Origin: a virus
Virus record (IMG/VR): IMGVR_UViG_3300021090_000010
Coordinates: 1-64,000 of that record
Length of the DNA stretch: 64,000 nucleotides
Strand: one strand, 5' to 3'
Shown one piece after another: positions 1 to 64,000 of this stretch (within the stretch, counting starts at the first letter, position 1; each line of letters opens with the position of its first letter). The position numbers were made by a program, and so were the translations under genes. The notes beneath the pieces are model-generated. The model was not told the DNA's origin. It saw nothing but the letters and a program-made list of their open reading frames with translations, and ran no database searches.

Positions 1-2
1 AA

Positions 3-2099
3 TTGAAAGCCGTATTCGCAAATTCTAATCTCGGAATTTTGTTCGACAAAGCGACCACAGATTCTTACTTAAAGGCTCTTCTTTTCTTGTACTTCTACGT
101 TAGAAGTCATGGGCTTGAGGGAGATAGCGCTTTTCAACAATCTGCCTGGGCTGTTGTCGAATTCATAACAGACGAAATCACAAAAAGATTGAAGACAAAT
201 ACATCTGCTGGATCGACCACAATTTTACGGTCGATTGGTGGGGGAAATGGTGTCTCTACAAAAGTAGCAGCATCTATAATCACAGAATTAAAAGACAAGA
301 GCGAATTCACCAACCAGTTCTCAGCACAACTAGGTGTCATTTACGATACGTTTGTTTCTTCTAAATGCATCGATGATGGAGTTACGAGATACTCTGGAAT
401 GTCGACGTCCACGTTGATTATGGCAATCTTCGAAATGATGTTTTCAACGTTTTCAAGGTTGAATGAAAAGAAAGCTGTCAGCTTCGCCTCGTCGATTGCA
501 GCTTTTACCGCTCCTCTTGCGACAAGAGGAGCGGACGTATTCCACTTTTCTAACCTAACATCGTACACGCTTGTTAGAAAATCGTTCTTTGAGATCATAT
601 CAAACAAATTGAAGTTCGAAAATGACTTAGTGATAAAAATTATTCTGACTCATTTGAACATGTTCGATTCGTTGCAAAATGCTATGAGGAATGGAATCGC
701 AAGTTTACAAAGAGCAGATAACATCAAGTCGCTAAACGACATTTTGAAGGTCGTTGGATCGAATGATCAACTTTCTCTTCTTATGAATGAGCCCCAGATA
801 AATCTAGTCAAGAATGCTATTGATGACATCAATAGCAAGTACAACGCTAGGGCTAGACAAAACTACAAAAAAGATATTAGTAGACTAGACGTTGCTGCAA
901 CATACATGAAAACGTCGCAGAATGACCTTGTTCTCTTTGATGATTTTCTAGTTCCAGGAGACGTCAAACAAACTCTATACGAGTACTTTTCCAATGAGCA
1001 ATTCTCTCTCAACAAAGGGTTCAATTCTCGAATTTTGACTGTGGGAGTTCCACAAGGGTTTCAAAGATATTTGAAGGAGAAGATCGCTCTTTCTAACGTC
1101 ACGCAACAAACTCTGAATGATAAAGAAGGAGATATCATCAAAGTCAGTGTCTACAAAGTTGATATTCGATACCAAAATATCGTCTTCAAACCCCAAACTT
1201 TTCTGTTCGAATTGAGCAGATTTGTATCGAAAGACTATTCTTCGTACTTGCCTGTGAAGAACGGTGCATCGGAGAAAGCAATTTCTGATTCTATTCCCAT
1301 GAGAGATTATTCGATCATAAGTGATTCAAATCAGCAATCTGGAATGACGTTTGGAAATATCTCTCCTTTGTACCAGAGTTCGGAGTACAATTTCTTGACT
1401 GTCAAACAAAAAGATGAATTGATGGCCAACCACATTCGAAGTCACATGCTTGAACTGTACATGAAGCTTCTGTCAGGATTTTCGGTTAACGAACTTGACT
1501 TTTTGATCGATGAAAGCGATTCAAAGATCGGGACCATGTCGCAGATAATTGTCAATAAATTGATCGATGAGAGTGCTCCCAAGATTGCACCTGTTACACC
1601 AGCTCCTGGAACTACGGTTTCTGTGAACACTAAGAACCTGGCACAGTTTGCTATCGCATCTACAGGTGATAGGGCTACAACAGCATCTAATGATGCTTTC
1701 ATTGGGCTGGCAGTAGCCCCTGTTAAGAGCGAAGAAAACCAGAAAAAGGTTATCGTAGACGCGATAAAAATGAAAACTCTCTATTCTGATACACTGCAAG
1801 AAGCTAAACGGCTCATGAAACCAAAGATGTTCGACAGAATCTTCAATCTATTTGTAGATCCTGATGACTTTGATATTGATCATCAAGAAACGATCAAGAC
1901 TGACTCAGGCAAGGATATGTTAGAGTCTCTCTTTTCAGCAGGAAAAGTGATCGAACCTCTGGAACAGAGTATTGTTCGATCAACGCAAACTAACATGATG
2001 ACTCGTCTTAAACTTCTTGACAAAAACCCAAAGGAAAATGACGCAGTTTTCGAGAAGTACTTTGTCACTCTTGAAACTGTTATGGGAGATCTCGTATGA
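3..2099 (+). CDS. Large virion structural protein, 5' end cut by window
   Basis: An open frame of 698 codons runs from the first bases of the window. The first usable codon is TTG at 3, but the frame has no upstream stop inside the window, so the true start probably lies outside. No catalytic motif or signal peptide is visible. The protein is mixed alpha/beta, with a low-complexity Pro/Thr linker near residue 530. It overlaps the next structural gene by 4 nt (ATGA), so the two are probably translated together. Position beside tail proteins suggests a baseplate or tail component (inference). The family is not recognised. Confidence 0.6.
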   Translation: MKAVFANSNLGILFDKATTDSYLKALLFLYFYVRSHGLEGDSAFQQSAWAVVEFITDEITKRLKTNTSAGSTTILRSIGGGNGVSTKVAASIITELKDKSEFTNQFSAQLGVIYDTFVSSKCIDDGVTRYSGMSTSTLIMAIFEMMFSTFSRLNEKKAVSFASSIAAFTAPLATRGADVFHFSNLTSYTLVRKSFFEIISNKLKFENDLVIKIILTHLNMFDSLQNAMRNGIASLQRADNIKSLNDILKVVGSNDQLSLLMNEPQINLVKNAIDDINSKYNARARQNYKKDISRLDVAATYMKTSQNDLVLFDDFLVPGDVKQTLYEYFSNEQFSLNKGFNSRILTVGVPQGFQRYLKEKIALSNVTQQTLNDKEGDIIKVSVYKVDIRYQNIVFKPQTFLFELSRFVSKDYSSYLPVKNGASEKAISDSIPMRDYSIISDSNQQSGMTFGNISPLYQSSEYNFLTVKQKDELMANHIRSHMLELYMKLLSGFSVNELDFLIDESDSKIGTMSQIIVNKLIDESAPKIAPVTPAPGTTVSVNTKNLAQFAIASTGDRATTASNDAFIGLAVAPVKSEENQKKVIVDAIKMKTLYSDTLQEAKRLMKPKMFDRIFNLFVDPDDFDIDHQETIKTDSGKDMLESLFSAGKVIEPLEQSIVRSTQTNMMTRLKLLDKNPKENDAVFEKYFVTLETVMGDLV

Positions 2100-3931
2100 G
2101 CGTTTCTCTTCCATCTAAAGAAACTTACATCATCGATGTTCCAGATGTGAAGAACTTAACTGCAGAGTTCCGCTACAATTTCTTCGTTCCAGACGAAGGA
2201 ATCACCGAGGACGGATCTGTACCTCGGAGACTTCTAGAAAAAGCTGGCGAGACTGTCGACTCTAAATTCGTAGAAAGCGTAGCTCTGAGGATCCCTCGGT
2301 ACGCCCGATTGACCTGGACACCTGTGATCATGAATGCTGAAACAAGTATGGTCGACGAAGCGCAAATTCTGAAGACTAGGATCAGCTTTCAAGTTGCTTC
2401 TACGTTAATCGGAGACAATCTAGACAAGGTAATGGATGAGAGTTCTTTTGCGGGGAAAGAATTCACCAGCATCAACCTCAACGATCAATCGATAGATAGA
2501 AAACTCTACACAGCCATTTCTGGTACTGCTGAGTTTTTGAATAACGAACGGAAGTACGTAGAAAAATCTACTCAACAGGAACTCGCCCTTGCCACGAATG
2601 CTATCACATCAGATGATGTGACTCACAAATTCTTGTCTAAATACCTCGTGCAACCTAGCGAAAATAACGTCTTCTTCTTTGAGAAGAATTCTCAACGCAT
2701 CAGAAACGATGTTGTCAACAGGTTGAAGGACGTGAATCTGAACATCCAGATCAACAACAAGTTCGTTGCGACCCTTATGAAGGGCCAACTTTCGTCCCCG
2801 TATTCTATATTCTCAGATCAGTTTGTGAAGACGTATGCCATATCGGTCGACATTCAAAAAAATGCCCGCTCACGCACGCAGAGAGATTTGGTGTCGGACG
2901 ATTACAGAACCTTCGGAAATCACATCGAAGCATTCAAGTTGAAGTCGACGTACACTGTGTCTTCTGAGGTCCAAATAGTCGGCTACATCATCGACAAGTA
3001 CGTTGTACGTGAGAATAGAACTCTGGACAAAATCGATAGTATTGTCATAGAAGATCCTACATCGACTAGCACGATAGATGTGAAAATCAGATACTACGGA
3101 CAGTACGTGTATTCTATCAGATCTGTAGCTCTCTTTACCATTCCTTCCATTGTAGAAGATACCGGTGAATTGGTAGTCGCTAAGTTCTTAATTAGCTCTA
3201 GACCGTCAAAGTCCTTAAACGTCACGTGCTCTGAGCTAGTTCCGCCTCCTCCTCCCGCTGATATCAAGTTCATCTGGGATTACGACGAAGTTAAGTTAAA
3301 CCTGACGTGGACTTTTCCGCCTAACAGGCAGAGAGATATCAAGAAGTTCCAAGTCTTCAGAAGACGAGACATCTCAGAGCCGTTCCAACTGATGAGTTTA
3401 GTCGATTTCGACGATTCGGTTGTCAAAGCAATTCAGCTGGAACAGTACTTCGTAAATCTCATCAAACAAAATCTTAATCCTCGTCTTACGTACGTCGATG
3501 ATGATTTTTCGAAGGATTCGAACTTCATCTACACAGTCTGTTCGATTGATGCACATGGATTGACATCAAGCTACGCTGAACAGTATCAGGTTACCTTCGA
3601 TCGGTTCAAAAACAGAATGGTTTTGAAGAGAATCTCAGCTTCGGGAGCTCCAAAAGCTTATCCGAACATGTTCTTGCTAGCAGATACGTTCTTAGATTCG
3701 ATCGTTACATCCGGATACCACACTCTAAAGATCGCATTCGATCCAGAACATTACGTGGTCTACGATTCTCAAGGAAATGACCTAAAGTTCATGACCACGA
3801 GTCGATCTGGAGGATCATACAGATTCCAGTTCATCAATCTAGATTTGCAGAAACAACAAGATGTAAACATAGCGATCGATGATTTGAGAGAAATAGACAA
3901 CTCCACGGCTAAACTTGAACGAGGAAGCTGA
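2096..3931 (+). CDS. Virion structural protein with fibronectin type III-like domain
   Basis: A 611-residue protein whose ATG overlaps the upstream stop. The N-terminal 100 residues (ETYIIDVPDVKNLTAEFRY) resemble a conserved structural family of large myoviruses, from memory. After a PPPPP linker near residue 380 comes a probable FN3-type beta sandwich, with the pattern WDYDEVKLNLTWTFPP followed by FQVFRR and a Y-V-D-D strand, ending near residue 500. FN3 domains are common in tail and baseplate proteins that contact the cell surface. A role as tail or baseplate component is inferred from the domain and neighbours. Confidence 0.65.
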   Translation: MSVSLPSKETYIIDVPDVKNLTAEFRYNFFVPDEGITEDGSVPRRLLEKAGETVDSKFVESVALRIPRYARLTWTPVIMNAETSMVDEAQILKTRISFQVASTLIGDNLDKVMDESSFAGKEFTSINLNDQSIDRKLYTAISGTAEFLNNERKYVEKSTQQELALATNAITSDDVTHKFLSKYLVQPSENNVFFFEKNSQRIRNDVVNRLKDVNLNIQINNKFVATLMKGQLSSPYSIFSDQFVKTYAISVDIQKNARSRTQRDLVSDDYRTFGNHIEAFKLKSTYTVSSEVQIVGYIIDKYVVRENRTLDKIDSIVIEDPTSTSTIDVKIRYYGQYVYSIRSVALFTIPSIVEDTGELVVAKFLISSRPSKSLNVTCSELVPPPPPADIKFIWDYDEVKLNLTWTFPPNRQRDIKKFQVFRRRDISEPFQLMSLVDFDDSVVKAIQLEQYFVNLIKQNLNPRLTYVDDDFSKDSNFIYTVCSIDAHGLTSSYAEQYQVTFDRFKNRMVLKRISASGAPKAYPNMFLLADTFLDSIVTSGYHTLKIAFDPEHYVVYDSQGNDLKFMTTSRSGGSYRFQFINLDLQKQQDVNIAIDDLREIDNSTAKLERGS

Positions 3932-4559
3932 GTACTATATTTCTATGAGATTTGCATGGTTACGTCTGCTGTCAGTTTGGAATTCATTTTTAGTGTGGAC
4001 GGGAATTCGAAAACTCTCGTTTCGGGACAAGCTTCCACCCGACGCTCGGGTTCACTTCGATGAAATTGTAAAGTTATTCAAGCAACCCGAAAAAGGTCGA
4101 CCGACCCATATGGGTCAGATCAAAGATCTCTGTGCTCCAATGATGAATTCATGCCGGACGAACCTTTGGATTGCTAACCTTGGAGATATCGAACCCTTCT
4201 TAGTTGCGGATCTCTCTCCTCCCAGCACCATCCGGGCTCGGGATACTGAGCTAGATAAGGAAGTCACAGTTTTCGGATCTGTCCGTATGTCTTTCTACGA
4301 CGTTGTCGGCGGATCCATGGTAGCTAGACTTGCATCTCTGATGACTGGAATGTCGACTGACCTGAGTGTCAAGATCGTCGATTCTGTTGGAACTATCCTA
4401 GAAGTTTGGAAGATGAAAGTTCGTCCGATTGCTATCTATCCTCTGATGGTGTTAGATTATACTCGAGCTGAACCCATCAAATGGCAGCTCGAATGTGAGT
4501 GTTCTGAATGGAACATTCAGACGGTTGGGGATGAAGAGAATTCTGGGACGGTGAACTAA
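3915..4559 (+). CDS. Tail-tube-fold protein (gp19/gp54-like paralog)
   Basis: A 214-residue protein; the first ATG overlaps the upstream gene by 17 nt and a second ATG at 3945 is an equally possible start. The C-terminal part (SVKIVDSVGTILEVWKM, then a segment ending WQLECECSEWNIQ) aligns with the C-terminus of the tail tube protein at 46880 (IKIVDPIGTVVELWDLKG, then ELSLRFDIAVLQ). In T4 the tube protein gp19 and the baseplate/tube initiator gp54 share this fold, so this is probably a tube-initiator or baseplate-proximal ring protein. The alignment was made by eye, so function is inferred. Confidence 0.55.
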   Translation: MNEEAEYYISMRFAWLRLLSVWNSFLVWTGIRKLSFRDKLPPDARVHFDEIVKLFKQPEKGRPTHMGQIKDLCAPMMNSCRTNLWIANLGDIEPFLVADLSPPSTIRARDTELDKEVTVFGSVRMSFYDVVGGSMVARLASLMTGMSTDLSVKIVDSVGTILEVWKMKVRPIAIYPLMVLDYTRAEPIKWQLECECSEWNIQTVGDEENSGTVN

Positions 4560-4727
4560 ATGAGAAGCAAGGTTCTTCCGATGTTGTTTGGAGTAGAAAT
4601 TGGTATTGGGGCTGTCATCATGTCCTACGGAATCTACACGGGAGCTTGGCAAATTGTTGCTCTGGGCGGTTCTGTGTCGCTGGTACACGGATTCGAATGG
4701 CTTTTGCTCGCTACGAACAAGCAGTGA
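4560..4727 (+). CDS. Small two-helix membrane protein
   Basis: A 55-codon frame starting MRSKVLPMLFGVEIGIG overlaps the TAA of the upstream gene (TAAATGA region). It is almost wholly hydrophobic: a first membrane segment at residues 8-24 and a second at residues 29-52, separated by a short Gly/Trp turn. It ends with a basic tail (TNKQ). Size and topology fit a small phage inner-membrane protein. Holin-like activity is possible but unsupported. Confidence 0.5.
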   Translation: MRSKVLPMLFGVEIGIGAVIMSYGIYTGAWQIVALGGSVSLVHGFEWLLLATNKQ

Positions 4728-4728
4728 G

Positions 4729-4935
4729 ATGAAAGTTTCTAAATCATTTAAAATGGTGAGGTTGCATGCACTTCTACTTTCAGTAGAAGATGCATGCATG
4801 CTATTTAAACCAGAACGTATGAGTGCTCGTAAAGCGCTTCGTATAATCAAGAGCGAAGATTCTATTGGGAAGTTTTCATTCGCAAGAAGTCGAGAAAATA
4901 TTTCGACCTTAAAAAAGCTCGGACAAAAAGGATAA
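4729..4935 (+). CDS. Small basic protein of unknown function
   Basis: A 68-residue frame beginning MKVSKSFKMVRLHALLLSV, one base after the preceding stop. It is rich in Lys/Arg and ends KLGQKG. The same frame is open further upstream, but that part overlaps the better-supported membrane protein, so the ATG at 4729 is chosen. The coding region contains a strong inverted repeat at 4763-4798. No domain is recognised. Confidence 0.4.
   Translation: MKVSKSFKMVRLHALLLSVEDACMLFKPERMSARKALRIIKSEDSIGKFSFARSRENISTLKKLGQKG
4763..4798. repeat. 16-bp near-perfect inverted repeat with 3-nt loop
   Basis: TGCATGCACTTCTACT at 4763-4778 pairs with AGTAGAAG (4782-4789) and TGCATGCA (4791-4798), leaving one bulged A at 4790 and a TTC loop. 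The structure would be very stable in RNA or as cruciform DNA. It lies inside a short gene and lacks a T-tract, so it is not a classical terminator. Confidence 0.75.
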
Positions 4936-4942
4936 TAATATC

Positions 4943-5659
4943 ATGGGGCTACTGGACTCGACGACGTCTAATCTGATCTTAGATGCAGTTTTAACAGATC
5001 TTGGAAGACAATTCATCGCTCGTAATGATGGATCGTTTTCAATAGTGAAGTTTGCGATGGGTGACGATGAGGTAGATTACTCGATCATTCAGAAGTACGG
5101 TCGTACTGTCGGTAAGGAAAAAATCGAGAAGAATACTCCCATTCTCGAAGCTTTGACCAATCAAAACTACGCTTTGAAGTACAAATGCATTAGCATTTCG
5201 AATCCCAACCTCATTCGTCTACCATCTCTGTCGCTCTCTGGCGACAGCAACGTCGACTCCTCAGCCAGCACGGTAACCTTAGGTCGAAACCTTTCGAAGA
5301 CCTCCACAGTCCTTGTGGAGCAGACTATAACCAACGAAACCACCATCGACGTGGAGTTGAGAGATCAAACATTCATCATTGAAATGAACAACATGTTCTT
5401 ACAAATTCTTCGTCAGTCTCCCGATAATGTGGACGGAAACCAGAAGTCTACTTACATTCTGGCTCGCTCTGCTGCAGAGAACAGTCAGAATGGTTCTCGG
5501 TTGCAGTTTACTATTTCTGTCAAGAGCCTCACAGATGCCCAGTTCACTGTCTTCGGCAGCTCGAGCAATAAGAACATCATCTCGAGTTACGTGAAAGTCA
5601 CCGGAGTTCAGTCTGGGGCCGTGCGCGAGTTCAAGGTAAACGTAAATAAAACGTTGTAA
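4943..5659 (+). CDS. Virion structural protein, conserved in T4-like phages
   Basis: A 238-residue protein starting MGLLDSTTSNLILDAVLTD. The N-terminal block (ILDAVLTDLGRQFIARNDG, then KFAMGDDEVDYS) matches from memory a virion protein family repeatedly seen in cyanophages and other T4-superfamily phages. The remainder is beta-rich with many Ser/Thr/Asn, as in tail proteins. It sits between the tube-like gene cluster and a homing endonuclease. The exact position in the particle is unknown. Confidence 0.65.
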   Translation: MGLLDSTTSNLILDAVLTDLGRQFIARNDGSFSIVKFAMGDDEVDYSIIQKYGRTVGKEKIEKNTPILEALTNQNYALKYKCISISNPNLIRLPSLSLSGDSNVDSSASTVTLGRNLSKTSTVLVEQTITNETTIDVELRDQTFIIEMNNMFLQILRQSPDNVDGNQKSTYILARSAAENSQNGSRLQFTISVKSLTDAQFTVFGSSSNKNIISSYVKVTGVQSGAVREFKVNVNKTL

Positions 5660-5782
5660 GGTTGTAGATGGTCAGAAGAAGCTAAAAGTCTACAGCACGC
5701 AGGTCGAAAGTACTCTGAAAAGATTCTGCAAAAAATAAGAGATTCACAGCAAAAGAGACACGATCGTAAGCGCATCGTGTGA
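5660..5782 (+). other. Start-less open frame continuing after the stop of the upstream gene
   Basis: Directly after the TAA at 5657-5659 the same frame stays open for about 40 codons to a TGA at 5780-5782. It reads like real coding sequence (WSEEAKSLQHAGRKYSEKI, then a Lys/Arg-rich end). No ATG, GTG or TTG occurs in this frame. It may be the degraded C-terminus of a mobile endonuclease or a readthrough extension. The Vsr-like endonuclease gene starts 15 nt later, which favours a recombination scar. Confidence 0.4.
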
Positions 5783-5785
5783 ACC

Positions 5786-5791
5786 TATTTA
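5786..5791 (+). promoter_or_regulatory. TATTTA motif, candidate late promoter
   Basis: TATTTA ends 6 nt before the ATG at 5798, and no Shine-Dalgarno sequence fits in between. This spacing would give a leaderless transcript if the hexamer is a -10 element. Confidence 0.45.
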
Positions 5792-5797
5792 GATCTG

Positions 5798-6217
5798 ATG
5801 GCCAAAAAACGTCGTCAGACCAGGAACAAGTACATTTCAGGGCCGGAAACCCGATTGTTGAACTTTCTTAAGACCCATTTTCCGGACATCAAAGCCCAGG
5901 TTAGACTGCACGACCAACGGATTGACATGTACGTTCCTGCGTTCGATGTCTACGTCCAGCTGGATGGTGTCTACTGGCATGGTTTGGACGAAAACCTCGA
6001 CAAACCTAATGCTATCATTAGAAAGATGAGAAAGGACATGCTTCTCAATGGTATGTTCATCGGATCTAAAGCCGGTCCTAAATTGTTCAGGATCACTGAC
6101 AAGCAGTGGATTCATCTCGAAGTTTCAGAAACTAGAGAATCTGTCATCGATTGCATCAAGAATGCAAATCCAGGTCTGACAGAGTTCAATGGAGATCCTG
6201 GTTACAGGATCAAATGA
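5798..6217 (+). CDS. Vsr-like (EDxHD-type) endonuclease, probable homing enzyme
   Basis: A 139-residue protein with a basic start (MAKKRRQTRNKYISGPE). A core at residues 40-66 (RIDMYVPAFDVYVQLDGVYW followed by HG) matches Vsr-type PD-(D/E)XK nucleases: an acidic residue in a beta strand, the YVQLDG strand and a WHG motif. A later K-LFRITD strand also fits. The same core occurs at 33435-34214. Such domains occur in short-patch repair nucleases and in phage EDxHD homing endonucleases. No separate DNA-binding domain is visible. It lies between virion genes, as expected for a mobile free-standing endonuclease. Confidence 0.6.
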   Translation: MAKKRRQTRNKYISGPETRLLNFLKTHFPDIKAQVRLHDQRIDMYVPAFDVYVQLDGVYWHGLDENLDKPNAIIRKMRKDMLLNGMFIGSKAGPKLFRITDKQWIHLEVSETRESVIDCIKNANPGLTEFNGDPGYRIK

Positions 6218-6546
6218 AAACGTCTGAGCTCCCTGTAGGGTCTGTCATCAAGTTCAAAAATCCTGTTCGGCTCCATTTGTTCTATGAGCGACATGATTGG
6301 AATCTTCATGGTTTCTTGGGAGATCAAGAAGGTTCGATGATGTTGCTAGACATCAAACAAAATGAAGTTATCACGATTCTGAAGACAACCGAAAAAGACT
6401 TCCATGTGGGTCAGACGATCCTCGTAGGCGGAACTCCCAAGGTGATTTACTATCGAAAAGACACATTTTTCGATAACAATCAAGCTTCTCTCGGAAACGT
6501 CGATCTGACTGTGAAAGAATATTATTACGATGTCATCAGCCAATGA
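6214..6546 (+). CDS. Small protein of unknown function
   Basis: A 110-residue protein starting MKTSELPVGSVIKF, with its ATG overlapping the TGA of the endonuclease gene (ATGA). An upstream ATG at 6151 exists, but the extra residues look like a shadow of the overlapping gene. The sequence suggests a small beta-barrel (repeated V-I-x-F and I-L-V-G strands). It has no cysteine motif or membrane segment. The function is not recognised. Confidence 0.5.
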   Translation: MKTSELPVGSVIKFKNPVRLHLFYERHDWNLHGFLGDQEGSMMLLDIKQNEVITILKTTEKDFHVGQTILVGGTPKVIYYRKDTFFDNNQASLGNVDLTVKEYYYDVISQ

Positions 6547-6574
6547 ACTTTTACCGAATTCATCGTTTTGTGTC

Positions 6575-6580
6575 TATTTA
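6575..6580 (+). promoter_or_regulatory. TATTTA motif followed by purine-rich ribosome site
   Basis: TATTTA ends 19 nt before the GTG at 6600. AGGAAAGGA follows it and can serve as Shine-Dalgarno sequence, so this promoter would give a leadered transcript. Confidence 0.45.
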
Positions 6581-6599
6581 GGAAAGGACTCATAAAAAC

Positions 6600-7844
6600 G
6601 TGGCAACTTACAAAGAACTAAGCTCTGACGATATCCGTTCCTCGCGGGCGTTTTTGAACCAATTAATCGACGTTCTTCAGAATGACATTTCTGGATCGTC
6701 TACTAGAAAGGCTTACCAACACTTTGTCACGGGTGGCGTTGGTCCAGGAGTGACATCGTCCCTGTTTCAGACAGTATACGACCAGGACTTCACCCTCCAA
6801 ACAGCTAACCCCATCTTCGATGTGACAGTAGGGTTATTCGAATCAGGTTCGATCGTCAACAGTTCTAAGCTCGGAACTGATTCGGCTGGAAAACTTCTAT
6901 TTCCGTCTAGTTCTCTCATGATGAGAGAAAAAGTGAACGTCTATAGGCAGTTCTCTCAAGTCCTGCTTGGAGATGCAACGGCACAGTTCGTTGCCCCGTT
7001 CGACTCTACAACGACTACTGACAAGATAGATGCAGCAATGTTCGTGTGCTTCCGTCGACTCTTTGCTCGTGACAAGATCAAGCGGGAAACATTCGCCCTG
7101 AAGTTCTTCAACCGAGCCCCATCGATTGGTACACAAGGTGGAGGTACTCTCGTTCCGAACCTTGGTAGACCTCTCACAGGATCTATTGAAATTTCTTCTG
7201 CTACGTTTATCTACACTGACGTTGGGTCGTCTAACAATCGTAACTTCGTCGCTGGTGGAGAAGTTGGCAGCATTGTCGATTCTTCTAACACGTCGACCTC
7301 TGTAGGATTAATGTTCTACGATAGAGGAATCGCCGTATTCGACCTTGCCAAGATCGTATCAGGAACCCAGTTCGTATCAGGTGTCATCGACGGTATGTCG
7401 ACGGGTGGATTAAACTTCAACGCCGGACAGACTCTCATCGGTGGTCCCAGATCAGAAAATAATACGGCGACGTTCATCCCAGACTTCCTTGTTTCGGGGT
7501 CAATAGATGACATTCTGGATCATCTCTGCGGTGTGCGTTTCCATTCTGGTTCACTTTCAGCAATGACCTTCCAGAATGTTACGACAATTAATTCTATGCT
7601 TGTGTTCTGCCGGGCTTCGGCAGACGAATTCAACTATTCAAGCAATCCAACCTACATCGACAGTAGCAACAAAATTGTTGTCATTGAGAACGGACAAGAA
7701 GATAGCCAGACCTCGTTCACGATGCCTACTACTTTGGGGTTATACGATGCCAATGATAACCTTCTTGCCGTTGCGAAGATGTCCCGTCCCATAGAAAAGA
7801 GCAGCGAAAGAGATCTGACAATTAGAATTCGCCTCGATTTCTAA
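6600..7844 (+). CDS. Virion structural protein (C-terminal motif shared with next gene)
   Basis: A 414-residue protein starting at GTG, with the purine run AGGAAAGGA upstream. The sequence is beta-rich and Ser/Thr/Gly-rich with an alpha-helical N-terminus (SSDDIRSSRAFLNQLIDVL). Its last 45 residues (LGLYDANDNLLAVAKMSRPI, then ending RIRLDF) share a pattern with the end of the following 797-residue protein (NVNLHDENLNVVMKAQLAQP, then ending FRLRHDF). A common terminal attachment domain is likely. It is probably a tail, baseplate or fibre component. Confidence 0.6.
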   Translation: MATYKELSSDDIRSSRAFLNQLIDVLQNDISGSSTRKAYQHFVTGGVGPGVTSSLFQTVYDQDFTLQTANPIFDVTVGLFESGSIVNSSKLGTDSAGKLLFPSSSLMMREKVNVYRQFSQVLLGDATAQFVAPFDSTTTTDKIDAAMFVCFRRLFARDKIKRETFALKFFNRAPSIGTQGGGTLVPNLGRPLTGSIEISSATFIYTDVGSSNNRNFVAGGEVGSIVDSSNTSTSVGLMFYDRGIAVFDLAKIVSGTQFVSGVIDGMSTGGLNFNAGQTLIGGPRSENNTATFIPDFLVSGSIDDILDHLCGVRFHSGSLSAMTFQNVTTINSMLVFCRASADEFNYSSNPTYIDSSNKIVVIENGQEDSQTSFTMPTTLGLYDANDNLLAVAKMSRPIEKSSERDLTIRIRLDF

Positions 7845-7886
7845 AAAGTAGTGCATATTCTAAAAGCAAGTAAATACCACCTTTGC

Positions 7887-7892
7887 TACTTA
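7887..7892 (+). promoter_or_regulatory. TACTTA motif, candidate late promoter
   Basis: TACTTA ends 9 nt before the ATG at 7902. No Shine-Dalgarno sequence is seen between them. Confidence 0.45.
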
Positions 7893-7901
7893 CTTTAGCA
7901 G

Positions 7902-10295
7902 ATGTCAATTTTCCGTATCGGCAAGGATCAGCTCGAACACTTCACCATAGTTGCTAATCCGTATCAGACGTTCACTTCGTCCAGCGCGGGCGCAACGGGA
8001 TCGATTTACGTTCTCCCACGCAGGTCAGATGCGCAAAAGGACGTCGGTCCCAAATCTGCGTTCACTGACACTCGTACGAGTGATTCATCGGTAGACAGCA
8101 TACTTCAACACATCAGAGCCGGTGTTAGAACTAACGATGTGATCCCATCGTCGACTGGAAGTTTCTTTCGACAGATGAGCTCGTACATGTCTGCAGTCGA
8201 TGCTCAGATAATTCCTGTTCGTAAAAATAGGCAACTGAAAATACTTCGATTTGAACCATCATTCGCGTATACTAAGGATACGACAGCGAAGTTGCTTATC
8301 AAAAATAAGTTGATGCCGTTCTATCGAACAGTTCGTCCGTCGTATCAGTGGGGTTACACGAACTATCATGCGTTGAATTTCTTTACTGGGTCGAAGGTCC
8401 CGTCCGATTCTGTTCTTCTGTACCCAAACGTTTACGACAGCGCGAATTACGCTAGCGCATCGTACAATGTGACAGGTGCGTTCACGTTCGAAATGTATCT
8501 GAATCCCAGGTATACGACAGACCGTGCTGAATCGTTATCTAATTTTAGGCCCGGAACGATACTTCACTATTCTTCTACCTACGCACTTTCGCTTGTGACA
8601 GGTAGTTCAAAAGATGGGCAGGGGTATCCCAATGGATTTCGGTTGCTATTGCAGCTTAGTCAAAGTTCTGAAGTTCTGCCTTCGCTAGCTCTTCCTGCAG
8701 CTAACAATTTGACATTCATGTCAAACGACAATTCTCTCCTTAGAAACAACTGGCACCATGTCGTAGTTCGATGGGGAACTTCTAACACTAATAGTGGTAC
8801 GGGATCTTTCGTTGTCGATGGTTTGAACGCTGGAAACTTCGTCATTCCATCTACGAGCATTGCTCTTCCAAGAGCTTTTACGGGAGAGTACCCGGACGTT
8901 CTTTGCGTTGGTAATTTTTACGAAGGTCCTAACGCAGGAACATCAGCGCAGTCTCGTTTCTTTGGTGCTGACGTTGCAGCCCGCGATGGACTTGTATCTC
9001 TAGATGTTGCAGGAGCAGACTTTCCAGTAACGTACAGGTTCACACATCCTCTTAACGCGGAAGTTCATGACCTAAGCATCAGAAATGTTTACCTGAACGA
9101 TGCTCAACTAGATCGTACTGCTGGCAGCGGAATAGAAGATTTTGACAACGTTCTCTTCTATGTTCCTCCCTTCTTCACAAGAGAATCTCCTACAAGAACT
9201 CTTGTCGGTACATACGGGGGCGTACCGACAACCCCATTCTTCCAAAGAGATGATACAACAGTCGACCCATTCAACGTGGACTTCTCCTTTGGGGTCGGCG
9301 GCCACTACATCAATCTCGAAAATTTCACGAAGGATTTCGCGACCGGAAGATTCCCTCGTCTACTGAACTTGACCGCGACGATACTCGCCGCTACGACCCA
9401 GGCAAAGTCTGCTAACGATTTCTTGTATGACCAATCACCAATTGTCAAGAGAAATCTCACGATTCTTCCTTGCGACGACGGGAATTTCGTTCCGAATTTC
9501 TCTCTTCTAGGTACGTTTACCGACGGGAATGCGAACCAACTCGACGCTGTAGGATCTTATGACCCATCGTTCATCAGCTTAGAAAATATGATGAGCGGTG
9601 TTCTGACATACGATGCTCTGACAAGCGTCGATTCAGGATCGATGTTCGATAGTTTGATGGGTCCCAGTCCAGAAGTCGGTAAAGTTCACGAGAGGCCACC
9701 TGGAACTAGCTCTCGGTCTAGAGGGTTGACAATTTACCAAAGAACTAGAGATGCAAGTTCTAACGAAGTTGCGATGTTTGATATCAGCAACTTGTTTTAT
9801 GGAGGAAGGATCATGCCGGGGTCTTTCACTGTTTCTGACTCTAACATCTCGGGCAGCGACGGAAAAGTGAAGATCACATTCCAAGATGATGGCAGAGGAG
9901 GGTTGTACAGGGCGAACGCTCGAACTCCACACGCAACTTGGGCAAGCGTCGGAAACGTGTTGTACGAAGACGGATTCGCCGTAATCAAAACTCCTGAAAT
10001 TCCATTCTTCGGACGAAGTGGATACGTTGTGAACTTTAGAGGAGAGCAAGAAGTTCACGTGATGAAGGTGAATGTGCTCGCCCTGCCTGCTACTCTCAAT
10101 TCGTCTTCTAACGCAACGTACGTTCCCTTGTCTGCTTCATTCTCTGCCAACGACGACGATCAAAGGTACGTGTACATCACTAATGTGAATCTACACGATG
10201 AAAATTTGAACGTTGTCATGAAAGCTCAGCTTGCGCAACCGATCGTCAAACGTTCACGAAGCAAGTTTCTTTTTCGCCTGAGACATGATTTTTGA
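7902..10295 (+). CDS. Virion protein with LamG/concanavalin-like domain
   Basis: A 797-residue protein. Residues about 180-320 carry the LamG/pentraxin jelly-roll signature: GAFTFEMYLNP, later LLRNNWHHVVVRWG and a FVVDG strand. Such domains bind glycans or other surface molecules, so adhesion to the host envelope is a reasonable inference. The C-terminus repeats the end motif of the 414-residue neighbour. The protein probably sits on the tail or baseplate periphery. The stop overlaps the start region of the RuvC-like gene. Confidence 0.65.
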   Translation: MSIFRIGKDQLEHFTIVANPYQTFTSSSAGATGSIYVLPRRSDAQKDVGPKSAFTDTRTSDSSVDSILQHIRAGVRTNDVIPSSTGSFFRQMSSYMSAVDAQIIPVRKNRQLKILRFEPSFAYTKDTTAKLLIKNKLMPFYRTVRPSYQWGYTNYHALNFFTGSKVPSDSVLLYPNVYDSANYASASYNVTGAFTFEMYLNPRYTTDRAESLSNFRPGTILHYSSTYALSLVTGSSKDGQGYPNGFRLLLQLSQSSEVLPSLALPAANNLTFMSNDNSLLRNNWHHVVVRWGTSNTNSGTGSFVVDGLNAGNFVIPSTSIALPRAFTGEYPDVLCVGNFYEGPNAGTSAQSRFFGADVAARDGLVSLDVAGADFPVTYRFTHPLNAEVHDLSIRNVYLNDAQLDRTAGSGIEDFDNVLFYVPPFFTRESPTRTLVGTYGGVPTTPFFQRDDTTVDPFNVDFSFGVGGHYINLENFTKDFATGRFPRLLNLTATILAATTQAKSANDFLYDQSPIVKRNLTILPCDDGNFVPNFSLLGTFTDGNANQLDAVGSYDPSFISLENMMSGVLTYDALTSVDSGSMFDSLMGPSPEVGKVHERPPGTSSRSRGLTIYQRTRDASSNEVAMFDISNLFYGGRIMPGSFTVSDSNISGSDGKVKITFQDDGRGGLYRANARTPHATWASVGNVLYEDGFAVIKTPEIPFFGRSGYVVNFRGEQEVHVMKVNVLALPATLNSSSNATYVPLSASFSANDDDQRYVYITNVNLHDENLNVVMKAQLAQPIVKRSRSKFLFRLRHDF

Positions 10296-10297
10296 AA

Positions 10298-10849
10298 ATG
10301 TCAAATCTTTTTATGGGTTTAGACGTCTCTACTTCTATCGTTGGTGTAACGATTTTGAAAGAAGATTTTTCTATTGTGTTGATGACACACATTGATCTTA
10401 GAAAGATAGATGATTTTTGGAAGAAAGTAGATTTCGTACACGACGAAATTTCTAAACTTTTGATCGCGCACTCAATCTACGAAGTTTGGATTGAAGAACC
10501 TGCTCTTGGCTATAGTCAGGGCAAGACGTCTGCACACACACTGATGACGTTGATTAGATTCAACACATTGGTGTCTTGGAAAGTTCGAGAACTATTAAGT
10601 TCTCCAAAATTCATAACAGCCTCACACGCTAGAAAAACGTGTGGTATTTTGACGCAACGAGTGTCGAAATGCGGGAAAACCCACAAGCAGCAAACAGCAG
10701 ACTATTTGATGGAGAGAGATCTCAAACATCTAGTTTGGCCCACCAAAAAACGTTCATCAAAAATAGTCGATTGGGCGTACGATACGATGGACTCTTACGT
10801 GATTGCAAAATCTGGTATTTTGTCTACGTTGACTACACAGAAGAAGTAG
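10298..10849 (+). CDS. RuvC-like Holliday junction resolvase
   Basis: A 183-residue protein starting MSNLFMGLDVSTSIVG; a TTG two codons upstream is less likely. RNase H-fold landmarks are visible: MGLDVSTSIVGVTI (first catalytic Asp), VWIEEPAL (Glu), and near the end WAYDTMDSYVIAKSG (last Asp pair). These match RuvC-type resolvases, which cut Holliday junctions and branched DNA before packaging. It groups with primase and Mre11-Rad50 genes downstream. A GIY-YIG gene overlaps its 3' end in another frame. Confidence 0.7.
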   Translation: MSNLFMGLDVSTSIVGVTILKEDFSIVLMTHIDLRKIDDFWKKVDFVHDEISKLLIAHSIYEVWIEEPALGYSQGKTSAHTLMTLIRFNTLVSWKVRELLSSPKFITASHARKTCGILTQRVSKCGKTHKQQTADYLMERDLKHLVWPTKKRSSKIVDWAYDTMDSYVIAKSGILSTLTTQKK

Positions 10850-11523
10850 TTCCAAGACCTTTCTACGTTGGAAAGGGAAACAAGGATCGTGTCAAGAGTT
10901 TTCGTAGGAACACGAAACATCGTAAGATAGCGTCTACATTTGGAATTCATCGTCAAATAGTCTACCAAACATGTTGCCCATACGACGCTCTTGATTTAGA
11001 AATTCGTCTAGTCGCAGAACTTGGAACTCGTGCGGCGGGTAAAAACATTGGAACGAATATGACACGAGGCGGAGACGGAATAGTAAATCCATCTGAAGAA
11101 GTTCGTGAGAAAATGAAAGCATCATGGACTCTCGAAAAACGAGAGAAATTTTCAAAAAGGTTGCGTGAAAACAACCCCATGAAAGATCCTGAAACTGCTC
11201 TCAAAGCTGCTCGTATTTTACGTGAAAATCTAACAGGGAAAAAGAAGAGCAAAGAACATGCCGAAAACATTAGAAAATCTAAACTAGGTGACAAAAATCC
11301 TATGTTTGGAAAGCCGGGAATCAAAAGTATGCTCGGCCGTAAAGCTAACGATGAAACTAGACAGAGAATGAGTGTTGCTCAGAAAAAGCTTACAATCTCT
11401 TTAGAAACGCGTGAAAAAATGGCTGCCTCTTTGAGAGGGAAAAAGAGACTCTGCAAGCTCTGTAAAGGCCGCGGCCATCTACAAAAAACTTGTCACATGC
11501 ACAAGGTACCACCGAAGAAGTAA
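10771..11523 (+). CDS. GIY-YIG homing endonuclease with NUMOD repeats and zinc knuckle
   Basis: The GIY-YIG domain starts IWYFVYVDY and continues PRPFYVGKGNKDRV, with the conserved Glu region LEIRLVAELG. NUMOD3-like repeats follow (NNPMKDPE, KKSKEHAENIRKSKLG, GDKNPMFGKPG). The end carries a CCHC knuckle, CKLCKGRGHLQKTCHMH. The frame is open from an ATG at 10639, but that part lies inside the resolvase gene and looks like a shadow. A TTG at 10771 just before the domain is preferred, and the start remains uncertain. The protein probably cuts DNA in or near the resolvase gene of related phages. Confidence 0.7.
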   Translation: MGVRYDGLLRDCKIWYFVYVDYTEEVVPRPFYVGKGNKDRVKSFRRNTKHRKIASTFGIHRQIVYQTCCPYDALDLEIRLVAELGTRAAGKNIGTNMTRGGDGIVNPSEEVREKMKASWTLEKREKFSKRLRENNPMKDPETALKAARILRENLTGKKKSKEHAENIRKSKLGDKNPMFGKPGIKSMLGRKANDETRQRMSVAQKKLTISLETREKMAASLRGKKRLCKLCKGRGHLQKTCHMHKVPPKK

Positions 11524-11537
11524 AATTCAAATGTAGA

Positions 11538-12512
11538 ATGCTCACGGCCTCACAAAAAATCGACTTCATTCAGTCCATTTTTGGTGCTGGTGACGTTCGA
11601 CGAGAGAACATAACAGTTCGTTGCCCTATTTGTAACGACAGCAGGGCAGAGAAAAAGAAGTTGTCAATCAGGTTGACAGACGATGTCAACCACTGCTGGG
11701 TGTGTGGATGGTCTGCCCGTTCTCTTCTTCCTCTGCTCAAAAAATTCGCCCAAGACCGTATTGAAGACTACAAGGTCATCAATCCATTCTTGCATGACAA
11801 GTCGGCAACAATCGATGATGTCATGCCGTTGTGTCTACCATCAGATTTCAAACTTCTTGGAGCGACTCAAGGAGATCAGTATGCTGATAGGTTGGTTGGA
11901 TACCTCAAATCTAGAGGTATCGGAATCAGAGAGATGTGGAGATGGAAGCTCGGATATTCTCGAAATGAAAAATGGATCGATCGAATCATCGTTCCATCGT
12001 TCGATCGTAACGGAGATTTGAACTACTTCACTGGAAGAATAGTCACAGATCAGCAATTTCGAAAGTACGAGAATTGCGACATCAAACGAACTGAGATAGT
12101 CTTCGATGAAATGAACATTGATTGGAAGAAAGAACTCGTTCTTGTAGAAGGACCTTTCGATCTTATCAAATGCCGTATGAACGCCACATGCATTCTCGGA
12201 TCTTCAATCTCAGAAGAAGCGCTCCTCCACGATAAGATTTTGTACAATGGAACACCGATTGTGTTGATGTTAGATTCTGACATGCAAGAGAGGATGTTGT
12301 ATCTTACGAAGAGATTCATGTCATACGGAATATCGGTAAAATGCGTATTCTTAGACAACAAAGATCCGGGACAAATGACAGCCGTGGCTGTGGAAGAAGT
12401 TGTCAAAAAGGCTCAAGTTCTGACAGAATACGACATCATGAAGCTCAAGCTTCATAGAACTATCGAAAGTGCCAGTGGGAGCATATGGAAACTAGAAGCA
12501 AAAACATTCTGA
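11538..12512 (+). CDS. DnaG-like primase (zinc finger plus Toprim)
   Basis: A 324-residue protein. The ATG at 11538 follows GAAGAAG; the frame is also open from 11490 inside the endonuclease gene. The N-terminal zinc-binding domain has VRCPICNDSR and HCWVCGWS. The Toprim domain shows LVEGPFDLIKC (Glu motif) and LMLDSDM (Asp-x-Asp motif) at about residues 205-265. This is the DnaG/T4 gp61 arrangement: synthesis of RNA primers for lagging-strand replication. Its end overlaps the Mre11-Rad50 gene by 28 nt, implying co-translation of replication and recombination functions. Confidence 0.75.
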   Translation: MLTASQKIDFIQSIFGAGDVRRENITVRCPICNDSRAEKKKLSIRLTDDVNHCWVCGWSARSLLPLLKKFAQDRIEDYKVINPFLHDKSATIDDVMPLCLPSDFKLLGATQGDQYADRLVGYLKSRGIGIREMWRWKLGYSRNEKWIDRIIVPSFDRNGDLNYFTGRIVTDQQFRKYENCDIKRTEIVFDEMNIDWKKELVLVEGPFDLIKCRMNATCILGSSISEEALLHDKILYNGTPIVLMLDSDMQERMLYLTKRFMSYGISVKCVFLDNKDPGQMTAVAVEEVVKKAQVLTEYDIMKLKLHRTIESASGSIWKLEAKTF

Positions 12513-15500
12513 AGATCTGCCACATCGCTGACATTCATATCAGGTCCACTCAGCGACATGATGAGTACAGACGCGTCTTCGAAAACCTCAAACAAGACAT
12601 CGCTAAAAGAGGGGTAGAATACGTTTGGATCGGTGGAGACATCTTCCATACGAAGTTGTCAGGAATCTCCCCAGAGTACATAAATCTGCTCTACGATACG
12701 CTCAGATCACTTCGTGAAGTGGCCGAAGTGCATATGATGTTGGGTAACCACGATGGGAATCTGAAGAATCTGGAGAGGCTAGATGCTGTCTCTCCTATCG
12801 TTGATATCATGGATGACCCCAAGGTGAAACTGTACAAGCGTACAGGGGTGTATTCGATCACCGATAGGGCGAACTGGTGTGTCTACAGTCCATTCGATCC
12901 AGAAAATTGGGAAGACCTGCATGCGCAGAAAGGGAAATACAATATCGCGTGCTTTCACGGCGCAGTTCATGGAGCGAAGACAGCTTCGGATTGGGAGATG
13001 GAGGGAGAGAAATTCGTCTCTGATTTTGACGAATTCGACATCGCCATGCTTGGTGATATCCATAAGACCCAATTTCTTGGGAACTACAATCCTCCAAGAG
13101 TAGCTTACCCAGGTTCTCTTATTCAACAAAGCTACGATGAAGATTTAGATCACGGGTACTTGTTGTGGACGATCGATCTTGATACAGGCAAAAGAGAGGT
13201 AGAGTTCGTAAAGATTGAAGGTGCGAATCCTTTCGTCACTCTCACTATTAATCCAGAAAACTACAAGTCCGTAATCGCGACTGACTTGGTAGATCTGAAA
13301 AACGTTCGATGCCGTCTTATCTGCGAAGACTTGACAGCCGTTCAGAAGTCTTCCCTTAAAGATACGTTGTCGTCTTTTGAAGCTCACGAAGTGGTGATGC
13401 TAGAAAGTCAAAAAGCTGAAAAGAGCGTAAAGAAGAGAATTTCTGAAGCTGTCAAGTTAGATTCCATCGATTCTCTTGTGCTGCAAGCTAAACACTATGC
13501 TGACCACAATGTCAAAACAGATATCAAGTGGAAAGATGTCGAAGTAGAAATTCGTTCGTATGCGGACCGATTGAAGGTCGGAAATGTTAAGCCTCATCGA
13601 TGGACGATGAATAAGTTCTCATTCGACAACCTGTATTCATATGCTGAAAACAACGAAATAGACTTTGCCGATTTATCAGGGCTCGTCGGAATCATCGGTC
13701 CCAACGCATCCGGAAAATCGTCTGTTCTGGGAGCTCTCCTGTACGGACTTTTCAACAGTTCTGATCGAGACTGTACGAAGAACGCATTCTACATCAACGA
13801 TTCGAAGGATTCGTCCAGGACATGTAGCGAGGTGGACGTGGATGGCAATACCTACGAAATTGTGAGAACATCTACCCGTCATCCTGTGAATAGAGATGCC
13901 TCGGCCACTAAGCTTCATCTCAAGGCATTGTCGAAGAAATCTGATTTGACAGGAGAACAGAGAAACGACACCGACAAGGTCATCAAAGATATGATCGGTT
14001 CTGTCGATGATTTCATGATGACCTCGATGGCAGCCCAAGAAGATCTCGGAAAGTTCTTGAAAGAAGGATCGACAGTCAGGAAGGAAATCGTTTCGAGATT
14101 CCTTGGAATCGATTGCTTGTCTGATATCCATTCTCTCGCAAAGAAAGAGATGAATACTGTCAAGACGGAGAGAAAGGTCACAAGTACTATTCCTGTGACT
14201 ATGCTTCGAGATGAGCTCAAGAAGAGAGAAAATCTCATCATCCAACTGACAAATGACCTGGGCAGCAAAACGAAGGAACGAGATAAACTTTCAGCATCGA
14301 TTCAAAAACTTGAAGTGGAAATATCCAAGTCTGGTTCTTCTCTCCTTTCTAAGAGTGCTCTGGAAAAAGAACTGGCAAAACTGATCGTCCTGAGTGACTC
14401 AATAGCATCTCAACTTTCTGATTGCGAAAAGAAGAAAGCAACCTACGAAGATGATGTACTACAGTTAGATTTTAAGATCGCAGCGATTGATGCAATGCAA
14501 ATCGTCCAAAAAATGAAGGACGCAATGAAGCTGAAGGACGTTCTTGGAACAGCTAAAAATGATCTGTCAATCGCATCAGAAAAATTGAAGACTGCAGAAA
14601 AGTCTTCTCTCAAGCTTTTGGAGGTACCCTGTGGAGACCAGTTTCTCACGTGCAAATTCATAGTCGATTCTCATAAGGACAAACAATCTCTTTCATCGTT
14701 GAGAAAAAACTACCAAAAGATAGAGTCGGCAGTTTCTGATCTTGCCGACCAAATGGCAGTTTTGAAGATCGATGATCTTCTCTCTAAGAGCAAGACAAGA
14801 GATGATCTGAACAAGGAGAAGGAGAAGTTCGTAAACGAGCTTCGTTCTATCGATACGTTGGTTTCATCGAGAAAGGACTCGCTTCTAAAGGTCAATGAAA
14901 AGCTCGAATCAACTAAGTCACAATTCGATACGATCGATGAAAAAAAGGTTGAGCTCTTGTTGGCCACACGGACTAGGCACTCAACTGTTCAGTTAGAACT
15001 GGACGAGTCACACTCAGAATTGGGAAGTCTACGCAAAGAAGTAGAACTCACTAAAACCCAGATCGAACTCTGTTCGACACTCGATAATCGTCTAGATCTC
15101 TTAGAGACTATCACAGAAATCTTTTCTAAGGATGGACTTCCAAGGTTCATCATGTCTCAGCACTTGGATCACATCAACAATCGAATGAATGATCTACTTT
15201 CCAAGATCGTCGATTTCACAGTTCAACTTAGGATGGACGACGAAAAGGGGAATTTAGAAGTCATTCTTTCTAAGAAAGGGAAGAAGCGGATAGCCGAACT
15301 TGGATCCGGGATGGAGAGAACCCTTATTTCTCTGGCTTTACGAGTGGCGCTTAGAGACATATCTTGCATCCCTATGCCAGACTTCTTCATCGTAGACGAA
15401 GGATTTTCTATGTTGGATGCTGACAACGTCATGGCTTGCAAGGGATTGCTCGCAGAATTGAAGAAGATCTTCAGATTCGTGATCGTCATGACCCATAACG

Positions 15501-15583
15501 ATTCGGTCAAAGAAATGATGGATAGAACTCTAGAAGTTAGCATGGTCGGAGAGTTTTCTAAGCTGGATGGCGGAAATTCATGA
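12485..15583 (+). CDS. Single-chain Mre11-Rad50 (gp47-gp46) fusion
   Basis: A 1032-residue protein. Residues 10-230 contain the Mre11/SbcD phosphoesterase motifs: HIADIHIR, GGDIFHTK, LGNHDG, CFHGAVHG, MLGDIHKTQ. From about residue 375 an SbcC/Rad50 ATPase begins: Walker A GPNASGKSS (405-413), a long coiled coil, hook-like Cys716 and Cys723 (CGDQFLTC), signature LGSGMERTLISLAL (about 938) and Walker B FFIVDEG (about 966). In T4 and most phages these are two subunits (gp47, gp46). Here one uninterrupted frame carries both, with no stop at the junction near residue 370. The likely role is DNA end resection for recombination-dependent replication and host DNA breakdown. Confidence 0.88.
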   Translation: METRSKNILKICHIADIHIRSTQRHDEYRRVFENLKQDIAKRGVEYVWIGGDIFHTKLSGISPEYINLLYDTLRSLREVAEVHMMLGNHDGNLKNLERLDAVSPIVDIMDDPKVKLYKRTGVYSITDRANWCVYSPFDPENWEDLHAQKGKYNIACFHGAVHGAKTASDWEMEGEKFVSDFDEFDIAMLGDIHKTQFLGNYNPPRVAYPGSLIQQSYDEDLDHGYLLWTIDLDTGKREVEFVKIEGANPFVTLTINPENYKSVIATDLVDLKNVRCRLICEDLTAVQKSSLKDTLSSFEAHEVVMLESQKAEKSVKKRISEAVKLDSIDSLVLQAKHYADHNVKTDIKWKDVEVEIRSYADRLKVGNVKPHRWTMNKFSFDNLYSYAENNEIDFADLSGLVGIIGPNASGKSSVLGALLYGLFNSSDRDCTKNAFYINDSKDSSRTCSEVDVDGNTYEIVRTSTRHPVNRDASATKLHLKALSKKSDLTGEQRNDTDKVIKDMIGSVDDFMMTSMAAQEDLGKFLKEGSTVRKEIVSRFLGIDCLSDIHSLAKKEMNTVKTERKVTSTIPVTMLRDELKKRENLIIQLTNDLGSKTKERDKLSASIQKLEVEISKSGSSLLSKSALEKELAKLIVLSDSIASQLSDCEKKKATYEDDVLQLDFKIAAIDAMQIVQKMKDAMKLKDVLGTAKNDLSIASEKLKTAEKSSLKLLEVPCGDQFLTCKFIVDSHKDKQSLSSLRKNYQKIESAVSDLADQMAVLKIDDLLSKSKTRDDLNKEKEKFVNELRSIDTLVSSRKDSLLKVNEKLESTKSQFDTIDEKKVELLLATRTRHSTVQLELDESHSELGSLRKEVELTKTQIELCSTLDNRLDLLETITEIFSKDGLPRFIMSQHLDHINNRMNDLLSKIVDFTVQLRMDDEKGNLEVILSKKGKKRIAELGSGMERTLISLALRVALRDISCIPMPDFFIVDEGFSMLDADNVMACKGLLAELKKIFRFVIVMTHNDSVKEMMDRTLEVSMVGEFSKLDGGNS

Positions 15584-15861
15584 AGAACGTGGATTTCGTC
15601 TTCGTTGACAAGAGAACAGACCCATCGGAAGGCATTCCCATGTTCTGTCCTGTCTGCGAGTTTGCCATGCGAACGTACGAGGATAGAGTCTCCTACGAGG
15701 CCAAGAAATGCTGCCACAAGTGCGGGATGACATTCGCTGACAGCAGATTGGAAGAATGGAAGACCGGTTGGCGTCCGACACCTGAGGCTCTGAAGGAAGA
15801 AGTAGAGAAAAGGCTCTCTCTTCCAGTCTCAGTAGACCTCTCCATGCTACGGGATACTTAA
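15580..15861 (+). CDS. Small zinc-ribbon protein
   Basis: A 93-residue protein whose ATG overlaps the upstream stop (ATGA). It has two CxxC pairs, FCPVCEF and CCHKCGM, spaced about 24 residues apart as in a zinc ribbon. A Trp-rich segment (EEWKTGWRP) and an acidic helical tail follow. The position between the recombinase and the terminase module gives no specific function. Confidence 0.55.
   Translation: MKNVDFVFVDKRTDPSEGIPMFCPVCEFAMRTYEDRVSYEAKKCCHKCGMTFADSRLEEWKTGWRPTPEALKEEVEKRLSLPVSVDLSMLRDT
15855..15860 (+). promoter_or_regulatory. TACTTA motif, candidate late promoter
   Basis: TACTTA ends 8 nt before the ATG at 15869. It overlaps the stop codon of the zinc-ribbon gene, and no Shine-Dalgarno sequence is present. 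Confidence 0.45.
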
Positions 15862-15868
15862 TAGCACA

Positions 15869-16252
15869 ATGGTCGACTTCAATTTGCTTGGACAGTGCAT
15901 TGATACTACGTTCGGAAGATCATCTCTGTCCGAAGATTCTACAAAATCCGTCAAGATCAAACTTGCTGGCAACGGAGATGACACCTTGGTTACCTTCGTC
16001 TTTACTACGATTGTGAACACCTTCGGTACACATGATCTTCAGACAGCGCAAGAACGTTGTAAGATCGAATCCGAGGCCCTAGTCAAGGATGCAGTGACGA
16101 AGATAAAGAAGGAATACAAGGACTTGGGTGGCGATTCTCTGAAGTTTAAGCAAGTTGGTGACACTGACGCATTTGAGTTGATTTCGGGAACGTTTACTAG
16201 CCCACGTCGTATGTCGTACTACAGACGACATCTTGTGTTCTCGATGGAATGA
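15869..16252 (+). CDS. Conserved hypothetical protein upstream of terminase
   Basis: A 127-residue protein (MVDFNLLGQCIDTTFG) ending 4 nt before the terminase gene. It looks alpha/beta, with a helix at residues 58-85 (AQERCKIESEALVKDAVTKI). It has no cysteine cluster or membrane segment. A small-terminase role is possible from position, but the sequence does not show a clear gp16-type coiled coil, so function is left open. Confidence 0.5.
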   Translation: MVDFNLLGQCIDTTFGRSSLSEDSTKSVKIKLAGNGDDTLVTFVFTTIVNTFGTHDLQTAQERCKIESEALVKDAVTKIKKEYKDLGGDSLKFKQVGDTDAFELISGTFTSPRRMSYYRRHLVFSME

Positions 16253-16256
16253 CTGA

Positions 16257-17867
16257 ATGAAGAACGCTTTCGATAGAAGTAGACAGCTCCACATTAACGA
16301 AATTGTGAAGTGTGGAAAAGACCCAATTCACTTCATTGAGAATTACTGCAAGGTTCAACACCCGACTAGGGGAACTGTCCCTTTCAAGCTTTACGATTTC
16401 CAGAAAGATTGCATCGAACAGTTCATTGAACACCGATTCAACATCATTCTGAAATCTAGGCAGCTGGGAATTTCGACCATATCAGCCGCTTACGCTGTTT
16501 GGTTGGCTCTGTTCTATCGAGATAAGAACATCCTTGTCATTGCTACCAAGCTCTCGACCGCGGTGAACTTCATCAAGAAGGTCAAAAAGATGATGGAAAG
16601 CCTTCCACCATGGCTTTTGATCAGTTCTTTCGAATCGAACCGTCAAGAAGTTCGGTTCGCCAATGGATCGATCATCCAGGCGTCCACGACTTCATCGAAT
16701 GCCGGTCGCTCTGAGGCCATTTCGCTTCTGATCGTCGACGAAGCTGCATTCATTTCTAACTTCGAAGAATTATGGACTTCGATCTATCCTACCCTTTCTA
16801 CTGGAGGCAATGCGATCATCCTCTCTACTCCGAACGGTGTCGGTGGCCTGTACTACGACCTCTATACGGCCGCCGAAGCCAGAAAAAACGACTTCAATCC
16901 CATCAAGCTATCCTGGGATCTACATCCAGAACGTGACCAAGCGTGGTTCGAAGAACAATCACGTCAACTAGGATCACGCAAGCGAGTGCTCCAAGAACTT
17001 CTATGTCAGTTCATTGGATCGGGAGATACGTTCTTCCAAAACGAAGAGATGCTATGGCTCACTTCTTTGAAGACCGAACCTTCGAAAGATCCTGAAAACA
17101 AGGACTGCTGGGTTTGGAAAGCACCCGTTTCTGGACATCGATATATTATCTCTGCAGACGTTGCTAGAGGAGATGCTAAGGACTTCTCCACATTCCATAT
17201 CATCGATGTAGATGCTGCAGAGGTCGTTGTAGAGTACTGTGGAAAGAGATCACCTGATAAGCTGGCTGAGCTCATTGACGAATGGGGCAGACGTTACTAC
17301 AACGCTCTTTGCTGTCCAGAACAGAATACGTTCGGATACATGACCTGCTCTCATCTCAAGCTCAAGAAGTACCCCAAACTGTACTACATGAAGGCTCCCA
17401 AAGGACGCCTGGATGGATACATTCCATCGGCTGAAGAGATGCCAGGATTTGTGACAGATTTGAATACGAGAAGGATCGCACTCAGTAAGCTCGAAACGAT
17501 CATCAGACGCAAAAAGCTCAGAACGTACTCTAGCCGCCTCATGCAAGAGCTAGATACTTTCATCTGGGAGGGTGAAAAAGCTCGTCCCATGCGAGGAAAA
17601 CATGACGATCTGATCGTATCTTTAGCTATCGGAGTCTACGTCATGGACGCAGTCTACGGTGAGGGTACAGGAGACTTCGTGGCAGATGCTATTCTTTTGG
17701 GTCACATCAGTAAGTCTTCGCGACCTTTGAAAGAACCGGACGGGTTGAAACCTGAGATTCTACAACAGAAGAATAACGAAATTAGAGCACCGATTTTGAC
17801 GTCTGGGTACAGAAAGGTGGACGCTCCGATACCTGGAACGATTGATTTCAATTGGCTCTTCAAGTGA
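16257..17867 (+). CDS. Terminase large subunit (gp17-like)
   Basis: A 536-residue DNA-packaging motor. The ATPase half shows a Q-motif-like FKLYDFQK, a deviant Walker A SRQLGIST (68-75) and Walker B LLIVDEA (157-163) followed by the coupling LSTPNG (189-194). The nuclease half has IISADVARGD (Asp301), CPEQNTFG, and HDDLIVSLAIGV near residue 445, the acidic residues of the RNase H-type headful nuclease. Length is slightly below T4 gp17. It is directly upstream of an HNH endonuclease and the portal module, the usual T4-like order. No intein is present. Confidence 0.92.
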   Translation: MKNAFDRSRQLHINEIVKCGKDPIHFIENYCKVQHPTRGTVPFKLYDFQKDCIEQFIEHRFNIILKSRQLGISTISAAYAVWLALFYRDKNILVIATKLSTAVNFIKKVKKMMESLPPWLLISSFESNRQEVRFANGSIIQASTTSSNAGRSEAISLLIVDEAAFISNFEELWTSIYPTLSTGGNAIILSTPNGVGGLYYDLYTAAEARKNDFNPIKLSWDLHPERDQAWFEEQSRQLGSRKRVLQELLCQFIGSGDTFFQNEEMLWLTSLKTEPSKDPENKDCWVWKAPVSGHRYIISADVARGDAKDFSTFHIIDVDAAEVVVEYCGKRSPDKLAELIDEWGRRYYNALCCPEQNTFGYMTCSHLKLKKYPKLYYMKAPKGRLDGYIPSAEEMPGFVTDLNTRRIALSKLETIIRRKKLRTYSSRLMQELDTFIWEGEKARPMRGKHDDLIVSLAIGVYVMDAVYGEGTGDFVADAILLGHISKSSRPLKEPDGLKPEILQQKNNEIRAPILTSGYRKVDAPIPGTIDFNWLFK

Positions 17868-17877
17868 TGGCATCAAA

Positions 17878-17883
17878 TATTTA
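17878..17883 (+). promoter_or_regulatory. TATTTA motif, candidate late promoter
   Basis: TATTTA ends 5 nt before the GTG start of the HNH endonuclease at 17889. There is no Shine-Dalgarno sequence. Confidence 0.4.
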
Positions 17884-17888
17884 AGCTG

Positions 17889-18365
17889 GTGAGAAAACCA
17901 CATTCTGAAGAAACTCGTCGAAAACTTAGTGAAGCAGCAAAGAGAAGATCGACTCCTGAATATTGCCAAATGATGAGTGATGTTCTTAGGGGTAGAAAAA
18001 AATCTGAAGCGCATCGAAAGAACATCGGAATTGGAGCTAGGAAACGTAAGCGACCTGTACGTCGTCGCACTGCACGTAGTGCTGTCGATCGGCGGATTGG
18101 TGATTCAAAGGGCGGAGCCTCTCGTAGAGGTCTAGAATGGAACCTTTCCCAAACTGAGGCTCGAAATTTGGTCATTGGACCGTGTCACTATTGCGGTCTT
18201 TCGTCCAATGTTGATAATAACAGAGGGTATCTCTCTGGCAATTGCGTCTCATGTTGCGCAATGTGCAACAAAGGTAAATCTGCCTATGTCGTAGAGAAGT
18301 TCCTCGACTGGGTAGAGCGTGTTTATAGACACCAAGAAAAAGCCACGCTGCTATCTAATACATAA
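17889..18365 (+). CDS. HNH homing endonuclease
   Basis: A 158-residue protein starting at GTG. The N-terminus has a NUMOD3-like element (HSEETRRKLSEAAKRR) and a second similar segment (KKSEAHRKNIGIGARK). The C-terminal half is a Cys-rich HNH domain: GPCHYCGLSSN, then CVSCCAMCNKGK and YVVEKFLDW. It is inserted between terminase and the next head gene, a common site for free-standing homing endonucleases. Only a very short 5' leader is possible. Confidence 0.7.
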   Translation: MRKPHSEETRRKLSEAAKRRSTPEYCQMMSDVLRGRKKSEAHRKNIGIGARKRKRPVRRRTARSAVDRRIGDSKGGASRRGLEWNLSQTEARNLVIGPCHYCGLSSNVDNNRGYLSGNCVSCCAMCNKGKSAYVVEKFLDWVERVYRHQEKATLLSNT

Positions 18366-18385
18366 TCTATAGAGCTATACCACAA

Positions 18386-18976
18386 ATGACGGATCAGAAG
18401 ACGATCGATTCTTTAAAACACTTGATCAGAAAGCAGATAGCCGAGGCCAGTGAAGGTGTCGAATCTCCAAAGAGCATGCACGAAATGGGTGTTGCGCTTG
18501 GAAAAGCCGCTTCTGCCAGTCTGAAAGCACTCGAAGGTTTGAAGCAAAAAGCTCAGATGCCTTCCAGAAAAGCTTCCGCTGCCATTTCCATGCATCTAAA
18601 TGCACTGGAAGGGCTTTTCAACGACATGTGGCAGTCTCCTCTAAGCTATCTTGATAGCACTCCAGAAGAGGTCGTAGCGAATCGTAGGGCGGACCTAGAT
18701 GGTCGTGGTCCTCCTTCGTCGAAGCCATCTTCGGGTGGTCATGATTCTGCATTGATCGACCACACGGTGCAGGAAACTGCTGAGCAGGCTGCAAAGAACA
18801 CTGGAACTGAGAGAGTTCTTTCGGATCCTACACACTGTCCAGTTTGCGGTTGCAATTATGATAAAAAAGTTAGTTTGTGCCCTATGTGTGCTAAAGCAAA
18901 GGGTGAACCAAAAATGATGGTGACCACAGAGAGCACTGAAATGTGGGCAAACAAGCTTCGTTCTTCGAAATCATAA
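18386..18976 (+). CDS. Zinc-ribbon protein with N-terminal targeting-like helix
   Basis: A 196-residue protein. The first 20 residues (TIDSLKHLIRKQIAEASEG) match the recurrent basic/hydrophobic helix of this window, ending in a potential prohead-protease site (IAE/A). The middle is helical and Ala/Lys-rich. Residues about 150-172 form a zinc ribbon (HCPVCGCNY, then LCPMCAKA). It lies between terminase and portal and is followed by a terminator. A head-associated or internal protein is the preferred inference. Confidence 0.55.
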   Translation: MTDQKTIDSLKHLIRKQIAEASEGVESPKSMHEMGVALGKAASASLKALEGLKQKAQMPSRKASAAISMHLNALEGLFNDMWQSPLSYLDSTPEEVVANRRADLDGRGPPSSKPSSGGHDSALIDHTVQETAEQAAKNTGTERVLSDPTHCPVCGCNYDKKVSLCPMCAKAKGEPKMMVTTESTEMWANKLRSSKS

Positions 18977-19000
18977 ACTAAAGAGCTTTCTCACCCAGAT

Positions 19001-19035
19001 AACGCGATCCTTTCTTGTTGATGGGGTCGCGTTTT
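19001..19035 (+). terminator. Rho-independent terminator
   Basis: AACGCGATCC (19001-19010) pairs with GGGTCGCGTT (19024-19033), a 10-bp stem with one G-U pair, followed by TTTT and a T-rich run. It separates the zinc-ribbon gene from the portal transcript. Confidence 0.75.
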
Positions 19036-19040
19036 ACTTA
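19035..19040 (+). promoter_or_regulatory. TACTTA motif upstream of portal
   Basis: TACTTA follows immediately after the terminator stem and lies 34 nt before the portal ATG at 19075. GTAAGAAG near the start can act as ribosome site. Confidence 0.4.
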
Positions 19041-19074
19041 TTTTAATCTGTAGAGAAAGTTTGTAAGAAGAAAA

Positions 19075-22000
19075 ATGGCCCAAGATAAGGAAAATGTCTT
19101 CCAGAGACTCACAAGATTGTTTCGGAGCGGACCTGTGGTCAGAAAGAAGATCGTATCGGTGGACACCTCGATCGCTGTTCCGGGTAGGGGTAAGTCCTCT
19201 GCTGCTCGGATCTTCCAGCGTTCTGTCACTCCGACGTACAACCAGATCACGAACAATACGTTCTCTATTCAAGAGAGATTGTCGAGGTATCAGGACTATT
19301 GCGAAATGGAAATGTGCCTATCATATCATACACTTATAGCATCTCCAGAATACGAAGATGGGTTCGTAGAAATCGGAAAGCTTGCTGAGGAGTGTGAGAA
19401 AAATCCTGATAAAACGTTCATCGTCTATGCTTATAACCATGAGAAAGGCCATATCGTTCCAACACTTGGAAAACAGGCTCGAAAAACTACGACAGATAAA
19501 TCGTGGAAAGTTACGTTCGACGATGGACAGGAAATCATCGGATCTTTCGAACATCGTTTGATGTTACGGGACGGAACCTATTGTAAGCTCGGAGAACTGA
19601 AGACTGGGATGGCCATGATGCCGTTCTATCGAAGAGACTTGTATGCTAGGAAAGAAGAAGCAGAAACAACTGGATATCGTTGGGTGTACACGATGTCTGA
19701 CAGAGGTTACAACGGATGGCAATCTGAACACAATCTCGTAGCTGAGTTTGTCGCCGGCCGGGAAGTTGCAGAAACAGAAGTTGTTCATCACATCAACTTC
19801 AAGAAATCTGATAACACTCCTAGTAATCTTCTCATCATGGATGATGCAGAGCATCGTGCCTATCATGCTCGTATCGTCAATGGAAAAAAGTGGGCCCCTG
19901 AAAACCAAGAATGGATCGATAAGTTCAAAAAGAACCATTCTGAGTTCATGAAAAACCACAATCCTGTCAAGCGTCATGACATCACTTTTGGAAGAATTCT
20001 CGAAACATGCGAGCGTGTTGGTTTCAACATCAACAAACTACAGGAAGCTCTTGATGCTCATCTAAGTGTAATTGGAAATAGATTGGAAGAAAAAGGGTTC
20101 AAGAATTTTTCTACTTTCGCCAAAGCGTATTCTCCCGGTTGGAGAAATGGTGGGTGGGATAACCAGGCAGAAAGCAATCCGAAATTCGATAAGAGCATCA
20201 CATTCGAAACAGTTTGTGCAGCTTACGAAAAGGGAATGAACCTCAAACAACTCGCTGCGAAGATGGGGTATTCGAGGTGTAAGGTCGAAAAACGCATCCA
20301 GCTCAGAGGATACAAGAACTACAAAGAGTTTACCGCTACCTACGAGAACATGAAGGTCGTTTCAGTCGAATACTATGGAGAAATCGATCTATACGATCTA
20401 ACAGTTGACGGTTACAAGAATTTCGCGACGTCAACTGTAATTTCTCACAACACTCCTGAATTAAATGCATGCTTGAACCTGTACGCAGATGAAACATGTT
20501 CCAGTGATGAGAAGGGTAGAGTTCTTCACATCTATTCTACGAACAGTAAGATTAGAAGTGTCCTCGAAGATCTCTTCTACAACAACTTGAACATTGAATT
20601 CAACCTCCGACCGTGGGTTAGAAACCTCTGCAAGTACGGTGATGCATTTCTTCTCAATGACGTCGATCCAGAATTAGGGGTTGTGAATGCTGTTCCGATT
20701 CCTGTTAATCATATCGAAAGGGTCGAGAATTACGATCCAAATGATCCGTTCGCTATCAAATTTCGATGGGTAGACAAGAACAAAGAATTGGATAACTGGG
20801 AAGTCACGCACATGCGCCTTCTCGGTAACGACATGTTCCTTCCTTACGGATCATCTGTCGTCGAAGGTGCGAGACGCATTTGGCGTCAGTTGATTCTCAT
20901 CGAAGATGCAATGCTTACGTACCGGATTACTCGTTCTCCTGAACGAAGAGTCTTCTACATCGATATTGGAGCTATCCCACCCGACGAGGTTGGTCACTAT
21001 ATGGAGCAGGTGAAGACCACCCTTCGTGGAGCTCTTGTGTCCGATCAAGCTTCAGGACGAACAGACCAAAGATACTCACCCCTCTCAATTGAGGAAGACT
21101 ACTTCCTTCCAGTTAGAGGAACGGAGTCCGGAACTAGAATCGACACTCTTAAGGGTGGAGAAAACGTTGGAACAGTTAACGATGTCGAATACATTCAGAA
21201 GAAGTTGTTCGCCGCATTGCAGGTTCCAAAGGCGTACCTTGGGTTCGAAGAAGCTCTAGGAAGCAAAGCTTCTCTGGCGCAGATCGATGTTCGCTTTAGT
21301 CGCACGATTTCTATGATTCAAAGGACAATCATCTCAGAATTGAACAAGTTGGCCATGGTCCATCTTGCAGTAGCAGGATACTCTGATCAGGATCTAGTAA
21401 ACTTTAGCCTGCGCTTGTCGAATCCCTCATCTGTTGCTCAGCAGCAGAAACTTGAGCTCATTCGTTCTAAGTTCGAAATCATGGGAACGTCTCCTGAAGG
21501 TCTCCTTTCAAGGGATTGGCTCCGTTTGAATGTCATGGGAATGACTCCAGAAGAGATTGTCCAGGTCGAAAAGGAGATTCTTGATGATGCTCAGGGTGCT
21601 GCCGCCCGCGAAGCTGCTTCTCTTGGCGGTGGTGGAGAAACGGACGAAGGCATGGATCTTGGTGGCGAAGATCTGTCCGGTGGAACTCCCGATATGGGAG
21701 GGGCCCCTAGCGGGTCCCCATCGCTCGCAGGATCAGAAGTTGTCACGGCGGGTGAATATCGGGGTAACGACCTTGTTCTTGCGCACGACGACCCGAGTGA
21801 TACTACGGATGCACCAATTCGATTGTCTATGAAGGATGACGACTCCCCTGTCAAGGTGCAGACCCACCTGGATAGGCTTCTATATAACAAAAAGCGCCGA
21901 CGACACGATGGTTCTACTACGCATGGGATGCCGGACCTGTCTCGTATGACTGGAAATGACACTCCTGAAATGAAGGATCCGACCGATTCGTCATTCATGA

Positions 22001-22233
22001 AATCATTCTCTAAATTGGGAGCTGTCTCTGAAACTAAAGAATACGCTCTTCATATCGATCCATTCTTGAATGGTGACGATCCTGGTTTGTCGCAGGATCT
22101 TCGTCATGCTCTCGAGAGAATGAAGGCAAAGCTCGAATCTAAGAAGGTTACAAACGCTACAGTACTTAGCGAAAATGCTGAAGAGATCGACTTGGATGAT
22201 TTTGATGATACTGACATCGTAGAAAAAGCATGA
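19075..22233 (+). CDS. Portal protein (gp20-like) interrupted by an intein
   Basis: The 1052-residue precursor consists of an N-extein (1-80), an intein (81-459) and a C-extein (460-1052), leaving a spliced protein of 673 residues. The extein join brings CEMEM next to TPELNACLNLYADET, the conserved portal motif M-E-x-x-P-E-x-x-x-x-L-x-x-Y-A-D-E. Later portal-like segments include RRIWRQLILIEDAMLTYRI and GSKASLAQIDVRFSRTI. The C-terminal 200 residues are acidic, Gly-rich and probably disordered. The portal forms the dodecameric head vertex and packaging channel. Splicing is presumably required for a functional portal. Confidence 0.88.
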   Translation: MAQDKENVFQRLTRLFRSGPVVRKKIVSVDTSIAVPGRGKSSAARIFQRSVTPTYNQITNNTFSIQERLSRYQDYCEMEMCLSYHTLIASPEYEDGFVEIGKLAEECEKNPDKTFIVYAYNHEKGHIVPTLGKQARKTTTDKSWKVTFDDGQEIIGSFEHRLMLRDGTYCKLGELKTGMAMMPFYRRDLYARKEEAETTGYRWVYTMSDRGYNGWQSEHNLVAEFVAGREVAETEVVHHINFKKSDNTPSNLLIMDDAEHRAYHARIVNGKKWAPENQEWIDKFKKNHSEFMKNHNPVKRHDITFGRILETCERVGFNINKLQEALDAHLSVIGNRLEEKGFKNFSTFAKAYSPGWRNGGWDNQAESNPKFDKSITFETVCAAYEKGMNLKQLAAKMGYSRCKVEKRIQLRGYKNYKEFTATYENMKVVSVEYYGEIDLYDLTVDGYKNFATSTVISHNTPELNACLNLYADETCSSDEKGRVLHIYSTNSKIRSVLEDLFYNNLNIEFNLRPWVRNLCKYGDAFLLNDVDPELGVVNAVPIPVNHIERVENYDPNDPFAIKFRWVDKNKELDNWEVTHMRLLGNDMFLPYGSSVVEGARRIWRQLILIEDAMLTYRITRSPERRVFYIDIGAIPPDEVGHYMEQVKTTLRGALVSDQASGRTDQRYSPLSIEEDYFLPVRGTESGTRIDTLKGGENVGTVNDVEYIQKKLFAALQVPKAYLGFEEALGSKASLAQIDVRFSRTISMIQRTIISELNKLAMVHLAVAGYSDQDLVNFSLRLSNPSSVAQQQKLELIRSKFEIMGTSPEGLLSRDWLRLNVMGMTPEEIVQVEKEILDDAQGAAAREAASLGGGGETDEGMDLGGEDLSGGTPDMGGAPSGSPSLAGSEVVTAGEYRGNDLVLAHDDPSDTTDAPIRLSMKDDDSPVKVQTHLDRLLYNKKRRRHDGSTTHGMPDLSRMTGNDTPEMKDPTDSSFMKSFSKLGAVSETKEYALHIDPFLNGDDPGLSQDLRHALERMKAKLESKKVTNATVLSENAEEIDLDDFDDTDIVEKA
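19315..20451 (+). mobile_element. Intein with HNH homing endonuclease domain
   Basis: This in-frame insertion of 379 codons in the portal starts with Cys81 (CLSYHTLIAS, block A). Block B is GSFEHRLMLRDG. The end is YDLTVDGYKNFATSTVISHN with the His-Asn pair, followed by Thr as +1 nucleophile. The middle carries an HNH nuclease (EVVHHINFKKSDNTPSNLL, then EHRAYHARI) and a helix-turn-helix-like segment (LKQLAAKMGYSRCKVEKRI). All splicing residues look intact, so it is probably active in splicing and mobility. Confidence 0.88.
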
Positions 22234-22257
22234 GAAGTACATTCGAGTGTTCTGAAC

Positions 22258-22263
22258 TATTTA
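22258..22263 (+). promoter_or_regulatory. TATTTA motif upstream of head-assembly gene
   Basis: TATTTA lies 34 nt before the ATG at 22298. AGAAGGA in between provides a ribosome site. Confidence 0.4.
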
Positions 22264-22297
22264 TCTGACGTAGATCTACAGAAGGAAATTGGCACGA

Positions 22298-23176
22298 ATG
22301 TCAAAATCTCATTCAAAAAAGAGAAACAGCGCCCTAGTTTATGAATTCCTCGTGCGGTGGATGTCCACAGCTCTCGTTGAAGGACGAGATTCAGAGGCGA
22401 AGGTAGCTTTAGGAATCATCAAGAAACACTATCGTCCTGGTACGGAACTCTACAAAGAGTACCGTTTGGCCGAATCTTTAGTGAAAGCGACGGTGAGCTC
22501 GTCAGGTACAGCCGCATCGATCTTGTCAGAGGCTAAACGCGCTGCGCGAGCCCACGATATGAAAAGACTGAATGAAGAGAAATTCAGACTAATCACGGAA
22601 ATTCACTCTACGGTCAAAGATCCTCTGTTCTGGGATCGTCCAGTGCCTCTTTATAAAACCATAGCGACAGTCCAGACGTTGATCAATGATTGGCGGAAGG
22701 ATCCTCGTGATATCGATTTGATTCGCTTAGCCGAATACGAAGATCAGATCGTGACTTGGTTGCAGGAAAGAAAAGATTCTCCTAAGAAGCTCGAAGAGAT
22801 GAAGGGAAATGCAGGAGAAGATCGACTCATTCTTCGAATCATGTCTCGTAAACTTGAGGAAAAGTACGGAAATTCTCTGACAGCTCTGCAACGCACAATA
22901 ATGAAAGAATACATTCTCATGGGAGGAAAAGACAGCGCATGTCCCCAATTCCTTCCGATCGTCGAACAGATGACAAAGGGACTGCTGGAACGAATTGACG
23001 TATACATTCGAGACAGGTCGTCCCAAGACTACGAGGTCAAGAAATTGATCAGTCTTAAGGAGACCATCATTGATGGATCTCTCTTGGGAATCTCTGCAAT
23101 GGGAACGAACGAGAATTGGTTCGTAGATCTGATGGATTGCGCTAAACTGCATGATGAACTTGGAAGCGAGGAGTGA
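22298..23176 (+). CDS. Head morphogenesis protein between portal and protease
   Basis: A 292-residue, highly helical and charged protein (MSKSHSKKRNSALVYEFLVR). A TTG three codons upstream is a less likely start. In T4 the same interval holds the small prohead core genes 67 and 68, so a core or scaffold role is plausible from position only. No enzyme motif is visible. The coding end overlaps the start of the prohead protease gene. Confidence 0.55.
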   Translation: MSKSHSKKRNSALVYEFLVRWMSTALVEGRDSEAKVALGIIKKHYRPGTELYKEYRLAESLVKATVSSSGTAASILSEAKRAARAHDMKRLNEEKFRLITEIHSTVKDPLFWDRPVPLYKTIATVQTLINDWRKDPRDIDLIRLAEYEDQIVTWLQERKDSPKKLEEMKGNAGEDRLILRIMSRKLEEKYGNSLTALQRTIMKEYILMGGKDSACPQFLPIVEQMTKGLLERIDVYIRDRSSQDYEVKKLISLKETIIDGSLLGISAMGTNENWFVDLMDCAKLHDELGSEE

Positions 23177-23781
23177 TGCGTAACCTACTGACAGAATGGA
23201 CTGCCCTGGATTACGATCCCCAGCAGATTAAAGAAGCGAAGGAAGCAGGAGCGAAGATCCGTCTCAGCGGCATCATTCAACGTGCCGATTCTCTGAACCA
23301 GAATGGACGAGTTTATCCTCGGGAAATTCTCGGACGAGAGATTCGCAACTACCAGAAATTCATCGCTGAAAGTCGAGCGACCGGAGAGCTTGATCATCCC
23401 GATAGTTCAATCATCAATCTGAAGAATGTTTCTCATATCATGCGAGAAGTTCGCATGGAAGGAGACGACGTTTTTGGAGTGCTTGAACTGCTAAACACTC
23501 CGAGCGGCAAGATTGCGCAAGAGCTGGTTGAAGGAGGCGTCAAGCTTGGAATCTCTTCAAGAGGAGTTGGTTCTACTAAGAAGGAAGGAGATTACAACGT
23601 GGTCGGAGACGATTTTGTTTTGATCACCTTTGATCTCGTGCAAGAACCTTCCACGGCGCAAGCTTTCCTCTACACCGAAGGACGCAAGATCGAAGATTCA
23701 GACCTGCGTAAGGTTCTTCGAAAGTCTGATCGAATTGATCGTATATTGAACGATATCACCTCTAGACGAGGAGACAAGTAA
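23176..23781 (+). CDS. Prohead core protease (gp21-like)
   Basis: A 201-residue serine protease of the T4 gp21 family. Landmarks are RLSGIIQRADSLNQNGRVYP, ELDHPD (catalytic His74), LGISSRGVGS (catalytic Ser about 127/128) and VQEPSTAQAF. A GTG one codon upstream is an alternative start. The family cleaves capsid, core and internal proteins after (L/I)-x-Glu during head maturation. That specificity matters for the helix-tagged proteins elsewhere in the window. It overlaps the preceding head gene by 1 nt and is followed by a possible decoration protein. Confidence 0.88.
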   Translation: MRNLLTEWTALDYDPQQIKEAKEAGAKIRLSGIIQRADSLNQNGRVYPREILGREIRNYQKFIAESRATGELDHPDSSIINLKNVSHIMREVRMEGDDVFGVLELLNTPSGKIAQELVEGGVKLGISSRGVGSTKKEGDYNVVGDDFVLITFDLVQEPSTAQAFLYTEGRKIEDSDLRKVLRKSDRIDRILNDITSRRGDK

Positions 23782-23783
23782 AA

Positions 23784-24188
23784 ATGGCAAATTATACGCC
23801 AGTACCAGGCTGGAACTGGACTGCAGAATACCAATCTTCGGGAATTCCCGTAGTTTCTTCTTCGTTTACTGTTGATACTGTTCCTCGAAGAATTGATTTT
23901 GCCTTCGTAACTCGAGACATAACAATCGACAACTCAGGTCCTAGCACACTTCGTTTGGGTTTCACTCTCAACGGAGTGAATGGTAACGGTGGAGACAACT
24001 ACTTCCTAATAAGGTCTGGTAGTACAGTTACTTTCGATGTTAGGGTCAAATCTGTATTTTTTAGAGCGGATTCGGGAACTGTGAACTACAGCTTTCTTGC
24101 TGGGTGTACCACAATTCCTGAGAAGCAAATGCCTCTTTTGACAGGATCACTCGGCAGCGGAAGCTTGGGTTGGCAAGGGATCGGATGA
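23784..24188 (+). CDS. Small beta-rich virion protein
   Basis: A 134-residue protein (MANYTPVPGWNWTAEYQ) starting two bases after the protease stop. It has many alternating Thr/Val/Phe strands (STLRLGFTLNGVNGNG, TVTFDVRVKSVFF), as in a beta-sandwich or jelly-roll. The Gly/Ser-rich tail runs into the deformylase gene with a 4-nt overlap. Placement among head genes suggests a head decoration or accessory protein, without direct proof. Confidence 0.5.
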   Translation: MANYTPVPGWNWTAEYQSSGIPVVSSSFTVDTVPRRIDFAFVTRDITIDNSGPSTLRLGFTLNGVNGNGGDNYFLIRSGSTVTFDVRVKSVFFRADSGTVNYSFLAGCTTIPEKQMPLLTGSLGSGSLGWQGIG

Positions 24189-24646
24189 TAATTGTGTATC
24201 CGAACGCTATTCTGAATGAGCGCTCGAAGGAAGTCAAAGTCCTAGATTTCGAAGACGAAGAACTTCAAGCGATCATTCAGGTAATGCTCGGAGAGTTGGC
24301 TGAATCTGGAGGGGTTGGCATCGCCGCCCCACAGATCGGCTCTCTACGTAGGATCATAATTGTTGATGAACATGCTGGTACGGCTCTGTCGAAACCATTA
24401 GTCATGTTAAATCCCAGGATCAAAAAAACTAGCAAGAAATTCGAACAGGTTATCGAGGCTTGTTTATCTCTTCCAGGACGTAGATTCAGAGTTCACCGCG
24501 CCAAATCTCTATGGTATTCGTATACTACGTTGACCGGAGATCATAAGATTGCAGTTGCTGACGGGCTCAAGGCCCAAATCATCATGCATGAAGTAGACCA
24601 CTTGGACGGCATCACGATTGCTGACAAAGGAACAGAAGTACTATGA
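24185..24646 (+). CDS. def: Peptide deformylase
   Basis: A 153-residue enzyme that removes the formyl group from N-terminal Met. Motif 1 is GVGIAAPQIG (43-52), motif 2 is EACLS (91-95, Ala in place of the usual Gly) with Cys93, and motif 3 is IIMHEVDHLDG with His135, Glu136 and His139. All metal ligands and the catalytic Glu are present, so it should be active. The ATG overlaps the stop of the upstream gene. Phage deformylases are known from cyanophages; this one is slightly shorter than the bacterial enzyme. Confidence 0.9.
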   Translation: MIIVYPNAILNERSKEVKVLDFEDEELQAIIQVMLGELAESGGVGIAAPQIGSLRRIIIVDEHAGTALSKPLVMLNPRIKKTSKKFEQVIEACLSLPGRRFRVHRAKSLWYSYTTLTGDHKIAVADGLKAQIIMHEVDHLDGITIADKGTEVL

Positions 24647-25119
24647 AAATCAAAAGAGAAGATTTCAAGGCATTGATCAAAGAATGTCTGATTGAAATCC
24701 TGTTAGACGGAAGCACCACCATGACTAACCCGGGTCGTGCCCATCTTCCACAAAAAGAAGCTGTCAGAGAGTCTACAAGAGTTGCACTTCCGTCCAGACA
24801 GCAAGAAGACGATCTCCCTGAGGGAATTCCAACTCCTTTGAAGTCGTTGTTTAGCGATTCTCGACGTCGAGCCGCCGACAAAATGTACCAAGATTCGATC
24901 CAGGCTGAAAAACAGGGAGAAGTTCTCGGAGAAATGGCTTCTACGTGGGATAAGATGACATTCGGAGACACACCGCTTCCTTCTAGGGCAACAGATCCAT
25001 ACTCTCACATCACCCGTACCCAATCTACAGGTCCTATGGAAGTTGGTCAAGATAACGACTACGACGATGGGTTTGACCCATACGAAGCTGTAAAAGCAGC
25101 CTCTCGTTCACGCCGATGA
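24643..25119 (+). CDS. Hydrophilic protein with targeting-like N-terminal helix
   Basis: A 158-residue protein whose ATG overlaps the deformylase stop. The N-terminus MKIKREDFKALIKECLIEIL fits the recurrent helix pattern, with LIE as a possible processing site. The rest is polar, rich in Ser/Pro/Asp/Arg, with no obvious fold (DDGFDPYEAVKAASRSRR at the end). Location in the head operon supports a core or internal head protein. Function is not recognised. Confidence 0.5.
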   Translation: MKIKREDFKALIKECLIEILLDGSTTMTNPGRAHLPQKEAVRESTRVALPSRQQEDDLPEGIPTPLKSLFSDSRRRAADKMYQDSIQAEKQGEVLGEMASTWDKMTFGDTPLPSRATDPYSHITRTQSTGPMEVGQDNDYDDGFDPYEAVKAASRSRR

Positions 25120-25178
25120 GCGACTTGTCGTTACCTTTTGCTAGAACTGCATAATTAACGGATGGGAAGGTTTACCAG

Positions 25179-25445
25179 ATGAATCGCAAGACGTTGACTC
25201 CTGATATGCTCCGCAAGATCGTCCTCGAAGAGATGGCGAAGCTTCACGAAGAAAAGAAACTGAAATCTGTCGAAGATAAAGCTAAGGAGACGAAGGAGCT
25301 TAAGGATGGCGGCGATTACGCTGACACCCTCGCGTCACACATCGACATGCTCAAGGCACTCAAGGTTGAAGAAACCAAACTTCGCCTTCGGTTGAAGTCT
25401 CTCGACGAGCGCAAACAAAAGCTTATTCGCAAAATTTCTGAGTAA
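25179..25445 (+). CDS. Small coiled-coil protein with targeting-like N-terminal helix
   Basis: An 88-residue, strongly charged, helical protein. The N-terminus (TPDMLRKIVLEEMAKLHEE) resembles the shared helix, and residues 50-88 form a coiled coil (HIDMLKALKVEETKLRLRLK). GGGAAGG lies about 12 nt before the ATG. It sits just upstream of the core and capsid genes, so a prohead core component is possible. Confidence 0.5.
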   Translation: MNRKTLTPDMLRKIVLEEMAKLHEEKKLKSVEDKAKETKELKDGGDYADTLASHIDMLKALKVEETKLRLRLKSLDERKQKLIRKISE

Positions 25446-25473
25446 TTGAACTGTTAGAGGAGAGGATAAGAAC

Positions 25474-26019
25474 ATGGCAGGACAAGGCAAATACACGAGG
25501 TACCGACCGGTTGATCCGAGCGCTCCTCTGTCTACGGGTGGAAATTCTCCTCCTGCGCTAGGTGCGTCGCGTTACTCACTCTTGAACCAGCTGTTCAAGA
25601 CTCCCACGACGCTCACCATTGCCGCTGATATCCATGCTCGTGCGAATCAATTCCTCACCCCCGCTAAACAGGAAGCAGACCCTATTCTCTTCCCGAAGGG
25701 TGTCTACCTCAATTTCCAGAACCCGGATCCTGCGTATTCAGCCCCGAATATCCCTGATGGGCCTTTTGGACCTGGTGGTACTGGCATCGGCGCTCCTGGA
25801 AATGCTTGGTCTCCTAACACGTCGTCTCCCGATCCTTCGGGCGCTGGAAGTACTGCACCTGTGGAGCCCTTCCTCAGAACTGCAGAAGATGTCGCACCAG
25901 GTGTCCAGATCGGAATTGGTGGAACGACTGTTCCTAGCGTAACTTCTAAAGAGATGTTCGAAGGAAGTCAACTTCCTTCACCTCTCACACCTGGTATGCG
26001 GCCGGGCCGCACTCAATGA
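25474..26019 (+). CDS. Pro/Gly-rich virion protein
   Basis: A 181-residue protein (MAGQGKYTRYRPVDPSAPLS) with a strong ribosome site, AGAGGAGAGG, 9 nt upstream of the ATG. The N-terminal 70 residues contain one helical segment; the remainder is Pro/Gly/Ser-rich and probably extended. It is the gene immediately before the core protein and may be a head or neck accessory protein. The family is not recognised. Confidence 0.5.
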   Translation: MAGQGKYTRYRPVDPSAPLSTGGNSPPALGASRYSLLNQLFKTPTTLTIAADIHARANQFLTPAKQEADPILFPKGVYLNFQNPDPAYSAPNIPDGPFGPGGTGIGAPGNAWSPNTSSPDPSGAGSTAPVEPFLRTAEDVAPGVQIGIGGTTVPSVTSKEMFEGSQLPSPLTPGMRPGRTQ

Positions 26020-26039
26020 CAAAGGCTGCAAGGACTTAA

Positions 26040-27797
26040 ATGAAGACCGTCTACGAAGAAGCTCTCAATGACATGAAGCAGTTGCGTGAAGTCGCGGAAG
26101 CGAATGCTCGCAACACTATCATCGACAGTCTCACACCCAAGTTGAAAGACCTCATTGAGAGAAACCTTTCCGGAAACACCGATGAAGATTCTCTTGATGA
26201 GAATGGATTCGCCGGAGGGTCACTTGGTTCGTCTCATCCAGAAATGACTGGCGCAACGTCAGGAACAGGACAGACGTCAGGTTCTGGTGGAGGAGAGGCA
26301 GGGGACGATTCTGAAAGTGACGAAACGACGAAAGAGTCGTTCGAAGTCAAGGACGAATCTTACGAACCTCTTTTCCATCTCTCTAAGCTTGCTGGACCTG
26401 CACTGATGGATAGAATCGTTGCAGAAGTCTATAAAACATACGATAACATAAACGAAGTCATTACTGGCGCTCGGACAATGAACTCTGACGAATTGAATAC
26501 CACAATTCGCAAAATTGAGGATATCTATTCATATCTACAGGAGAACAGTGTCGAGAACAAGCCCAAGCTCGAAGAGAAACTTGAGACCTGTTACGGATTA
26601 CTGAATTCCTTTAGGGAGTCGAAGATGAAGATGAAAGAACTCGTTTCTGAAGAGAAGGATGTTACCCTTCGTATTACCGGCCTCCCCGATGACGTCGAGC
26701 TTGAAAACCTCAACATCGATATCATCTCAGATGAGGATCCACTCGGTGATGAAGATGGACTCCCCACCGACGATATGGGTGCTCCTCCGGACGGCGGCGA
26801 GCCTCCTCCGGGCCCTCCGACCGTTCCTGGTATGGGCGAATCAGTCTATAGCGAAGGATCGGATGACAGCGAAGGATCAGATGACGATGAGAACGAAATT
26901 CTTCATGACGATACCGTCGTCGAAGTTTCTATTCCCATGCTTCGTAAAGCTATCGCCTCTGTGAAGGAATCGAAGAAGGGTAAGCTTCCTAAGACTCCCG
27001 GATCCAAGGGTGGAGTTGGAGCTGAAGTTCTCGATAACTTCGGTGGTGGCTCGTCTGAGGGCGATCCCTGGCTTGATAGCGATCTAGAACGTCTCGGCGA
27101 AGGTGAAGAGGACGAGGCCTGCGAAGGCGACGAAGTCGAAGAGCAGCAGAACCGCCGCATGCGCGACGACAAAGGTCGTGAGCAAGCTGATAATCATCTC
27201 AAGCCCGAGAGCATCGATCGTATGCTTACTATTGCTTCTAGTGACTTGAAAGAGTCGAAAGCATGGTATCTTAAGCATGTCGGAACTAAGAATGAAGCGA
27301 GCGCCCGCAAAGTCGTTGAGCGCGCCGCGAAACGCTTTGAGAAGATTAAAGAGCTCGCCAACAGGCGTCTCGGACCTTCTCTGAAAAAGATGGACGAAGC
27401 AGCTGCTAGGAATAAAGCTGTCCAGTCCGAGCTCGCTGAAAGTCGTCGGGAAGCTGACGGTTATCGCAAGCAGTTGGCAGAAGTTAATCTGCTCAACAGT
27501 AAGCTGATCCATGCAAATAAGCTCCTCCAACGCGACGGGCTGACCAAAAACCAAAAAGTAACGGTTATTGATCGGCTTGACGAAGCGATGAGTTTGCGAG
27601 AGGTGAAGCTAATCTACGGAAGTCTCACGAAGGCTTTCGAAGATGGTGATCAGGGAATGATCAGAGAAAACGTGTCTCGTCGGCCGAAAGCTGCGGGATC
27701 GTCGTCTAGAACGACCACGTCCTCAGAACGTCCCATCATCTCAGAGGGTATGGAGACTGCTCGTTGGCTCGAGCTCGCCGGCCTCTCTACTAAGTGA
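26040..27797 (+). CDS. Prohead core scaffold protein (gp22-like)
   Basis: A 585-residue, highly acidic, helical protein directly upstream of the major capsid protein, the position of T4 gene 22. It contains Gly/Ser/Thr- and Asp/Glu-rich stretches (GSGGGEAGDDSESDE; EGEEDEACEGDEVEEQQN) and a long coiled coil near residues 440-500. T4 gp22 is the main scaffold of the prohead, degraded by the protease. This protein is about twice as long as T4 gp22. Several L-x-E sites are compatible with cleavage. The assignment rests on position and composition. Confidence 0.7.
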   Translation: MKTVYEEALNDMKQLREVAEANARNTIIDSLTPKLKDLIERNLSGNTDEDSLDENGFAGGSLGSSHPEMTGATSGTGQTSGSGGGEAGDDSESDETTKESFEVKDESYEPLFHLSKLAGPALMDRIVAEVYKTYDNINEVITGARTMNSDELNTTIRKIEDIYSYLQENSVENKPKLEEKLETCYGLLNSFRESKMKMKELVSEEKDVTLRITGLPDDVELENLNIDIISDEDPLGDEDGLPTDDMGAPPDGGEPPPGPPTVPGMGESVYSEGSDDSEGSDDDENEILHDDTVVEVSIPMLRKAIASVKESKKGKLPKTPGSKGGVGAEVLDNFGGGSSEGDPWLDSDLERLGEGEEDEACEGDEVEEQQNRRMRDDKGREQADNHLKPESIDRMLTIASSDLKESKAWYLKHVGTKNEASARKVVERAAKRFEKIKELANRRLGPSLKKMDEAAARNKAVQSELAESRREADGYRKQLAEVNLLNSKLIHANKLLQRDGLTKNQKVTVIDRLDEAMSLREVKLIYGSLTKAFEDGDQGMIRENVSRRPKAAGSSSRTTTSSERPIISEGMETARWLELAGLSTK

Positions 27798-27836
27798 GTG
27801 GTTATCTGAAGTCTGATTGATATTAGGAAATTAGCG

Positions 27837-29747
27837 ATGAAGAATTTTGATCTCAAGGCGTTGACTGAAAATATGCAGCAACGCAACATGAAGACGGAGC
27901 GTACTGCTCTCGTCGAGAAGTGGTCCAAGACGGGCCTTCTTCGTGGCCTCGATGGTCTCCGTCGGGAGTCAATGGCGCAGCTTCTGGAAAACCAGTGCAT
28001 GCAGCTCCTGCGTGAAAGCGTGGGTATCTCCGGTGGTGCAGCCGGTCTTTCGAACTCTGGTCAGCTCGCTGGTTTCACGACCATCGCGTTCCCGATCGTT
28101 CGTAGAGTCTTCGGAGCGCTCGTTGCTAACGAGCTCGTCTCCATCCAGCCCCTGAACCTTCCTCAAGGTCTTGTGTTCTACCTTGACTACACCTACGGCA
28201 GCAATGTCGGTGGTGACGCGGGTCTCACCCTTCTGAACGGCTCTACCAATGAGACGTATTCACGGGGTCAGTCCATCTTCAACAGCCCTGCAGGCCGCGG
28301 CGTTCAGTCCGGTTCGTTGGCTGTCGGTGGTATGTACGACCTCGTTGGTGCCGGTTACAGCCGGGTTCATCGTCAAGCGGCGACTGTGTTCGTTGCTCCC
28401 GGTGATATCGGTGCATTCATCGGAGCCAACGAAGCTTGGTCTTCGGGTTCGATCGTTACCGCTGGTACGCAGTTCACGGGCACTGTCGCTCGCCTCTGTG
28501 GCTTCGACGGCAAGCTCGAGACTGATCTCACGGCTAACACCCTCGACTTCACGTTCATGCACGTTCGTGCTGCTGAAATCACGGGTACGATGCTCGGCGC
28601 AGATATGCTCTCACCAGAACAGCTCGCAGTTACAGCCTTCGGGTTCGGTAACGGGGGTGTGGTCGCCTGGGGTGAGCAATATCAGGCTGGTGGCGGCGTT
28701 CTCAACCTCCGTCGCCTTAACAAGCGCGGCAACTGGGACGGCACAACCTTCACGCCCTCGCCACTCAACGGAACTCACGTCCAGTGCGTTCTTCGAGTGA
28801 CCAACGGCGGTGTCACTCCTCCCCTCGGTGTTGGCGCAGCTGCTGCAAACAACACGATGTCGATGGTTATCAGCGATGCTCTGAGCGTTGACGGTGGAAC
28901 CGGCTCAGCTCTCACGGTACCCTCGTTCGAGTCCGATTTCGGTGCGACTCCTTCGCCGGCGATCCCTGAGATCGATATGAAGATCGAGCAGATCTCCATC
29001 GGTACTACGACCCGTAAGCTCCGCGCTCGCTGGTCTCCCGAACTCGCTCAGGATATGAACGCTTACCTCTCGCTCGATGCAGAAGTTGAGCTTACTCAGA
29101 TCCTGTCTCAGCAGATCTCGCTTGAAATCGACCGTGAAATCCTTTTGGATCTCCTGTCGCAGGCCTCTGGTGCGAACTACTACTGGAGCCGTTCTCCTGG
29201 TAAGTTCGTCAACAAGGTCACCGGCGCGACTGCCAACCTCGCTTCTTCGCTCTCTCCTGGTCCGAACTTCACTGGTACAGTCCGTGAGTGGTACGAAGTC
29301 CTCGTCGAAACGATTATCGACGTTGCTAACGAGATTCACCAGAAGACGCTTCGTGGAGCCGCGAACTTCGTGGTCTGCGGACCTGACGTCTCGACGATGT
29401 TCGAAAGCACGGTCCTTTACCGGCCCAAGCTGTCGATCGACTCGGATGGCCAGGTGGGTGTGCCCTTCTCGCTCGGAACCGATCCAATCGGTACTCTGAC
29501 GAACCGGTTCACCGTCTACAAGGATCCGTACTTCCCCCGCGCCAAGATTCTGATTGGCTACAAGGGATCTCACTACCTTGAGACCGGGTATGTGTACGCT
29601 CCGTACATCCCGCTCATCGTGACTCCGACCCTCTTCGCTCCTGAGGACTTCACTCCGCGTAAGGGCGTCATGACTCGCTACGGCAAGAAGATGGTCCGAA
29701 GCGATTTTTATGGAAGCGTGAGCGTGATGGACATGAACATCATTTGA
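27837..29747 (+). CDS. Major capsid protein (gp23-like)
   Basis: A 636-residue protein after protease and core genes, in T4 order. The N-terminal 60 residues are helical and charged and end QCMQLLRESVGISGG, a good prohead-protease site (LLRE/SV), as in the cleaved delta region of gp23. Family-like segments follow: FPIVRRVFGALVANELVSIQ PLNLPQG in the N-lobe, DVANEIHQKTLRGAANFVVC and KILIGYKG in the C-lobe. Codon use looks more GC-rich and C-ending than its neighbours, as expected for the most abundant protein. Three terminator-like hairpins follow within 0.8 kb. Confidence 0.9.
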   Translation: MKNFDLKALTENMQQRNMKTERTALVEKWSKTGLLRGLDGLRRESMAQLLENQCMQLLRESVGISGGAAGLSNSGQLAGFTTIAFPIVRRVFGALVANELVSIQPLNLPQGLVFYLDYTYGSNVGGDAGLTLLNGSTNETYSRGQSIFNSPAGRGVQSGSLAVGGMYDLVGAGYSRVHRQAATVFVAPGDIGAFIGANEAWSSGSIVTAGTQFTGTVARLCGFDGKLETDLTANTLDFTFMHVRAAEITGTMLGADMLSPEQLAVTAFGFGNGGVVAWGEQYQAGGGVLNLRRLNKRGNWDGTTFTPSPLNGTHVQCVLRVTNGGVTPPLGVGAAAANNTMSMVISDALSVDGGTGSALTVPSFESDFGATPSPAIPEIDMKIEQISIGTTTRKLRARWSPELAQDMNAYLSLDAEVELTQILSQQISLEIDREILLDLLSQASGANYYWSRSPGKFVNKVTGATANLASSLSPGPNFTGTVREWYEVLVETIIDVANEIHQKTLRGAANFVVCGPDVSTMFESTVLYRPKLSIDSDGQVGVPFSLGTDPIGTLTNRFTVYKDPYFPRAKILIGYKGSHYLETGYVYAPYIPLIVTPTLFAPEDFTPRKGVMTRYGKKMVRSDFYGSVSVMDMNII

Positions 29748-29753
29748 CGAATG

Positions 29754-29776
29754 ATATCAACTACTTAGGTTGATAT
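29754..29776. repeat. Inverted repeat just after the capsid gene
   Basis: ATATCAAC (29754-29761) pairs with GTTGATAT (29769-29776). The 7-nt loop contains TACTTA, the promoter-like hexamer. It begins 6 nt after the capsid stop codon. Confidence 0.55.
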
Positions 29777-29785
29777 ATGAGACTG

Positions 29786-29810
29786 AGAGGGAACCGAAAG
29801 GTTCCCTTTC
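29786..29810 (+). terminator. Terminator after major capsid gene
   Basis: GGGAACC (29789-29795) and GGTTCCC (29800-29806) enclose a GAAA tetraloop, with flanking AGA/TTT pairs, followed by TTTCGTCGTTT. Confidence 0.75.
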
Positions 29811-29900
29811 GTCGTTTAAACTACACAGTTCTAAATCATTAGATTATATTCATCTACCGACGAGATCGAGCGAACCCAATAATCGTAAGCCCTTATCTTA

Positions 29901-29930
29901 GAAAGGCTACCCCTTTCGGGGTAGCCTTTC
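29901..29930 (+). terminator. Second, stronger terminator
   Basis: GAAAGGCTACCCC (29901-29913) and GGGGTAGCCTTTC (29918-29930) form a perfect 13-bp stem around TTTC, followed by GGCGTTT. Between this and the first terminator I see no gene. Confidence 0.8.
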
Positions 29931-29980
29931 GGCGTTTAAGGACAATTTTCTGCAAGACCGTTTACTCTATAAGATCGCTA

Positions 29981-29986
29981 TATTTA
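29981..29986 (+). promoter_or_regulatory. TATTTA motif, candidate late promoter
   Basis: TATTTA ends 9 nt before the ATG at 29996, which is isolated by the terminator upstream and so needs its own promoter. No Shine-Dalgarno sequence is present. Confidence 0.55.
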
Positions 29987-29995
29987 AAGATCACT

Positions 29996-30502
29996 ATGGG
30001 AATTAAAGTCACAATTGATAGTCGTGGTATCGTTCAAACAGATAATTCGACTACATCACTTGTAGTTGATACTCCTGTGACATTCACGAATGGTGTTATT
30101 GCCACTCTAGTCACGTCAATGTCAGCCGGAAGCACAGCTGTTTCGACTCCGGGTTTTTATCACCTTCCAAGCAATTCAACGGCATCGTTGCCCGCAGCTT
30201 CAACTCAACCTGGTTGTACATACATTTTCTCCCAACCTCTGGGAGACCTTGGAATCTACAACGGAGGTTTCTTGACAGGAACCAGCGGGTGTTCGCTCGG
30301 CACTTCTGCAGCGAATGCTGCGATCTTCTTCCAGAATATTTCAGGTTCGGTCGGTCAAGTCGGGACGAACCTTGGTATTCGTTCTAACGGTGTGACGCTC
30401 TCTCGGTTCGCATCAGTTTCGGTAACGTCCGATAGCAAGTACTGGCTCGTCACCGCGCTTTCGGGTACCGTCTCCGGCAGCTTGTTCCCCGCTAACGGCT
30501 AA
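29996..30502 (+). CDS. Beta-rich virion protein, possible head decoration protein
   Basis: A 168-residue protein (MGIKVTIDSRGIVQTDNSTT), Ser/Thr/Gly-rich with regular beta strands and almost no charged helix. It is a one-gene transcription unit, bounded by terminators on both sides directly after the capsid gene. That arrangement fits an abundant capsid accessory or decoration protein (inference). No family is recognised. Confidence 0.55.
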   Translation: MGIKVTIDSRGIVQTDNSTTSLVVDTPVTFTNGVIATLVTSMSAGSTAVSTPGFYHLPSNSTASLPAASTQPGCTYIFSQPLGDLGIYNGGFLTGTSGCSLGTSAANAAIFFQNISGSVGQVGTNLGIRSNGVTLSRFASVSVTSDSKYWLVTALSGTVSGSLFPANG

Positions 30503-30526
30503 TCCACTTAGCTTCTAACCCTGGTT

Positions 30527-30556
30527 CGAAAGGCTGCTCGAAAGGGTGGCCTTTCG
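30527..30556 (+). terminator. Terminator after the small virion gene
   Basis: CGAAAGGC (30527-30534) pairs with GCCTTTCG (30549-30556), followed by GCGTTT. The arm sequence resembles that of the terminator at 29901-29930. Confidence 0.65.
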
Positions 30557-30581
30557 GCGTTTAAGCGGTCTGTTCTTGACC

Positions 30582-30587
30582 TACTTA
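30582..30587 (+). promoter_or_regulatory. TACTTA motif, candidate late promoter
   Basis: TACTTA ends 11 nt before the ATG at 30599 and lies downstream of a terminator. No clear Shine-Dalgarno sequence is present. Confidence 0.5.
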
Positions 30588-30598
30588 ATTTTACACCC

Positions 30599-31492
30599 AT
30601 GAAGTTCGACCTCAAGCAATTTAAAGCGATCGAAGATGATGGTGACAGATTTACGTACGCTTTGGAGAACCTGAAGGAGCTCGGAGAGGGTGGATCACGC
30701 ACGGTGTTTCTTCTTTCGTCGAGGTACGCTCTCAAGGTTGCTAACACGGACAGGGGTAAGAGTCAGAACGCGACAGAAGCTGCAATCTCTTCGGATCCTA
30801 AGTTTGGACAAGTCATCGCACGTGTTCATTCCCATGCTCCCGACTTCGCGTGGGTCGTTTCAGATTTAGTGAAGCCGCTCACATCAGAAGTAGAATTTGA
30901 AAACGTGTTCGGTATGCCATTCGAAGAGTTCGTTGGTGTCATCCAAGGCGGCGATTACCACAAGTGGGTAGGGAATCCAAAATGGAGAGTCAAGTCCAAG
31001 TCGGTCTATCCTGGCAAAGGTGATGAAACCATCGGCACGTACGGAATCATAGACACTATCAGGACTCTTATCAAGTCGAAGAAGCTTCACACCCCCGAAT
31101 TGCAGTTCATCGATCATTGGGGTAAGACCGGAGACGGTAGGATCGTCATTCTAGACTACGGAGTCGATAGCGGCAATTGGAAGCAGCAGACGATACATGC
31201 ATCCCATGAAGGACGACAGAGAGGCCATGTTTCTGGCCAAAGTTACCTTCATAATTCTCCTGCAGATGAATCTGAGCCCATTCTGGAGGCCTCGATTCCA
31301 ATTGGAGATGATGAATTTACGATCGCATTGAGAGAATTTGTGAACGAGGTTGTTCAGAAGTGCGGAGACAATTGGTGTCTCTACACGAAAAAAAAGAAGG
31401 CTGGTAAGCATCGAAAACTTGGTACTCACAAGACCAAGAAGGATGCTATTGACCAGGAGATTGCGATACAGTACAGCAAGCACGGAAGATGA
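30599..31492 (+). CDS. Protein-kinase-like protein
   Basis: A 297-residue protein. Residues 28-50 look like a kinase N-lobe: a Gly-rich loop LGEGGSRTVF followed by RYALKVAN with the candidate ATP-binding Lys46. A hinge-like segment AWVVSDLVKPL follows at 84-94. Near residue 182 is RIVILDYGVD, resembling the Mg-binding DFG motif (here DYG). No clear HRD loop is visible, so activity is uncertain. The C-terminus (LYTKKKKAGKHRKLGTHKT) is a separate basic module. It follows the capsid gene and may be packaged or act on virion or host proteins (inference). Confidence 0.5.
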   Translation: MKFDLKQFKAIEDDGDRFTYALENLKELGEGGSRTVFLLSSRYALKVANTDRGKSQNATEAAISSDPKFGQVIARVHSHAPDFAWVVSDLVKPLTSEVEFENVFGMPFEEFVGVIQGGDYHKWVGNPKWRVKSKSVYPGKGDETIGTYGIIDTIRTLIKSKKLHTPELQFIDHWGKTGDGRIVILDYGVDSGNWKQQTIHASHEGRQRGHVSGQSYLHNSPADESEPILEASIPIGDDEFTIALREFVNEVVQKCGDNWCLYTKKKKAGKHRKLGTHKTKKDAIDQEIAIQYSKHGR

Positions 31493-31611
31493 AGAAGCTT
31501 CGCTGGCTAGTAGAGAGAATTAGATGTGCTTTCCTTGGACATCCCTGGGGAATATGTCTCGAGGGATATCGTTGTACGAAGTGCGGTAGAGTGATTGTTG
31601 TGGAGGATTGA
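31489..31611 (+). CDS. Tiny protein with CxxC motif
   Basis: A 40-codon frame starting MKKLRWLVERIRCAFLGHPW, overlapping the stop of the kinase-like gene (ATGA). It ends with a half zinc ribbon (YRCTKCGRVIVVED). The overlap and clean spacing to the next gene (one base) support expression. Function is unknown. Confidence 0.45.
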   Translation: MKKLRWLVERIRCAFLGHPWGICLEGYRCTKCGRVIVVED

Positions 31612-31612
31612 G

Positions 31613-31831
31613 ATGGAAGACTATTTTTCCGTAGAACCTAGTTCGTGTCGTCGTTTGATGGACTTACTTGCGGGGTGGGCCCAGCTCGCCGAATCCAACG
31701 AATTCGCTGAGAGCGAATTCGACACCATTATCAATCTGTACCAGGCATCTCAATTCTGTGAGAACGACGCTGACGTGAAGAAGTTTGTCAAAAACAAAAT
31801 CGTGCCATTGCTCATTTCTGGTCAACTCTAA
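31613..31831 (+). CDS. Small acidic helical protein
   Basis: A 72-residue protein (MEDYFSVEPSSCRRLMDLLA) starting one base after the preceding stop, with GGAGG about 9 nt upstream. It is acidic and helical with no motif. Its 3' end overlaps the convergent minus-strand gene by 20 bp. Confidence 0.5.
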   Translation: MEDYFSVEPSSCRRLMDLLAGWAQLAESNEFAESEFDTIINLYQASQFCENDADVKKFVKNKIVPLLISGQL

Positions 31832-32090
31832 CAAGCATCTTCTGAAGTGCACGTAATGTGCTGCTATGTTCTTGAATGTGAATGATCTCCCCTCCGACGA
31901 GGAAGACGGCCTCCGTCTGCCCGGAGGGGTCTTCTTTCATGTCCAAACATACGACAATGTCACCTTTGCGAATCCGCACTGCGCGTTGGGAAAGTCTGCA
32001 GCTTGACTTTTTCTTTTTCAACTTGTAATCTATCAGATGTGTATCCTGCTCGCACTGGTACACTTCTCCGGTCTCGAACGTGGTCTTCAT
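31812..32090 (-). CDS. Small basic protein, unknown function
   Basis: A 92-residue protein on the minus strand (MKTTFETGEVYQCEQDTHLI), with a Lys-rich stretch LKKKKSS and a probable small beta domain (RIRKGDIVVCLDM, then AVFLVGGEIIHIQ). AAGGAG lies upstream but about 20 nt from the ATG. It is divergent from the neck gene at 32139 and convergent with the short gene at 31613. Function is not recognised. Confidence 0.5.
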   Translation of the reverse strand: MKTTFETGEVYQCEQDTHLIDYKLKKKKSSCRLSQRAVRIRKGDIVVCLDMKEDPSGQTEAVFLVGGEIIHIQEHSSTLRALQKMLVRVDQK

Positions 32091-32123
32091 CTAAGGATAC
32101 GTATTTCTCCTTGATGACTATCG

Positions 32124-32129
32124 TATTTA
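32124..32129 (+). promoter_or_regulatory. TATTTA motif in divergent promoter region
   Basis: TATTTA ends 9 nt before the ATG at 32139. Read on the other strand it is TAAATA, upstream of the minus-strand gene at 32090, so the 48-nt gap may serve both directions. Confidence 0.45.
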
Positions 32130-32138
32130 TTGGCTGAG

Positions 32139-33395
32139 ATGTCAACCTTCCAACAGACCTTGGGTCCCACGCCTTTTGGGATTTTCGACTCCGACCCTGT
32201 CTTTCAGCACGAAGCCAACGGGATGGTACAGTTCGTCAAGAGAAAACTCGGTGATGGTGCAACGTCGGTTGAGCTTTCTAAGAAGGACATTTGGACGGTG
32301 TTCGAAGAAGCCGTGCTCCTGTACGGAAATTTGATCAGCCAATACCAGCTCAAATCTGATCTTGCTTCGTTGCTCGGTCTTCCATCCGTTTTTTCCGGTT
32401 CAGTCGTCAACGGCGGAGTTTCTGGATCGTTGAACTTCTCGAACATCTATATAAAACGAACTCTCGAGTTCCTTATGCGGCAGGCTGATCCGTACTCGTC
32501 ATTCGCAGGTGTCGGAGGATCGTACGATCGTTTTCTCACTTACATCGATATCGAACCAGGTCGTCAAGACTACGATCTGTACGCAGAGTTGAAAAGAGCA
32601 GATGGTCCACTTTCGGGAAGTTTATTCGTAAATACTGTTCCGTCCGGAACGTTGGGAAAGTTACGCATCACCGATATCCTTCATTTTGATCCCATTGCGT
32701 CGCAGCAAATGTTGATCAATGCTTCAAATCTTACGAACTTCCTTGCGACGGAATTCAACTACGAATCGTACGTAAATTCTACAGCTTTCTATGTTCTTCC
32801 TGTCTTTGAAGATGTCCTACGACGTGGAATGTTAGAAACAGCTCACAAGGTTCGAAGATCTCACTATTCCTACGAACTCGTTGGACGCAACGTTCGTCTG
32901 TATCCGATTCCCGGAAATCCTCCACGTTCTCCGGCGAAAGTCTTCATGTGGGTCATGGCGGGTCAAGATCCGACCAATTCTAATCTCTACGGTCCAGGAG
33001 ACGTGACATCCACAAGCTATCTTTCTTCCGACCCTTCTCTCAATGGCATCTCCAACCCTTCTCAGGTGCCGTATGGACCGCTTATCTACTCGAAGATCAA
33101 CCAACCCGGACGAACTTGGATCATGGAAATGGTCCTCGCGCTCGCGAAGGAAATTCTTGGTTTGATCAGAAACAAGATGAAGACTATTCCAATTCCTGGT
33201 GGAGACCTTACCTTGAATGGAGATGATCTCGTTTCTCAAGCGAGAGAAGACAAGGAAAAACTGCTGACCCAGTTGCAAGAATTTCTCGATACAATCACGT
33301 ACGAAAAATTGCTCGAGATGGAAGCAAGTAAAGCAGAAAGCATCCTGACACAAATGCGACATATCCCTATTCCGAGACCTATCATAATAGGTTAG
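32139..33395 (+). CDS. Neck protein (gp13-like by position)
   Basis: A 418-residue virion protein starting MSTFQQTLGPTPFGIFDSD; a TTG three codons earlier is less likely. Segments such as FGIFDSDPVFQHEANGMVQF, RRSHYSYELVGRNVRLYPIP and TWIMEMVLALAKEILGLIRN recall neck/head-completion proteins of T4-superfamily phages. It precedes the gp14-like and gp15-like genes in T4 order, interrupted only by an endonuclease. It probably helps close the head and join the tail. The homology is judged by eye. Confidence 0.6.
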   Translation: MSTFQQTLGPTPFGIFDSDPVFQHEANGMVQFVKRKLGDGATSVELSKKDIWTVFEEAVLLYGNLISQYQLKSDLASLLGLPSVFSGSVVNGGVSGSLNFSNIYIKRTLEFLMRQADPYSSFAGVGGSYDRFLTYIDIEPGRQDYDLYAELKRADGPLSGSLFVNTVPSGTLGKLRITDILHFDPIASQQMLINASNLTNFLATEFNYESYVNSTAFYVLPVFEDVLRRGMLETAHKVRRSHYSYELVGRNVRLYPIPGNPPRSPAKVFMWVMAGQDPTNSNLYGPGDVTSTSYLSSDPSLNGISNPSQVPYGPLIYSKINQPGRTWIMEMVLALAKEILGLIRNKMKTIPIPGGDLTLNGDDLVSQAREDKEKLLTQLQEFLDTITYEKLLEMEASKAESILTQMRHIPIPRPIIIG

Positions 33396-33434
33396 GATTT
33401 TGTAAAAGATGTAGAACTTGCATAATTTGCAGAT

Positions 33435-34214
33435 ATGATACTACAAGTGGTAGAGTTCGACATCGTAAGAACATCACGTTCGAAACACATCAAAAAGAAA
33501 GAAATTCTTTACTGTTGCGACCAGTGCGGCAAAGAATTTCGAGGAAAATACCAAAAATCTCTTTTAGAGAGTTCACGCAAGCATCACTTCTGTTCTAGAG
33601 AGTGCCATTTTTCTTCGAAAGAAGTAGGAGGATTGACGTACACAGAAGTGATGTCATGCCGAGACCAGATTATGTGGCAAACAAAAATGAAAGTTACTGT
33701 TGTAGCCAAATACGGTGTCGAGAATGTTTCTCAGCTAGAAGAGATCAAGAAACAGAAGGAAGAAACGTGTTTGAAAAATTACGGGGTGCGGAATCCGAAT
33801 CAAAATCCAGAAATTAAACGCAGAGCAATCAAAACACTTATCAAAAATCGTCCCGAAAGTTGGATTTCTAAACCTGAACATCTTTTTGGTTTGTATCTAA
33901 AAGAATGGTTTGGAGAAAGCGATGTCTTACAGCAGGTCTACTTCGAAAGAAGGTGGTCTGTAGACTTCTACGTCAAGTCGATCGATACTTATGTGCAGTT
34001 TGATGGTGTCTACTGGCACGGCCTAGACCGACCAATTGAAGAAATCAAGAAGTTTAAAACAGTGACCGATCGAGACATTTACGAAAAATGGACCAAGGAT
34101 AGAGAGCTAGACTCTGTTACTTCTGACAAGAACATTCGCCTCGTCAGGATAACAGATGTCGAATTCAAACAAGATCCACAAAAGTGTGTTGAGAAAGTGA
34201 GACGAAATGTCTAG
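33435..34214 (+). CDS. Vsr-like homing endonuclease with zinc ribbon
   Basis: A 259-residue protein. Residues 25-60 form a zinc ribbon (YCCDQCGKEF, then HFCSRECHF). Next come repeats typical of DNA-binding linkers (KYGVENVSQLEEIKKQ; NYGVRNPNQNPEIKRR). The C-terminal nuclease core (RRWSVDFYVKSIDTYVQFDG, then VYWHGLD) matches the enzyme at 5798-6217, and IRLVRITD follows. It sits between two neck genes and overlaps the gp14-like gene. This is the fuller form of the Vsr-like/EDxHD class in this phage. Confidence 0.65.
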   Translation: MILQVVEFDIVRTSRSKHIKKKEILYCCDQCGKEFRGKYQKSLLESSRKHHFCSRECHFSSKEVGGLTYTEVMSCRDQIMWQTKMKVTVVAKYGVENVSQLEEIKKQKEETCLKNYGVRNPNQNPEIKRRAIKTLIKNRPESWISKPEHLFGLYLKEWFGESDVLQQVYFERRWSVDFYVKSIDTYVQFDGVYWHGLDRPIEEIKKFKTVTDRDIYEKWTKDRELDSVTSDKNIRLVRITDVEFKQDPQKCVEKVRRNV

Positions 34215-34848
34215 GTTGTTTGTTACCCAGAAAGAAATTAATTTCATTTCTGACATTACAAAAGAGCTTCTCAAAGACATTATTGGGCAGAAAATCATCC
34301 TCTACCCTATTTCTGAGATCAAGTCAGACGTTCATGGTTTATACAACGAGAGCACGAACAAAGTCTACGATAACCCGATAGAAATAGAAGCGTTGGTAAA
34401 TTCTCCCGAACAAACGTCAATGTCCAACCTGTTCGGTCCTGAAAAACTGCAGAAGTTGGAAGTGTACGTTCACTACAGAGATCTCCTTGATAAAAAGATC
34501 GATATCTCCATCGGAGACTTTCTCCAGTACGGTGGAGCATTTTTCGAAATTTCTGCCGTTGACAAGATGAGGCAGATCTACGGTCAGGCAGAGCAAATAG
34601 ACGGATACAAACTCATATGCACGCAGGCTCGTAAAGGCCAATTCGTCACAGAACGTATTAGCCCCACCGATGAACCACCTGAGATGATTCAGAAAGAGTT
34701 CGTGCAACAAAGGGGTCTTCCTATCGTGGACGACAAACCTACGGGTGACAAGAGAGCTCTCCAGGAAACTGGCCAACTCGATCGCCCCATCGATGGACCT
34801 GCTCGGATCATTGAAACTAACGAAGGGAGCACATTCTACGATGAATAA
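34207..34848 (+). CDS. Neck/head-tail connector protein (gp14-like)
   Basis: A 213-residue protein. The start MSRLFVTQKEINFISDITKE and the segment ISIGDFLQYGGAFFEISAV resemble the neck protein family next to gp13 in T4-like phages. The C-terminus is Pro/Asp-rich (RPIDGPARIIETNEGS). The ATG overlaps the upstream endonuclease by 8 nt, evidence that the endonuclease was inserted tightly between neck genes. Role: connector between head and tail. Confidence 0.68.
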   Translation: MSRLFVTQKEINFISDITKELLKDIIGQKIILYPISEIKSDVHGLYNESTNKVYDNPIEIEALVNSPEQTSMSNLFGPEKLQKLEVYVHYRDLLDKKIDISIGDFLQYGGAFFEISAVDKMRQIYGQAEQIDGYKLICTQARKGQFVTERISPTDEPPEMIQKEFVQQRGLPIVDDKPTGDKRALQETGQLDRPIDGPARIIETNEGSTFYDE

Positions 34849-35188
34849 CCTTACGATAAGAGAAATTCGATCGATAATTAGGTCGATTCTTAAAGAAATG
34901 AAGCTAGGATTAGCCTCATACCGAATGGATCCACCTGAAGCTCTGCCTGATGAGAAGCAGACATTTTTGAAACAAACTCATCCACCTGCTCAATTCAATC
35001 CCACCGTACCGATGCGTAAACACAACGATTGGAAACGTAATTGGTCGGCTACGGCTGTCAGTAATCCCATGATGAATTTCCAGCACTTCGTGGCAGATGA
35101 TGATACGGATCCACTTTCTGACGAAGATTGGGAAATGATGACGGATCTAGCAAATATCAGCCATGATTCTGAACCAAAACGAAGATGA
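34841..35188 (+). CDS. Small protein with targeting-like N-terminal helix
   Basis: A 115-residue protein starting MNNLTIREIRSIIRSILKEM, one of the clearest copies of the shared helix (ILKE as potential cleavage site). The rest is polar and Pro/Asp-rich (MDPPEALPDEKQTFLKQTHP). It overlaps the neck gene by 8 nt and the next gene by 4 nt. The upstream extension of the frame to 34745 is a shadow. Probably a head-packaged or neck-associated protein. Confidence 0.5.
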   Translation: MNNLTIREIRSIIRSILKEMKLGLASYRMDPPEALPDEKQTFLKQTHPPAQFNPTVPMRKHNDWKRNWSATAVSNPMMNFQHFVADDDTDPLSDEDWEMMTDLANISHDSEPKRR

Positions 35189-36381
35189 TTACTCGCTACA
35201 ATGCTGGAGATCCTTTTGGAGTACCCTCTGGGTACGACGGTGCGACCGTTCCCGCCGACGGATTCAAGATTCCTGCTTGCGGGATCCTGGATGTGGACAA
35301 GGCTCTGTTCGACCTTCTCGATAAGGAAATCAGGTTCGTGGTCTCCAATGGAGAAGCTAGAGAAGCTACGAAAGTTCCCATTCTCTTCGCCGCCGGAGAA
35401 AAAGCATTCATGCTCAAGAATGGTCGAGCTATCAGAGATGAGAGCTCTACCTTAATTCTGCCGCTGATCACAATCAGACGAATTTCGATAGAACAGACTC
35501 CTGAGGATATGAATTCTAGAGGGATCAATCAGCACCAGGGAGAGCTCGTCATCAAGAGACGGTTGTCTCCGAAGGATAGGGCCTACCAGAATCTCATCAA
35601 CAAGATTGGATTGAAGAACCAAGCCAATGTTGCTGACGATTCATTCTCCTTAGAAACTGATCGAATTGTCGGAGCGAACGAAGATGACCAGAACATCCAG
35701 GATGGAGGGTTATTGGCCGCCAAGTACGGGAACAACTTTTGGGAACTCATCACGATTCCGATGCAACAGTTCTTCACCGCGAACTACGAAGTTGTGCTTT
35801 GGTCCCAGTACACGACGCACATGAATCAAATGCTCCAGAGACTCATGGGATCATATTTACCCACCGGTCATAAACTTTTGCGTCTCGAAACAACGAAAGG
35901 TTACTGGTTCGTAGCTTCTGTCCAAGATGATCCGTACACGGCCGAAGATAATGCTGATGACATGTCATCGTCAGAACGTTTGCTCAAGTACAAGTTTTCC
36001 GTTAGGGTGCCTGCCTACATGGTAGCTGCGGAAAATCCGGGAGAACCGTCTTCTGTCAGAGCGCATCTCTCAGCTCCCATCATCAGTTTCGGGATCGGAT
36101 ACGATGAAGACTACGTTCGTCTGACGAATGGTATCCCCACAGCTTCAGATCCCACAGAGGGTTCAGACGATCCGTCGAGAGGCTTCACTCTGAACGGTGA
36201 AATCCAACCAACTGCCAGGAGAACTGTCGAAACACCGGTCTCTAAAGTCACGATCGTGAAAAATCCGTTTACCGGCAAAGAACGAACGGAATACCTACGA
36301 ATAGTTACAACGGACCCTCGTTCTGGTGAACAGGTCCTTATTCCCGAGATGGGAACCACTCTAAATATCTCCGATGACTGA
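35185..36381 (+). CDS. Tail completion/terminator-like protein (gp15 position)
   Basis: A 398-residue virion protein (MITRYNAGDPFGVPSGYDGA). The central part, QFFTANYEVVLWSQYTTHMN, then RLMGSYLPTGHKLLRLETTK and GYWFVASVQDD, and the later KYKFSVRVPAYMVAAEN, is conserved in structural proteins of large myoviruses (recalled). It lies between the gp14-like protein and the sheath genes, where T4 has gene 15. A tail terminator role is the best inference. Confidence 0.58.
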   Translation: MITRYNAGDPFGVPSGYDGATVPADGFKIPACGILDVDKALFDLLDKEIRFVVSNGEAREATKVPILFAAGEKAFMLKNGRAIRDESSTLILPLITIRRISIEQTPEDMNSRGINQHQGELVIKRRLSPKDRAYQNLINKIGLKNQANVADDSFSLETDRIVGANEDDQNIQDGGLLAAKYGNNFWELITIPMQQFFTANYEVVLWSQYTTHMNQMLQRLMGSYLPTGHKLLRLETTKGYWFVASVQDDPYTAEDNADDMSSSERLLKYKFSVRVPAYMVAAENPGEPSSVRAHLSAPIISFGIGYDEDYVRLTNGIPTASDPTEGSDDPSRGFTLNGEIQPTARRTVETPVSKVTIVKNPFTGKERTEYLRIVTTDPRSGEQVLIPEMGTTLNISDD

Positions 36382-36458
36382 TTCTACGGGCAGCCTCTTG
36401 GGACTTCCAAAGCTGGCGCGTATAGTTATATGTGGGAGCTAATCTTCGAAGGAGCACC

Positions 36459-39400
36459 ATGGCAGAGCAGGCGTTTCGTTCTCCGGGATTTTTCGAGCAG
36501 GAAATTGACCGCTCGATTTTACAGGATGTTGTTCCGACGGGTACACCGGCGGGAGTCATTTCTACGTCAAACAAGGGGCCTGCGTTCGTCCCGGTAACGG
36601 TTTCTAGCATGGCAGATTTCCGAGGTAAATTCGGCGATCTCGATGTTAAGAAGTTCGGTCCTTACGCAGCGAACGAGTTTTTGAAGCATAGAAGTGCTTT
36701 GACATTCCTTCGCCTTTTGGGCGCGGGAACTCTTAGCACGACAGCAGACATTACGTTGTTCAAAACAACCGGGCAGGTAAAAAATGCCGGGTTCAACGTG
36801 ACTGGTACCGTAGTCGGTAATGGAGAACGTCGTCATAATGGCTGCACTCAACTTGTGACCGCCCGTCACACTCTGCAGACGAACGAGGCATTCGGAATGC
36901 CTATGTTTACCAACAATGAAAGCTTCGTCGGTTCGACTGTCAACCTCGTTAGAGGAGTTGTCATGTTGACTTCGGGCACACGTCTAATGGTTCTTGACGG
37001 TAACGAAAATGCTCTCGGAGTTTTCAACGGACTTGGTCCCGATGACGTCGGAACAGTTTCAGGAGGAACTTTCAAGCTCGTTCTTTCGTCCACGCTCGGT
37101 GCGGCCTGGTCCGCCACGGATGGTATTGCGGGAGTCAAGATCTTTACTGCTTCCCTAAATCCGACCAGCGACAACTACTATGCCAAGCTCCTCAATAAGG
37201 ATCTTGATAAGTTCGCGACCGAACTTCATGTAGTTTACGCTGACTTCCCTGTCGACGATGAAGTTGCCACGCCGACTGCAGTCGGTGTTCTTTCCGGTTC
37301 AGCCAACGCTTCGAACTCGTCCGGTAATTCGACGATGACGTTCAGAGATGCTCTTGGACACTTCGATACGAAGTACACGACCCCAAAGACTCCCAATTTC
37401 ATCTCACAACCGTTCGGTAAAACTGAGTACGATCTTTTCAGAATTGAAGCTATTGACGATGGAGAGTACGCTAACAGCCTTTACAAGATTTCTATCACCA
37501 GCCTGAAGCGTTCTTCGGATCAGATGAATCCGTACGGAACCTTCACCATCCTCGTTCGAGCGTGGGATGACGATGATTCGAATCCAAAGGTGCTCGAGCA
37601 GTTCCCGAACTGTTCTCTGAACCCTGCGTTGGAAAATTACGTTGCTAGGGTGATTGGAGATCGTAGAGTTTATTTCGATTTCGAATCTGAACAAGTTGCA
37701 GATCGTCGTTTGGTTGCCAAGGGCAAGTACGCGAACCGTTCGAACCTCGTTCGTGTGGTCATGACGGATGAAGTCGATAGAGCGATGGTTCCTCCCTCGG
37801 CCCTGCCCTTCGGATTTCGGGGTCATTCTGTTCTCAAAACTAACGACTTATTGTCGGACACGGGATCTACTACGGGTCAGCGCCTCGCTGGAACGGTTGG
37901 TGTTGGAATCGCTTCTAGTACTACGGGTTCGATCGTTCCTCCGATTCCATTCCGTTTCAAAATCACTCGCGGTAATCTCGCGACGTCAGGTTTCCTCGGT
38001 AATCCGGGTACCACGACTGTCACGAATATGAATTACTACTGGGGTGTCAAGTTCGAACGTAATAATAGTCCTCTCGATTCTAACACGGCAAGCGAACAGA
38101 ACAAGATCATCCAGTCTTTTTCGAAGTTCGCAGGCATCGCGCAATTGGACATGCTTGTCACAGGTTCGGGAGCAGACGTTCAGAACAACAACAAGTTCAC
38201 CCTTGCAAAGGTTGCTTTTTTCAACCAGTCTGTCGTCGACCTCACAGGTACGGTAGAGACCCATATGAAGGAAGCTGCTTACGTTCGTGATGCGACTCCC
38301 GATCCAACGACGTATACTGTCAACGATGGAACTATCTCGACTCGTATCACGTTCGCAACTCTCGCAGCAATGACGGGATCTTCTGACTTCAACAGGTTCT
38401 CACCTGCCATGAAGTTTTCGACATTCCTTCAGGGTGGATTCGATGGACTCAACATCCTCGATAAAGCCTCACGCAGAATGAACGACAGGTCAGTATCTTT
38501 CGATACCGGTGGTGGAGCCTCCACAACCTATGTTTCTCCCGGTCTCGCCCAAAACCAGGGTGGATCAGGTGCGACGAACAGTTCGGTCTTCTCGATCAAA
38601 ACAGCGATCGATATCATGACCAACAAACTGAACGTCAACCTCAACATCCTGACGATTCCTGGAATCAGAGATCCATATGTCACCGACTACGCCGCTAAGA
38701 TGGTAAGAGAATATGGTCTCGCTCTGTACGTGATGGACATTCCCTCGTACGACGATACGAACGTACGTCTATACGATGATTCCGTGACCCGTCCGGACAT
38801 CACCAACACCGCGAAGAACTTCGATTCCCGCGCTCTCGATAATAACTACACCGCGACTTACTTCCCAGATGTCATTGCTGATGATGCCGTGAACAGCCGT
38901 CGAGTGAAGGTTCCCGCTTCGGTTGCGGCGCTCGCCGCCCTTGCACTGAATGATCGAGTTGCTTATCCCTGGTACGCTCCTGCAGGATTCAACAGAGCTT
39001 CTCTGGAATTCGTCAAAAACGTAGCGGTTCGCTTAAACGGTTCGGACAGAGACATTCTGGACGATGCTCGTATCAATCCGATCGCACCATTTCCACCCCG
39101 CCAGTTCGTCATCTTCGCACAAAAGACGCTCCAGCAGGCGAACTCTGCGCTCAACCGTGTCAACGTCCGTCGGCTCGTCATCGAAGTCAAGCGGCAAATC
39201 GTCGACATCGCAAACAGAATGGTGTTCGAGCAGAACACTCCCGAAGTTCGCAACAAGTTCGTCAGCGACGTGTCCATCAGAATTGGTCTGATCCAAACGC
39301 AGTTCGGTGTCGAAAGTTACCAGGTCATCATGGACGAACGCAACAACAGTGAACGCGATGCACTCGACAATCGAGTCAATGGCAGCATTGAAATCAAGCC

Positions 39401-39467
39401 GACCAGAGCGATTGAAAAGATCGGTATCGACTTTATCATAACAAACAGCGGCGTGGATTTTATCTAG
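36459..39467 (+). CDS. Contractile tail sheath protein, copy 1
   Basis: A 1002-residue sheath. The ATG at 36459 follows GAAGGAG; the GTG at 36432 is less likely. Sheath landmarks are SPGFFEQEIDRS and GTPAGVISTSNKGPAFVPV at the N-terminus, DYAAKMVREYGLALYVMDIP and YPWYAPAGFNRASL in the C-terminal core, then LNRVNVRRLVIEVKRQI and the terminal PTRAIEKIGIDFIITNSG. It is longer than T4 gp18 (about 660), implying additional surface domains. A second sheath gene follows at 39741. Confidence 0.92.
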   Translation: MAEQAFRSPGFFEQEIDRSILQDVVPTGTPAGVISTSNKGPAFVPVTVSSMADFRGKFGDLDVKKFGPYAANEFLKHRSALTFLRLLGAGTLSTTADITLFKTTGQVKNAGFNVTGTVVGNGERRHNGCTQLVTARHTLQTNEAFGMPMFTNNESFVGSTVNLVRGVVMLTSGTRLMVLDGNENALGVFNGLGPDDVGTVSGGTFKLVLSSTLGAAWSATDGIAGVKIFTASLNPTSDNYYAKLLNKDLDKFATELHVVYADFPVDDEVATPTAVGVLSGSANASNSSGNSTMTFRDALGHFDTKYTTPKTPNFISQPFGKTEYDLFRIEAIDDGEYANSLYKISITSLKRSSDQMNPYGTFTILVRAWDDDDSNPKVLEQFPNCSLNPALENYVARVIGDRRVYFDFESEQVADRRLVAKGKYANRSNLVRVVMTDEVDRAMVPPSALPFGFRGHSVLKTNDLLSDTGSTTGQRLAGTVGVGIASSTTGSIVPPIPFRFKITRGNLATSGFLGNPGTTTVTNMNYYWGVKFERNNSPLDSNTASEQNKIIQSFSKFAGIAQLDMLVTGSGADVQNNNKFTLAKVAFFNQSVVDLTGTVETHMKEAAYVRDATPDPTTYTVNDGTISTRITFATLAAMTGSSDFNRFSPAMKFSTFLQGGFDGLNILDKASRRMNDRSVSFDTGGGASTTYVSPGLAQNQGGSGATNSSVFSIKTAIDIMTNKLNVNLNILTIPGIRDPYVTDYAAKMVREYGLALYVMDIPSYDDTNVRLYDDSVTRPDITNTAKNFDSRALDNNYTATYFPDVIADDAVNSRRVKVPASVAALAALALNDRVAYPWYAPAGFNRASLEFVKNVAVRLNGSDRDILDDARINPIAPFPPRQFVIFAQKTLQQANSALNRVNVRRLVIEVKRQIVDIANRMVFEQNTPEVRNKFVSDVSIRIGLIQTQFGVESYQVIMDERNNSERDALDNRVNGSIEIKPTRAIEKIGIDFIITNSGVDFI

Positions 39468-39471
39468 ATAA

Positions 39472-39720
39472 CCAATAGAGGCTAGCCACCCTAAAGGAGA
39501 ACGTTGCGGTAGCTCAAAGTTCACCGAACAAGTTGTTCGCCAAATCAGAAAAGAATGGAAAGCTGCGGGCTTAGGAAATCCTGGAAATCGTTGGTATGGC
39601 TCTCCACGATTAGAATTTTGTCAACGATGGGCAAATACAATAGGTTCAACACCGATATCTGTCTGCAATATTGCCATGTTTAAAACGTGGAAGCACATAC
39701 CAGATGATGACGATACTTAA
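39472..39720 (+). pseudogene. Remnant of an HNH homing endonuclease (C-terminal part)
   Basis: The 273-bp gap between the two sheath genes holds a frame open from 39472 to TAA at 39718-39720, with no ATG, GTG or TTG in its first 30 codons. The translation GERCGSSKFTEQVVRQIRKE and the end ISVCNIAMFKTWKHIPDDD are typical of the C-terminal helix-turn-helix tail of HNH/GIY-YIG homing endonucleases. A similar tail is intact at 53726-54499 (FAKLTEEVVLAIKK, then RNGTTWPHV). The nuclease part has been lost. Confidence 0.6.
39714..39719 (+). promoter_or_regulatory. TACTTA motif upstream of second sheath gene
   Basis: TACTTA ends 21 nt before the ATG at 39741. TAAGGAAA in between can serve as ribosome site. 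Confidence 0.45.
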
Positions 39721-39740
39721 GGGTGATCTAAGGAAACAGC

Positions 39741-42700
39741 ATGGGACAGACAAAATTTGGTAGTGCAGGCGTCTCTACTCGTGAGGTTGACCTCTCGGGA
39801 CCGACACAAGCGTCCCCTGTGGGAATTCCTGCGGCGGTCATTGGCACTGCTGTCAAGGGTCCTGCGTACGTTCCCGTAACGATCGGTCTGCTCAGCGATT
39901 TCTATGCCAAGTTCGGTAAATCCGATGGGAAGAAATTCGCTCCCCTTGCAGCTGTCGAATGGTTACGGAATGCGCAGTCCCTCACCTTCCTCCGAGTTCT
40001 CGGTGTTGGAGATGGCAGTAAAAGAACCACGAGCGGTGTGACCGCTGGAAAAGTTGCGAGCGCCGGTTTCGTTGTCGGCGAACAGCAGCCGAACGATGCG
40101 GGTATTCTAGCACAGAACCCGTACGCTAATCCGGGTGGCCCTTTGGGACGTACATACTTCATCGGATGTTTCATGTCCGAGTCCATCGGATCAACCGTGT
40201 TTTCTGCAGCTGGTCTCCAGGGAACTGGAAGCATCACGCCTGGAATTTCATCGTCCCTTCCAATCGTCCGTGGAATGTTGATGGCAGCTTCTGGTGTCAT
40301 CCTTCGTCTATCTTCTTCGCAAACAGGTAGCCTCGGAGGATCTCTCCTCGGTGACAGCGCCGCTCCGGCGTCAACATTCGTTGCATCGGACGCATTCTCA
40401 TCCGGTTCTCAGTTGGGTGCAGTCATCCTTCTGGAAAACTCGCAAGCGAAGCAGCAGTTCACGATGTTACTGAACGGGCACAAAGGTCTGGACGCTCGGT
40501 ATCCTAATGTGCTTTCTGCATCGTTCGATATCACGGCACCAAACTACTTTCCCAACGTCTTCAACACTGACCCATACAAGCTTCAGCAAGCAGGTCACTA
40601 TCTGTACGCGTACTGGGATATTCATCCTACCCTTGCTGTTGTCACTGGCACAGGTCTCATTTCCGGTTCGCAAGGTGCAAACGGAACCGCAACTCGGAAA
40701 TCCGGTACTGAAGCAGCAGCATTCCTCACGACAGGATCTCTTGGAAGAGATGTTGGTTCGGCGACTGTACCCGATTACGAGAACTTCGAAGATCGTTTCC
40801 GCCACGCGGTAACTCCTTGGATCATCTCTCAAAAATTTGGTGGATCTCCTGCTAATCTCTTTAGAATTCACGCTCTCGACGACGGCACTGGAGTTAGCGT
40901 AGCTATCAAGATCTCCATCGAGAATATTTCACCCGCAGTGAATGCGTCGGATCTCTACGGTACGTTCGATCTCGTGGTTAGAGATTGGGCTGACAGCGAT
41001 TCGGCTCCGAGAATTTTCGAAACCTTCAGAGGGGCTACTTTGAATCCTTCTTCAGATCGATTCATCGGTAAACTCGTCGGAGACCAGAATGTCTACTTCG
41101 ACTTCGACAAGACAACAGCTTCTCAGAAACTTGCTATCGAAGGCAACTATCCGAACCGTTCGAACTACATCAGAGTCGAACTCGACACTTCTGTTGATAG
41201 TGGTGAATCTAATCCAGTCGGACTTCCAATGGGATTCCGCGGACCGGCCCACCTCGTAACTTCTGGGTCTGCTCCTCTGACCAGCCCGACTGAACTCACG
41301 AACGAACTCATCGTCAATGGTGCACTCAAACGAGCGGTCCAGCCTCCGGTTCCGTATCGCCAATCAGTGGCAGACGGTTCGGCAGACAAGAAGCTTGCTA
41401 ACTCTCTTCTCTACTGGGGCGTGCAATTCGAACAAGTCAACACAATCGATACTCCGAACTCCACTAACTCGAAGAATGAGTCTATCAAGAGCTTCGCCAA
41501 GTACATGCCTGATTTCATGGTTTCTACGATGGACGTCGTCGAAGGTGGCCAGATCGGTGCTTCGGCGACTGCCGCGAACGGAATTGTGGACGCGGACAGA
41601 TTCAATTACAACAGATTCTCTCTTGAGAACGTGCTCGTCGTTACCGGTTCTGATACCCTCGCTGACACCCAGAAGTGGGAACAGGCACGGTACGTTCGAA
41701 GCGGTCTCATCTCTGCAGACGAACCCAATAAGACCCGTGCCCTGACCGTCAACGACCTTGCGACACCATCCAACAGACGGTTCGCTAAATTCACGACCTT
41801 TATGCAGGGCGGGTTCGATGGAACGAACATTTTCGATCAGAACGAATCCGAACTCACGGACGTCGCTGTCAAGGGTGATATGGACGACAGCAATCGAGGA
41901 TTGACCTTGGGTCCGTCCGTCTCGGCCTACCTGAAGGCTCTTGCAGTCATCAGGAACAAGTCCGACGTCGATGTCAAACTCCTCGCCATTCCCGGGATTC
42001 GGCAGTCTGTCGTAACTGACACTGCTGTCTCTACTATCGAGGACAGGTTCGATGCTCTGTACATCATGGACATTCTGGAGTACGACACGGTTAATACTGT
42101 CGTTACTAGCAGCATCCAGTCGCCCAGCGTAACTAACACTACGATCGCCTTCAAGAATCGTGCTCTGAACACCTCCTTCGCGGCAGCCTACTACCCCGAC
42201 GTTGTGGTCCAGGATCCCAACACTCGGACTAACGTGGTCGTTCCTCCTTCTGTCGTTGTTCTCGGAGCCTTCTCTCTGAACGATAGGATCGCACATCCCT
42301 GGTTCGCTCCTGCAGGATTCACTCGAGGAGCTCTTTCTACGACGAACGAAGCTAAGGTTCGTCTGTCGAAGGATAACCTGGATACGCTCTACGATGCCAA
42401 CATCAATCCGTTAGTTGCCTTTCCATCCACCTCACCTCCCGGCACGCAAGCGCAGGGTGGAGTCGTAGTGTGGGGACAACGTACTCTATACCAACTCGCC
42501 TCCGCGCTGGATCGGGTCAACGTTCGTCGACTTCTCATTGAGATTCGTCGACAGGTTAGAGACGTTGGCAACACAATCCTCTTCGAGCCCAACCGTGAAT
42601 CCACCCTTGCTCGCTTCTCTTCGGCCGTCGAACCGAAACTTGCAAAGATCAGGAAGCAGTTCGGTCTTACGAACTACAAGGTTCAGATTGATGCCACTAC

Positions 42701-42821
42701 GACCTCGCAGATCGATATCGAGAACAACACGATTCGAGGTAAGATCTTCGTGGTTCCGACCAGAACGATCGAATTCGTCACTCTTGACTTCATCATCACC
42801 AACCGCGCAACCGGAGGCTGA
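39741..42821 (+). CDS. Contractile tail sheath protein, copy 2
   Basis: A 1026-residue paralog of the sheath at 36459. Matching blocks are GIPAAVIGTAVKGPAYVPV, RFDALYIMDILEYDTVNTV, HPWFAPAGFTRGAL, LDRVNVRRLLIEIRRQV and PTRTIEFVTLDFIITNRATG. The two copies differ strongly in the central surface domains but keep the core. Both frames are intact, so a mixed or two-zone sheath, or alternative sheaths, is possible. It is directly followed by two small helix-tagged genes. Confidence 0.92.
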   Translation: MGQTKFGSAGVSTREVDLSGPTQASPVGIPAAVIGTAVKGPAYVPVTIGLLSDFYAKFGKSDGKKFAPLAAVEWLRNAQSLTFLRVLGVGDGSKRTTSGVTAGKVASAGFVVGEQQPNDAGILAQNPYANPGGPLGRTYFIGCFMSESIGSTVFSAAGLQGTGSITPGISSSLPIVRGMLMAASGVILRLSSSQTGSLGGSLLGDSAAPASTFVASDAFSSGSQLGAVILLENSQAKQQFTMLLNGHKGLDARYPNVLSASFDITAPNYFPNVFNTDPYKLQQAGHYLYAYWDIHPTLAVVTGTGLISGSQGANGTATRKSGTEAAAFLTTGSLGRDVGSATVPDYENFEDRFRHAVTPWIISQKFGGSPANLFRIHALDDGTGVSVAIKISIENISPAVNASDLYGTFDLVVRDWADSDSAPRIFETFRGATLNPSSDRFIGKLVGDQNVYFDFDKTTASQKLAIEGNYPNRSNYIRVELDTSVDSGESNPVGLPMGFRGPAHLVTSGSAPLTSPTELTNELIVNGALKRAVQPPVPYRQSVADGSADKKLANSLLYWGVQFEQVNTIDTPNSTNSKNESIKSFAKYMPDFMVSTMDVVEGGQIGASATAANGIVDADRFNYNRFSLENVLVVTGSDTLADTQKWEQARYVRSGLISADEPNKTRALTVNDLATPSNRRFAKFTTFMQGGFDGTNIFDQNESELTDVAVKGDMDDSNRGLTLGPSVSAYLKALAVIRNKSDVDVKLLAIPGIRQSVVTDTAVSTIEDRFDALYIMDILEYDTVNTVVTSSIQSPSVTNTTIAFKNRALNTSFAAAYYPDVVVQDPNTRTNVVVPPSVVVLGAFSLNDRIAHPWFAPAGFTRGALSTTNEAKVRLSKDNLDTLYDANINPLVAFPSTSPPGTQAQGGVVVWGQRTLYQLASALDRVNVRRLLIEIRRQVRDVGNTILFEPNRESTLARFSSAVEPKLAKIRKQFGLTNYKVQIDATTTSQIDIENNTIRGKIFVVPTRTIEFVTLDFIITNRATGG

Positions 42822-42824
42822 TAA

Positions 42825-43196
42825 ATGAAGTTCAGCGAGTCCGAACTTAGGAAGTTGATTCGTGAAGAATTGGACGGAAAGAAAAATCCGCTCGCTCAAA
42901 CAAATCAGCTGCTTCCTCCAAGGGAAGATTCTGAAACGCGCCTGAAGGCATCTCCCAACCGAGGTCCTGCAGAGTCTGGCCCGCTAGATCTGTCATCTGT
43001 GATCGATCTAGTAGACGCCGTGACCGAGCAGGTATCGACTCTTCTGCTGAACAGCACTCAGTCGACCGAAAATGAATGGACCAACATGGAAGTATCAAAT
43101 AGGATCTCCAACAGGATCATGAAAGCCATTCGGCTTGAGGTCAATCTCATCACCCGTGAGCTCGAAATGGAAGATAAAGATTTCGGCGAATGGTAA
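42825..43196 (+). CDS. Small protein with targeting-like N-terminal helix
   Basis: A 123-residue protein starting MKFSESELRKLIREELDGKK, three bases after the sheath stop. After the helix come a Pro/Glu-rich linker and a helical domain (DLSSVIDLVDAVTEQVSTLL). It overlaps the next gene by 7 nt. The helix is of the recurrent class; LIRE/E is a possible processing site. No known domain. Confidence 0.5.
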   Translation: MKFSESELRKLIREELDGKKNPLAQTNQLLPPREDSETRLKASPNRGPAESGPLDLSSVIDLVDAVTEQVSTLLLNSTQSTENEWTNMEVSNRISNRIMKAIRLEVNLITRELEMEDKDFGEW

Positions 43197-43528
43197 AAAA
43201 CGAAAAGAACGATCTGAAACTCACCGAAACAGAGATTAGATCTGTCATTAGAGGCGAGCTTCGTCGTACTTTAACAGAGAGAACTTCACACGGCGGGCTC
43301 GAACTATCGATGCTCATCGGGGATGCGATGTTGGATGGTCTTAGGGAAATTGCTGTGCACGCAGCTCGCAATCCCGAGGTTCGAAAAGCCGTCGCTCTGG
43401 CCGAAGGTGCGGATGCTCGCAAGTTGGCAGAACAGATCGTCGGAGTGCTCCTCACGAAGGATCATGACTTTCGATCGGACTTGGTTTCTTTGGTTGTTGC
43501 GATGGTCAAACGTGCTCAAAAGGAATAA
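43190..43528 (+). CDS. Small helical protein with targeting-like helix
   Basis: A 112-residue protein. The shared helix is slightly internal: DLKLTETEIRSVIRGELRRT at residues 8-27. The remaining part is an all-alpha domain (GLELSMLIGDAMLDGLREIA, ending VVAMVKRAQKE). It is adjacent to the similar gene at 42825, and the two may be diverged tandem copies. Function is unknown. Confidence 0.5.
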   Translation: MVKNEKNDLKLTETEIRSVIRGELRRTLTERTSHGGLELSMLIGDAMLDGLREIAVHAARNPEVRKAVALAEGADARKLAEQIVGVLLTKDHDFRSDLVSLVVAMVKRAQKE

Positions 43529-43574
43529 CCTCGTCCGAGGTGTTCGAGGTGCTCTGAGCCCATTGTGGTGATAC

Positions 43575-44231
43575 ATGCGAACCATTATTTCAAATGACAA
43601 AGGACTGGACATTCAAGCAGACGGAGACGGGTTTGTCGTGGCCGGTCGCGATTTTCGGAATGCTGTCTTCGAGGATCGATGGGATGATCTGATTGCTTTC
43701 ATCGACCAAGGAACCGGTCCTGCTGCTCTGACGTACGAAGGTTATCGAGACACCGGGTACTTCATGAGATTTTTTCGTCGCAACCAGGATGATAACATTT
43801 TCATGACCTATCAGATGCCTCATACATGGGATAACACGACCTCGATCCGTCCCCATATGCATCTCATTCCGATGGCTTCGGGAAGCGGTGATGTAAAGAT
43901 GGACTACGTCTATTCATGGAGCATCGTTGGGTCTGGCACTCTTCCTGCTGCTGCGGGTTGGATTTCGGGATCTGTGACTGCGTCCTATACTCCTGCTGAT
44001 CAGTATGTGCAACGTGTCATGTCATTTGGAACGATAGTTCCTCCCGCCAACGCCGGTGATAGTTCTATTTTGGTGTTCAAGGTTGAAAGACCCGGTTCTT
44101 CGGATGCTGCTGATACGTACCAAACGAACAAAACGGGAGGTACCACTTCAGCCAACGTAGGAGTGTTATTTTTTGACCTTCATTATCAGAAGATAAAAGC
44201 AGGATCTGTGACCGAGCATCCCGAAGGTTGA
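43575..44231 (+). CDS. Beta-rich virion protein
   Basis: A 218-residue protein (MRTIISNDKGLDIQADGDGF). The segment TTSIRPHMHLIPMASGSGDV followed by KMDYVYSWSIVG resembles, from memory, a jelly-roll-like virion protein common in marine and environmental phages. Gly/Ser/Thr-rich strands continue to the end (VLFFDLHYQKI). It lies downstream of the sheath cluster and next to a minus-strand exonuclease. Probably a virion surface protein. Confidence 0.55.
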   Translation: MRTIISNDKGLDIQADGDGFVVAGRDFRNAVFEDRWDDLIAFIDQGTGPAALTYEGYRDTGYFMRFFRRNQDDNIFMTYQMPHTWDNTTSIRPHMHLIPMASGSGDVKMDYVYSWSIVGSGTLPAAAGWISGSVTASYTPADQYVQRVMSFGTIVPPANAGDSSILVFKVERPGSSDAADTYQTNKTGGTTSANVGVLFFDLHYQKIKAGSVTEHPEG

Positions 44232-44234
44232 CCT

Positions 44235-44801
44235 TTACGCTTTCATCATTTCCACGAACATCCAACCTTGTTCGATGGCATCTTCTAGAGCCACATGCGG
44301 CTGCTCGTTCTTCTTAGAAAACCATTCCTTGGGCATGTTTCTCTTGATAACAGTTCGGAAGTCTGTTTTGAGTTTCGCCATCGCATAGCTCTTCATGTCG
44401 AGGCACGAGAAGGAGAATGGAGACTCTCCTGCGAAGGTGATCATGTACCAGTATACGAAGGTGAAATCGAATCCTGCGGGGTAGGCTACGAAGACGGGCT
44501 TTGCATTGTGCTCCTTGCACACAGAGTTGACCCAGTCGATGAATTCTCTCATCGCTTTCTTCGGTTCTTTCTTATCCTTCTGTACTGCCATCCATGCTTC
44601 GTTTTGCATGGACCACCAATTCATGGTGTCGGGATCTGTCGCCGCTCCGGGTAGGGTTTCGAGGTTCGACGACCAGGTCCCGACGATGGATCCCTTTCCA
44701 GCATCGTCAATCTTGAATGCTGCAGCGCCCAGACTGAGCATGGAATACATTCCTGGGACGGGTCCGTCGGCTTCGATATCAATGCTGAAATAGAGTTCCA
44801 T
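44235..44801 (-). CDS. DEDD-family 3'-5' exonuclease
   Basis: A 188-residue minus-strand protein starting MELYFSIDIEADGPVPG; an ATG 27 nt upstream is less likely. Exonuclease motifs are: Exo I SIDIEADG (Asp8, Glu10), Exo II AYPAGFDFTF with the Asp, and Exo III HVALEDAIEQG, matching the HxAxxDA pattern of DEDDh enzymes such as RNase T. Substrate (RNA or DNA) cannot be decided. It is convergent with the virion gene ending at 44231. Confidence 0.72.
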   Translation of the reverse strand: MELYFSIDIEADGPVPGMYSMLSLGAAAFKIDDAGKGSIVGTWSSNLETLPGAATDPDTMNWWSMQNEAWMAVQKDKKEPKKAMREFIDWVNSVCKEHNAKPVFVAYPAGFDFTFVYWYMITFAGESPFSFSCLDMKSYAMAKLKTDFRTVIKRNMPKEWFSKKNEQPHVALEDAIEQGWMFVEMMKA

Positions 44802-44872
44802 TTTATGTGTACTTAACAATACATGCAAGTCGTTGAAATTGCTCCTGCTGCACCCTTAAAGAGAATTTTGTA

Positions 44873-45907
44873 ATGTCCCACAAGAAATTTAGGGAGTCCT
44901 ATTTCCATGTCGACAATCCGGAACTGAACAAGATTTCGAGTGGTGGTGTCGAACCTGTTCCAGGAGATGAAACTGGTAAGGATGAAAAACACAAAGAGGA
45001 TGAAACGATGACGATGGAAGATATTCGTCGAATTGTCAAACATACTCTTCAAGAAGTGATATCAGATCACGCTCGATTTGCTCAAAATTCATTCGATTCG
45101 ATGCAGGACCTCGCTGCTAAATTGCAGCAAGACCCAAAGAGCATTCCCATTCGGAAGGGAAAATACGACGAAGACTGGATTATCTCAGGAAAATTTCTTG
45201 GAATTCCTGAATTTATGAATGTCGACATCGTCTTCAGGAACAATGAAGTTCCTGAAGACGAAACATACGGGATGTACAAAAGTTCTAATCCGACAGATAG
45301 CTTCATAGGAAGAAGACTCTATGGGCAGACAACTAGTAAAGAACGTCTCAAAAATATCCCTAATATGCCAGAATCCCAACGCAAGTATGTGATACTCATT
45401 CCATATTCTCCTGAAGAAAAATTGTGGAGTTTGCAACGATTTGTGCGTGCGATGCCTCGATTGTTAGATGATGCTCATGAGACTTGGTTTCATGAAGTGG
45501 GTCATCTTATTACGGCCCGAAAAGTTCCTACTGGTCCTCATGTGAAACATTTTTTTACGAGAGGTGGCAGTGAGTTCGACTACGAGGAAATTGTAGGAAC
45601 TTTTATCCAGCAATTCGAGAAATTGTATTCGAAATATGGTGATCGCCCCGAAGCATTCTTACAGAAATTTCCAACTGTTGAAGTTCTTGTAAGCTATTTG
45701 AAACCGCAAGCAACAACACCAGCACAAGAAACAAATCCAGAATTTAGATTTCCTTGGGGCATGCACGCAAATATGCTTTTACGGGGTAGGGATCGCAAGG
45801 GAAAAAGAACGAAAGAACCGGATCGTAAAGCTGAGCTTGAACGAGCAGAAAAATGGTTTCGCAAACGAGCATTTCAAGTTTGGCAAGACCTTGGAGGTAA
45901 AAAATGA
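44873..45907 (+). CDS. Zincin metalloprotease-like protein with targeting-like helix
   Basis: A frame of 344 codons from 44873; a second start at 45009, preceded by AAAGAGG, would give 298 residues and place the shared helix (MTMEDIRRIVKHTLQEVISD) exactly at the N-terminus. A zinc-protease motif WFHEVGHLITARK (HEVGH) is clear, followed about 28 residues later by DYEEIVGTFIQQFE, where Glu could be the third ligand. If the helix is a capsid-targeting sequence, this would be a metalloprotease carried in the head. It ends overlapping the hydroxylase-like gene (ATGA). Family assignment beyond zincin is not possible. Confidence 0.6.
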   Translation: MSHKKFRESYFHVDNPELNKISSGGVEPVPGDETGKDEKHKEDETMTMEDIRRIVKHTLQEVISDHARFAQNSFDSMQDLAAKLQQDPKSIPIRKGKYDEDWIISGKFLGIPEFMNVDIVFRNNEVPEDETYGMYKSSNPTDSFIGRRLYGQTTSKERLKNIPNMPESQRKYVILIPYSPEEKLWSLQRFVRAMPRLLDDAHETWFHEVGHLITARKVPTGPHVKHFFTRGGSEFDYEEIVGTFIQQFEKLYSKYGDRPEAFLQKFPTVEVLVSYLKPQATTPAQETNPEFRFPWGMHANMLLRGRDRKGKRTKEPDRKAELERAEKWFRKRAFQVWQDLGGKK

Positions 45908-46395
45908 TTACAGCAATTCTAACTGTTGCTGCCATCGTAACGACAGATGCATTCGGATACTGGCTCCATCGAGCGCTACATCAGTCGTGGATGGGAGTTC
46001 TTCATAGAGCGCACATGATGCACCATCTCGTCCTTTATCCACCCACAAATTTCTCATCAGAAACGTATCGCGACGCGGGTAAGGATAATTCTACATGGAC
46101 GTTTCTTGCCATCGGACTTCCGCTGCTCTGCTCACCTCTTCTTCTTGCACTGTTCACCGATCTCATCGGATGGATGTCCGCTATTTGGCTAGTGCTTGTC
46201 ATCGGGGGTGTGGGACTCCTTCATAGCTTCATTCATGATTGGATCCATCTCAAGGCTCATTGGTTCCATTGGATTCTGGGAACGAAGAGGCTAATTAATC
46301 TGCACAAGATCCACCATGTCGACATGGGGAAGAACTACGGTATCTTCTCATTTTGGTGGGACAAACTGAATAAAACATTCGAGGACGTCAAATGA
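45904..46395 (+). CDS. Fatty acid hydroxylase / carotenoid hydroxylase-like membrane protein
   Basis: A 163-residue integral membrane protein. The histidine boxes of the di-iron hydroxylase superfamily are present: HRALH (22-26), HRAHMMHH (34-41), HDWIH and HWFHW in the middle, and LHKIHH near the end. Hydrophobic helices occur at residues 1-18, 60-85 and 90-108. Enzymes of this family hydroxylate lipids or carotenoids in the membrane. A phage copy suggests alteration of host membrane lipids or pigments (inference). Translationally coupled to the zincin upstream and the tagged gene downstream. Confidence 0.72.
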   Translation: MITAILTVAAIVTTDAFGYWLHRALHQSWMGVLHRAHMMHHLVLYPPTNFSSETYRDAGKDNSTWTFLAIGLPLLCSPLLLALFTDLIGWMSAIWLVLVIGGVGLLHSFIHDWIHLKAHWFHWILGTKRLINLHKIHHVDMGKNYGIFSFWWDKLNKTFEDVK

Positions 46396-46541
46396 AAATT
46401 CTAATATCAGAAGTTCGAAGCGCAATCAGGGTCCTGCTCCGTGAATCTGTCTGCCCTCGATGCGGAGATTCTGAAGCACACATCGGCTTACACGACATTG
46501 AATGTCCAAATCCAGATTGTAAATTGTATAACAAACGCTAG
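46392..46541 (+). CDS. Short zinc-ribbon protein with targeting-like helix, ends in amber codon
   Basis: A 49-residue frame overlapping the hydroxylase stop, with GAGG 8 nt upstream of the ATG. It starts MKILISEVRSAIRVLLRESV, the shared helix with the same LLRE/SV site as the capsid protein. A zinc ribbon follows (CPRCGDSEAHIGLHDIECPN, then PDC). The latter resembles the first ribbon of the protein at 53280 (CPGCNHPGAYIGGMNNVECP). The frame stops at TAG 46539-46541, but coding-like sequence continues in the same frame. Confidence 0.6.
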   Translation: MKILISEVRSAIRVLLRESVCPRCGDSEAHIGLHDIECPNPDCKLYNKR

Positions 46542-46814
46542 GCAGACGCCGTACAAAGCCCTTTTGCTTCGCCAATTGTAGATCAACATCCAAGGTTTCC
46601 GCCCGATTTTGGAGGAGATTACGACAACTGGGAACACGTCTCGCAGAGTTTTCCCGAAGCTGCTGAGCAATGGTTGGACATACCAGGAAGTAACAAAGAC
46701 GACGATAGCTGGTACGAAGACTCCGAAGGAAATTTGCGAGGGTACATGCACAACAATCGACCCGAGCAAAGAGAGTTCATTTGGAATCCAGGTCGTGGGT
46801 GGGAACCAGCATGA
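46542..46814 (+). other. In-frame extension beyond the amber stop
   Basis: After TAG at 46539-46541 the same frame stays open for 90 codons to TGA at 46812-46814. It looks like real protein, rich in Asp/Glu/Trp/Pro (FPPDFGGDYDNWEHVSQSFP; NNRPEQREFIWNPGRGWEPA). There is no start codon in its first 45 codons. It could be a readthrough extension of the 49-residue protein, giving about 140 residues, or a gene recently broken by a nonsense mutation. Confidence 0.55.
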
Positions 46815-46857
46815 AAATGCGAATAGAACTTCATCGTTTACAATCCAAGAGATCGTA

Positions 46858-46863
46858 TACTTA
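46858..46863 (+). promoter_or_regulatory. TACTTA motif upstream of tail tube gene
   Basis: TACTTA ends 16 nt before the ATG at 46880. CGGATAAG lies between as a weak ribosome site. Confidence 0.45.
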
Positions 46864-46879
46864 AGCTTCGGATAAGACC

Positions 46880-47368
46880 ATGGCAGAAACCCTTAGTGTA
46901 TCATCTATGCTTCCTAACCTCTTCGAGCCGAAGAGGAAGAATCAGTGGATCTTTGCCATCGAAGGAATCGACGCCTTCTTGATGAGCAAGGCAGCTCGTC
47001 CTGAAATCGAGCACGAAGAGCACGAAATCCCGTTCGTCAACTCACGCCGGTGGGTTATGGGCGTTTCGAAGCTCAAGGAAATGGCCGTTACTCTCCACGA
47101 TCCGATCGCTCCCTCGGGTGCGCAGCAGGTCATGGAGTGGATCCGTCTTCACTTCGAGATTGTGTCGGGTCGCGCAGGCTACGCCGACTTCTACAAGCGA
47201 GACGCTCAGATCAAGATCGTGGACCCGATCGGGACCGTGGTCGAGCTCTGGGATCTCAAGGGTGTTTGGATCAAGAACGTCAACTTCGGCGAGCTGTCTT
47301 ACGAAACCGGTGAGCCGCAGATGATTGAGCTCTCACTTCGATTTGACATCGCTGTTTTGCAATATTGA
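46880..47368 (+). CDS. Tail tube protein (gp19-like)
   Basis: A 162-residue protein (MAETLSVSSMLPNLFEPKRK). Typical features of T4-type tube proteins are KNQWIFAIEGIDAFLMSKAA near the N-terminus, DFYKRDAQIKIVDPIGTVVE and the terminal ELSLRFDIAVLQY. Codon use is C/G-ending like the capsid and sheath genes, in line with high expression. It is separated from the sheaths by about 4 kb of accessory genes, unlike T4 where 18 and 19 are adjacent. A structured region follows its stop. Confidence 0.88.
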   Translation: MAETLSVSSMLPNLFEPKRKNQWIFAIEGIDAFLMSKAARPEIEHEEHEIPFVNSRRWVMGVSKLKEMAVTLHDPIAPSGAQQVMEWIRLHFEIVSGRAGYADFYKRDAQIKIVDPIGTVVELWDLKGVWIKNVNFGELSYETGEPQMIELSLRFDIAVLQY

Positions 47369-47375
47369 CGTCATT

Positions 47376-47449
47376 ATTCGATTTGGCTATTGTAGGACTG
47401 CGATGTCAAGTCCTAGGGTGAACTGCTAAATCGAATTTACAAATCGTAA
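47376..47449. other. Candidate structured RNA or complex terminator
   Basis: ATTCGATTTGGC (47376-47387) pairs with GCTAAATCGAAT (47425-47436) with one G-U pair, enclosing a second stem TAGGACT/AGTCCTA (47393-47399 and 47409-47415). A third small hairpin, TTTAC/GTAAA, follows at about 47435-47449. No good T-tract follows and no gene is present. Confidence 0.55.
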
Positions 47450-47462
47450 ACTAACATCGTAT

Positions 47463-47495
47463 AATCCTCCTAGGTCGCAAAAGGCCGGGAGGATT
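47463..47495 (+). promoter_or_regulatory. Hairpin hiding the ribosome-binding site of the HNH gene
   Basis: AATCCTCC (47463-47470) pairs with GGAGGATT (47488-47495), which contains the Shine-Dalgarno sequence 5 nt before the ATG at 47498. Two further G-C pairs can form inside the loop. T4 homing endonucleases use a similar device to block translation from read-through transcripts. Confidence 0.65.
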
Positions 47496-47497
47496 TG

Positions 47498-48328
47498 ATG
47501 TTTAAGTGTCCGTTCGATGATTGTTCGTATGAGGGAAACCTTGATAATTCGTTTAGAGCTCATGTTCAACATCATCATAAGAAATCTGCAAAAGAATTAT
47601 GGGATGCCATCCACGGTCCCGGACTTTGTGGATGCCCTTGCAAGATTGAAACGAAATTCTGTGGGATAAAAAAGGGCTATAACCCGTTCATTCATGGGCA
47701 TGCTTCTCGCGTGAAAAATAATTTTGCCGGAGCTAATCCAGAAGAAAGAAACAAAAAGCTTAGTGAATCTCGCAAAAAGGCTTTTGCGAATGGGGAGCTC
47801 GAAGCATGGAATAAGGGTTTGACGAAAGAAGCTGACGAACGTATTGCCAAGTACGGTCAAAGTGGATCAATCGCGATTCTTTCAAATCCCAGTGAGGTCA
47901 AAAGACGATCTAAGTCTATGTCAGAAAATCGTAAGAGTGGGAAAGTTCCAACCCTTTATGGATCTGATCATTCTCAGTGGAAGGGAGGATATTCTCGGCT
48001 GGCTGGTTTGGCCCATTCACTTCTCTACAAATCCTGGAAGTTTCCCAAGCTCCAAGCAGCTAATTTCAAATGTTCTCGTTGCGAAACGACAGGAGATCTC
48101 CATGTCCACCATGATGGGGAGAGATTTGCTACGATCCTTCACGAAGCTTCAGATGAGTTTGGATTCACCGGTCAGGACGACTTCGCTTTGAAGACAAAGA
48201 TTGCTCAGAAAATTGAACAGATCCATCTAGAAAGAAACATCTCTGGCCTCGTTTTATGCGATAAATGTCATGATGCAGAACATGAGCGTCTTGGAGAGAG
48301 CTTCAACATTTTGAAGAGGGTCGTATGA
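47498..48328 (+). CDS. HNH homing endonuclease
   Basis: A 276-residue protein (MFKCPFDDCSYEGNLDNSFR). A C2H2-like finger (CPFDDCSY with HVQHHH) is followed by a Cys cluster (CGCPCKIETKFCG), NUMOD-like repeats (NKKLSESRKKAFANGELEAW) and a C-terminal HNH domain: FKCSRCETTGDLHVHHDGER, then LVLCDKCHDAEH. Its ribosome site is buried in a hairpin, consistent with tightly limited expression. It sits after the tail tube gene and overlaps the next gene by 4 nt. Confidence 0.75.
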   Translation: MFKCPFDDCSYEGNLDNSFRAHVQHHHKKSAKELWDAIHGPGLCGCPCKIETKFCGIKKGYNPFIHGHASRVKNNFAGANPEERNKKLSESRKKAFANGELEAWNKGLTKEADERIAKYGQSGSIAILSNPSEVKRRSKSMSENRKSGKVPTLYGSDHSQWKGGYSRLAGLAHSLLYKSWKFPKLQAANFKCSRCETTGDLHVHHDGERFATILHEASDEFGFTGQDDFALKTKIAQKIEQIHLERNISGLVLCDKCHDAEHERLGESFNILKRVV

Positions 48329-48561
48329 AGTGTTCTAAATGCAAATGTCTAATTCAAAATCTTCTTCCCGTCGGCGAGCACTACACTGTGATAAATGGTC
48401 CATTAGAGGAAACTGGTCTTGTCGTCGCAGAATTCAAAAGAGGCGAGTTTGAGTACAGGTCTTTTGTGTTCCAAGATGGTGAACAAAGTACAATTGGATA
48501 CGAGTGGATGCCTTGTAACCATTGGGCGATCACACAGAGAAGCTTGCAAGGAACGACATGA
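48325..48561 (+). CDS. Small protein with N-terminal CxxC
   Basis: A 78-residue protein (MKCSKCKCLIQNLLPVGEHY) overlapping the HNH gene by 4 nt. A CSKCKC cluster at the start and PCNHW near the end could bind zinc. The middle is beta-like (VVAEFKRGEFEYRSFVFQDG). No family is recognised. Confidence 0.5.
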   Translation: MKCSKCKCLIQNLLPVGEHYTVINGPLEETGLVVAEFKRGEFEYRSFVFQDGEQSTIGYEWMPCNHWAITQRSLQGTT

Positions 48562-48614
48562 AATGCCATGCAGCCGAGCACGAAAGGCTCGGAGAGAAGT
48601 TCAACATCCTGTGA
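48558..48614 (+). pseudogene. Duplicated tail fragment of the HNH endonuclease
   Basis: An 18-codon frame MKCHAAEHERLGEKFNIL is nearly identical to the C-terminus of the HNH protein ending at 48328 (CHDAEHERLGESFNIL). It overlaps both the upstream stop and the downstream GTG start. It is best read as the surviving 3' end of a second endonuclease gene, though it could act as a coupling leader. Confidence 0.6.
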
Positions 48615-48856
48615 CATTCGTTCTCAAATTTGTTGGGATCTTCCTGCTAGTGGCTTTTTCCGACTTCTTGTGGGCGAGGTACATTAAACACACGGCGGAG
48701 TCGAACGCTCTCAAATCGGCTGTCTACGCCTCTGCCATCTATTTGCTAGGATCGGTCATCGTCATTGCCTACATCGGAGACCATTCGATGGTCCTTCCTG
48801 CTGTGTTGGGAGCATTCGTGGGAACTTACCTCTCTGCGAAACTCGAGAAGAAATGA
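48611..48856 (+). CDS. Small membrane protein, three predicted helices
   Basis: An 81-residue protein starting at GTG 48611 (MTFVLKFVGIFLLVAFSDFL). Hydrophobic segments lie at residues 3-20, 36-55 and 58-75, with a basic end (SAKLEKK). The upstream part of the same frame back to 48419 overlaps other genes and looks like a shadow. GTGA overlap with the upstream fragment suggests coupling. Similar small membrane proteins occur in T4-like phages, without known role. Confidence 0.5.
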   Translation: MTFVLKFVGIFLLVAFSDFLWARYIKHTAESNALKSAVYASAIYLLGSVIVIAYIGDHSMVLPAVLGAFVGTYLSAKLEKK

Positions 48857-49116
48857 AACGTCTGGACTGCTATAAAAAGCTCCGACCGGGAGACGTGGTC
48901 TACCCAGGCTTTCCAGCCAAAAGATCAATGTCTAAGAAATTCTACGGAATGATGATAATTGGTCCGGGCGAAGCCTACCAACCCCATCTCGTTCTGTCTG
49001 TTGTCGAGGACGGTCCAGTTAGCAATTATCCTGAGCCAGATGGTAGAATTATGGTCTTGACTGACGAGGGAACCATTGGCTACTTCAGTGGTCAGGCAGT
49101 TCTGTACATCGACTGA
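48853..49116 (+). CDS. Small protein of unknown function
   Basis: An 87-residue protein (MKRLDCYKKLRPGDVVYPGF) overlapping the membrane protein gene (ATGA). It has SH3-like beta features: RPGDVVYPGF, LVLSVVEDG, DGRIMVLTDEGTIGYFSG. No catalytic motif. It could be a small nucleic-acid- or protein-binding barrel; this is not supported further. Confidence 0.5.
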   Translation: MKRLDCYKKLRPGDVVYPGFPAKRSMSKKFYGMMIIGPGEAYQPHLVLSVVEDGPVSNYPEPDGRIMVLTDEGTIGYFSGQAVLYID

Positions 49117-49133
49117 CCTAGTTATCGATTACG

Positions 49134-49436
49134 ATGAAGATCTCCCTGCAAGAATTTCGTGAGTTGGTGCGTTCTGTTTTGAAAGAAGCTGTACCTCCTC
49201 CGGCACCTACTGCCGCTCCTGCGGCGCCGGGTGCACCTCTTGCAGCTCCGCCGCCCGCCGCAGGAGCTCCTCCGGCCCCGGCCCCTCCGCAGGCAACTCC
49301 GGTGATCGCTGATCTGCAGGCTGTCGTAGCTGCCGTGACGAAAGCTCTGGGTTCTGCCCAAGATGCTTCGACCAAGCAAGTTCTAACGAACGTGAATAAG
49401 ACGCTTCAAACTCTTCTTCAGAACGTTCCGAAGTAA
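49134..49436 (+). CDS. Ala/Pro-rich protein with targeting-like helix
   Basis: A 100-residue protein beginning MKISLQEFRELVRSVLKEAV, one of the best matches to the shared helix (LKE/A). A 50-residue Ala/Pro linker follows (PPPAPTAAPAAPGAPLAAPP), then a helical end (IADLQAVVAAVTKALGSAQD). The build resembles a cleavable tag, a flexible linker and a small helical module. The opposite-strand frames are compositional shadows of the GC-rich linker. Confidence 0.55.
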   Translation: MKISLQEFRELVRSVLKEAVPPPAPTAAPAAPGAPLAAPPPAAGAPPAPAPPQATPVIADLQAVVAAVTKALGSAQDASTKQVLTNVNKTLQTLLQNVPK

Positions 49437-49437
49437 G

Positions 49438-50064
49438 TTAGATCTTCGACCACATCTTCCAGCGGGTGGTCACGTCGTCTCCTACGACACCTCGAACCAT
49501 GCCCAGCGCAAGAGCATGCATTCTCTTGTTCCCTTCAACACATCTGATTCCATCATCATGAGGAACCCAGATAGTTGTGCTAGGTTCTAGCATTGTTCGA
49601 TTGATTTCGGTGTCGTTCACATTAGAGAACATGTCCATCGTATGTTCGTCGGCGCACTGTTGGCTTGCCTGGTATTCTTTGGCTGTCGAGTAGAAAGGCT
49701 GACCCCAGACGTTCAAGGCTTTGATTTTGAACCAATCCGAATCCATGGAGTCGTGCTTCTGCCATTTGCTAGCACTGCAAAATCGACGTTCGGCAGTTTC
49801 GTCATTCGTCCCCAGATCGAATCCGAGCCAGTTCTGAGCCTCTCCTTTGCAACCGACTAGGCATGCAACTCTGATGTGGTTTTCAAGCTCATCCGAAAGG
49901 TTAGGATTATCAATGAGATGGCTGAGTCCCATGTTCCTCATCTTGTCCTCAACGTTTCGATCCTTCAAAAAGGATAGAACAACCTCTGGATTGTGGTCGG
50001 TAATCATCTCCATCTCTTCTTGTAAGACAGAGCGAACTAGTTTTCTTAATTCTTTGAGCTGCAT
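49438..50064 (-). CDS. Helix-tagged protein, possible ParB-like fold
   Basis: A minus-strand protein of 208 residues from the ATG at 50064 (MQLKELRKLVRSVLQEEMEM); an ATG at 50073 is an alternative. The shared helix is exactly N-terminal and LQEE is a possible processing site. Near the C-terminus, DGIRCVEGNKRMHALALG resembles the G-x-(K/R)R-x-x-A-L motif of ParB/sulfiredoxin-fold proteins, but the rest of that fold is not clear. A TACTTA motif lies 8 nt upstream of the ATG. Confidence 0.5.
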   Translation of the reverse strand: MQLKELRKLVRSVLQEEMEMITDHNPEVVLSFLKDRNVEDKMRNMGLSHLIDNPNLSDELENHIRVACLVGCKGEAQNWLGFDLGTNDETAERRFCSASKWQKHDSMDSDWFKIKALNVWGQPFYSTAKEYQASQQCADEHTMDMFSNVNDTEINRTMLEPSTTIWVPHDDGIRCVEGNKRMHALALGMVRGVVGDDVTTRWKMWSKI

Positions 50065-50072
50065 GGAATCCA

Positions 50073-50078
50073 TAAGTA
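50073..50078 (-). promoter_or_regulatory. TACTTA motif (minus strand)
   Basis: On the minus strand TACTTA ends 8 nt before the ATG at 50064 and overlaps the alternative ATG at 50073. This favours the 50064 start. Confidence 0.4.
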
Positions 50079-50096
50079 GTGTGCCCGAGAGCTTGC

Positions 50097-50102
50097 TATT
50101 TA
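50097..50102 (+). promoter_or_regulatory. TATTTA motif, candidate promoter
   Basis: TATTTA ends 20 nt before the ATG at 50123. TAAGGCAGG in between can act as ribosome site. Together with 50073-50078 it forms a divergent pair. Confidence 0.45.
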
Positions 50103-50122
50103 TCGGTAAGGCAGGCAAAAAA

Positions 50123-50449
50123 ATGTTTCTCGATCTTTTGAAAGGTGCGCGTGACTGGGTTTCCGACAAGGTTTCTTTCGTTCTTGGACCGTGGATGCGT
50201 GATCCGGTGAAGAACATGCCCCTGTTTCATGCTCTCGTTGGATACACTCTGATGCTTAGCATGGGATGGGTTTCTCGAGGTCTTCTGGCTAAGTTGGTTA
50301 CCTGGGCTCTTCTGCTCGTTTGGACCGTCGTTCGATCCTTCAAACCGGCCGATATCGTCCATCCTATCGACGCCGCGAAGATGAAGCTTCCTGAGCTCGC
50401 TCATTACCATCTCGGTGCTGCAGCAGGTTTCCTCATTTCGAGCATGTAA
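50123..50449 (+). CDS. Small membrane protein
   Basis: A 108-residue protein (MFLDLLKGARDWVSDKVSFV). Hydrophobic helices at residues 35-50 (FHALVGYTLMLSMGW) and 55-72 (LLAKLVTWALLLVWTVV), plus a hydrophobic C-terminus (YHLGAAAGFLISSM). The N-terminus is amphipathic and basic. Frame upstream to 49847 is antisense to another gene and rejected. Function is unknown; a holin- or membrane-associated role is possible. Confidence 0.5.
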   Translation: MFLDLLKGARDWVSDKVSFVLGPWMRDPVKNMPLFHALVGYTLMLSMGWVSRGLLAKLVTWALLLVWTVVRSFKPADIVHPIDAAKMKLPELAHYHLGAAAGFLISSM

Positions 50450-50452
50450 TTC

Positions 50453-50713
50453 ATGAAAGTCGGAGCTTCTTCAGAATACATGGGCCAGGAGCAGATTCGC
50501 CAGGCCTTGCAGAGTATCCTAGAAGATCGTGTCACTTCCGGACGAATTAAGAACCAGAAGGACTTGGATACTTTTTGGAGCGTGATCGATAAGGCTGCTC
50601 TAGCTCTACGCTCTGTTCCTTTCGAAGTTCTTTCCAAGGTTATGTCGGTCAAAGAGGTTCGAGAAATCGTTCGAGATGTTCTCGTAGAAGTCCAAAATAC
50701 ACCCTCTCGCTGA
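50453..50713 (+). CDS. Small helical protein with C-terminal copy of the shared helix
   Basis: An 86-residue protein (MKVGASSEYMGQEQIRQALQ), three bases after the membrane protein stop. It is all-alpha. The shared helix appears at the C-terminus instead of the N-terminus (VMSVKEVREIVRDVLVEVQN). This may mean a start at the internal ATG near 50642, or a head-binding helix that is not a cleavable leader. Function is unknown. Confidence 0.45.
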   Translation: MKVGASSEYMGQEQIRQALQSILEDRVTSGRIKNQKDLDTFWSVIDKAALALRSVPFEVLSKVMSVKEVREIVRDVLVEVQNTPSR

Positions 50714-50720
50714 CCTATCT

Positions 50721-51062
50721 ATGCTTAGGATGTTCACAATACTCGATATGATCTGGAAATTCTTCATGGATCTCTTCGTTAGCACAAAAGCACGAGGAGA
50801 ACTCACCGTCACCGGTGCTGACGAGGCCCGGTTCGATCTCACACGTAATCCCGAATACATCAGCGTAGAATTTGCCGACGAAGATTGCACTCCCTGCGAT
50901 CCCGGATCGGATGATGAGCTCGATTATGAAGTACATTCTGTCTGTTGTGAGCACAAATGTCACCACAAGTGTCATTGTTGCCACAAGCATAAGCGCTGGG
51001 AGCTTGTCATTCGTTGGAAGGTCTCGGGTCTGAGAAAGATCGTCTGGGAGGCCTGCAGTTGA
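50721..51062 (+). CDS. Protein with His/Cys-rich metal-binding-like cluster
   Basis: A 113-residue protein (MLRMFTILDMIWKFFMDLFV) with an amphipathic, hydrophobic N-terminus. Residues 74-90 are an extraordinary cluster of Cys, His and Lys (CCEHKCHHKCHCCHKHKR), likely to bind metal. The flanking parts are beta-like (WELVIRWKVSGLRKIVW). It precedes the pyruvyltransferase-like gene by 1 nt. Confidence 0.5.
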   Translation: MLRMFTILDMIWKFFMDLFVSTKARGELTVTGADEARFDLTRNPEYISVEFADEDCTPCDPGSDDELDYEVHSVCCEHKCHHKCHCCHKHKRWELVIRWKVSGLRKIVWEACS

Positions 51063-51063
51063 G

Positions 51064-52059
51064 ATGCCAATTTCCATCCTTGCGTACGGGTGGTACCATC
51101 ACGGGAATGTTGGAGATGAACTTTTCTGTGATGCTTTCCGGCTTCTCATGCCGGAAGCTGAGCTGACGTTCGTCGACAAAATCTCAGCCAAGGATCTCGA
51201 AGGGAAAAGAGCGGTCGTCTTCGGCGGCGGCTCTTTCTTGTATAAAGAACCTCGAATCGACTCCGATGTGTTCGATTTGTTGGTGGCAATACCGACAGCG
51301 TACATCGGAGTGGGTGTGGAGGCGGAGGTTCATCCGGTCCACCTCCGCCTGATGAAGAAGTCTAAGATCGTTGCTGTACGCACCGCGCTTGGAACGAAAC
51401 ATCTTCGTAGCATGGGTGTCGATGCCATGTCAATTCCGGACATCGTTCACATCGTACCGGTCGTTCAAGGCAAGAGAATTCCCAACAGCATTCTCTTCGT
51501 ATCGAATGTAGAAACGATCCCTAAGTGGGATGCTCCATCATGGGCTCACCTCGCGTGGGAACGGTTCAAGAATGAAGCGGCCCAGTTCTTGGATGAACGA
51601 TTGTCTTCAGGGTGGAAAATATCGTTCCTCTCGATGTGCAAAAATCTGTGGATGGACGACCTTTGGGCGGCCACAGAAATCGTTTCTAAGATGACAAGAA
51701 GGTCTACCAGATTCGAAATGATTCAGGCGTCCGAGATCTCCGCTTCTCAAGTGTTGGAAGAATTCTCTAAACGCTCCATCGTGATCAGCCAACGCTACCA
51801 CGGGCTCGTCCTTGCGGAGATGGTGAACGTTCCTTCCATTTCTGTTCACCACCATGATAAGCTCAAGAACATCGAACCATTCAGGGGAGAGAAAGTTCCC
51901 TACTACGAATTCTCGAAGAGACCTTTGCACGCTGCGGTGGACGAACTCCACGGCAAACTGATGAATTCTTCAGTTGCCGATTTTTCCGAATTGAAAAGCA
52001 AGATTGCGGTTTTCTTGAAGGGGGTTCACGATGGTCAAGTATGTCGGCATACGAAATGA
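51064..52059 (+). CDS. Polysaccharide pyruvyl transferase family protein
   Basis: A 331-residue protein. Family landmarks are the N-terminal YGWYHHGNVGDELFCDAF, the Gly-rich VFGGGSFLY near residue 53, and the C-terminal SQRYHGLVLAEMVNVPSISV with the conserved His. Members (CsaB-like, WcaK-like) move pyruvyl or related groups onto cell-surface polysaccharides, or share the GT-B fold. It overlaps the glycosyltransferase gene by 29 nt, so the two likely act together on a glycan. Target (virion or host surface) is unknown. Confidence 0.75.
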   Translation: MPISILAYGWYHHGNVGDELFCDAFRLLMPEAELTFVDKISAKDLEGKRAVVFGGGSFLYKEPRIDSDVFDLLVAIPTAYIGVGVEAEVHPVHLRLMKKSKIVAVRTALGTKHLRSMGVDAMSIPDIVHIVPVVQGKRIPNSILFVSNVETIPKWDAPSWAHLAWERFKNEAAQFLDERLSSGWKISFLSMCKNLWMDDLWAATEIVSKMTRRSTRFEMIQASEISASQVLEEFSKRSIVISQRYHGLVLAEMVNVPSISVHHHDKLKNIEPFRGEKVPYYEFSKRPLHAAVDELHGKLMNSSVADFSELKSKIAVFLKGVHDGQVCRHTK

Positions 52060-53275
52060 CAAGATCGTAACTGTGTCGGATTCTCCGTTCGAATCGAAAG
52101 GAATGAAAGTGGTCGAATCATCTTCCGAAAATCCCATCTCTCTTTCGAAGCACGATCGTGTCCAAAAACCGCTCAACGAGATGAAGGTTGCATTCGTCGG
52201 AAATTGGAAGATGGTGTGCGGAATTTCCACGTACTCCGAGAAACTGTGGCCGCACGTCATCGACGGTGTTGGTCATGCTAGGTTGTTCATCGAACGTAAC
52301 GACACTCCGACCGGACCTCTTCATCTTGTTGGAGATAGAACAGTCGCCGACGAAGATGTTGTAATCTGTTGGAAGCGTGGAGAAGATCTAAAAGAGCTTG
52401 TCAAGCGGATAGATGAATACGATCCGGATATCGTTTGGGTGCAGCACGAGTGGGGGCTTTGGTCCAATGCGCGCCACTGGCTATCGTTCCTTTCACAGAT
52501 GAGATCTCGAAGGGTCATCGTCACGATGCATTCCGTGTTCCACCATCGTGACAAGACGATCTGTGAAGCTGCGATGCCTGAGATCGTCGTTCATCTCGAC
52601 GGCGCGAAGAAAGTTCTCGATGATGAGAAGAAGATCTGCGGATCTGTTTCGGTCATTCCGCACGGCTGCGATCCGTGCCTGGACAGGAAGAAGCTCTGGA
52701 ACCTCTATAAGTCACCCAGAACCTTCATGCAATTCGGATTTGGTTTCCGGTACAAGGGTTGGGAGACGTCCCTGGAGGTGGCACGGATCCTCGCTGGCAG
52801 GTACGAGGATGCGTTTTTCACGGGGCTGTTCTCCGAATCGCCCTTCAATGCGACCGAACATCAGCTCTACTACGATGAGCTCATGTCGTTCGTCACTAAA
52901 CACGGATTAGAATCCAACGTTTCGATCATCAGAGGGTTCCAGTCCGTCGAGGTGCTGGACAGCTACATGCGCACCAACCAGGCTGTGCTGTTTCCGTACA
53001 CGTCCCACCCGAAGCACGAGGTGTACGGAGCTTCCGGCGCAGCACGTTCCGCTATGTCGAAAGCCGTGCCCGTCGTTACGACGTCCGTGAATCACTTCTC
53101 GGACATCCCAACCCTCAAGGCGGACGATCCCAAGTCCCTTGCAGAGATATTGGATAAGCTTTTCTCCGATCCTCTTATGAAGAAGAAGCAGGTCGACAAA
53201 CAGCTGAAGTACGTGGAAGAAAACAGCTGGTACAATGTAGCACAGCTCTATCTGAAGCTGTTTTCGAATAGTTAG
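52031..53275 (+). CDS. GT4-type glycosyltransferase
   Basis: A 414-residue protein. A Rossmann start MKVAFVGNWKMVCGISTYSE lies at residue 50, after a short N-terminal extension. GT-B features are DPDIVWVQHEWGLW, VTMHSVFHH, VIPHGCDP (hinge), FMQFGFGFRYKGWETSLEVA and the C-terminal site SHPKHEVYGASGAARSAMSK with E-x-x-G-A-S-G-A. Members transfer sugars from nucleotide sugars. Paired with the pyruvyltransferase-like gene, it forms a small glycan-modifying cassette. Confidence 0.82.
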   Translation: MVKYVGIRNDKIVTVSDSPFESKGMKVVESSSENPISLSKHDRVQKPLNEMKVAFVGNWKMVCGISTYSEKLWPHVIDGVGHARLFIERNDTPTGPLHLVGDRTVADEDVVICWKRGEDLKELVKRIDEYDPDIVWVQHEWGLWSNARHWLSFLSQMRSRRVIVTMHSVFHHRDKTICEAAMPEIVVHLDGAKKVLDDEKKICGSVSVIPHGCDPCLDRKKLWNLYKSPRTFMQFGFGFRYKGWETSLEVARILAGRYEDAFFTGLFSESPFNATEHQLYYDELMSFVTKHGLESNVSIIRGFQSVEVLDSYMRTNQAVLFPYTSHPKHEVYGASGAARSAMSKAVPVVTTSVNHFSDIPTLKADDPKSLAEILDKLFSDPLMKKKQVDKQLKYVEENSWYNVAQLYLKLFSNS

Positions 53276-53279
53276 AGTA

Positions 53280-53705
53280 ATGCAAGCCACCCTGAAAGAG
53301 TTTCGAGAAATTGTTCGGCGGGTGCTTTCTGAGGCTGTTTGTCCCGGATGCAATCATCCAGGTGCGTACATCGGAGGCATGAACAACGTTGAGTGCCCGA
53401 ACCAACAATGTAGGTTCTTTTCTCAGAAACAATTGATGAACCACGAAATCGAGCGCGACGCGTGGGATTGCCCACAGTGCGATCGAAAGAACATACCCAC
53501 AAAAGACTGGTCTTGTCCTGATTGTGGACATGATCCTCATAAAGACAATCCATGTGCTGGTTGCGGATCTCAAACTGCTAATCCGAATGATGAGTTTTGC
53601 GAATTGTGTGAACCAGATGATGGTAGCGGCGCGTTCGAATGTCCACAATGCAAACATCAAGGATACGATCCGAACGAACCTTGTCCAGAATGTGGATTCC
53701 ATTGA
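53280..53705 (+). CDS. Zinc-ribbon array protein with targeting-like helix
   Basis: A 141-residue protein starting MQATLKEFREIVRRVLSEAV, a clear shared helix (LSE/A). Then four zinc-ribbon-like units: CPGCNHPGAYIGG..ECPNQQC, DCPQCDRKN..SCPDCGHD, CAGCGSQT..FCELCE and CPQCKHQG..CPECGF. The first unit is paralogous to the 49-residue protein at 46392. Such arrays bind nucleic acids or proteins. If packaged in the head, it could enter the host with the DNA (inference). Confidence 0.6.
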   Translation: MQATLKEFREIVRRVLSEAVCPGCNHPGAYIGGMNNVECPNQQCRFFSQKQLMNHEIERDAWDCPQCDRKNIPTKDWSCPDCGHDPHKDNPCAGCGSQTANPNDEFCELCEPDDGSGAFECPQCKHQGYDPNEPCPECGFH

Positions 53706-53725
53706 TTTCGTAGTACAATCTTGTT

Positions 53726-54499
53726 GTGCACGTTTACGTAATCATCAATAGAATCAACGGCAAACTCTACGTTGGTAAAGCTAATGATCCGATCGATCGC
53801 TGGAAAGATCACCGCGAAAATGCTCGCCGAGGTCATGTCAAAGCATTGTACTCTGCGATGAGAAAATACGGAGATAAGCACTTCGAATTTCGCATCTTCC
53901 AGAGCTTCACGACTGAGAAGGACTCACTCGATGCTGAGACGTACTGGGTCGATCATTTCGATGCGATGAATCCGAAGATCGGTTACAACAGACGAGAGGG
54001 CGGCTCTGGAGGTAGAATTTCGGAGGAAGCACAACGGAGAGGAGCTGAGAAAATGAAGGGAGCTTTGAATCCATCTCACCGTCCTGAGGTTAAAGCTAGG
54101 AAGTCTGCGTCGATGATGGGCAAGAACAAAGGGAAGAAGTACCCGAACCGAAAACCGCATGACAAGAGTGCATATGAGAAAGCGTCGGCGACAAAGCGCT
54201 CACGTTCTCATCTTCATCATATGAAAAACCCTGAAATTGCGAAGTTCGTTGGAATGAAACTTCGTGGACAAAAACGAACACCTGAGCAACGTCAGCAGAT
54301 GAGCTTACAACAAAAAGGGAAGCATTTGGGAACAAAATCTCATTTTGCTAAACTCACAGAAGAGGTTGTTCTAGCAATCAAGAAAATGTTAGCTTCTGGA
54401 ATGCATTATCTGGATGTCGCTAGAAAATTCGAAATCAATGATCGGATGGTTCGACGAATTAGAAACGGAACAACATGGCCGCATGTACAGATTCAGTAG
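53726..54499 (+). CDS. GIY-YIG homing endonuclease
   Basis: A 257-residue protein starting at GTG 53726. The GIY-YIG domain reads VYVIINRINGKLYVGKANDP, with Arg and the catalytic Glu in DAETYWVDHFD. NUMOD3-like basic repeats follow (GGRISEEAQRRGAEKMKG, NPSHRPEVKARKSASM). The C-terminal helix-turn-helix (FAKLTEEVVLAIKKMLASG, then VRRIRNGTTWPHV) is the same module as the remnant between the sheath genes. It lies at the end of the accessory region, convergent with the next gene. Confidence 0.8.
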   Translation: MHVYVIINRINGKLYVGKANDPIDRWKDHRENARRGHVKALYSAMRKYGDKHFEFRIFQSFTTEKDSLDAETYWVDHFDAMNPKIGYNRREGGSGGRISEEAQRRGAEKMKGALNPSHRPEVKARKSASMMGKNKGKKYPNRKPHDKSAYEKASATKRSRSHLHHMKNPEIAKFVGMKLRGQKRTPEQRQQMSLQQKGKHLGTKSHFAKLTEEVVLAIKKMLASGMHYLDVARKFEINDRMVRRIRNGTTWPHVQIQ

Positions 54500-55257
54500 T
54501 ACGGTTTGGATAGCGGACCCTCAGCGCTGAGGAGAATGCAGAGAGCTGGATCTTTCAAGATATCGTATGCGTCTACTTCAATAGAAGTTTCGTCGTTTAG
54601 ATTTGTGAGTATCATCTTTCGATCTACAAGTCGAACAGAGTGGCTATAATCTGCGTAGTCTCTCGAATGTCCCGGGTACAACGGAAGCCCCTGCCAAAAG
54701 TTACCCGATTGATCTTTCATCCAGCCGTAGATGAAGACGGAATTCGGCTTCGTCTCCATGTTCTTGCTGATGATGACGTTCTTCTTGTAACCGTCACACA
54801 GAGCTGGAAACGGAACATTTTCTAGTTGCTTCACCACGATATCGTTGTGCCTCTTGTACCATTCAGTCGACGTCATCAGTGGTCCGAACTGCAAGGGAAC
54901 GGCGATCTGTTTCCAACTTGCGAACGTGAAGATGTCCTGAACCATCTTGTACGTTGGAAGCATGGCCCCGTACAAATCCGCGACCTTTTGGGCTGTGGTG
55001 GGAGCCATGGGCACGTAGAAATGATCCTCATTCGTACCAATCGCCAAAAATCGTGGAATTACGGTAAAAGTGACGCTGAATCCTAATTTCTCATTCATCG
55101 ATGCTACGTGCACGCGCGCGCGAATGAAATCAGGCACATTCCCATTTATAAGCTCGATGAGAATCGCGTTCTCTCGTGGGATTCCCGTTATTCCCATGAT
55201 GCTCTTGGCGAATTCTGAACCTGTTCGAGCGTTATCTTTTTTGGGCGAAATGACCAT
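54493..55257 (-). CDS. Conserved hypothetical protein
   Basis: A 254-residue minus-strand protein (MVISPKKDNARTGSEFAKSI). The segment SVFIYGWMKDQSGNFWQGLP, then HSRDYADYSHSVRLVDRKM, resembles from memory a widespread family in large phages and actinobacteria with a GW-x-K and D-Y-S-H-x-x-R-L pattern, suggesting a hydrolase-like active site. The function is not established here. Its end overlaps the convergent GIY-YIG gene by 7 bp. Confidence 0.55.
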   Translation of the reverse strand: MVISPKKDNARTGSEFAKSIMGITGIPRENAILIELINGNVPDFIRARVHVASMNEKLGFSVTFTVIPRFLAIGTNEDHFYVPMAPTTAQKVADLYGAMLPTYKMVQDIFTFASWKQIAVPLQFGPLMTSTEWYKRHNDIVVKQLENVPFPALCDGYKKNVIISKNMETKPNSVFIYGWMKDQSGNFWQGLPLYPGHSRDYADYSHSVRLVDRKMILTNLNDETSIEVDAYDILKDPALCILLSAEGPLSKPYY

Positions 55258-55262
55258 TTCTA

Positions 55263-55268
55263 TAAATA
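55263..55268 (-). promoter_or_regulatory. TATTTA motif (minus strand)
   Basis: On the minus strand TATTTA ends 5 nt before the ATG at 55257 and no Shine-Dalgarno sequence is present. Confidence 0.45.
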
Positions 55269-55294
55269 CTTCACCTAGATTTGTTTATAGTACC

Positions 55295-55921
55295 ATGATC
55301 ACCATGGATAAACGTTGGTCTCGCTCCCAGTTCGCAGGTTTGCCTCGGCAATTCGTTTCCTTTGCTAAGCGTCTCGATCTCCAGTACAAGGCTGGTAAGA
55401 AATTTTTGGCAGATCGAGATGGAGAGCCCGTAGCTTGGTTGATGGATGACCCGGAGATCAGAGCCAGCCAGATTGCTGGTCTTGATCCGCTAGAGATTGT
55501 TCTATGGCATCCGGACGGAGAAGCCAAGGTCTCTTACAGCCAACTTGCGTTGATCAGAAATCGAGCAGATCTTCTGTTATTTCAGGGAAAGACTCTCGAA
55601 AAAGCTGGCGACCTTGCTTCGTTTTCCATCAAGGATGTTTTGGAAGATTCTAAGAAAAGAGCCGTGCGAAGAGCTGCCCGTAGCAAGATGACGACAATAG
55701 AAGCCTTTCAAGCCGGTGGTGAGCTCTGTGGAGATGAAATCGATGTAGAATCTCCTCCTCCGCTCGATGAAGCTTTAGAAATGCTTGGAACGATTCGTCC
55801 CGGAGATATGTTGAAAGATGTCCGGGGTCAGAAAGTCTTTGTGGACGTTTTTGAAAATGTTGGACCCATCAAACCCGAAGAAATCGACCCGAGAGCACAT
55901 CGCCCTCGTGGGAAAAATTGA
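55295..55921 (+). CDS. Hypothetical protein in baseplate gene cluster
   Basis: A 208-residue protein (MITMDKRWSRSQFAGLPRQF); a second ATG lies three codons later. It is helical and charged (LLLFQGKTLEKAGDLASFS; AVRRAARSKMTTIEAFQAGG) with a Pro-rich acidic end. The frame upstream of 55295 is antisense to another gene. It heads the run leading to the gp26- and gp51-like baseplate genes and may be involved in hub assembly. Confidence 0.5.
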   Translation: MITMDKRWSRSQFAGLPRQFVSFAKRLDLQYKAGKKFLADRDGEPVAWLMDDPEIRASQIAGLDPLEIVLWHPDGEAKVSYSQLALIRNRADLLLFQGKTLEKAGDLASFSIKDVLEDSKKRAVRRAARSKMTTIEAFQAGGELCGDEIDVESPPPLDEALEMLGTIRPGDMLKDVRGQKVFVDVFENVGPIKPEEIDPRAHRPRGKN

Positions 55922-55951
55922 CGCAGGTTGATACATACAAAGAGCGGACCC

Positions 55952-56224
55952 ATGACAAAGCCCGCAAGACAGTACGCTCCAATTCTATTGGAACGAATTC
56001 TAGCTTGTATGTGGCCGCGTCATCCGTTGCCTTGTTTCTCTGGTTACATCTCTCTGGAGACTCTATATTCCTTGGTCGTCGTAAAGGAGGCCTTGGAAGT
56101 TCTTCAAGAACGTAGGCTTGTTCATCGTCTTTCTGACGATGAAAAGGTTGTTCGTAGCATGCGAATTGAGTTCGATGTTTATGTCTTGACAGAAGCAGGG
56201 TACAAATCTTCGAACAAAGAGTAA
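55952..56224 (+). CDS. Small winged-helix-like protein
   Basis: A 90-residue protein (MTKPARQYAPILLERILACM). Its second half fits a winged helix: LYSLVVVKEALEVLQERRLV then a beta hairpin with FDVYVLTEAGYK. It may bind DNA, possibly as a regulator. A second frame of similar length overlaps it from 55918, but the chosen one keeps a domain-like pattern to its end. Confidence 0.45.
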   Translation: MTKPARQYAPILLERILACMWPRHPLPCFSGYISLETLYSLVVVKEALEVLQERRLVHRLSDDEKVVRSMRIEFDVYVLTEAGYKSSNKE

Positions 56225-56247
56225 TTTTACAAGATGGGTGATATCAA

Positions 56248-57069
56248 ATGAGCGGTGACGTTAGAAATCCTGTGTTTCAGCATGGCGGGAATCTTATCAA
56301 GCAGCAGATGGCTGTGGATGTTCCTGTTGAATCGATTCCGCTCCCTTCGGGAGGAAAGGCTTACCCGGAAGGATCTCCTCTCCACATGAGAGCGCAGGTC
56401 GAAATTCGCGCCATGACAACCCGAGAAGAGGATATCCTCATGTCTCGTGCTCTCATCAAGAAGGGAACGGTCGTCACTCACCTCATCAAGAACTGTCTCG
56501 TTGACCAGTCTATTCCTGTCGACAAGATGCTTTCAGGAGATCGTTACGCTCTTCTGGTCGCCCTTCGTGTTATGAGCTACGGACCAGAATACGAAGCCAC
56601 TGTCGAGTGTCCCCAGTGCGGACACAAGCAGACCCATACGTTCAAACTGGACGAGTTGCCGATTAAAGAGTTGGAAGCCACCCCTGTAGGAGTCGGATTG
56701 AATCTCTTCGAATTCGAACTCCCCCAGTCGAAAAAGAAGGTCCAGTTCAAGTTCTTGACCGGTGCCGACGAGGAGTCGATGCTTTTGACCCAGAATCAGA
56801 AGAAGGCCAAGTTCAATCACGACATCGAAACGACCGTGACTTCTCGGCTAGCTCAGACGATTGTCGCCATCGATGGAAATGACAACAGGCTCGAGATCAT
56901 CCGCGCTATCAACAGCATGGTTGTTCGAGATGCCGATGCACTCAGAAAGTACATGTCCAAGTGTGAACCTGGGATCGATATGACTCAGGTGATCGACTGC
57001 AGCGAATGCGACGCTGTTGAGGAGGTCAGCGTGCCGGTTGGCGTGGGCTTTTTCTTTCCCAAGGGGTGA
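56248..57069 (+). CDS. Baseplate hub assembly protein (gp26 family)
   Basis: A 273-residue protein. The N-terminal ESIPLPSGGKAYPEGSPLHM and AMTTREEDILMSRALIKKG match the T4 gp26 baseplate family. A zinc motif is visible (CPQCGHKQTHTF at 121-132; a second pair DCSECDAVEEV near the C-terminus). T4 gp26 takes part in assembly of the baseplate hub and is followed, here as elsewhere, by a gp51-like gene. Start at the ATG after GGGTGATATCAA, where no strong Shine-Dalgarno sequence is seen. Confidence 0.8.
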   Translation: MSGDVRNPVFQHGGNLIKQQMAVDVPVESIPLPSGGKAYPEGSPLHMRAQVEIRAMTTREEDILMSRALIKKGTVVTHLIKNCLVDQSIPVDKMLSGDRYALLVALRVMSYGPEYEATVECPQCGHKQTHTFKLDELPIKELEATPVGVGLNLFEFELPQSKKKVQFKFLTGADEESMLLTQNQKKAKFNHDIETTVTSRLAQTIVAIDGNDNRLEIIRAINSMVVRDADALRKYMSKCEPGIDMTQVIDCSECDAVEEVSVPVGVGFFFPKG

Positions 57070-57106
57070 GGAAGGCCCTTCTGTCGCAGTAGTTCACCCG
57101 TTCCCG

Positions 57107-57382
57107 TTGACCTACGAAAACCGGGAACAGGTGTTCCTCGAGCCGATTTTTCTTCTCATGTATTATTTGGGGTTCACGTACATCGAGGCCCTGAACATTC
57201 CGATCGTCTACAAACGATGGTTCATTGAAAGAGTTGCCAAAGAAATCAAAGGCTCGGCCGGAGAGGGAGAACCAGGAAACGGACCTTCTAAGGCCATGAA
57301 CCACCAGAATGATCCGACCTACGCAGCGATGACTGGGAAGCACCGAGCCCAAACTCCTGCCCGTTTACGTCGATTCACTTGA
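57107..57382 (+). CDS. Baseplate hub assembly catalyst (gp51-like)
   Basis: The frame ending at 57382 contains LTYENREQVFLEPIFLLMYY, LGFTYIEALNIPIVYKRWFI and ERVAKEI, a pattern of the small gp51-like proteins paired with gp26. The C-terminus is basic and disordered (HRAQTPARLRRF). No ATG is available at the 5' end. A TTG at 57107 gives 91 residues; the frame is open from a TTG at 57017, but that part overlaps the gp26 gene. The start is uncertain. Confidence 0.65.
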   Translation: MTYENREQVFLEPIFLLMYYLGFTYIEALNIPIVYKRWFIERVAKEIKGSAGEGEPGNGPSKAMNHQNDPTYAAMTGKHRAQTPARLRRFT

Positions 57383-57388
57383 ACCAGG

Positions 57389-57394
57389 TATTTA
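57389..57394 (+). promoter_or_regulatory. TATTTA motif next to start
   Basis: TATTTA ends 5 nt before the ATG at 57400 and overlaps the alternative ATG at 57394, favouring 57400. No Shine-Dalgarno sequence is present. Confidence 0.4.
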
Positions 57395-57399
57395 TGCCC

Positions 57400-57645
57400 A
57401 TGAAGGATCGTTTTCTACTTCGTAAAGCCCTAATCGAGAGCGCAGTGGAACGACCTGCGTACAACTTTCATGGAACCAAACCCGAATTGAAGGCTTTGGT
57501 AGACGTTGTTGCTGCCACAAAGATCTTCGAATCCACCCTTTTAGACGATTCGAAGTCACTGGAACAGATCACAGAGGCTCTGAGACGCAAGCATGCCTGT
57601 TCTCGTACGTTCGAGCACGTTTTTGGATGCGTCTGGCCGCTGTAA
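57400..57645 (+). CDS. Conserved small protein upstream of the tape measure
   Basis: An 81-residue protein (MKDRFLLRKALIESAVERPA). The motif KPELKALVDVVAATKIFEST and the end RTFEHVFGCVWPL resemble a small family found just before tape measure genes in related phages (recalled). It appears complete: the WPL end matches the family, although a TnpB element begins at its stop codon. Function is unknown, probably in tail assembly. Confidence 0.55.
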   Translation: MKDRFLLRKALIESAVERPAYNFHGTKPELKALVDVVAATKIFESTLLDDSKSLEQITEALRRKHACSRTFEHVFGCVWPL

Positions 57646-58758
57646 ATTACAACTAAGCAGACGTCGACAACGTGGCATCTCCTCCTATGAGGCTCCTCTG
57701 CAGCGTCGAATGCCCTCGACGGAGAATGTTCCGGGCGGCGTTCACGTCGCGGTGATGCACCGCTCCGCAACTTTGGCACGTCCACTCTCTTATCGCCAGC
57801 CCACCTTTGCCTGTCGGCCCGCTTCGGGCTTCACAGAAGTAGCAAGTGACGGAAGTATACGCCTCGTTCACGACATAGCAAGCACCGCCAAGTTTCTTGG
57901 CTTTGTATTTCAAGCAGTGCTTGATGCTTCCGATGGAAGCATCGTAGAGGCTCGAGAAATTAGATAACGAAGATTTTGCGACGAGCTCGCTCGTCTTCAG
58001 ATCACCGACGAAGACCGTCGCGAAGCGACGGACGATGTCCGTCGTCACCTTATGCGTCCAATCGGAGCGACGGTTCGCCGCCTTGGCGGAGACAGCTTTC
58101 ATACGTTTCTTCTTGCGAGCCCTTTGGGCATGTGCAAGATCTACGGCGAACTTCTTCGTCTCGCTGCCGCGGGTGAAGTTCTCACCCGTCGAGAGGGTCA
58201 GTTGGTTCTTGATACCGAGGTCGATGCCGACCTCGGTTCTAGGAAGCGCATGCACTTCAACATCGGGAACTTCGAAGGAAACATTCAAGTACCAACGATC
58301 GCGTGCATCTTGCACGAATGATCCTGTCTTTATCTTAGCTCCCTGCGGAAGCTCTCGATGCTTCCAGAGTTTGAAGTCATGTCCACAATAGCGAACGGTA
58401 TCGTTCTTTAGTTTAAACCCGTCGTGTCGAAGTGGAACCCACCCAAGAGAACGTTTAGCGCTCCTCCACGAGAGTTTTCGTTTCTTGAACTGTTGTCTAG
58501 TTTGCACGTAAAAACGTGCAATTTCTTGTATAGAACTTGATCCAATTTCTAAACCTTTTGAACATCCATTCAAATAGTAATTTACATCGTACGTCGAGAG
58601 AAATCGGCCGTGTTGTTTGATGTTCTCGAACGAGAGTTTATTGACATAGTTCCAGACGAAGTTGACAGAAGAAGCGAGCTTCTTAAGCCGAACCTTCGAA
58701 GAACTATCACGAATACGATATCTGTATGTGAACACTAAGAGCCTAGTTATTCTTACTC
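57642..58758. mobile_element. IS200/IS605-type element carrying only TnpB
   Basis: The element fills the space between the stop of the upstream gene and the tape measure start. On the minus strand the left end lies next to TTAC (58759-58762 on the + strand reads GTAA), the target of IS608-like elements. GTAA also occurs at the other boundary (57642-57645). Removing 57642-58758 would leave CTGTAAGTATACTG, restoring the upstream stop codon and a normal short spacer. No tnpA transposase is present. Ends are approximate. Confidence 0.55.
57653..58735 (-). CDS. tnpB: TnpB-like RNA-guided nuclease
   Basis: A 360-residue protein starting at GTG 58735 (MFTYRYRIRDSSSKVRLKKL). The RuvC parts are VGIDLGIKNQLTLSTG (Asp172), VFVGDLKTSELVAK (the usual Glu is Gly244) and HHRDVNAARNIL (Asp330). 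The zinc ribbon has CYFC (298-301) and CQSC (320-323). Just before it, VVNEAYTSVTC offers Glu291 as an alternative catalytic Glu, as known for rearranged TnpB/Fanzor families. TnpB cuts DNA guided by an RNA made from the element's 3' end. Frames on the opposite strand are shadows. Confidence 0.85.
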   Translation of the reverse strand: MFTYRYRIRDSSSKVRLKKLASSVNFVWNYVNKLSFENIKQHGRFLSTYDVNYYLNGCSKGLEIGSSSIQEIARFYVQTRQQFKKRKLSWRSAKRSLGWVPLRHDGFKLKNDTVRYCGHDFKLWKHRELPQGAKIKTGSFVQDARDRWYLNVSFEVPDVEVHALPRTEVGIDLGIKNQLTLSTGENFTRGSETKKFAVDLAHAQRARKKKRMKAVSAKAANRRSDWTHKVTTDIVRRFATVFVGDLKTSELVAKSSLSNFSSLYDASIGSIKHCLKYKAKKLGGACYVVNEAYTSVTCYFCEARSGPTGKGGLAIREWTCQSCGAVHHRDVNAARNILRRGHSTLQRSLIGGDATLSTSA

Positions 58759-58774
58759 GTAAGTATACTGCGAA

Positions 58775-61700
58775 GTGGCTGATATAGACAACATAAAGGT
58801 AGTTGAACAGTTCAATAAGCTGTTCTCCGAAAGGCGAGTCCTCGCTGCGGCGGTAACGCGTGAGATGAGGAACCAACTCGAACTGGCGACTCAAATTGCT
58901 ACTATCGTCGGGGGAATGAAACCTGAAGAAATCGGTGAAAAGCTCGCAGGAGCTTCTAAGGCGATGCAGGACTTCAAGGATAGGTCCGAAGAAGCTGGTA
59001 GTCAAGCTGAAAAAGCCATGGCTGCTGTTGGAACTAGCACCAAAGGAGCCGGAAAGGGAATAAGCGACGTTGACAAGCGGATGAAGTTGCTTACAACGAA
59101 GTTTCCCGCTCTCAAGAGTGCTTCTGCTGGTGCTTTGAACGGACTTGTTCAGGGTTTCAAGAACATCGTCGCCGGCGGAGCTTCTGCCATAGGGATGGCA
59201 ACGGGATTTGCCAGTGGAGTCTTCAAGATTGGTAAGTCGATCGCGTCAATTCCTCTGAAGATCTTTAGTGGTCTTATCGACATGGCGACTGACTTTCCGG
59301 TCGACTCCGCGTTTCTTCAAGCGCTTGAAAATTTGAGAAAAGAGTCCGGAGACTTCAAGTCGGACGTGTCTAAGAATGTCCTTGGTGCATTCAAGGGAGC
59401 ACAGGCTGGAATCACTGGCACGGGACTTTCTACCTTTAGAGTGTTGGGAACCTTTGCCCAGCAGTTAGAGCACTTCTCAGCGGTCGCCAAGGCAGCTGGG
59501 CCACAGTTCCACGAGTTCGGTAGTGCTATTGCTGCGGACGCCGGAACATTCATAGGATTACAAAAAGGTTTGGGTGTCGCTGACGACCAGATCAAGTCCA
59601 TGCTCGATCGAGCGAAGATCTTCGGAACGAGCTGGCAGACACAATTCCTCAAAGTCGCGAACTATTCTCTGCAGATGGGTGAAGCTTTTGGAATGTCCCA
59701 GAAGCTCTTGGCAAAAGACGTCGCCGCCATGGTCAAGGACGTCAAGCATTTCGGATCCATCACCCAAAAAGAGATGACGATCGCTTCTGTCTACACACGT
59801 AAGCTCGGCATCGAAATCAAGAGCCTGACTGGGATGATGGACGCGTTCGATACCTTCGAGGACGCGGCGACGAACAGCGCTATGCTCTCCCAGGCGTTCG
59901 GAACGTCCGTCGATGCGTTCAAAATGATGTCAGCTCAAAATCCTGCTGACCAACTCGACATGCTTCGTAAGTCGATGGCAGCTGCGGGCAAGACCTCGGA
60001 AAATATGTCACGTCAAGAGCTTAAACTCTTGGCGAACACAACTCATCTCGATGAAGCGACAGCCCAGTTAGCTTTCTCTACGAAGAACCAGGGAATTTCC
60101 CTAGATCAGATCAAGAAGAAAGCTGGAGAAGCTGAAAACGCTCCGTTACGTCAGGCTGAAGCGATGGAAAAACTTGCAGCGTCCATCGAGCGCGTTGTCA
60201 TGACGGGACAGATGTTCAAAGGAGGATTCGTTGAACAATTCCTCCATGGGTTCCAAATCGGAATCAAGAGTTCTCCCGCATTTGTCGAAATGATTCTGAC
60301 GTTGCGGAATGCTCTGCAACAGACGATGTACATGGGTGTTCGTGTCGGAAAAGCATTCATCAACCTCTTTCCGGGTGCGACTCCGATGCTCAAGTCCATC
60401 ACCCATTCGTTCGACGGCTTCGGTAAGGTCCTCAGCGGAATCGAAGCTGCGTTCAAGACACTGTTCGTAACAGCTGACGTGCGTGGATTCGTCGAGAATC
60501 TTCAAGCTACGTTCGGAAAATTCTTCACAGGAGGAGGGGCAACTGGAATTGCATCGGGAGCCAAAACATTCTTCAGTCATCTTGCAAAGATGTTCGCGAA
60601 TGGGCTGAAATTTGTCATCGAAGAACTTACCAAAGGTCTTCACAAAATCGGTGCTTTCATCAAAGCGTATGTTAAGGATCCTAAGACGCTCGAAGCTGCG
60701 TTCGCATCAGGTGCTGACGGTGCTAAAAGCGGCTTCATGAAGGTCATCGAACCTCTTGTCGAGCTTGTAAAAGATAGGGCGCTTTGGACAAAACTGTGGG
60801 GAGCGATCACCGATGCATTCGGAGGTGTGTGGCAACTTGTCAAGAAGTGGGTCACCAGCCCAGCATTCCTCAAGATCGTTGCTCCCATTGGGATAGCTAT
60901 GTTCGGAATGCTCATGGCTCCAACGTTGATTCGGGGTGTCGCCGGTGGACTTGCGAGCACGATCACTAGCACGTTGTTCGGTGCTGGCAAATTAGGGGGC
61001 GACGCTGCTGTCGGCCTCGCAGGGAAAGCCCCCATCGGTGGGAAGCTAATGACAGGTCTGTTCGGTAATCCCTACGTTGCAGCTGCAGCTTTTCTTGTCG
61101 CTGTCGGTGTCGCCGGTGTCGGAATGTCCAAGGGTGTCGAAAAATTCCAGGACAAGCTCGTTGCTGACACGTCGGCCATCGGTGGCAAGGTCGAAAAACA
61201 GATTGGTTCGTCTCTTGCAGGCATCGTGCAGCTGCTATCATTCGGAACAGTTACTGACGAAGCCGCATACGGAATGGCAAAGAGTTTCGCGAAATTCACG
61301 GACAATCTGTTCAAACAAGTTGACAAGATTTTTGGACCATCTCTTGGTGCGGTGATGAAAGAACGTCTCACGATTCAGTTCGATTTTCTTACCCACATTG
61401 GTGACCTCATCAGGAACATTCTGTCCGGCAATATCGATGGCATTGGAAAGAGTATCGGAAGCATCTTGGCAGATGCATTCAAGATGGCTGTCAACAACAT
61501 TCGCATGGTCTTCATGGAACTTCCGACCGCGTTCATCAATTGGATCGTTCCAGCGATAGACAGATTGTCTGTTTTCCTCTATGATTCTTTGAGTGATACT
61601 GCCAGCGGTAGTGTGTGGACAAAAGTAAAACCTGCGCTATGGCAATCTATTACTAACATGGGTGGTCCGTTGTGGGGTGCGTTCAAAGCAATGTTCTTCG

Positions 61701-62611
61701 CCGTATGGACAAAACTCATTCCATCTCTCTTAGTGCTTGTAGGAACTCTCGGGATATGGCTTTTGAAAGCTTTTGGAGGACTGGTAGAAGATATTACCAA
61801 GGGTATGTGGAATCTTCTCATCAGCGCGCTCATGGCGATCCCAGGTGCAATAATCAGTAAGTTTGCTCCTTCCTTGATGGCATCATTTGAGAAAATCAAG
61901 GGTATGCTGAAGTTCGGTTCTGGCAGCGATAAGAAGAGTGTCGAACAACAAGCTGCAGATGCTACGAAACTTGCGCAAGGAAAAGCTAATAGCGGTATTA
62001 GGGAAGATGTCGCTCCAAAGAAACTAGCTGTCACCCCGATGGGTCCAGAAGACGTCCCTGCAGACAAAATGATGAAAGCAACCGCGACCCTCGAAGGCAT
62101 GAAAGCGCTGCAAGAACTACAGAAGATGGACATCCAAAAAACTATCAATGATACCGGAGCTAAGCTCGATGCAATCAACATGGACAAGATCAATACTGGT
62201 CTTTTGAATCGTGTGACCGAGCTCAATGCTACGATGACAAAGCTTTCAGAGGGTTTAAAGACGTCTGGGGCGGACATCGAAGCTCGGCTCGCCCCTACTA
62301 TCAAAGCGACGCAAGATATCATTCAATCGGTCAGAGAGTTGGATAACATTCTAGCTTCGGGAGATGCAACTCGAATCTCTGTCTCTAAGAACCTCTCCAA
62401 GTTCGCGAAGAATGCGGGCCTCGGCGGAAACGACAAGTACACCATCACGAACAAGGGAATTCAGATCAATCTTGATCTGAAGATCGTCATGAACGCAGAA
62501 GAACTCGAAGAGGCTCTTGTTCTGCGCACAAAGAGTATAATCAAAGAATCCATCAAGTCGTCTCTCGGAATCGGTGATGATGAACTTCGAGATAAGATCA
62601 GGAATCGTTGA
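58775..62611 (+). CDS. Tail tape measure protein
   Basis: A 1278-residue protein starting at GTG (MADIDNIKVVEQFNKLFSER), the largest gene here after none other of similar composition. The N-terminal third is helical with coiled coils; residues about 700-800 and 900-1030 hold Gly/Ala/Leu-rich hydrophobic segments (ASAIGMATGFASGVF; PSLLVLVGTLGIWLLKAFGG) typical of tape measures. The C-terminal part is again helical. Length times 1.5 Angstrom per residue would predict a tail of roughly 190 nm. It sits beside baseplate genes, as in other myoviruses. Confidence 0.85.
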   Translation: MADIDNIKVVEQFNKLFSERRVLAAAVTREMRNQLELATQIATIVGGMKPEEIGEKLAGASKAMQDFKDRSEEAGSQAEKAMAAVGTSTKGAGKGISDVDKRMKLLTTKFPALKSASAGALNGLVQGFKNIVAGGASAIGMATGFASGVFKIGKSIASIPLKIFSGLIDMATDFPVDSAFLQALENLRKESGDFKSDVSKNVLGAFKGAQAGITGTGLSTFRVLGTFAQQLEHFSAVAKAAGPQFHEFGSAIAADAGTFIGLQKGLGVADDQIKSMLDRAKIFGTSWQTQFLKVANYSLQMGEAFGMSQKLLAKDVAAMVKDVKHFGSITQKEMTIASVYTRKLGIEIKSLTGMMDAFDTFEDAATNSAMLSQAFGTSVDAFKMMSAQNPADQLDMLRKSMAAAGKTSENMSRQELKLLANTTHLDEATAQLAFSTKNQGISLDQIKKKAGEAENAPLRQAEAMEKLAASIERVVMTGQMFKGGFVEQFLHGFQIGIKSSPAFVEMILTLRNALQQTMYMGVRVGKAFINLFPGATPMLKSITHSFDGFGKVLSGIEAAFKTLFVTADVRGFVENLQATFGKFFTGGGATGIASGAKTFFSHLAKMFANGLKFVIEELTKGLHKIGAFIKAYVKDPKTLEAAFASGADGAKSGFMKVIEPLVELVKDRALWTKLWGAITDAFGGVWQLVKKWVTSPAFLKIVAPIGIAMFGMLMAPTLIRGVAGGLASTITSTLFGAGKLGGDAAVGLAGKAPIGGKLMTGLFGNPYVAAAAFLVAVGVAGVGMSKGVEKFQDKLVADTSAIGGKVEKQIGSSLAGIVQLLSFGTVTDEAAYGMAKSFAKFTDNLFKQVDKIFGPSLGAVMKERLTIQFDFLTHIGDLIRNILSGNIDGIGKSIGSILADAFKMAVNNIRMVFMELPTAFINWIVPAIDRLSVFLYDSLSDTASGSVWTKVKPALWQSITNMGGPLWGAFKAMFFAVWTKLIPSLLVLVGTLGIWLLKAFGGLVEDITKGMWNLLISALMAIPGAIISKFAPSLMASFEKIKGMLKFGSGSDKKSVEQQAADATKLAQGKANSGIREDVAPKKLAVTPMGPEDVPADKMMKATATLEGMKALQELQKMDIQKTINDTGAKLDAINMDKINTGLLNRVTELNATMTKLSEGLKTSGADIEARLAPTIKATQDIIQSVRELDNILASGDATRISVSKNLSKFAKNAGLGGNDKYTITNKGIQINLDLKIVMNAEELEEALVLRTKSIIKESIKSSLGIGDDELRDKIRNR

Positions 62612-62856
62612 TGAAAAAACAAACCGTTGAAAGCATACTAGAGCAGATCTCTAATGATCCTCTACTCTCTGAAGCTAACAAACAACTCTCCGAAGAAGAG
62701 AAGGAAAAAGTCAACGGAATCGTGAAGTCCTTCGTTGAAAATTTTGTTCTTCCCCTTGAAGAACTCGTTAAAAGGGCCACGGAAGATCCTGAAATAAAGC
62801 AGGAGATCAGATCACTTTTAGTTTCACGAGAGGCGAAGAAACATGAAAGCGAGTAA
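62611..62856 (+). CDS. Small helical protein after tape measure
   Basis: An 81-residue, highly charged helical protein (MKKQTVESILEQISNDPLLS). Its ATG overlaps the tape measure stop (TGATG). A repeated pattern of acidic helices (EEEKEKVNGIVKSFVENFVL, then ATEDPEIKQEIRSLLVSR) suggests a chaperone- or assembly-type helper. It overlaps the next gene by 14 nt. Confidence 0.55.
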   Translation: MKKQTVESILEQISNDPLLSEANKQLSEEEKEKVNGIVKSFVENFVLPLEELVKRATEDPEIKQEIRSLLVSREAKKHESE

Positions 62857-63649
62857 AGAGCTCATCTCGGACCTTGCCCGGTCTGCGCTCAACGGTGACA
62901 GACAATCGTTTCTTCGTTTGATGGAGATTCTCGAAACTGTTCGACATCCGATCACGCTGGACATAGATCGCAGATTCAGCGGAGCAGCCATCGTCGATGC
63001 TGTTCTAGCACCGCTAGCCACGCTCGTCCTAGGATTTCCAAAACCCGTCGTTCATTCTCAAGTTCTCGTCTGGAATGGCCCTGATGGTCGTCCTGATAAC
63101 GGACCGCTACCTGCAGAGATCTGGTTTAGGGACGAATCCATTTCCTACTTCAAGAACGGCCAACGACATAGGGACGGAGAAAATCCGACCGTCGTCGACG
63201 TTGCTAACAAGACCATCGCGTACTACCGTCACGGTGTTCCCAGGGGACACTCTAAGGGACCCTTCAAGGTAGAGCATGATAATGGCCATGTCATGTTGAC
63301 TTACGTTATGGAGGACAGGATGGCCACACGAGAACAAGGAGCTAAAGTCAGTTTGGCTCGATTTCTTGCAAGGCCCTTGAAGCCTGGTGCGAGCGGTCCT
63401 GAAGAACCTTCTAACAAATGGATCTCTCGAAGTGAAAAGTACGACGTGGAATCCGATCCGTTCGAAGAACCTGTCGAGGGTGGCGACCACGTTATCGTCA
63501 CACGAGACTACATAGACATTGAAGGGTTGGGAAAGTCCGCGCCTTCGAATGAAGATCTTCAGAACTTGGGAATCTGGAGAAAAGAACTCATTCAGCAACT
63601 TTCCTGGGGATCGTCGTTCATTGTGGATTACATGAGGAAGTTCAAGTGA
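62843..63649 (+). CDS. Tail-module protein of unknown function with YY-x-x-G repeats
   Basis: A 268-residue protein (MKASKELISDLARSALNGDR). Residues 95-150 hold two related short repeats: ISYFKNGQRHRDGENPTVV and IAYYRHGVPRGHSKGPFKV, of the MORN-like W/YY-x-x-G-x-x-H-R type seen in other phage proteins. The C-terminus is helical and hydrophobic (LIQQLSWGSSFIVDYMRKFK). Function is not known. Confidence 0.5.
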   Translation: MKASKELISDLARSALNGDRQSFLRLMEILETVRHPITLDIDRRFSGAAIVDAVLAPLATLVLGFPKPVVHSQVLVWNGPDGRPDNGPLPAEIWFRDESISYFKNGQRHRDGENPTVVDVANKTIAYYRHGVPRGHSKGPFKVEHDNGHVMLTYVMEDRMATREQGAKVSLARFLARPLKPGASGPEEPSNKWISRSEKYDVESDPFEEPVEGGDHVIVTRDYIDIEGLGKSAPSNEDLQNLGIWRKELIQQLSWGSSFIVDYMRKFK

Positions 63650-63652
63650 GGG

Positions 63653-63658
63653 TACTTA
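63653..63658 (+). promoter_or_regulatory. TACTTA motif, candidate late promoter
   Basis: TACTTA ends 7 nt before the ATG at 63666, with no Shine-Dalgarno sequence. Confidence 0.45.
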
Positions 63659-63665
63659 TCGTCGT

Positions 63666-64000
63666 ATGGCACGTGTAAACAACGTTTTTGGAAAGCCCAT
63701 CGAATACGACGTCGGGGTCAAATACGACCCGACGACTCATATCGGTACGCCTAAAATCCTTGAACCAGGGGTCGACGACCTTAGCCAAGAGACCAAAGAA
63801 GCCGTTGTCCAGAACGCTAGCGATATTACCCATGGAGCTAACGATCCAACCCACAGGAACCGATATCCTGTCGGGGCCGGCTACAACTCTAAAGATCTGA
63901 ACGATAATTCTGGAAATCCCGTTCCGTTCGATTCGGCCACGAATACGTCCCAAAGGACGAACGGTACCGGCGCACAGTTCGTCGAAAGCACTGAAGACCA
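63666..64000 (+). CDS. Virion protein, 3' end beyond window
   Basis: The frame starts MARVNNVFGKPIEYDVGVKY at ATG 63666 and remains open to the window end, 111 codons so far. It is Gly/Asn/Thr/Pro-rich (SDITHGANDPTHRNRYPVGA), as in baseplate or tail spike adaptor proteins. It begins a new transcript if the TACTTA motif is active. No family can be named from the fragment. Confidence 0.55.
   Translation, partial: MARVNNVFGKPIEYDVGVKYDPTTHIGTPKILEPGVDDLSQETKEAVVQNASDITHGANDPTHRNRYPVGAGYNSKDLNDNSGNPVPFDSATNTSQRTNGTGAQFVESTED

What the first reader, a model, noticed from the sequence alone, without database searches (positions are those of the whole stretch)
24643..53705. A family of unrelated proteins sharing a capsid-targeting-like helix
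Seen: at least eleven proteins carry the same short helix, (L/I/V)R-x-(I/L)(V/I)R-x-(V/I/L)L-x-E. Examples: MKFSESELRKLIREELDG (42825), MKISLQEFRELVRSVLKEAV (49134), MQLKELRKLVRSVLQEE (50064, minus), MQATLKEFREIVRRVLSEAV (53280), MKILISEVRSAIRVLLRESV (46392), MNNLTIREIRSIIRSILKEM (34841), MTMEDIRRIVKHTLQEV (45009), TETEIRSVIRGELRRTLTE (43190), TIDSLKHLIRKQIAEAS (18386), weaker ones at 24643 and 25179, and a C-terminal copy at 50453. Everything after the helix differs: metalloprotease, zinc ribbons, Ala/Pro linker, helical bundles. Known: T4 internal proteins and Alt carry N-terminal capsid-targeting sequences cut by gp21 after (L/I)-x-E. This phage encodes a gp21-like protease (23176), and its major capsid protein has the same LLRE/SV junction as the 46392 protein. 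Inference: these are head-packaged effectors injected with DNA, a large modular cargo system.
Basis: partly seen in the sequence, partly recalled or inferred. Interest (0 to 1): 0.88.

Follow-up and report, generated by a model that had tools for sequence, protein, structure and literature searches.

The report
Shared phage-head loading tag, probable
Ten or so otherwise unrelated proteins of this uncultured T4-type phage begin with the same short helix; the same helix begins dozens of unrelated proteins in related phages, and it is most likely an address label that gets them into the phage head, probably for injection into the bacterium.

Summary
The window belongs to a 121-kb virus record of the T4 superfamily (gp20, gp21/S77 protease, gp23 present). 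A matrix trained only on other phages ranks about ten window proteins at or above shuffled controls, plus a C-terminal copy at 50453; all lie at 18-54 kb. In six related genomes and the 484-kb phage LR756508.1 the same N-terminal helix, roughly QLRxIIRxVLxE, recurs on proteins whose bodies differ: 97 tagged proteins form 85 body families. Some bodies (NUDIX, a HAD-like protein) occur tagged in one phage and untagged in another. Glu at position 11 is enriched when not selected for (37/83 N-terminal against 9/101 elsewhere). Every tag-rich genome checked has an S77 protease; nine phages without one show only background. The tag's end matches the conserved cleavage junction of the capsid protein (LLRE|S), and it can be laid in register with residues mapped in the T4 capsid-targeting sequence. 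It is not T4's sequence, the residue after Glu is not conserved, and packaging, cleavage and injection are untested. Best reading: a new, longer class of capsid-targeting tag. 'Injected effectors' is plausible but unproven; two tagged families look like conserved prohead-core proteins instead.

The parts
18386..18445 (+). N-terminal tag MTDQKTIDSLKHLIRKQIAE of gene 18386-18976 (196 aa, C-terminal zinc-ribbon-like)
   Evidence: matrix 17.2; homologs with N-terminal helix beside the portal gene in 4 relatives
24643..24696 (+). N-terminal tag MKIKREDFKALIKECLIE of gene 24643-25119; family conserved between gp21 and gp22
   Evidence: family consensus near MKxTRxxLKxLVKECLVEILAEG in relatives
25179..25232 (+). 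Weak N-terminal tag MNRKTLTPDMLRKIVLEE of gene 25179-25445; small conserved family just upstream of the scaffold region
   Evidence: 35 homologs in capsid-gene flanks; family mean matrix score 4.1 against -3.4 for shuffles
34841..34897 (+). N-terminal tag MNNLTIREIRSIIRSILKE of gene 34841-35188
   Evidence: matrix 29.9
42825..42875 (+). N-terminal tag MKFSESELRKLIREELD of gene 42825-43196; no Glu at the in-register position
   Evidence: matrix 19.0
43190..43279 (+). N-terminal tag ending TEIRSVIRGELRRTLTE of gene 43190-43528 (LxE one turn further on)
   Evidence: score 10.6
45008..45055 (+). N-terminal tag MTMEDIRRIVKHTLQE of gene 45008-45907 (HEVGH motif)
   Evidence: matrix 23.4; translation
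46392..46445 (+). N-terminal tag MKILISEVRSAIRVLLRE of gene 46392-46541 (zinc-ribbon-like, 49 aa)
   Evidence: score 12.6; same LLRE|SV as the capsid-protein junction
49134..49187 (+). N-terminal tag MKISLQEFRELVRSVLKE of gene 49134-49436 (Ala/Pro linker)
   Evidence: matrix 26.5
50017..50064 (-). N-terminal tag MQLKELRKLVRSVLQE of gene 49438-50064 (minus strand)
   Evidence: matrix 30.4, best in the genome
50642..50689 (+). C-terminal copy MSVKEVREIVRDVLVE of gene 50453-50713
   Evidence: matrix 20.7
53280..53333 (+). N-terminal tag MQATLKEFREIVRRVLSE of gene 53280-53705 (zinc ribbons)
   Evidence: matrix 22.6; weak double zinc ribbon match
23173..23781 (+). gp21-type prohead protease, the presumed processing enzyme
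   Evidence: PF03420 Peptidase_S77, E=1.3e-21
28005..28019 (+). Predicted maturation junction LLRE|S of the major capsid protein (gene 27837-29747)
   Evidence: Gp23 PF07068 E=1.1e-68; Glu invariant in relatives
26040..27797 (+). Scaffold (gp22-like) gene, presumed docking partner of the tag (inference)
   Evidence: position directly before gp23; 79 homologs at the same place in relatives; no Pfam match

Best explanation
The helix is a capsid-targeting tag of a kind not described in the papers I could search. The N-terminal amphipathic helix of a new protein docks on the prohead core or scaffold while the T4-type head assembles, so that the protein is enclosed. The gp21-type protease then cuts after the Leu/Ile-x-Glu that ends the helix and frees the body inside the capsid, from where it can leave with the DNA. 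Shown by computation: a conserved, modular, mostly N-terminal tag, in phages that have the protease. Inferred, with falling confidence: docking in the head, cutting, injection.
For: N-terminal enrichment in the window, six relatives and LR756508.1. 97 tagged proteins in 85 body families; homologous bodies with and without tag. Unselected Glu 37/83 against 9/101, and Leu/Ile/Val two before it in 66/83. Same (L/I)xE at the capsid-protein junction and at T4 cleavage-type N-termini (gp24 LLRE|S, IPIII FIAE|A). All tag-rich genomes have S77, nine phages without it show background only. Pattern 26 in IMG/VR against 1 for its mirror image and 9, mostly chance, in 257 Gb of cellular genomes. Two tagged families sit between gp21 and gp22. 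T4 precedent: 10 N-terminal residues suffice for packaging (PMC9026906).
Against: No proteomics. The residue after Glu is not conserved. C-terminal copies (50453; G001) would keep the helix after cutting. 42825 lacks Glu in register. T4's targeting sequences score poorly on the matrix. Bodies are not uniformly basic as in T4 internal proteins (pI 4.6-9.5). Tagged genes are scattered over the genome in relatives. The S77 association could be shared descent.
Confidence: 0.65

Rival explanations
1. Docking helix that is kept: it tethers diverse phage proteins to one partner (scaffold, portal, or an intracellular assembly site), and cutting after Glu is incidental or absent.
For: C-terminal copies exist; residue after Glu is free; the two conserved Arg and the hydrophobic face carry as much information as the Glu; 42825 lacks Glu.
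Against: Glu enrichment at exactly the (L/I)xE position and its match to the capsid-protein junction need another reason.
Confidence: 0.2
2. Amphipathic helix that binds the host or virion membrane and localises proteins there.
For: Hydrophobic positions 1, 5, 8, 9 form one face; basic residues present.
Against: Fixed Arg at 2 and 6 on one side and Glu at 11 are not needed for membrane binding; two tagged families are prohead-locus proteins; restricted to S77 phages in this sample.
Confidence: 0.06
3. Family of paralogs: the tagged proteins descend from one gene and the bodies have diverged beyond recognition.
For: 46392 and 53280 share a zinc-ribbon-like start after the tag; 24643, 25179 and 18386 are true families.
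Against: 85 body families among 97 tagged proteins, including NUDIX and leucine-rich-variant proteins; the same body with and without tag.
Confidence: 0.04
4. Chance or composition: a common short helix over-read by eye.
For: Short amphipathic helices are common; single matches elsewhere in the record look like noise.
Against: Far above shuffles and the mirror pattern, with a matrix trained on other phages.
Confidence: 0.01

Closest known systems
T4 capsid-targeting sequence of internal proteins IPI/IPII/IPIII (MKTYQEFIAE|A) and gp21 processing
   Same: Short N-terminal element shared by otherwise divergent proteins of a T4-type phage with an S77 protease; ends in (L/I)xE; hydrophobic positions can be laid in register with T4 Y4, F7, I8, E10
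   Different: Longer (16-20 residues), two conserved Arg, no sequence similarity to the T4 element (matrix scores -3 to -8 for ipI-III); cargo not uniformly basic; packaging untested
Phage P1 DarB N-terminal packaging signal
   Same: N-terminal residues (30 sufficient) direct a protein to the capsid (PMC9024508)
   Different: Single protein system, other phage type, no S77 protease found in P1
SPN3US/phiKZ-type head propeptides
   Same: Several head and ejection proteins cut by the prohead protease; paralogs gp53/gp54 share identical N-termini (PMC5694885)
   Different: Mostly longer than 100 residues; not a motif shared by many unrelated proteins

Membership tests
T4-type capsid-targeting sequence (by function) | N-terminal element shared by several otherwise different proteins | tested here: met
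T4-type capsid-targeting sequence (by function) | (L/I)xE cleavage site at its end, in a phage with a gp21-type protease | tested here: met
   Unselected Glu 37/83 and Leu/Ile/Val 66/83; PF03420 in all tag-rich genomes checked. Presence of a site, not cutting, was tested; 42825 lacks it
T4-type capsid-targeting sequence (by function) | Sufficient to package a protein into the head | not testable with these tools
   Needs experiment
T4-type capsid-targeting sequence (by function) | Removed by the prohead protease in the virion | not testable with these tools
   Needs semi-tryptic virion proteomics
T4 internal-protein targeting sequence (by sequence) | Sequence similarity to MKTYQEFIAE | tested here: not met
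   T4 ipI-III N-termini give best matrix scores of -3.2, -8.2 and -8.4
T4-type internal (injected) proteins | Basic, DNA-associated bodies acting against host defence | tested here: inconclusive
   Body pI ranges 4.6-9.5; bodies tested have no homologs or families; function not tested

The most novel reading that the evidence does not exclude
A large, mostly uncultured branch of T4-type phages shares one short, portable head-docking code used by about 3 to more than 10 different proteins per genome, so that the internal and potentially injected proteome of any such phage can be read from sequence, including enzymes (NUDIX, HAD-like, kinase-like) gained and lost as cargo.
Probability: 0.5. Interest if true: 0.8.

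Novelty: new variant of a known kind. Interest (0 to 1): 0.66.

Why it matters
T4 internal proteins are known as a fast-changing set of injected counter-defence proteins joined only by their targeting sequence. A tag this conserved would let one list candidate head-packaged proteins, most without any annotation, across many uncultured and huge phages. It makes the question 'what do these phages inject?' testable, and offers a second, different address label for loading proteins into phage heads.

Tried and rejected
Two IMG/VR scans used patterns with a codon-spacing error; both gave 0 and are not evidence about the tag. tblastn with a 20-aa consensus tag found nothing. My first start-chooser picked wrong starts and undercounted; replaced. 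AlphaFold models of 49438 and 45008 without alignments were poor (mean pLDDT 35 and 45), so no fold search was made. Similarity of the tag to the gp22 scaffold and capsid-protein N-termini was tested: above the 95th percentile of shuffles in only about 20% of sequences, and absent for gp22 in the window, so scaffold mimicry is not claimed. A gp21 N-terminal LxE site is present in the window (LLTE|W) and T4 but not in most relatives. A shared kinase-like body between window gene 30599 and a tagged relative was not supported. T4 late promoter TATAAATA shows no enrichment. Chance and simple paralogy are rejected by shuffles, the mirror pattern and untagged homologs.

Full report
What the window is. 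The record is 121,042 bases. Its head module is of the T4 superfamily: portal gp20 with an intein, an S77 prohead protease (23173-23781) and gp23 (27837-29747). Its capsid protein is 55-66% identical to 80 IMG/VR relatives and far from named phages: 33% to Microcystis phage Mel-JY01, 41% to Flavobacterium phage immuto, 37% to Rhodothermus phage RM378, and 49% over 60% of its length to the 484-kb uncultured phage LR756508.1.

Is the helix there, and is it more than chance? Yes. Mechanical genes give 7 tagged N-terminal zones against 0.18 expected from shuffles, and no interior hit in 28,089 aa. Six relatives give 3-7 against 0.08-0.38 each; the weakest, G035, has 3 where the largest of 1,000 shuffles also has 3. 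LR756508.1 gives 10 against 0.21 in 60 kb around its head genes. A matrix made from 63 segments of other phages ranks eight window proteins at 17-30 where 2,751 shuffled ORFs reach at most 12.8; 46392, 43190 and 24643 lie near that limit. Over 2,008 genes of 14 genomes or fragments the matrix gives 92 N-terminal, 3 C-terminal and 12 other hits; the same genes shuffled give 5. That last count includes training sequences; the window result does not.

Which residues matter? To avoid circularity I searched only for [LIVFM]Rxx[IVL]R and left positions 7-12 free. At N-termini, position 9 is Leu/Ile/Val in 66 of 83 and position 11 is Glu in 37 of 83; elsewhere Glu is 9 of 101. Position 12 is not conserved. 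In LR756508.1 many tags run one turn further before the LxE. Synonymous codons differ between the window's tags, so selection is on the protein.

How specific is it? The DNA pattern for one common form has 26 stretches in IMG/VR; its mirror image has 1. Cellular species genomes (257 Gb) have 9, of which by inspection one, on a 3.9-kb contig, looks like the tag. Most of the IMG/VR contigs carry genes homologous to those of the seven genomes studied; many are fragments without head genes, so their protease status is unknown. G015 has no such homologs and its single match looks like chance. Among complete named phages a fixed-spacing search finds a cluster only in LR756508.1 (9 matches, mirror 2). 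Lambda, P1, T7, N4 and phiCbK have none; phiKZ, SPO1, G and crAss001 have scattered matches, several with in-frame stops, near the mirror count. The eight genomes measured as tag-rich, and G010, have S77; the nine phages without S77 do not show the tag. T4, RM378, immuto and Mel-JY01 have S77 but not this tag at this spacing, so the protease is not sufficient. The association could partly reflect shared descent.

Is it modular? 97 tagged proteins form 85 body families at E<=1e-5. Bodies also occur without the tag: a tagged NUDIX protein of G028 (PF00293, E=2e-20) has an untagged relative in G054 (E=2e-32), and a tagged protein of G063 with an FDFDET motif (HAD-like by inspection, no Pfam match) has untagged relatives in L106 and G035 (E=8e-32 and 6e-30). 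In the window, the bodies of 45008, 49438 and 53280 have no match in 50,697 phage records, and the first two none in IMG/VR. The tagged proteins have no Pfam or PHROG family worth naming except weak zinc ribbons.

How it probably works. In T4 the first 10 residues of IPIII suffice for packaging; residues 4 and 7 act in targeting, 8 and 10 in processing, and Asp at 10 blocks cutting but not packaging (PMC9026906). T4 internal proteins are described as diverse defence proteins joined only by a conserved targeting sequence (PMC3012670). Laid from the Glu backwards, T4 Y4, F7, I8 and E10 fall on tag positions 5 (Ile/Val), 8 (Val/Ile), 9 (Leu/Ile) and 11 (Glu). This is my alignment by eye, not a test, and the T4 sequences themselves score poorly on the matrix. 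The window's capsid protein is predicted to be cut at LLRE|S, conserved in relatives; 46392 ends its tag identically, and T4 gp24 has the same LLRE|S. The simplest mechanism is docking of the amphipathic helix on the prohead core, enclosure, and cutting at LxE. I put the tag as head address at about two in three; injection of the freed bodies follows from T4 precedent only.

What the tagged proteins are. 24643 and 25179 belong to families kept between the protease and the scaffold gene in relatives; their place suggests prohead-core proteins like T4 gp67/gp68, by position only. 18386 is kept beside the portal gene in four relatives. The rest are orphans. In relatives the cargo includes NUDIX, weakly kinase-like (ABC1/APH, below cut-off) and leucine-rich-variant proteins. 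Nothing shows that any acts on host defences.

What does not fit. The residue after Glu varies. The C-terminal copy at 50453 and one in G001 would keep the helix after cutting. 42825 has no Glu in register. In relatives tagged genes are scattered over the genome. These keep the rival of a kept docking helix alive.

Novelty. Searches of the open-access library found no description of this motif; subscription papers are not covered. I file it as a new variant of a known kind: it probably works like the T4 capsid-targeting sequence, is not a sequence member of it, and its packaging is untested.

Noticed in passing
19075-22233: The portal gene (gp20) carries a large intein with an HNH_3 domain (PF14890, PF13392).
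   Followed up: partly
17889-18365, 33435-34214, 47495-48328, 53726-54499: Several free-standing homing-endonuclease-like ORFs among the structural genes: GIY-YIG at 53726 (PF01541, E=6e-14), weak NUMOD3 at 17889; the others by inspection only.
   Followed up: partly
24170-24646: Peptide deformylase gene (PF01327, E=6e-39) inside the head module, next to the prohead protease.
   Followed up: no
45904-46395: Fatty acid hydroxylase / sterol desaturase-like gene (PF04116, E=7e-12) overlapping the start of the tagged gene at 46392.
   Followed up: no
36432-39467 and 39741-42821: Two tandem, similar-looking large tail-sheath-like genes; the second matches sheath C-terminal domain PF17482 weakly.
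   Followed up: partly
L101:680-1912 (minus): Tagged 410-aa protein of a related contig with leucine-rich-variant repeats and a YHGS stretch after the tag that recalls ADP-ribosyltransferases; by eye only.
   Followed up: no
73333-73521, 93463-93663, 86781-87005 of the 121-kb record (outside the window): Three short ORFs with borderline tag-like N-termini (scores 13.7, 15.7, 11.0), possibly further members or noise.
   Followed up: partly
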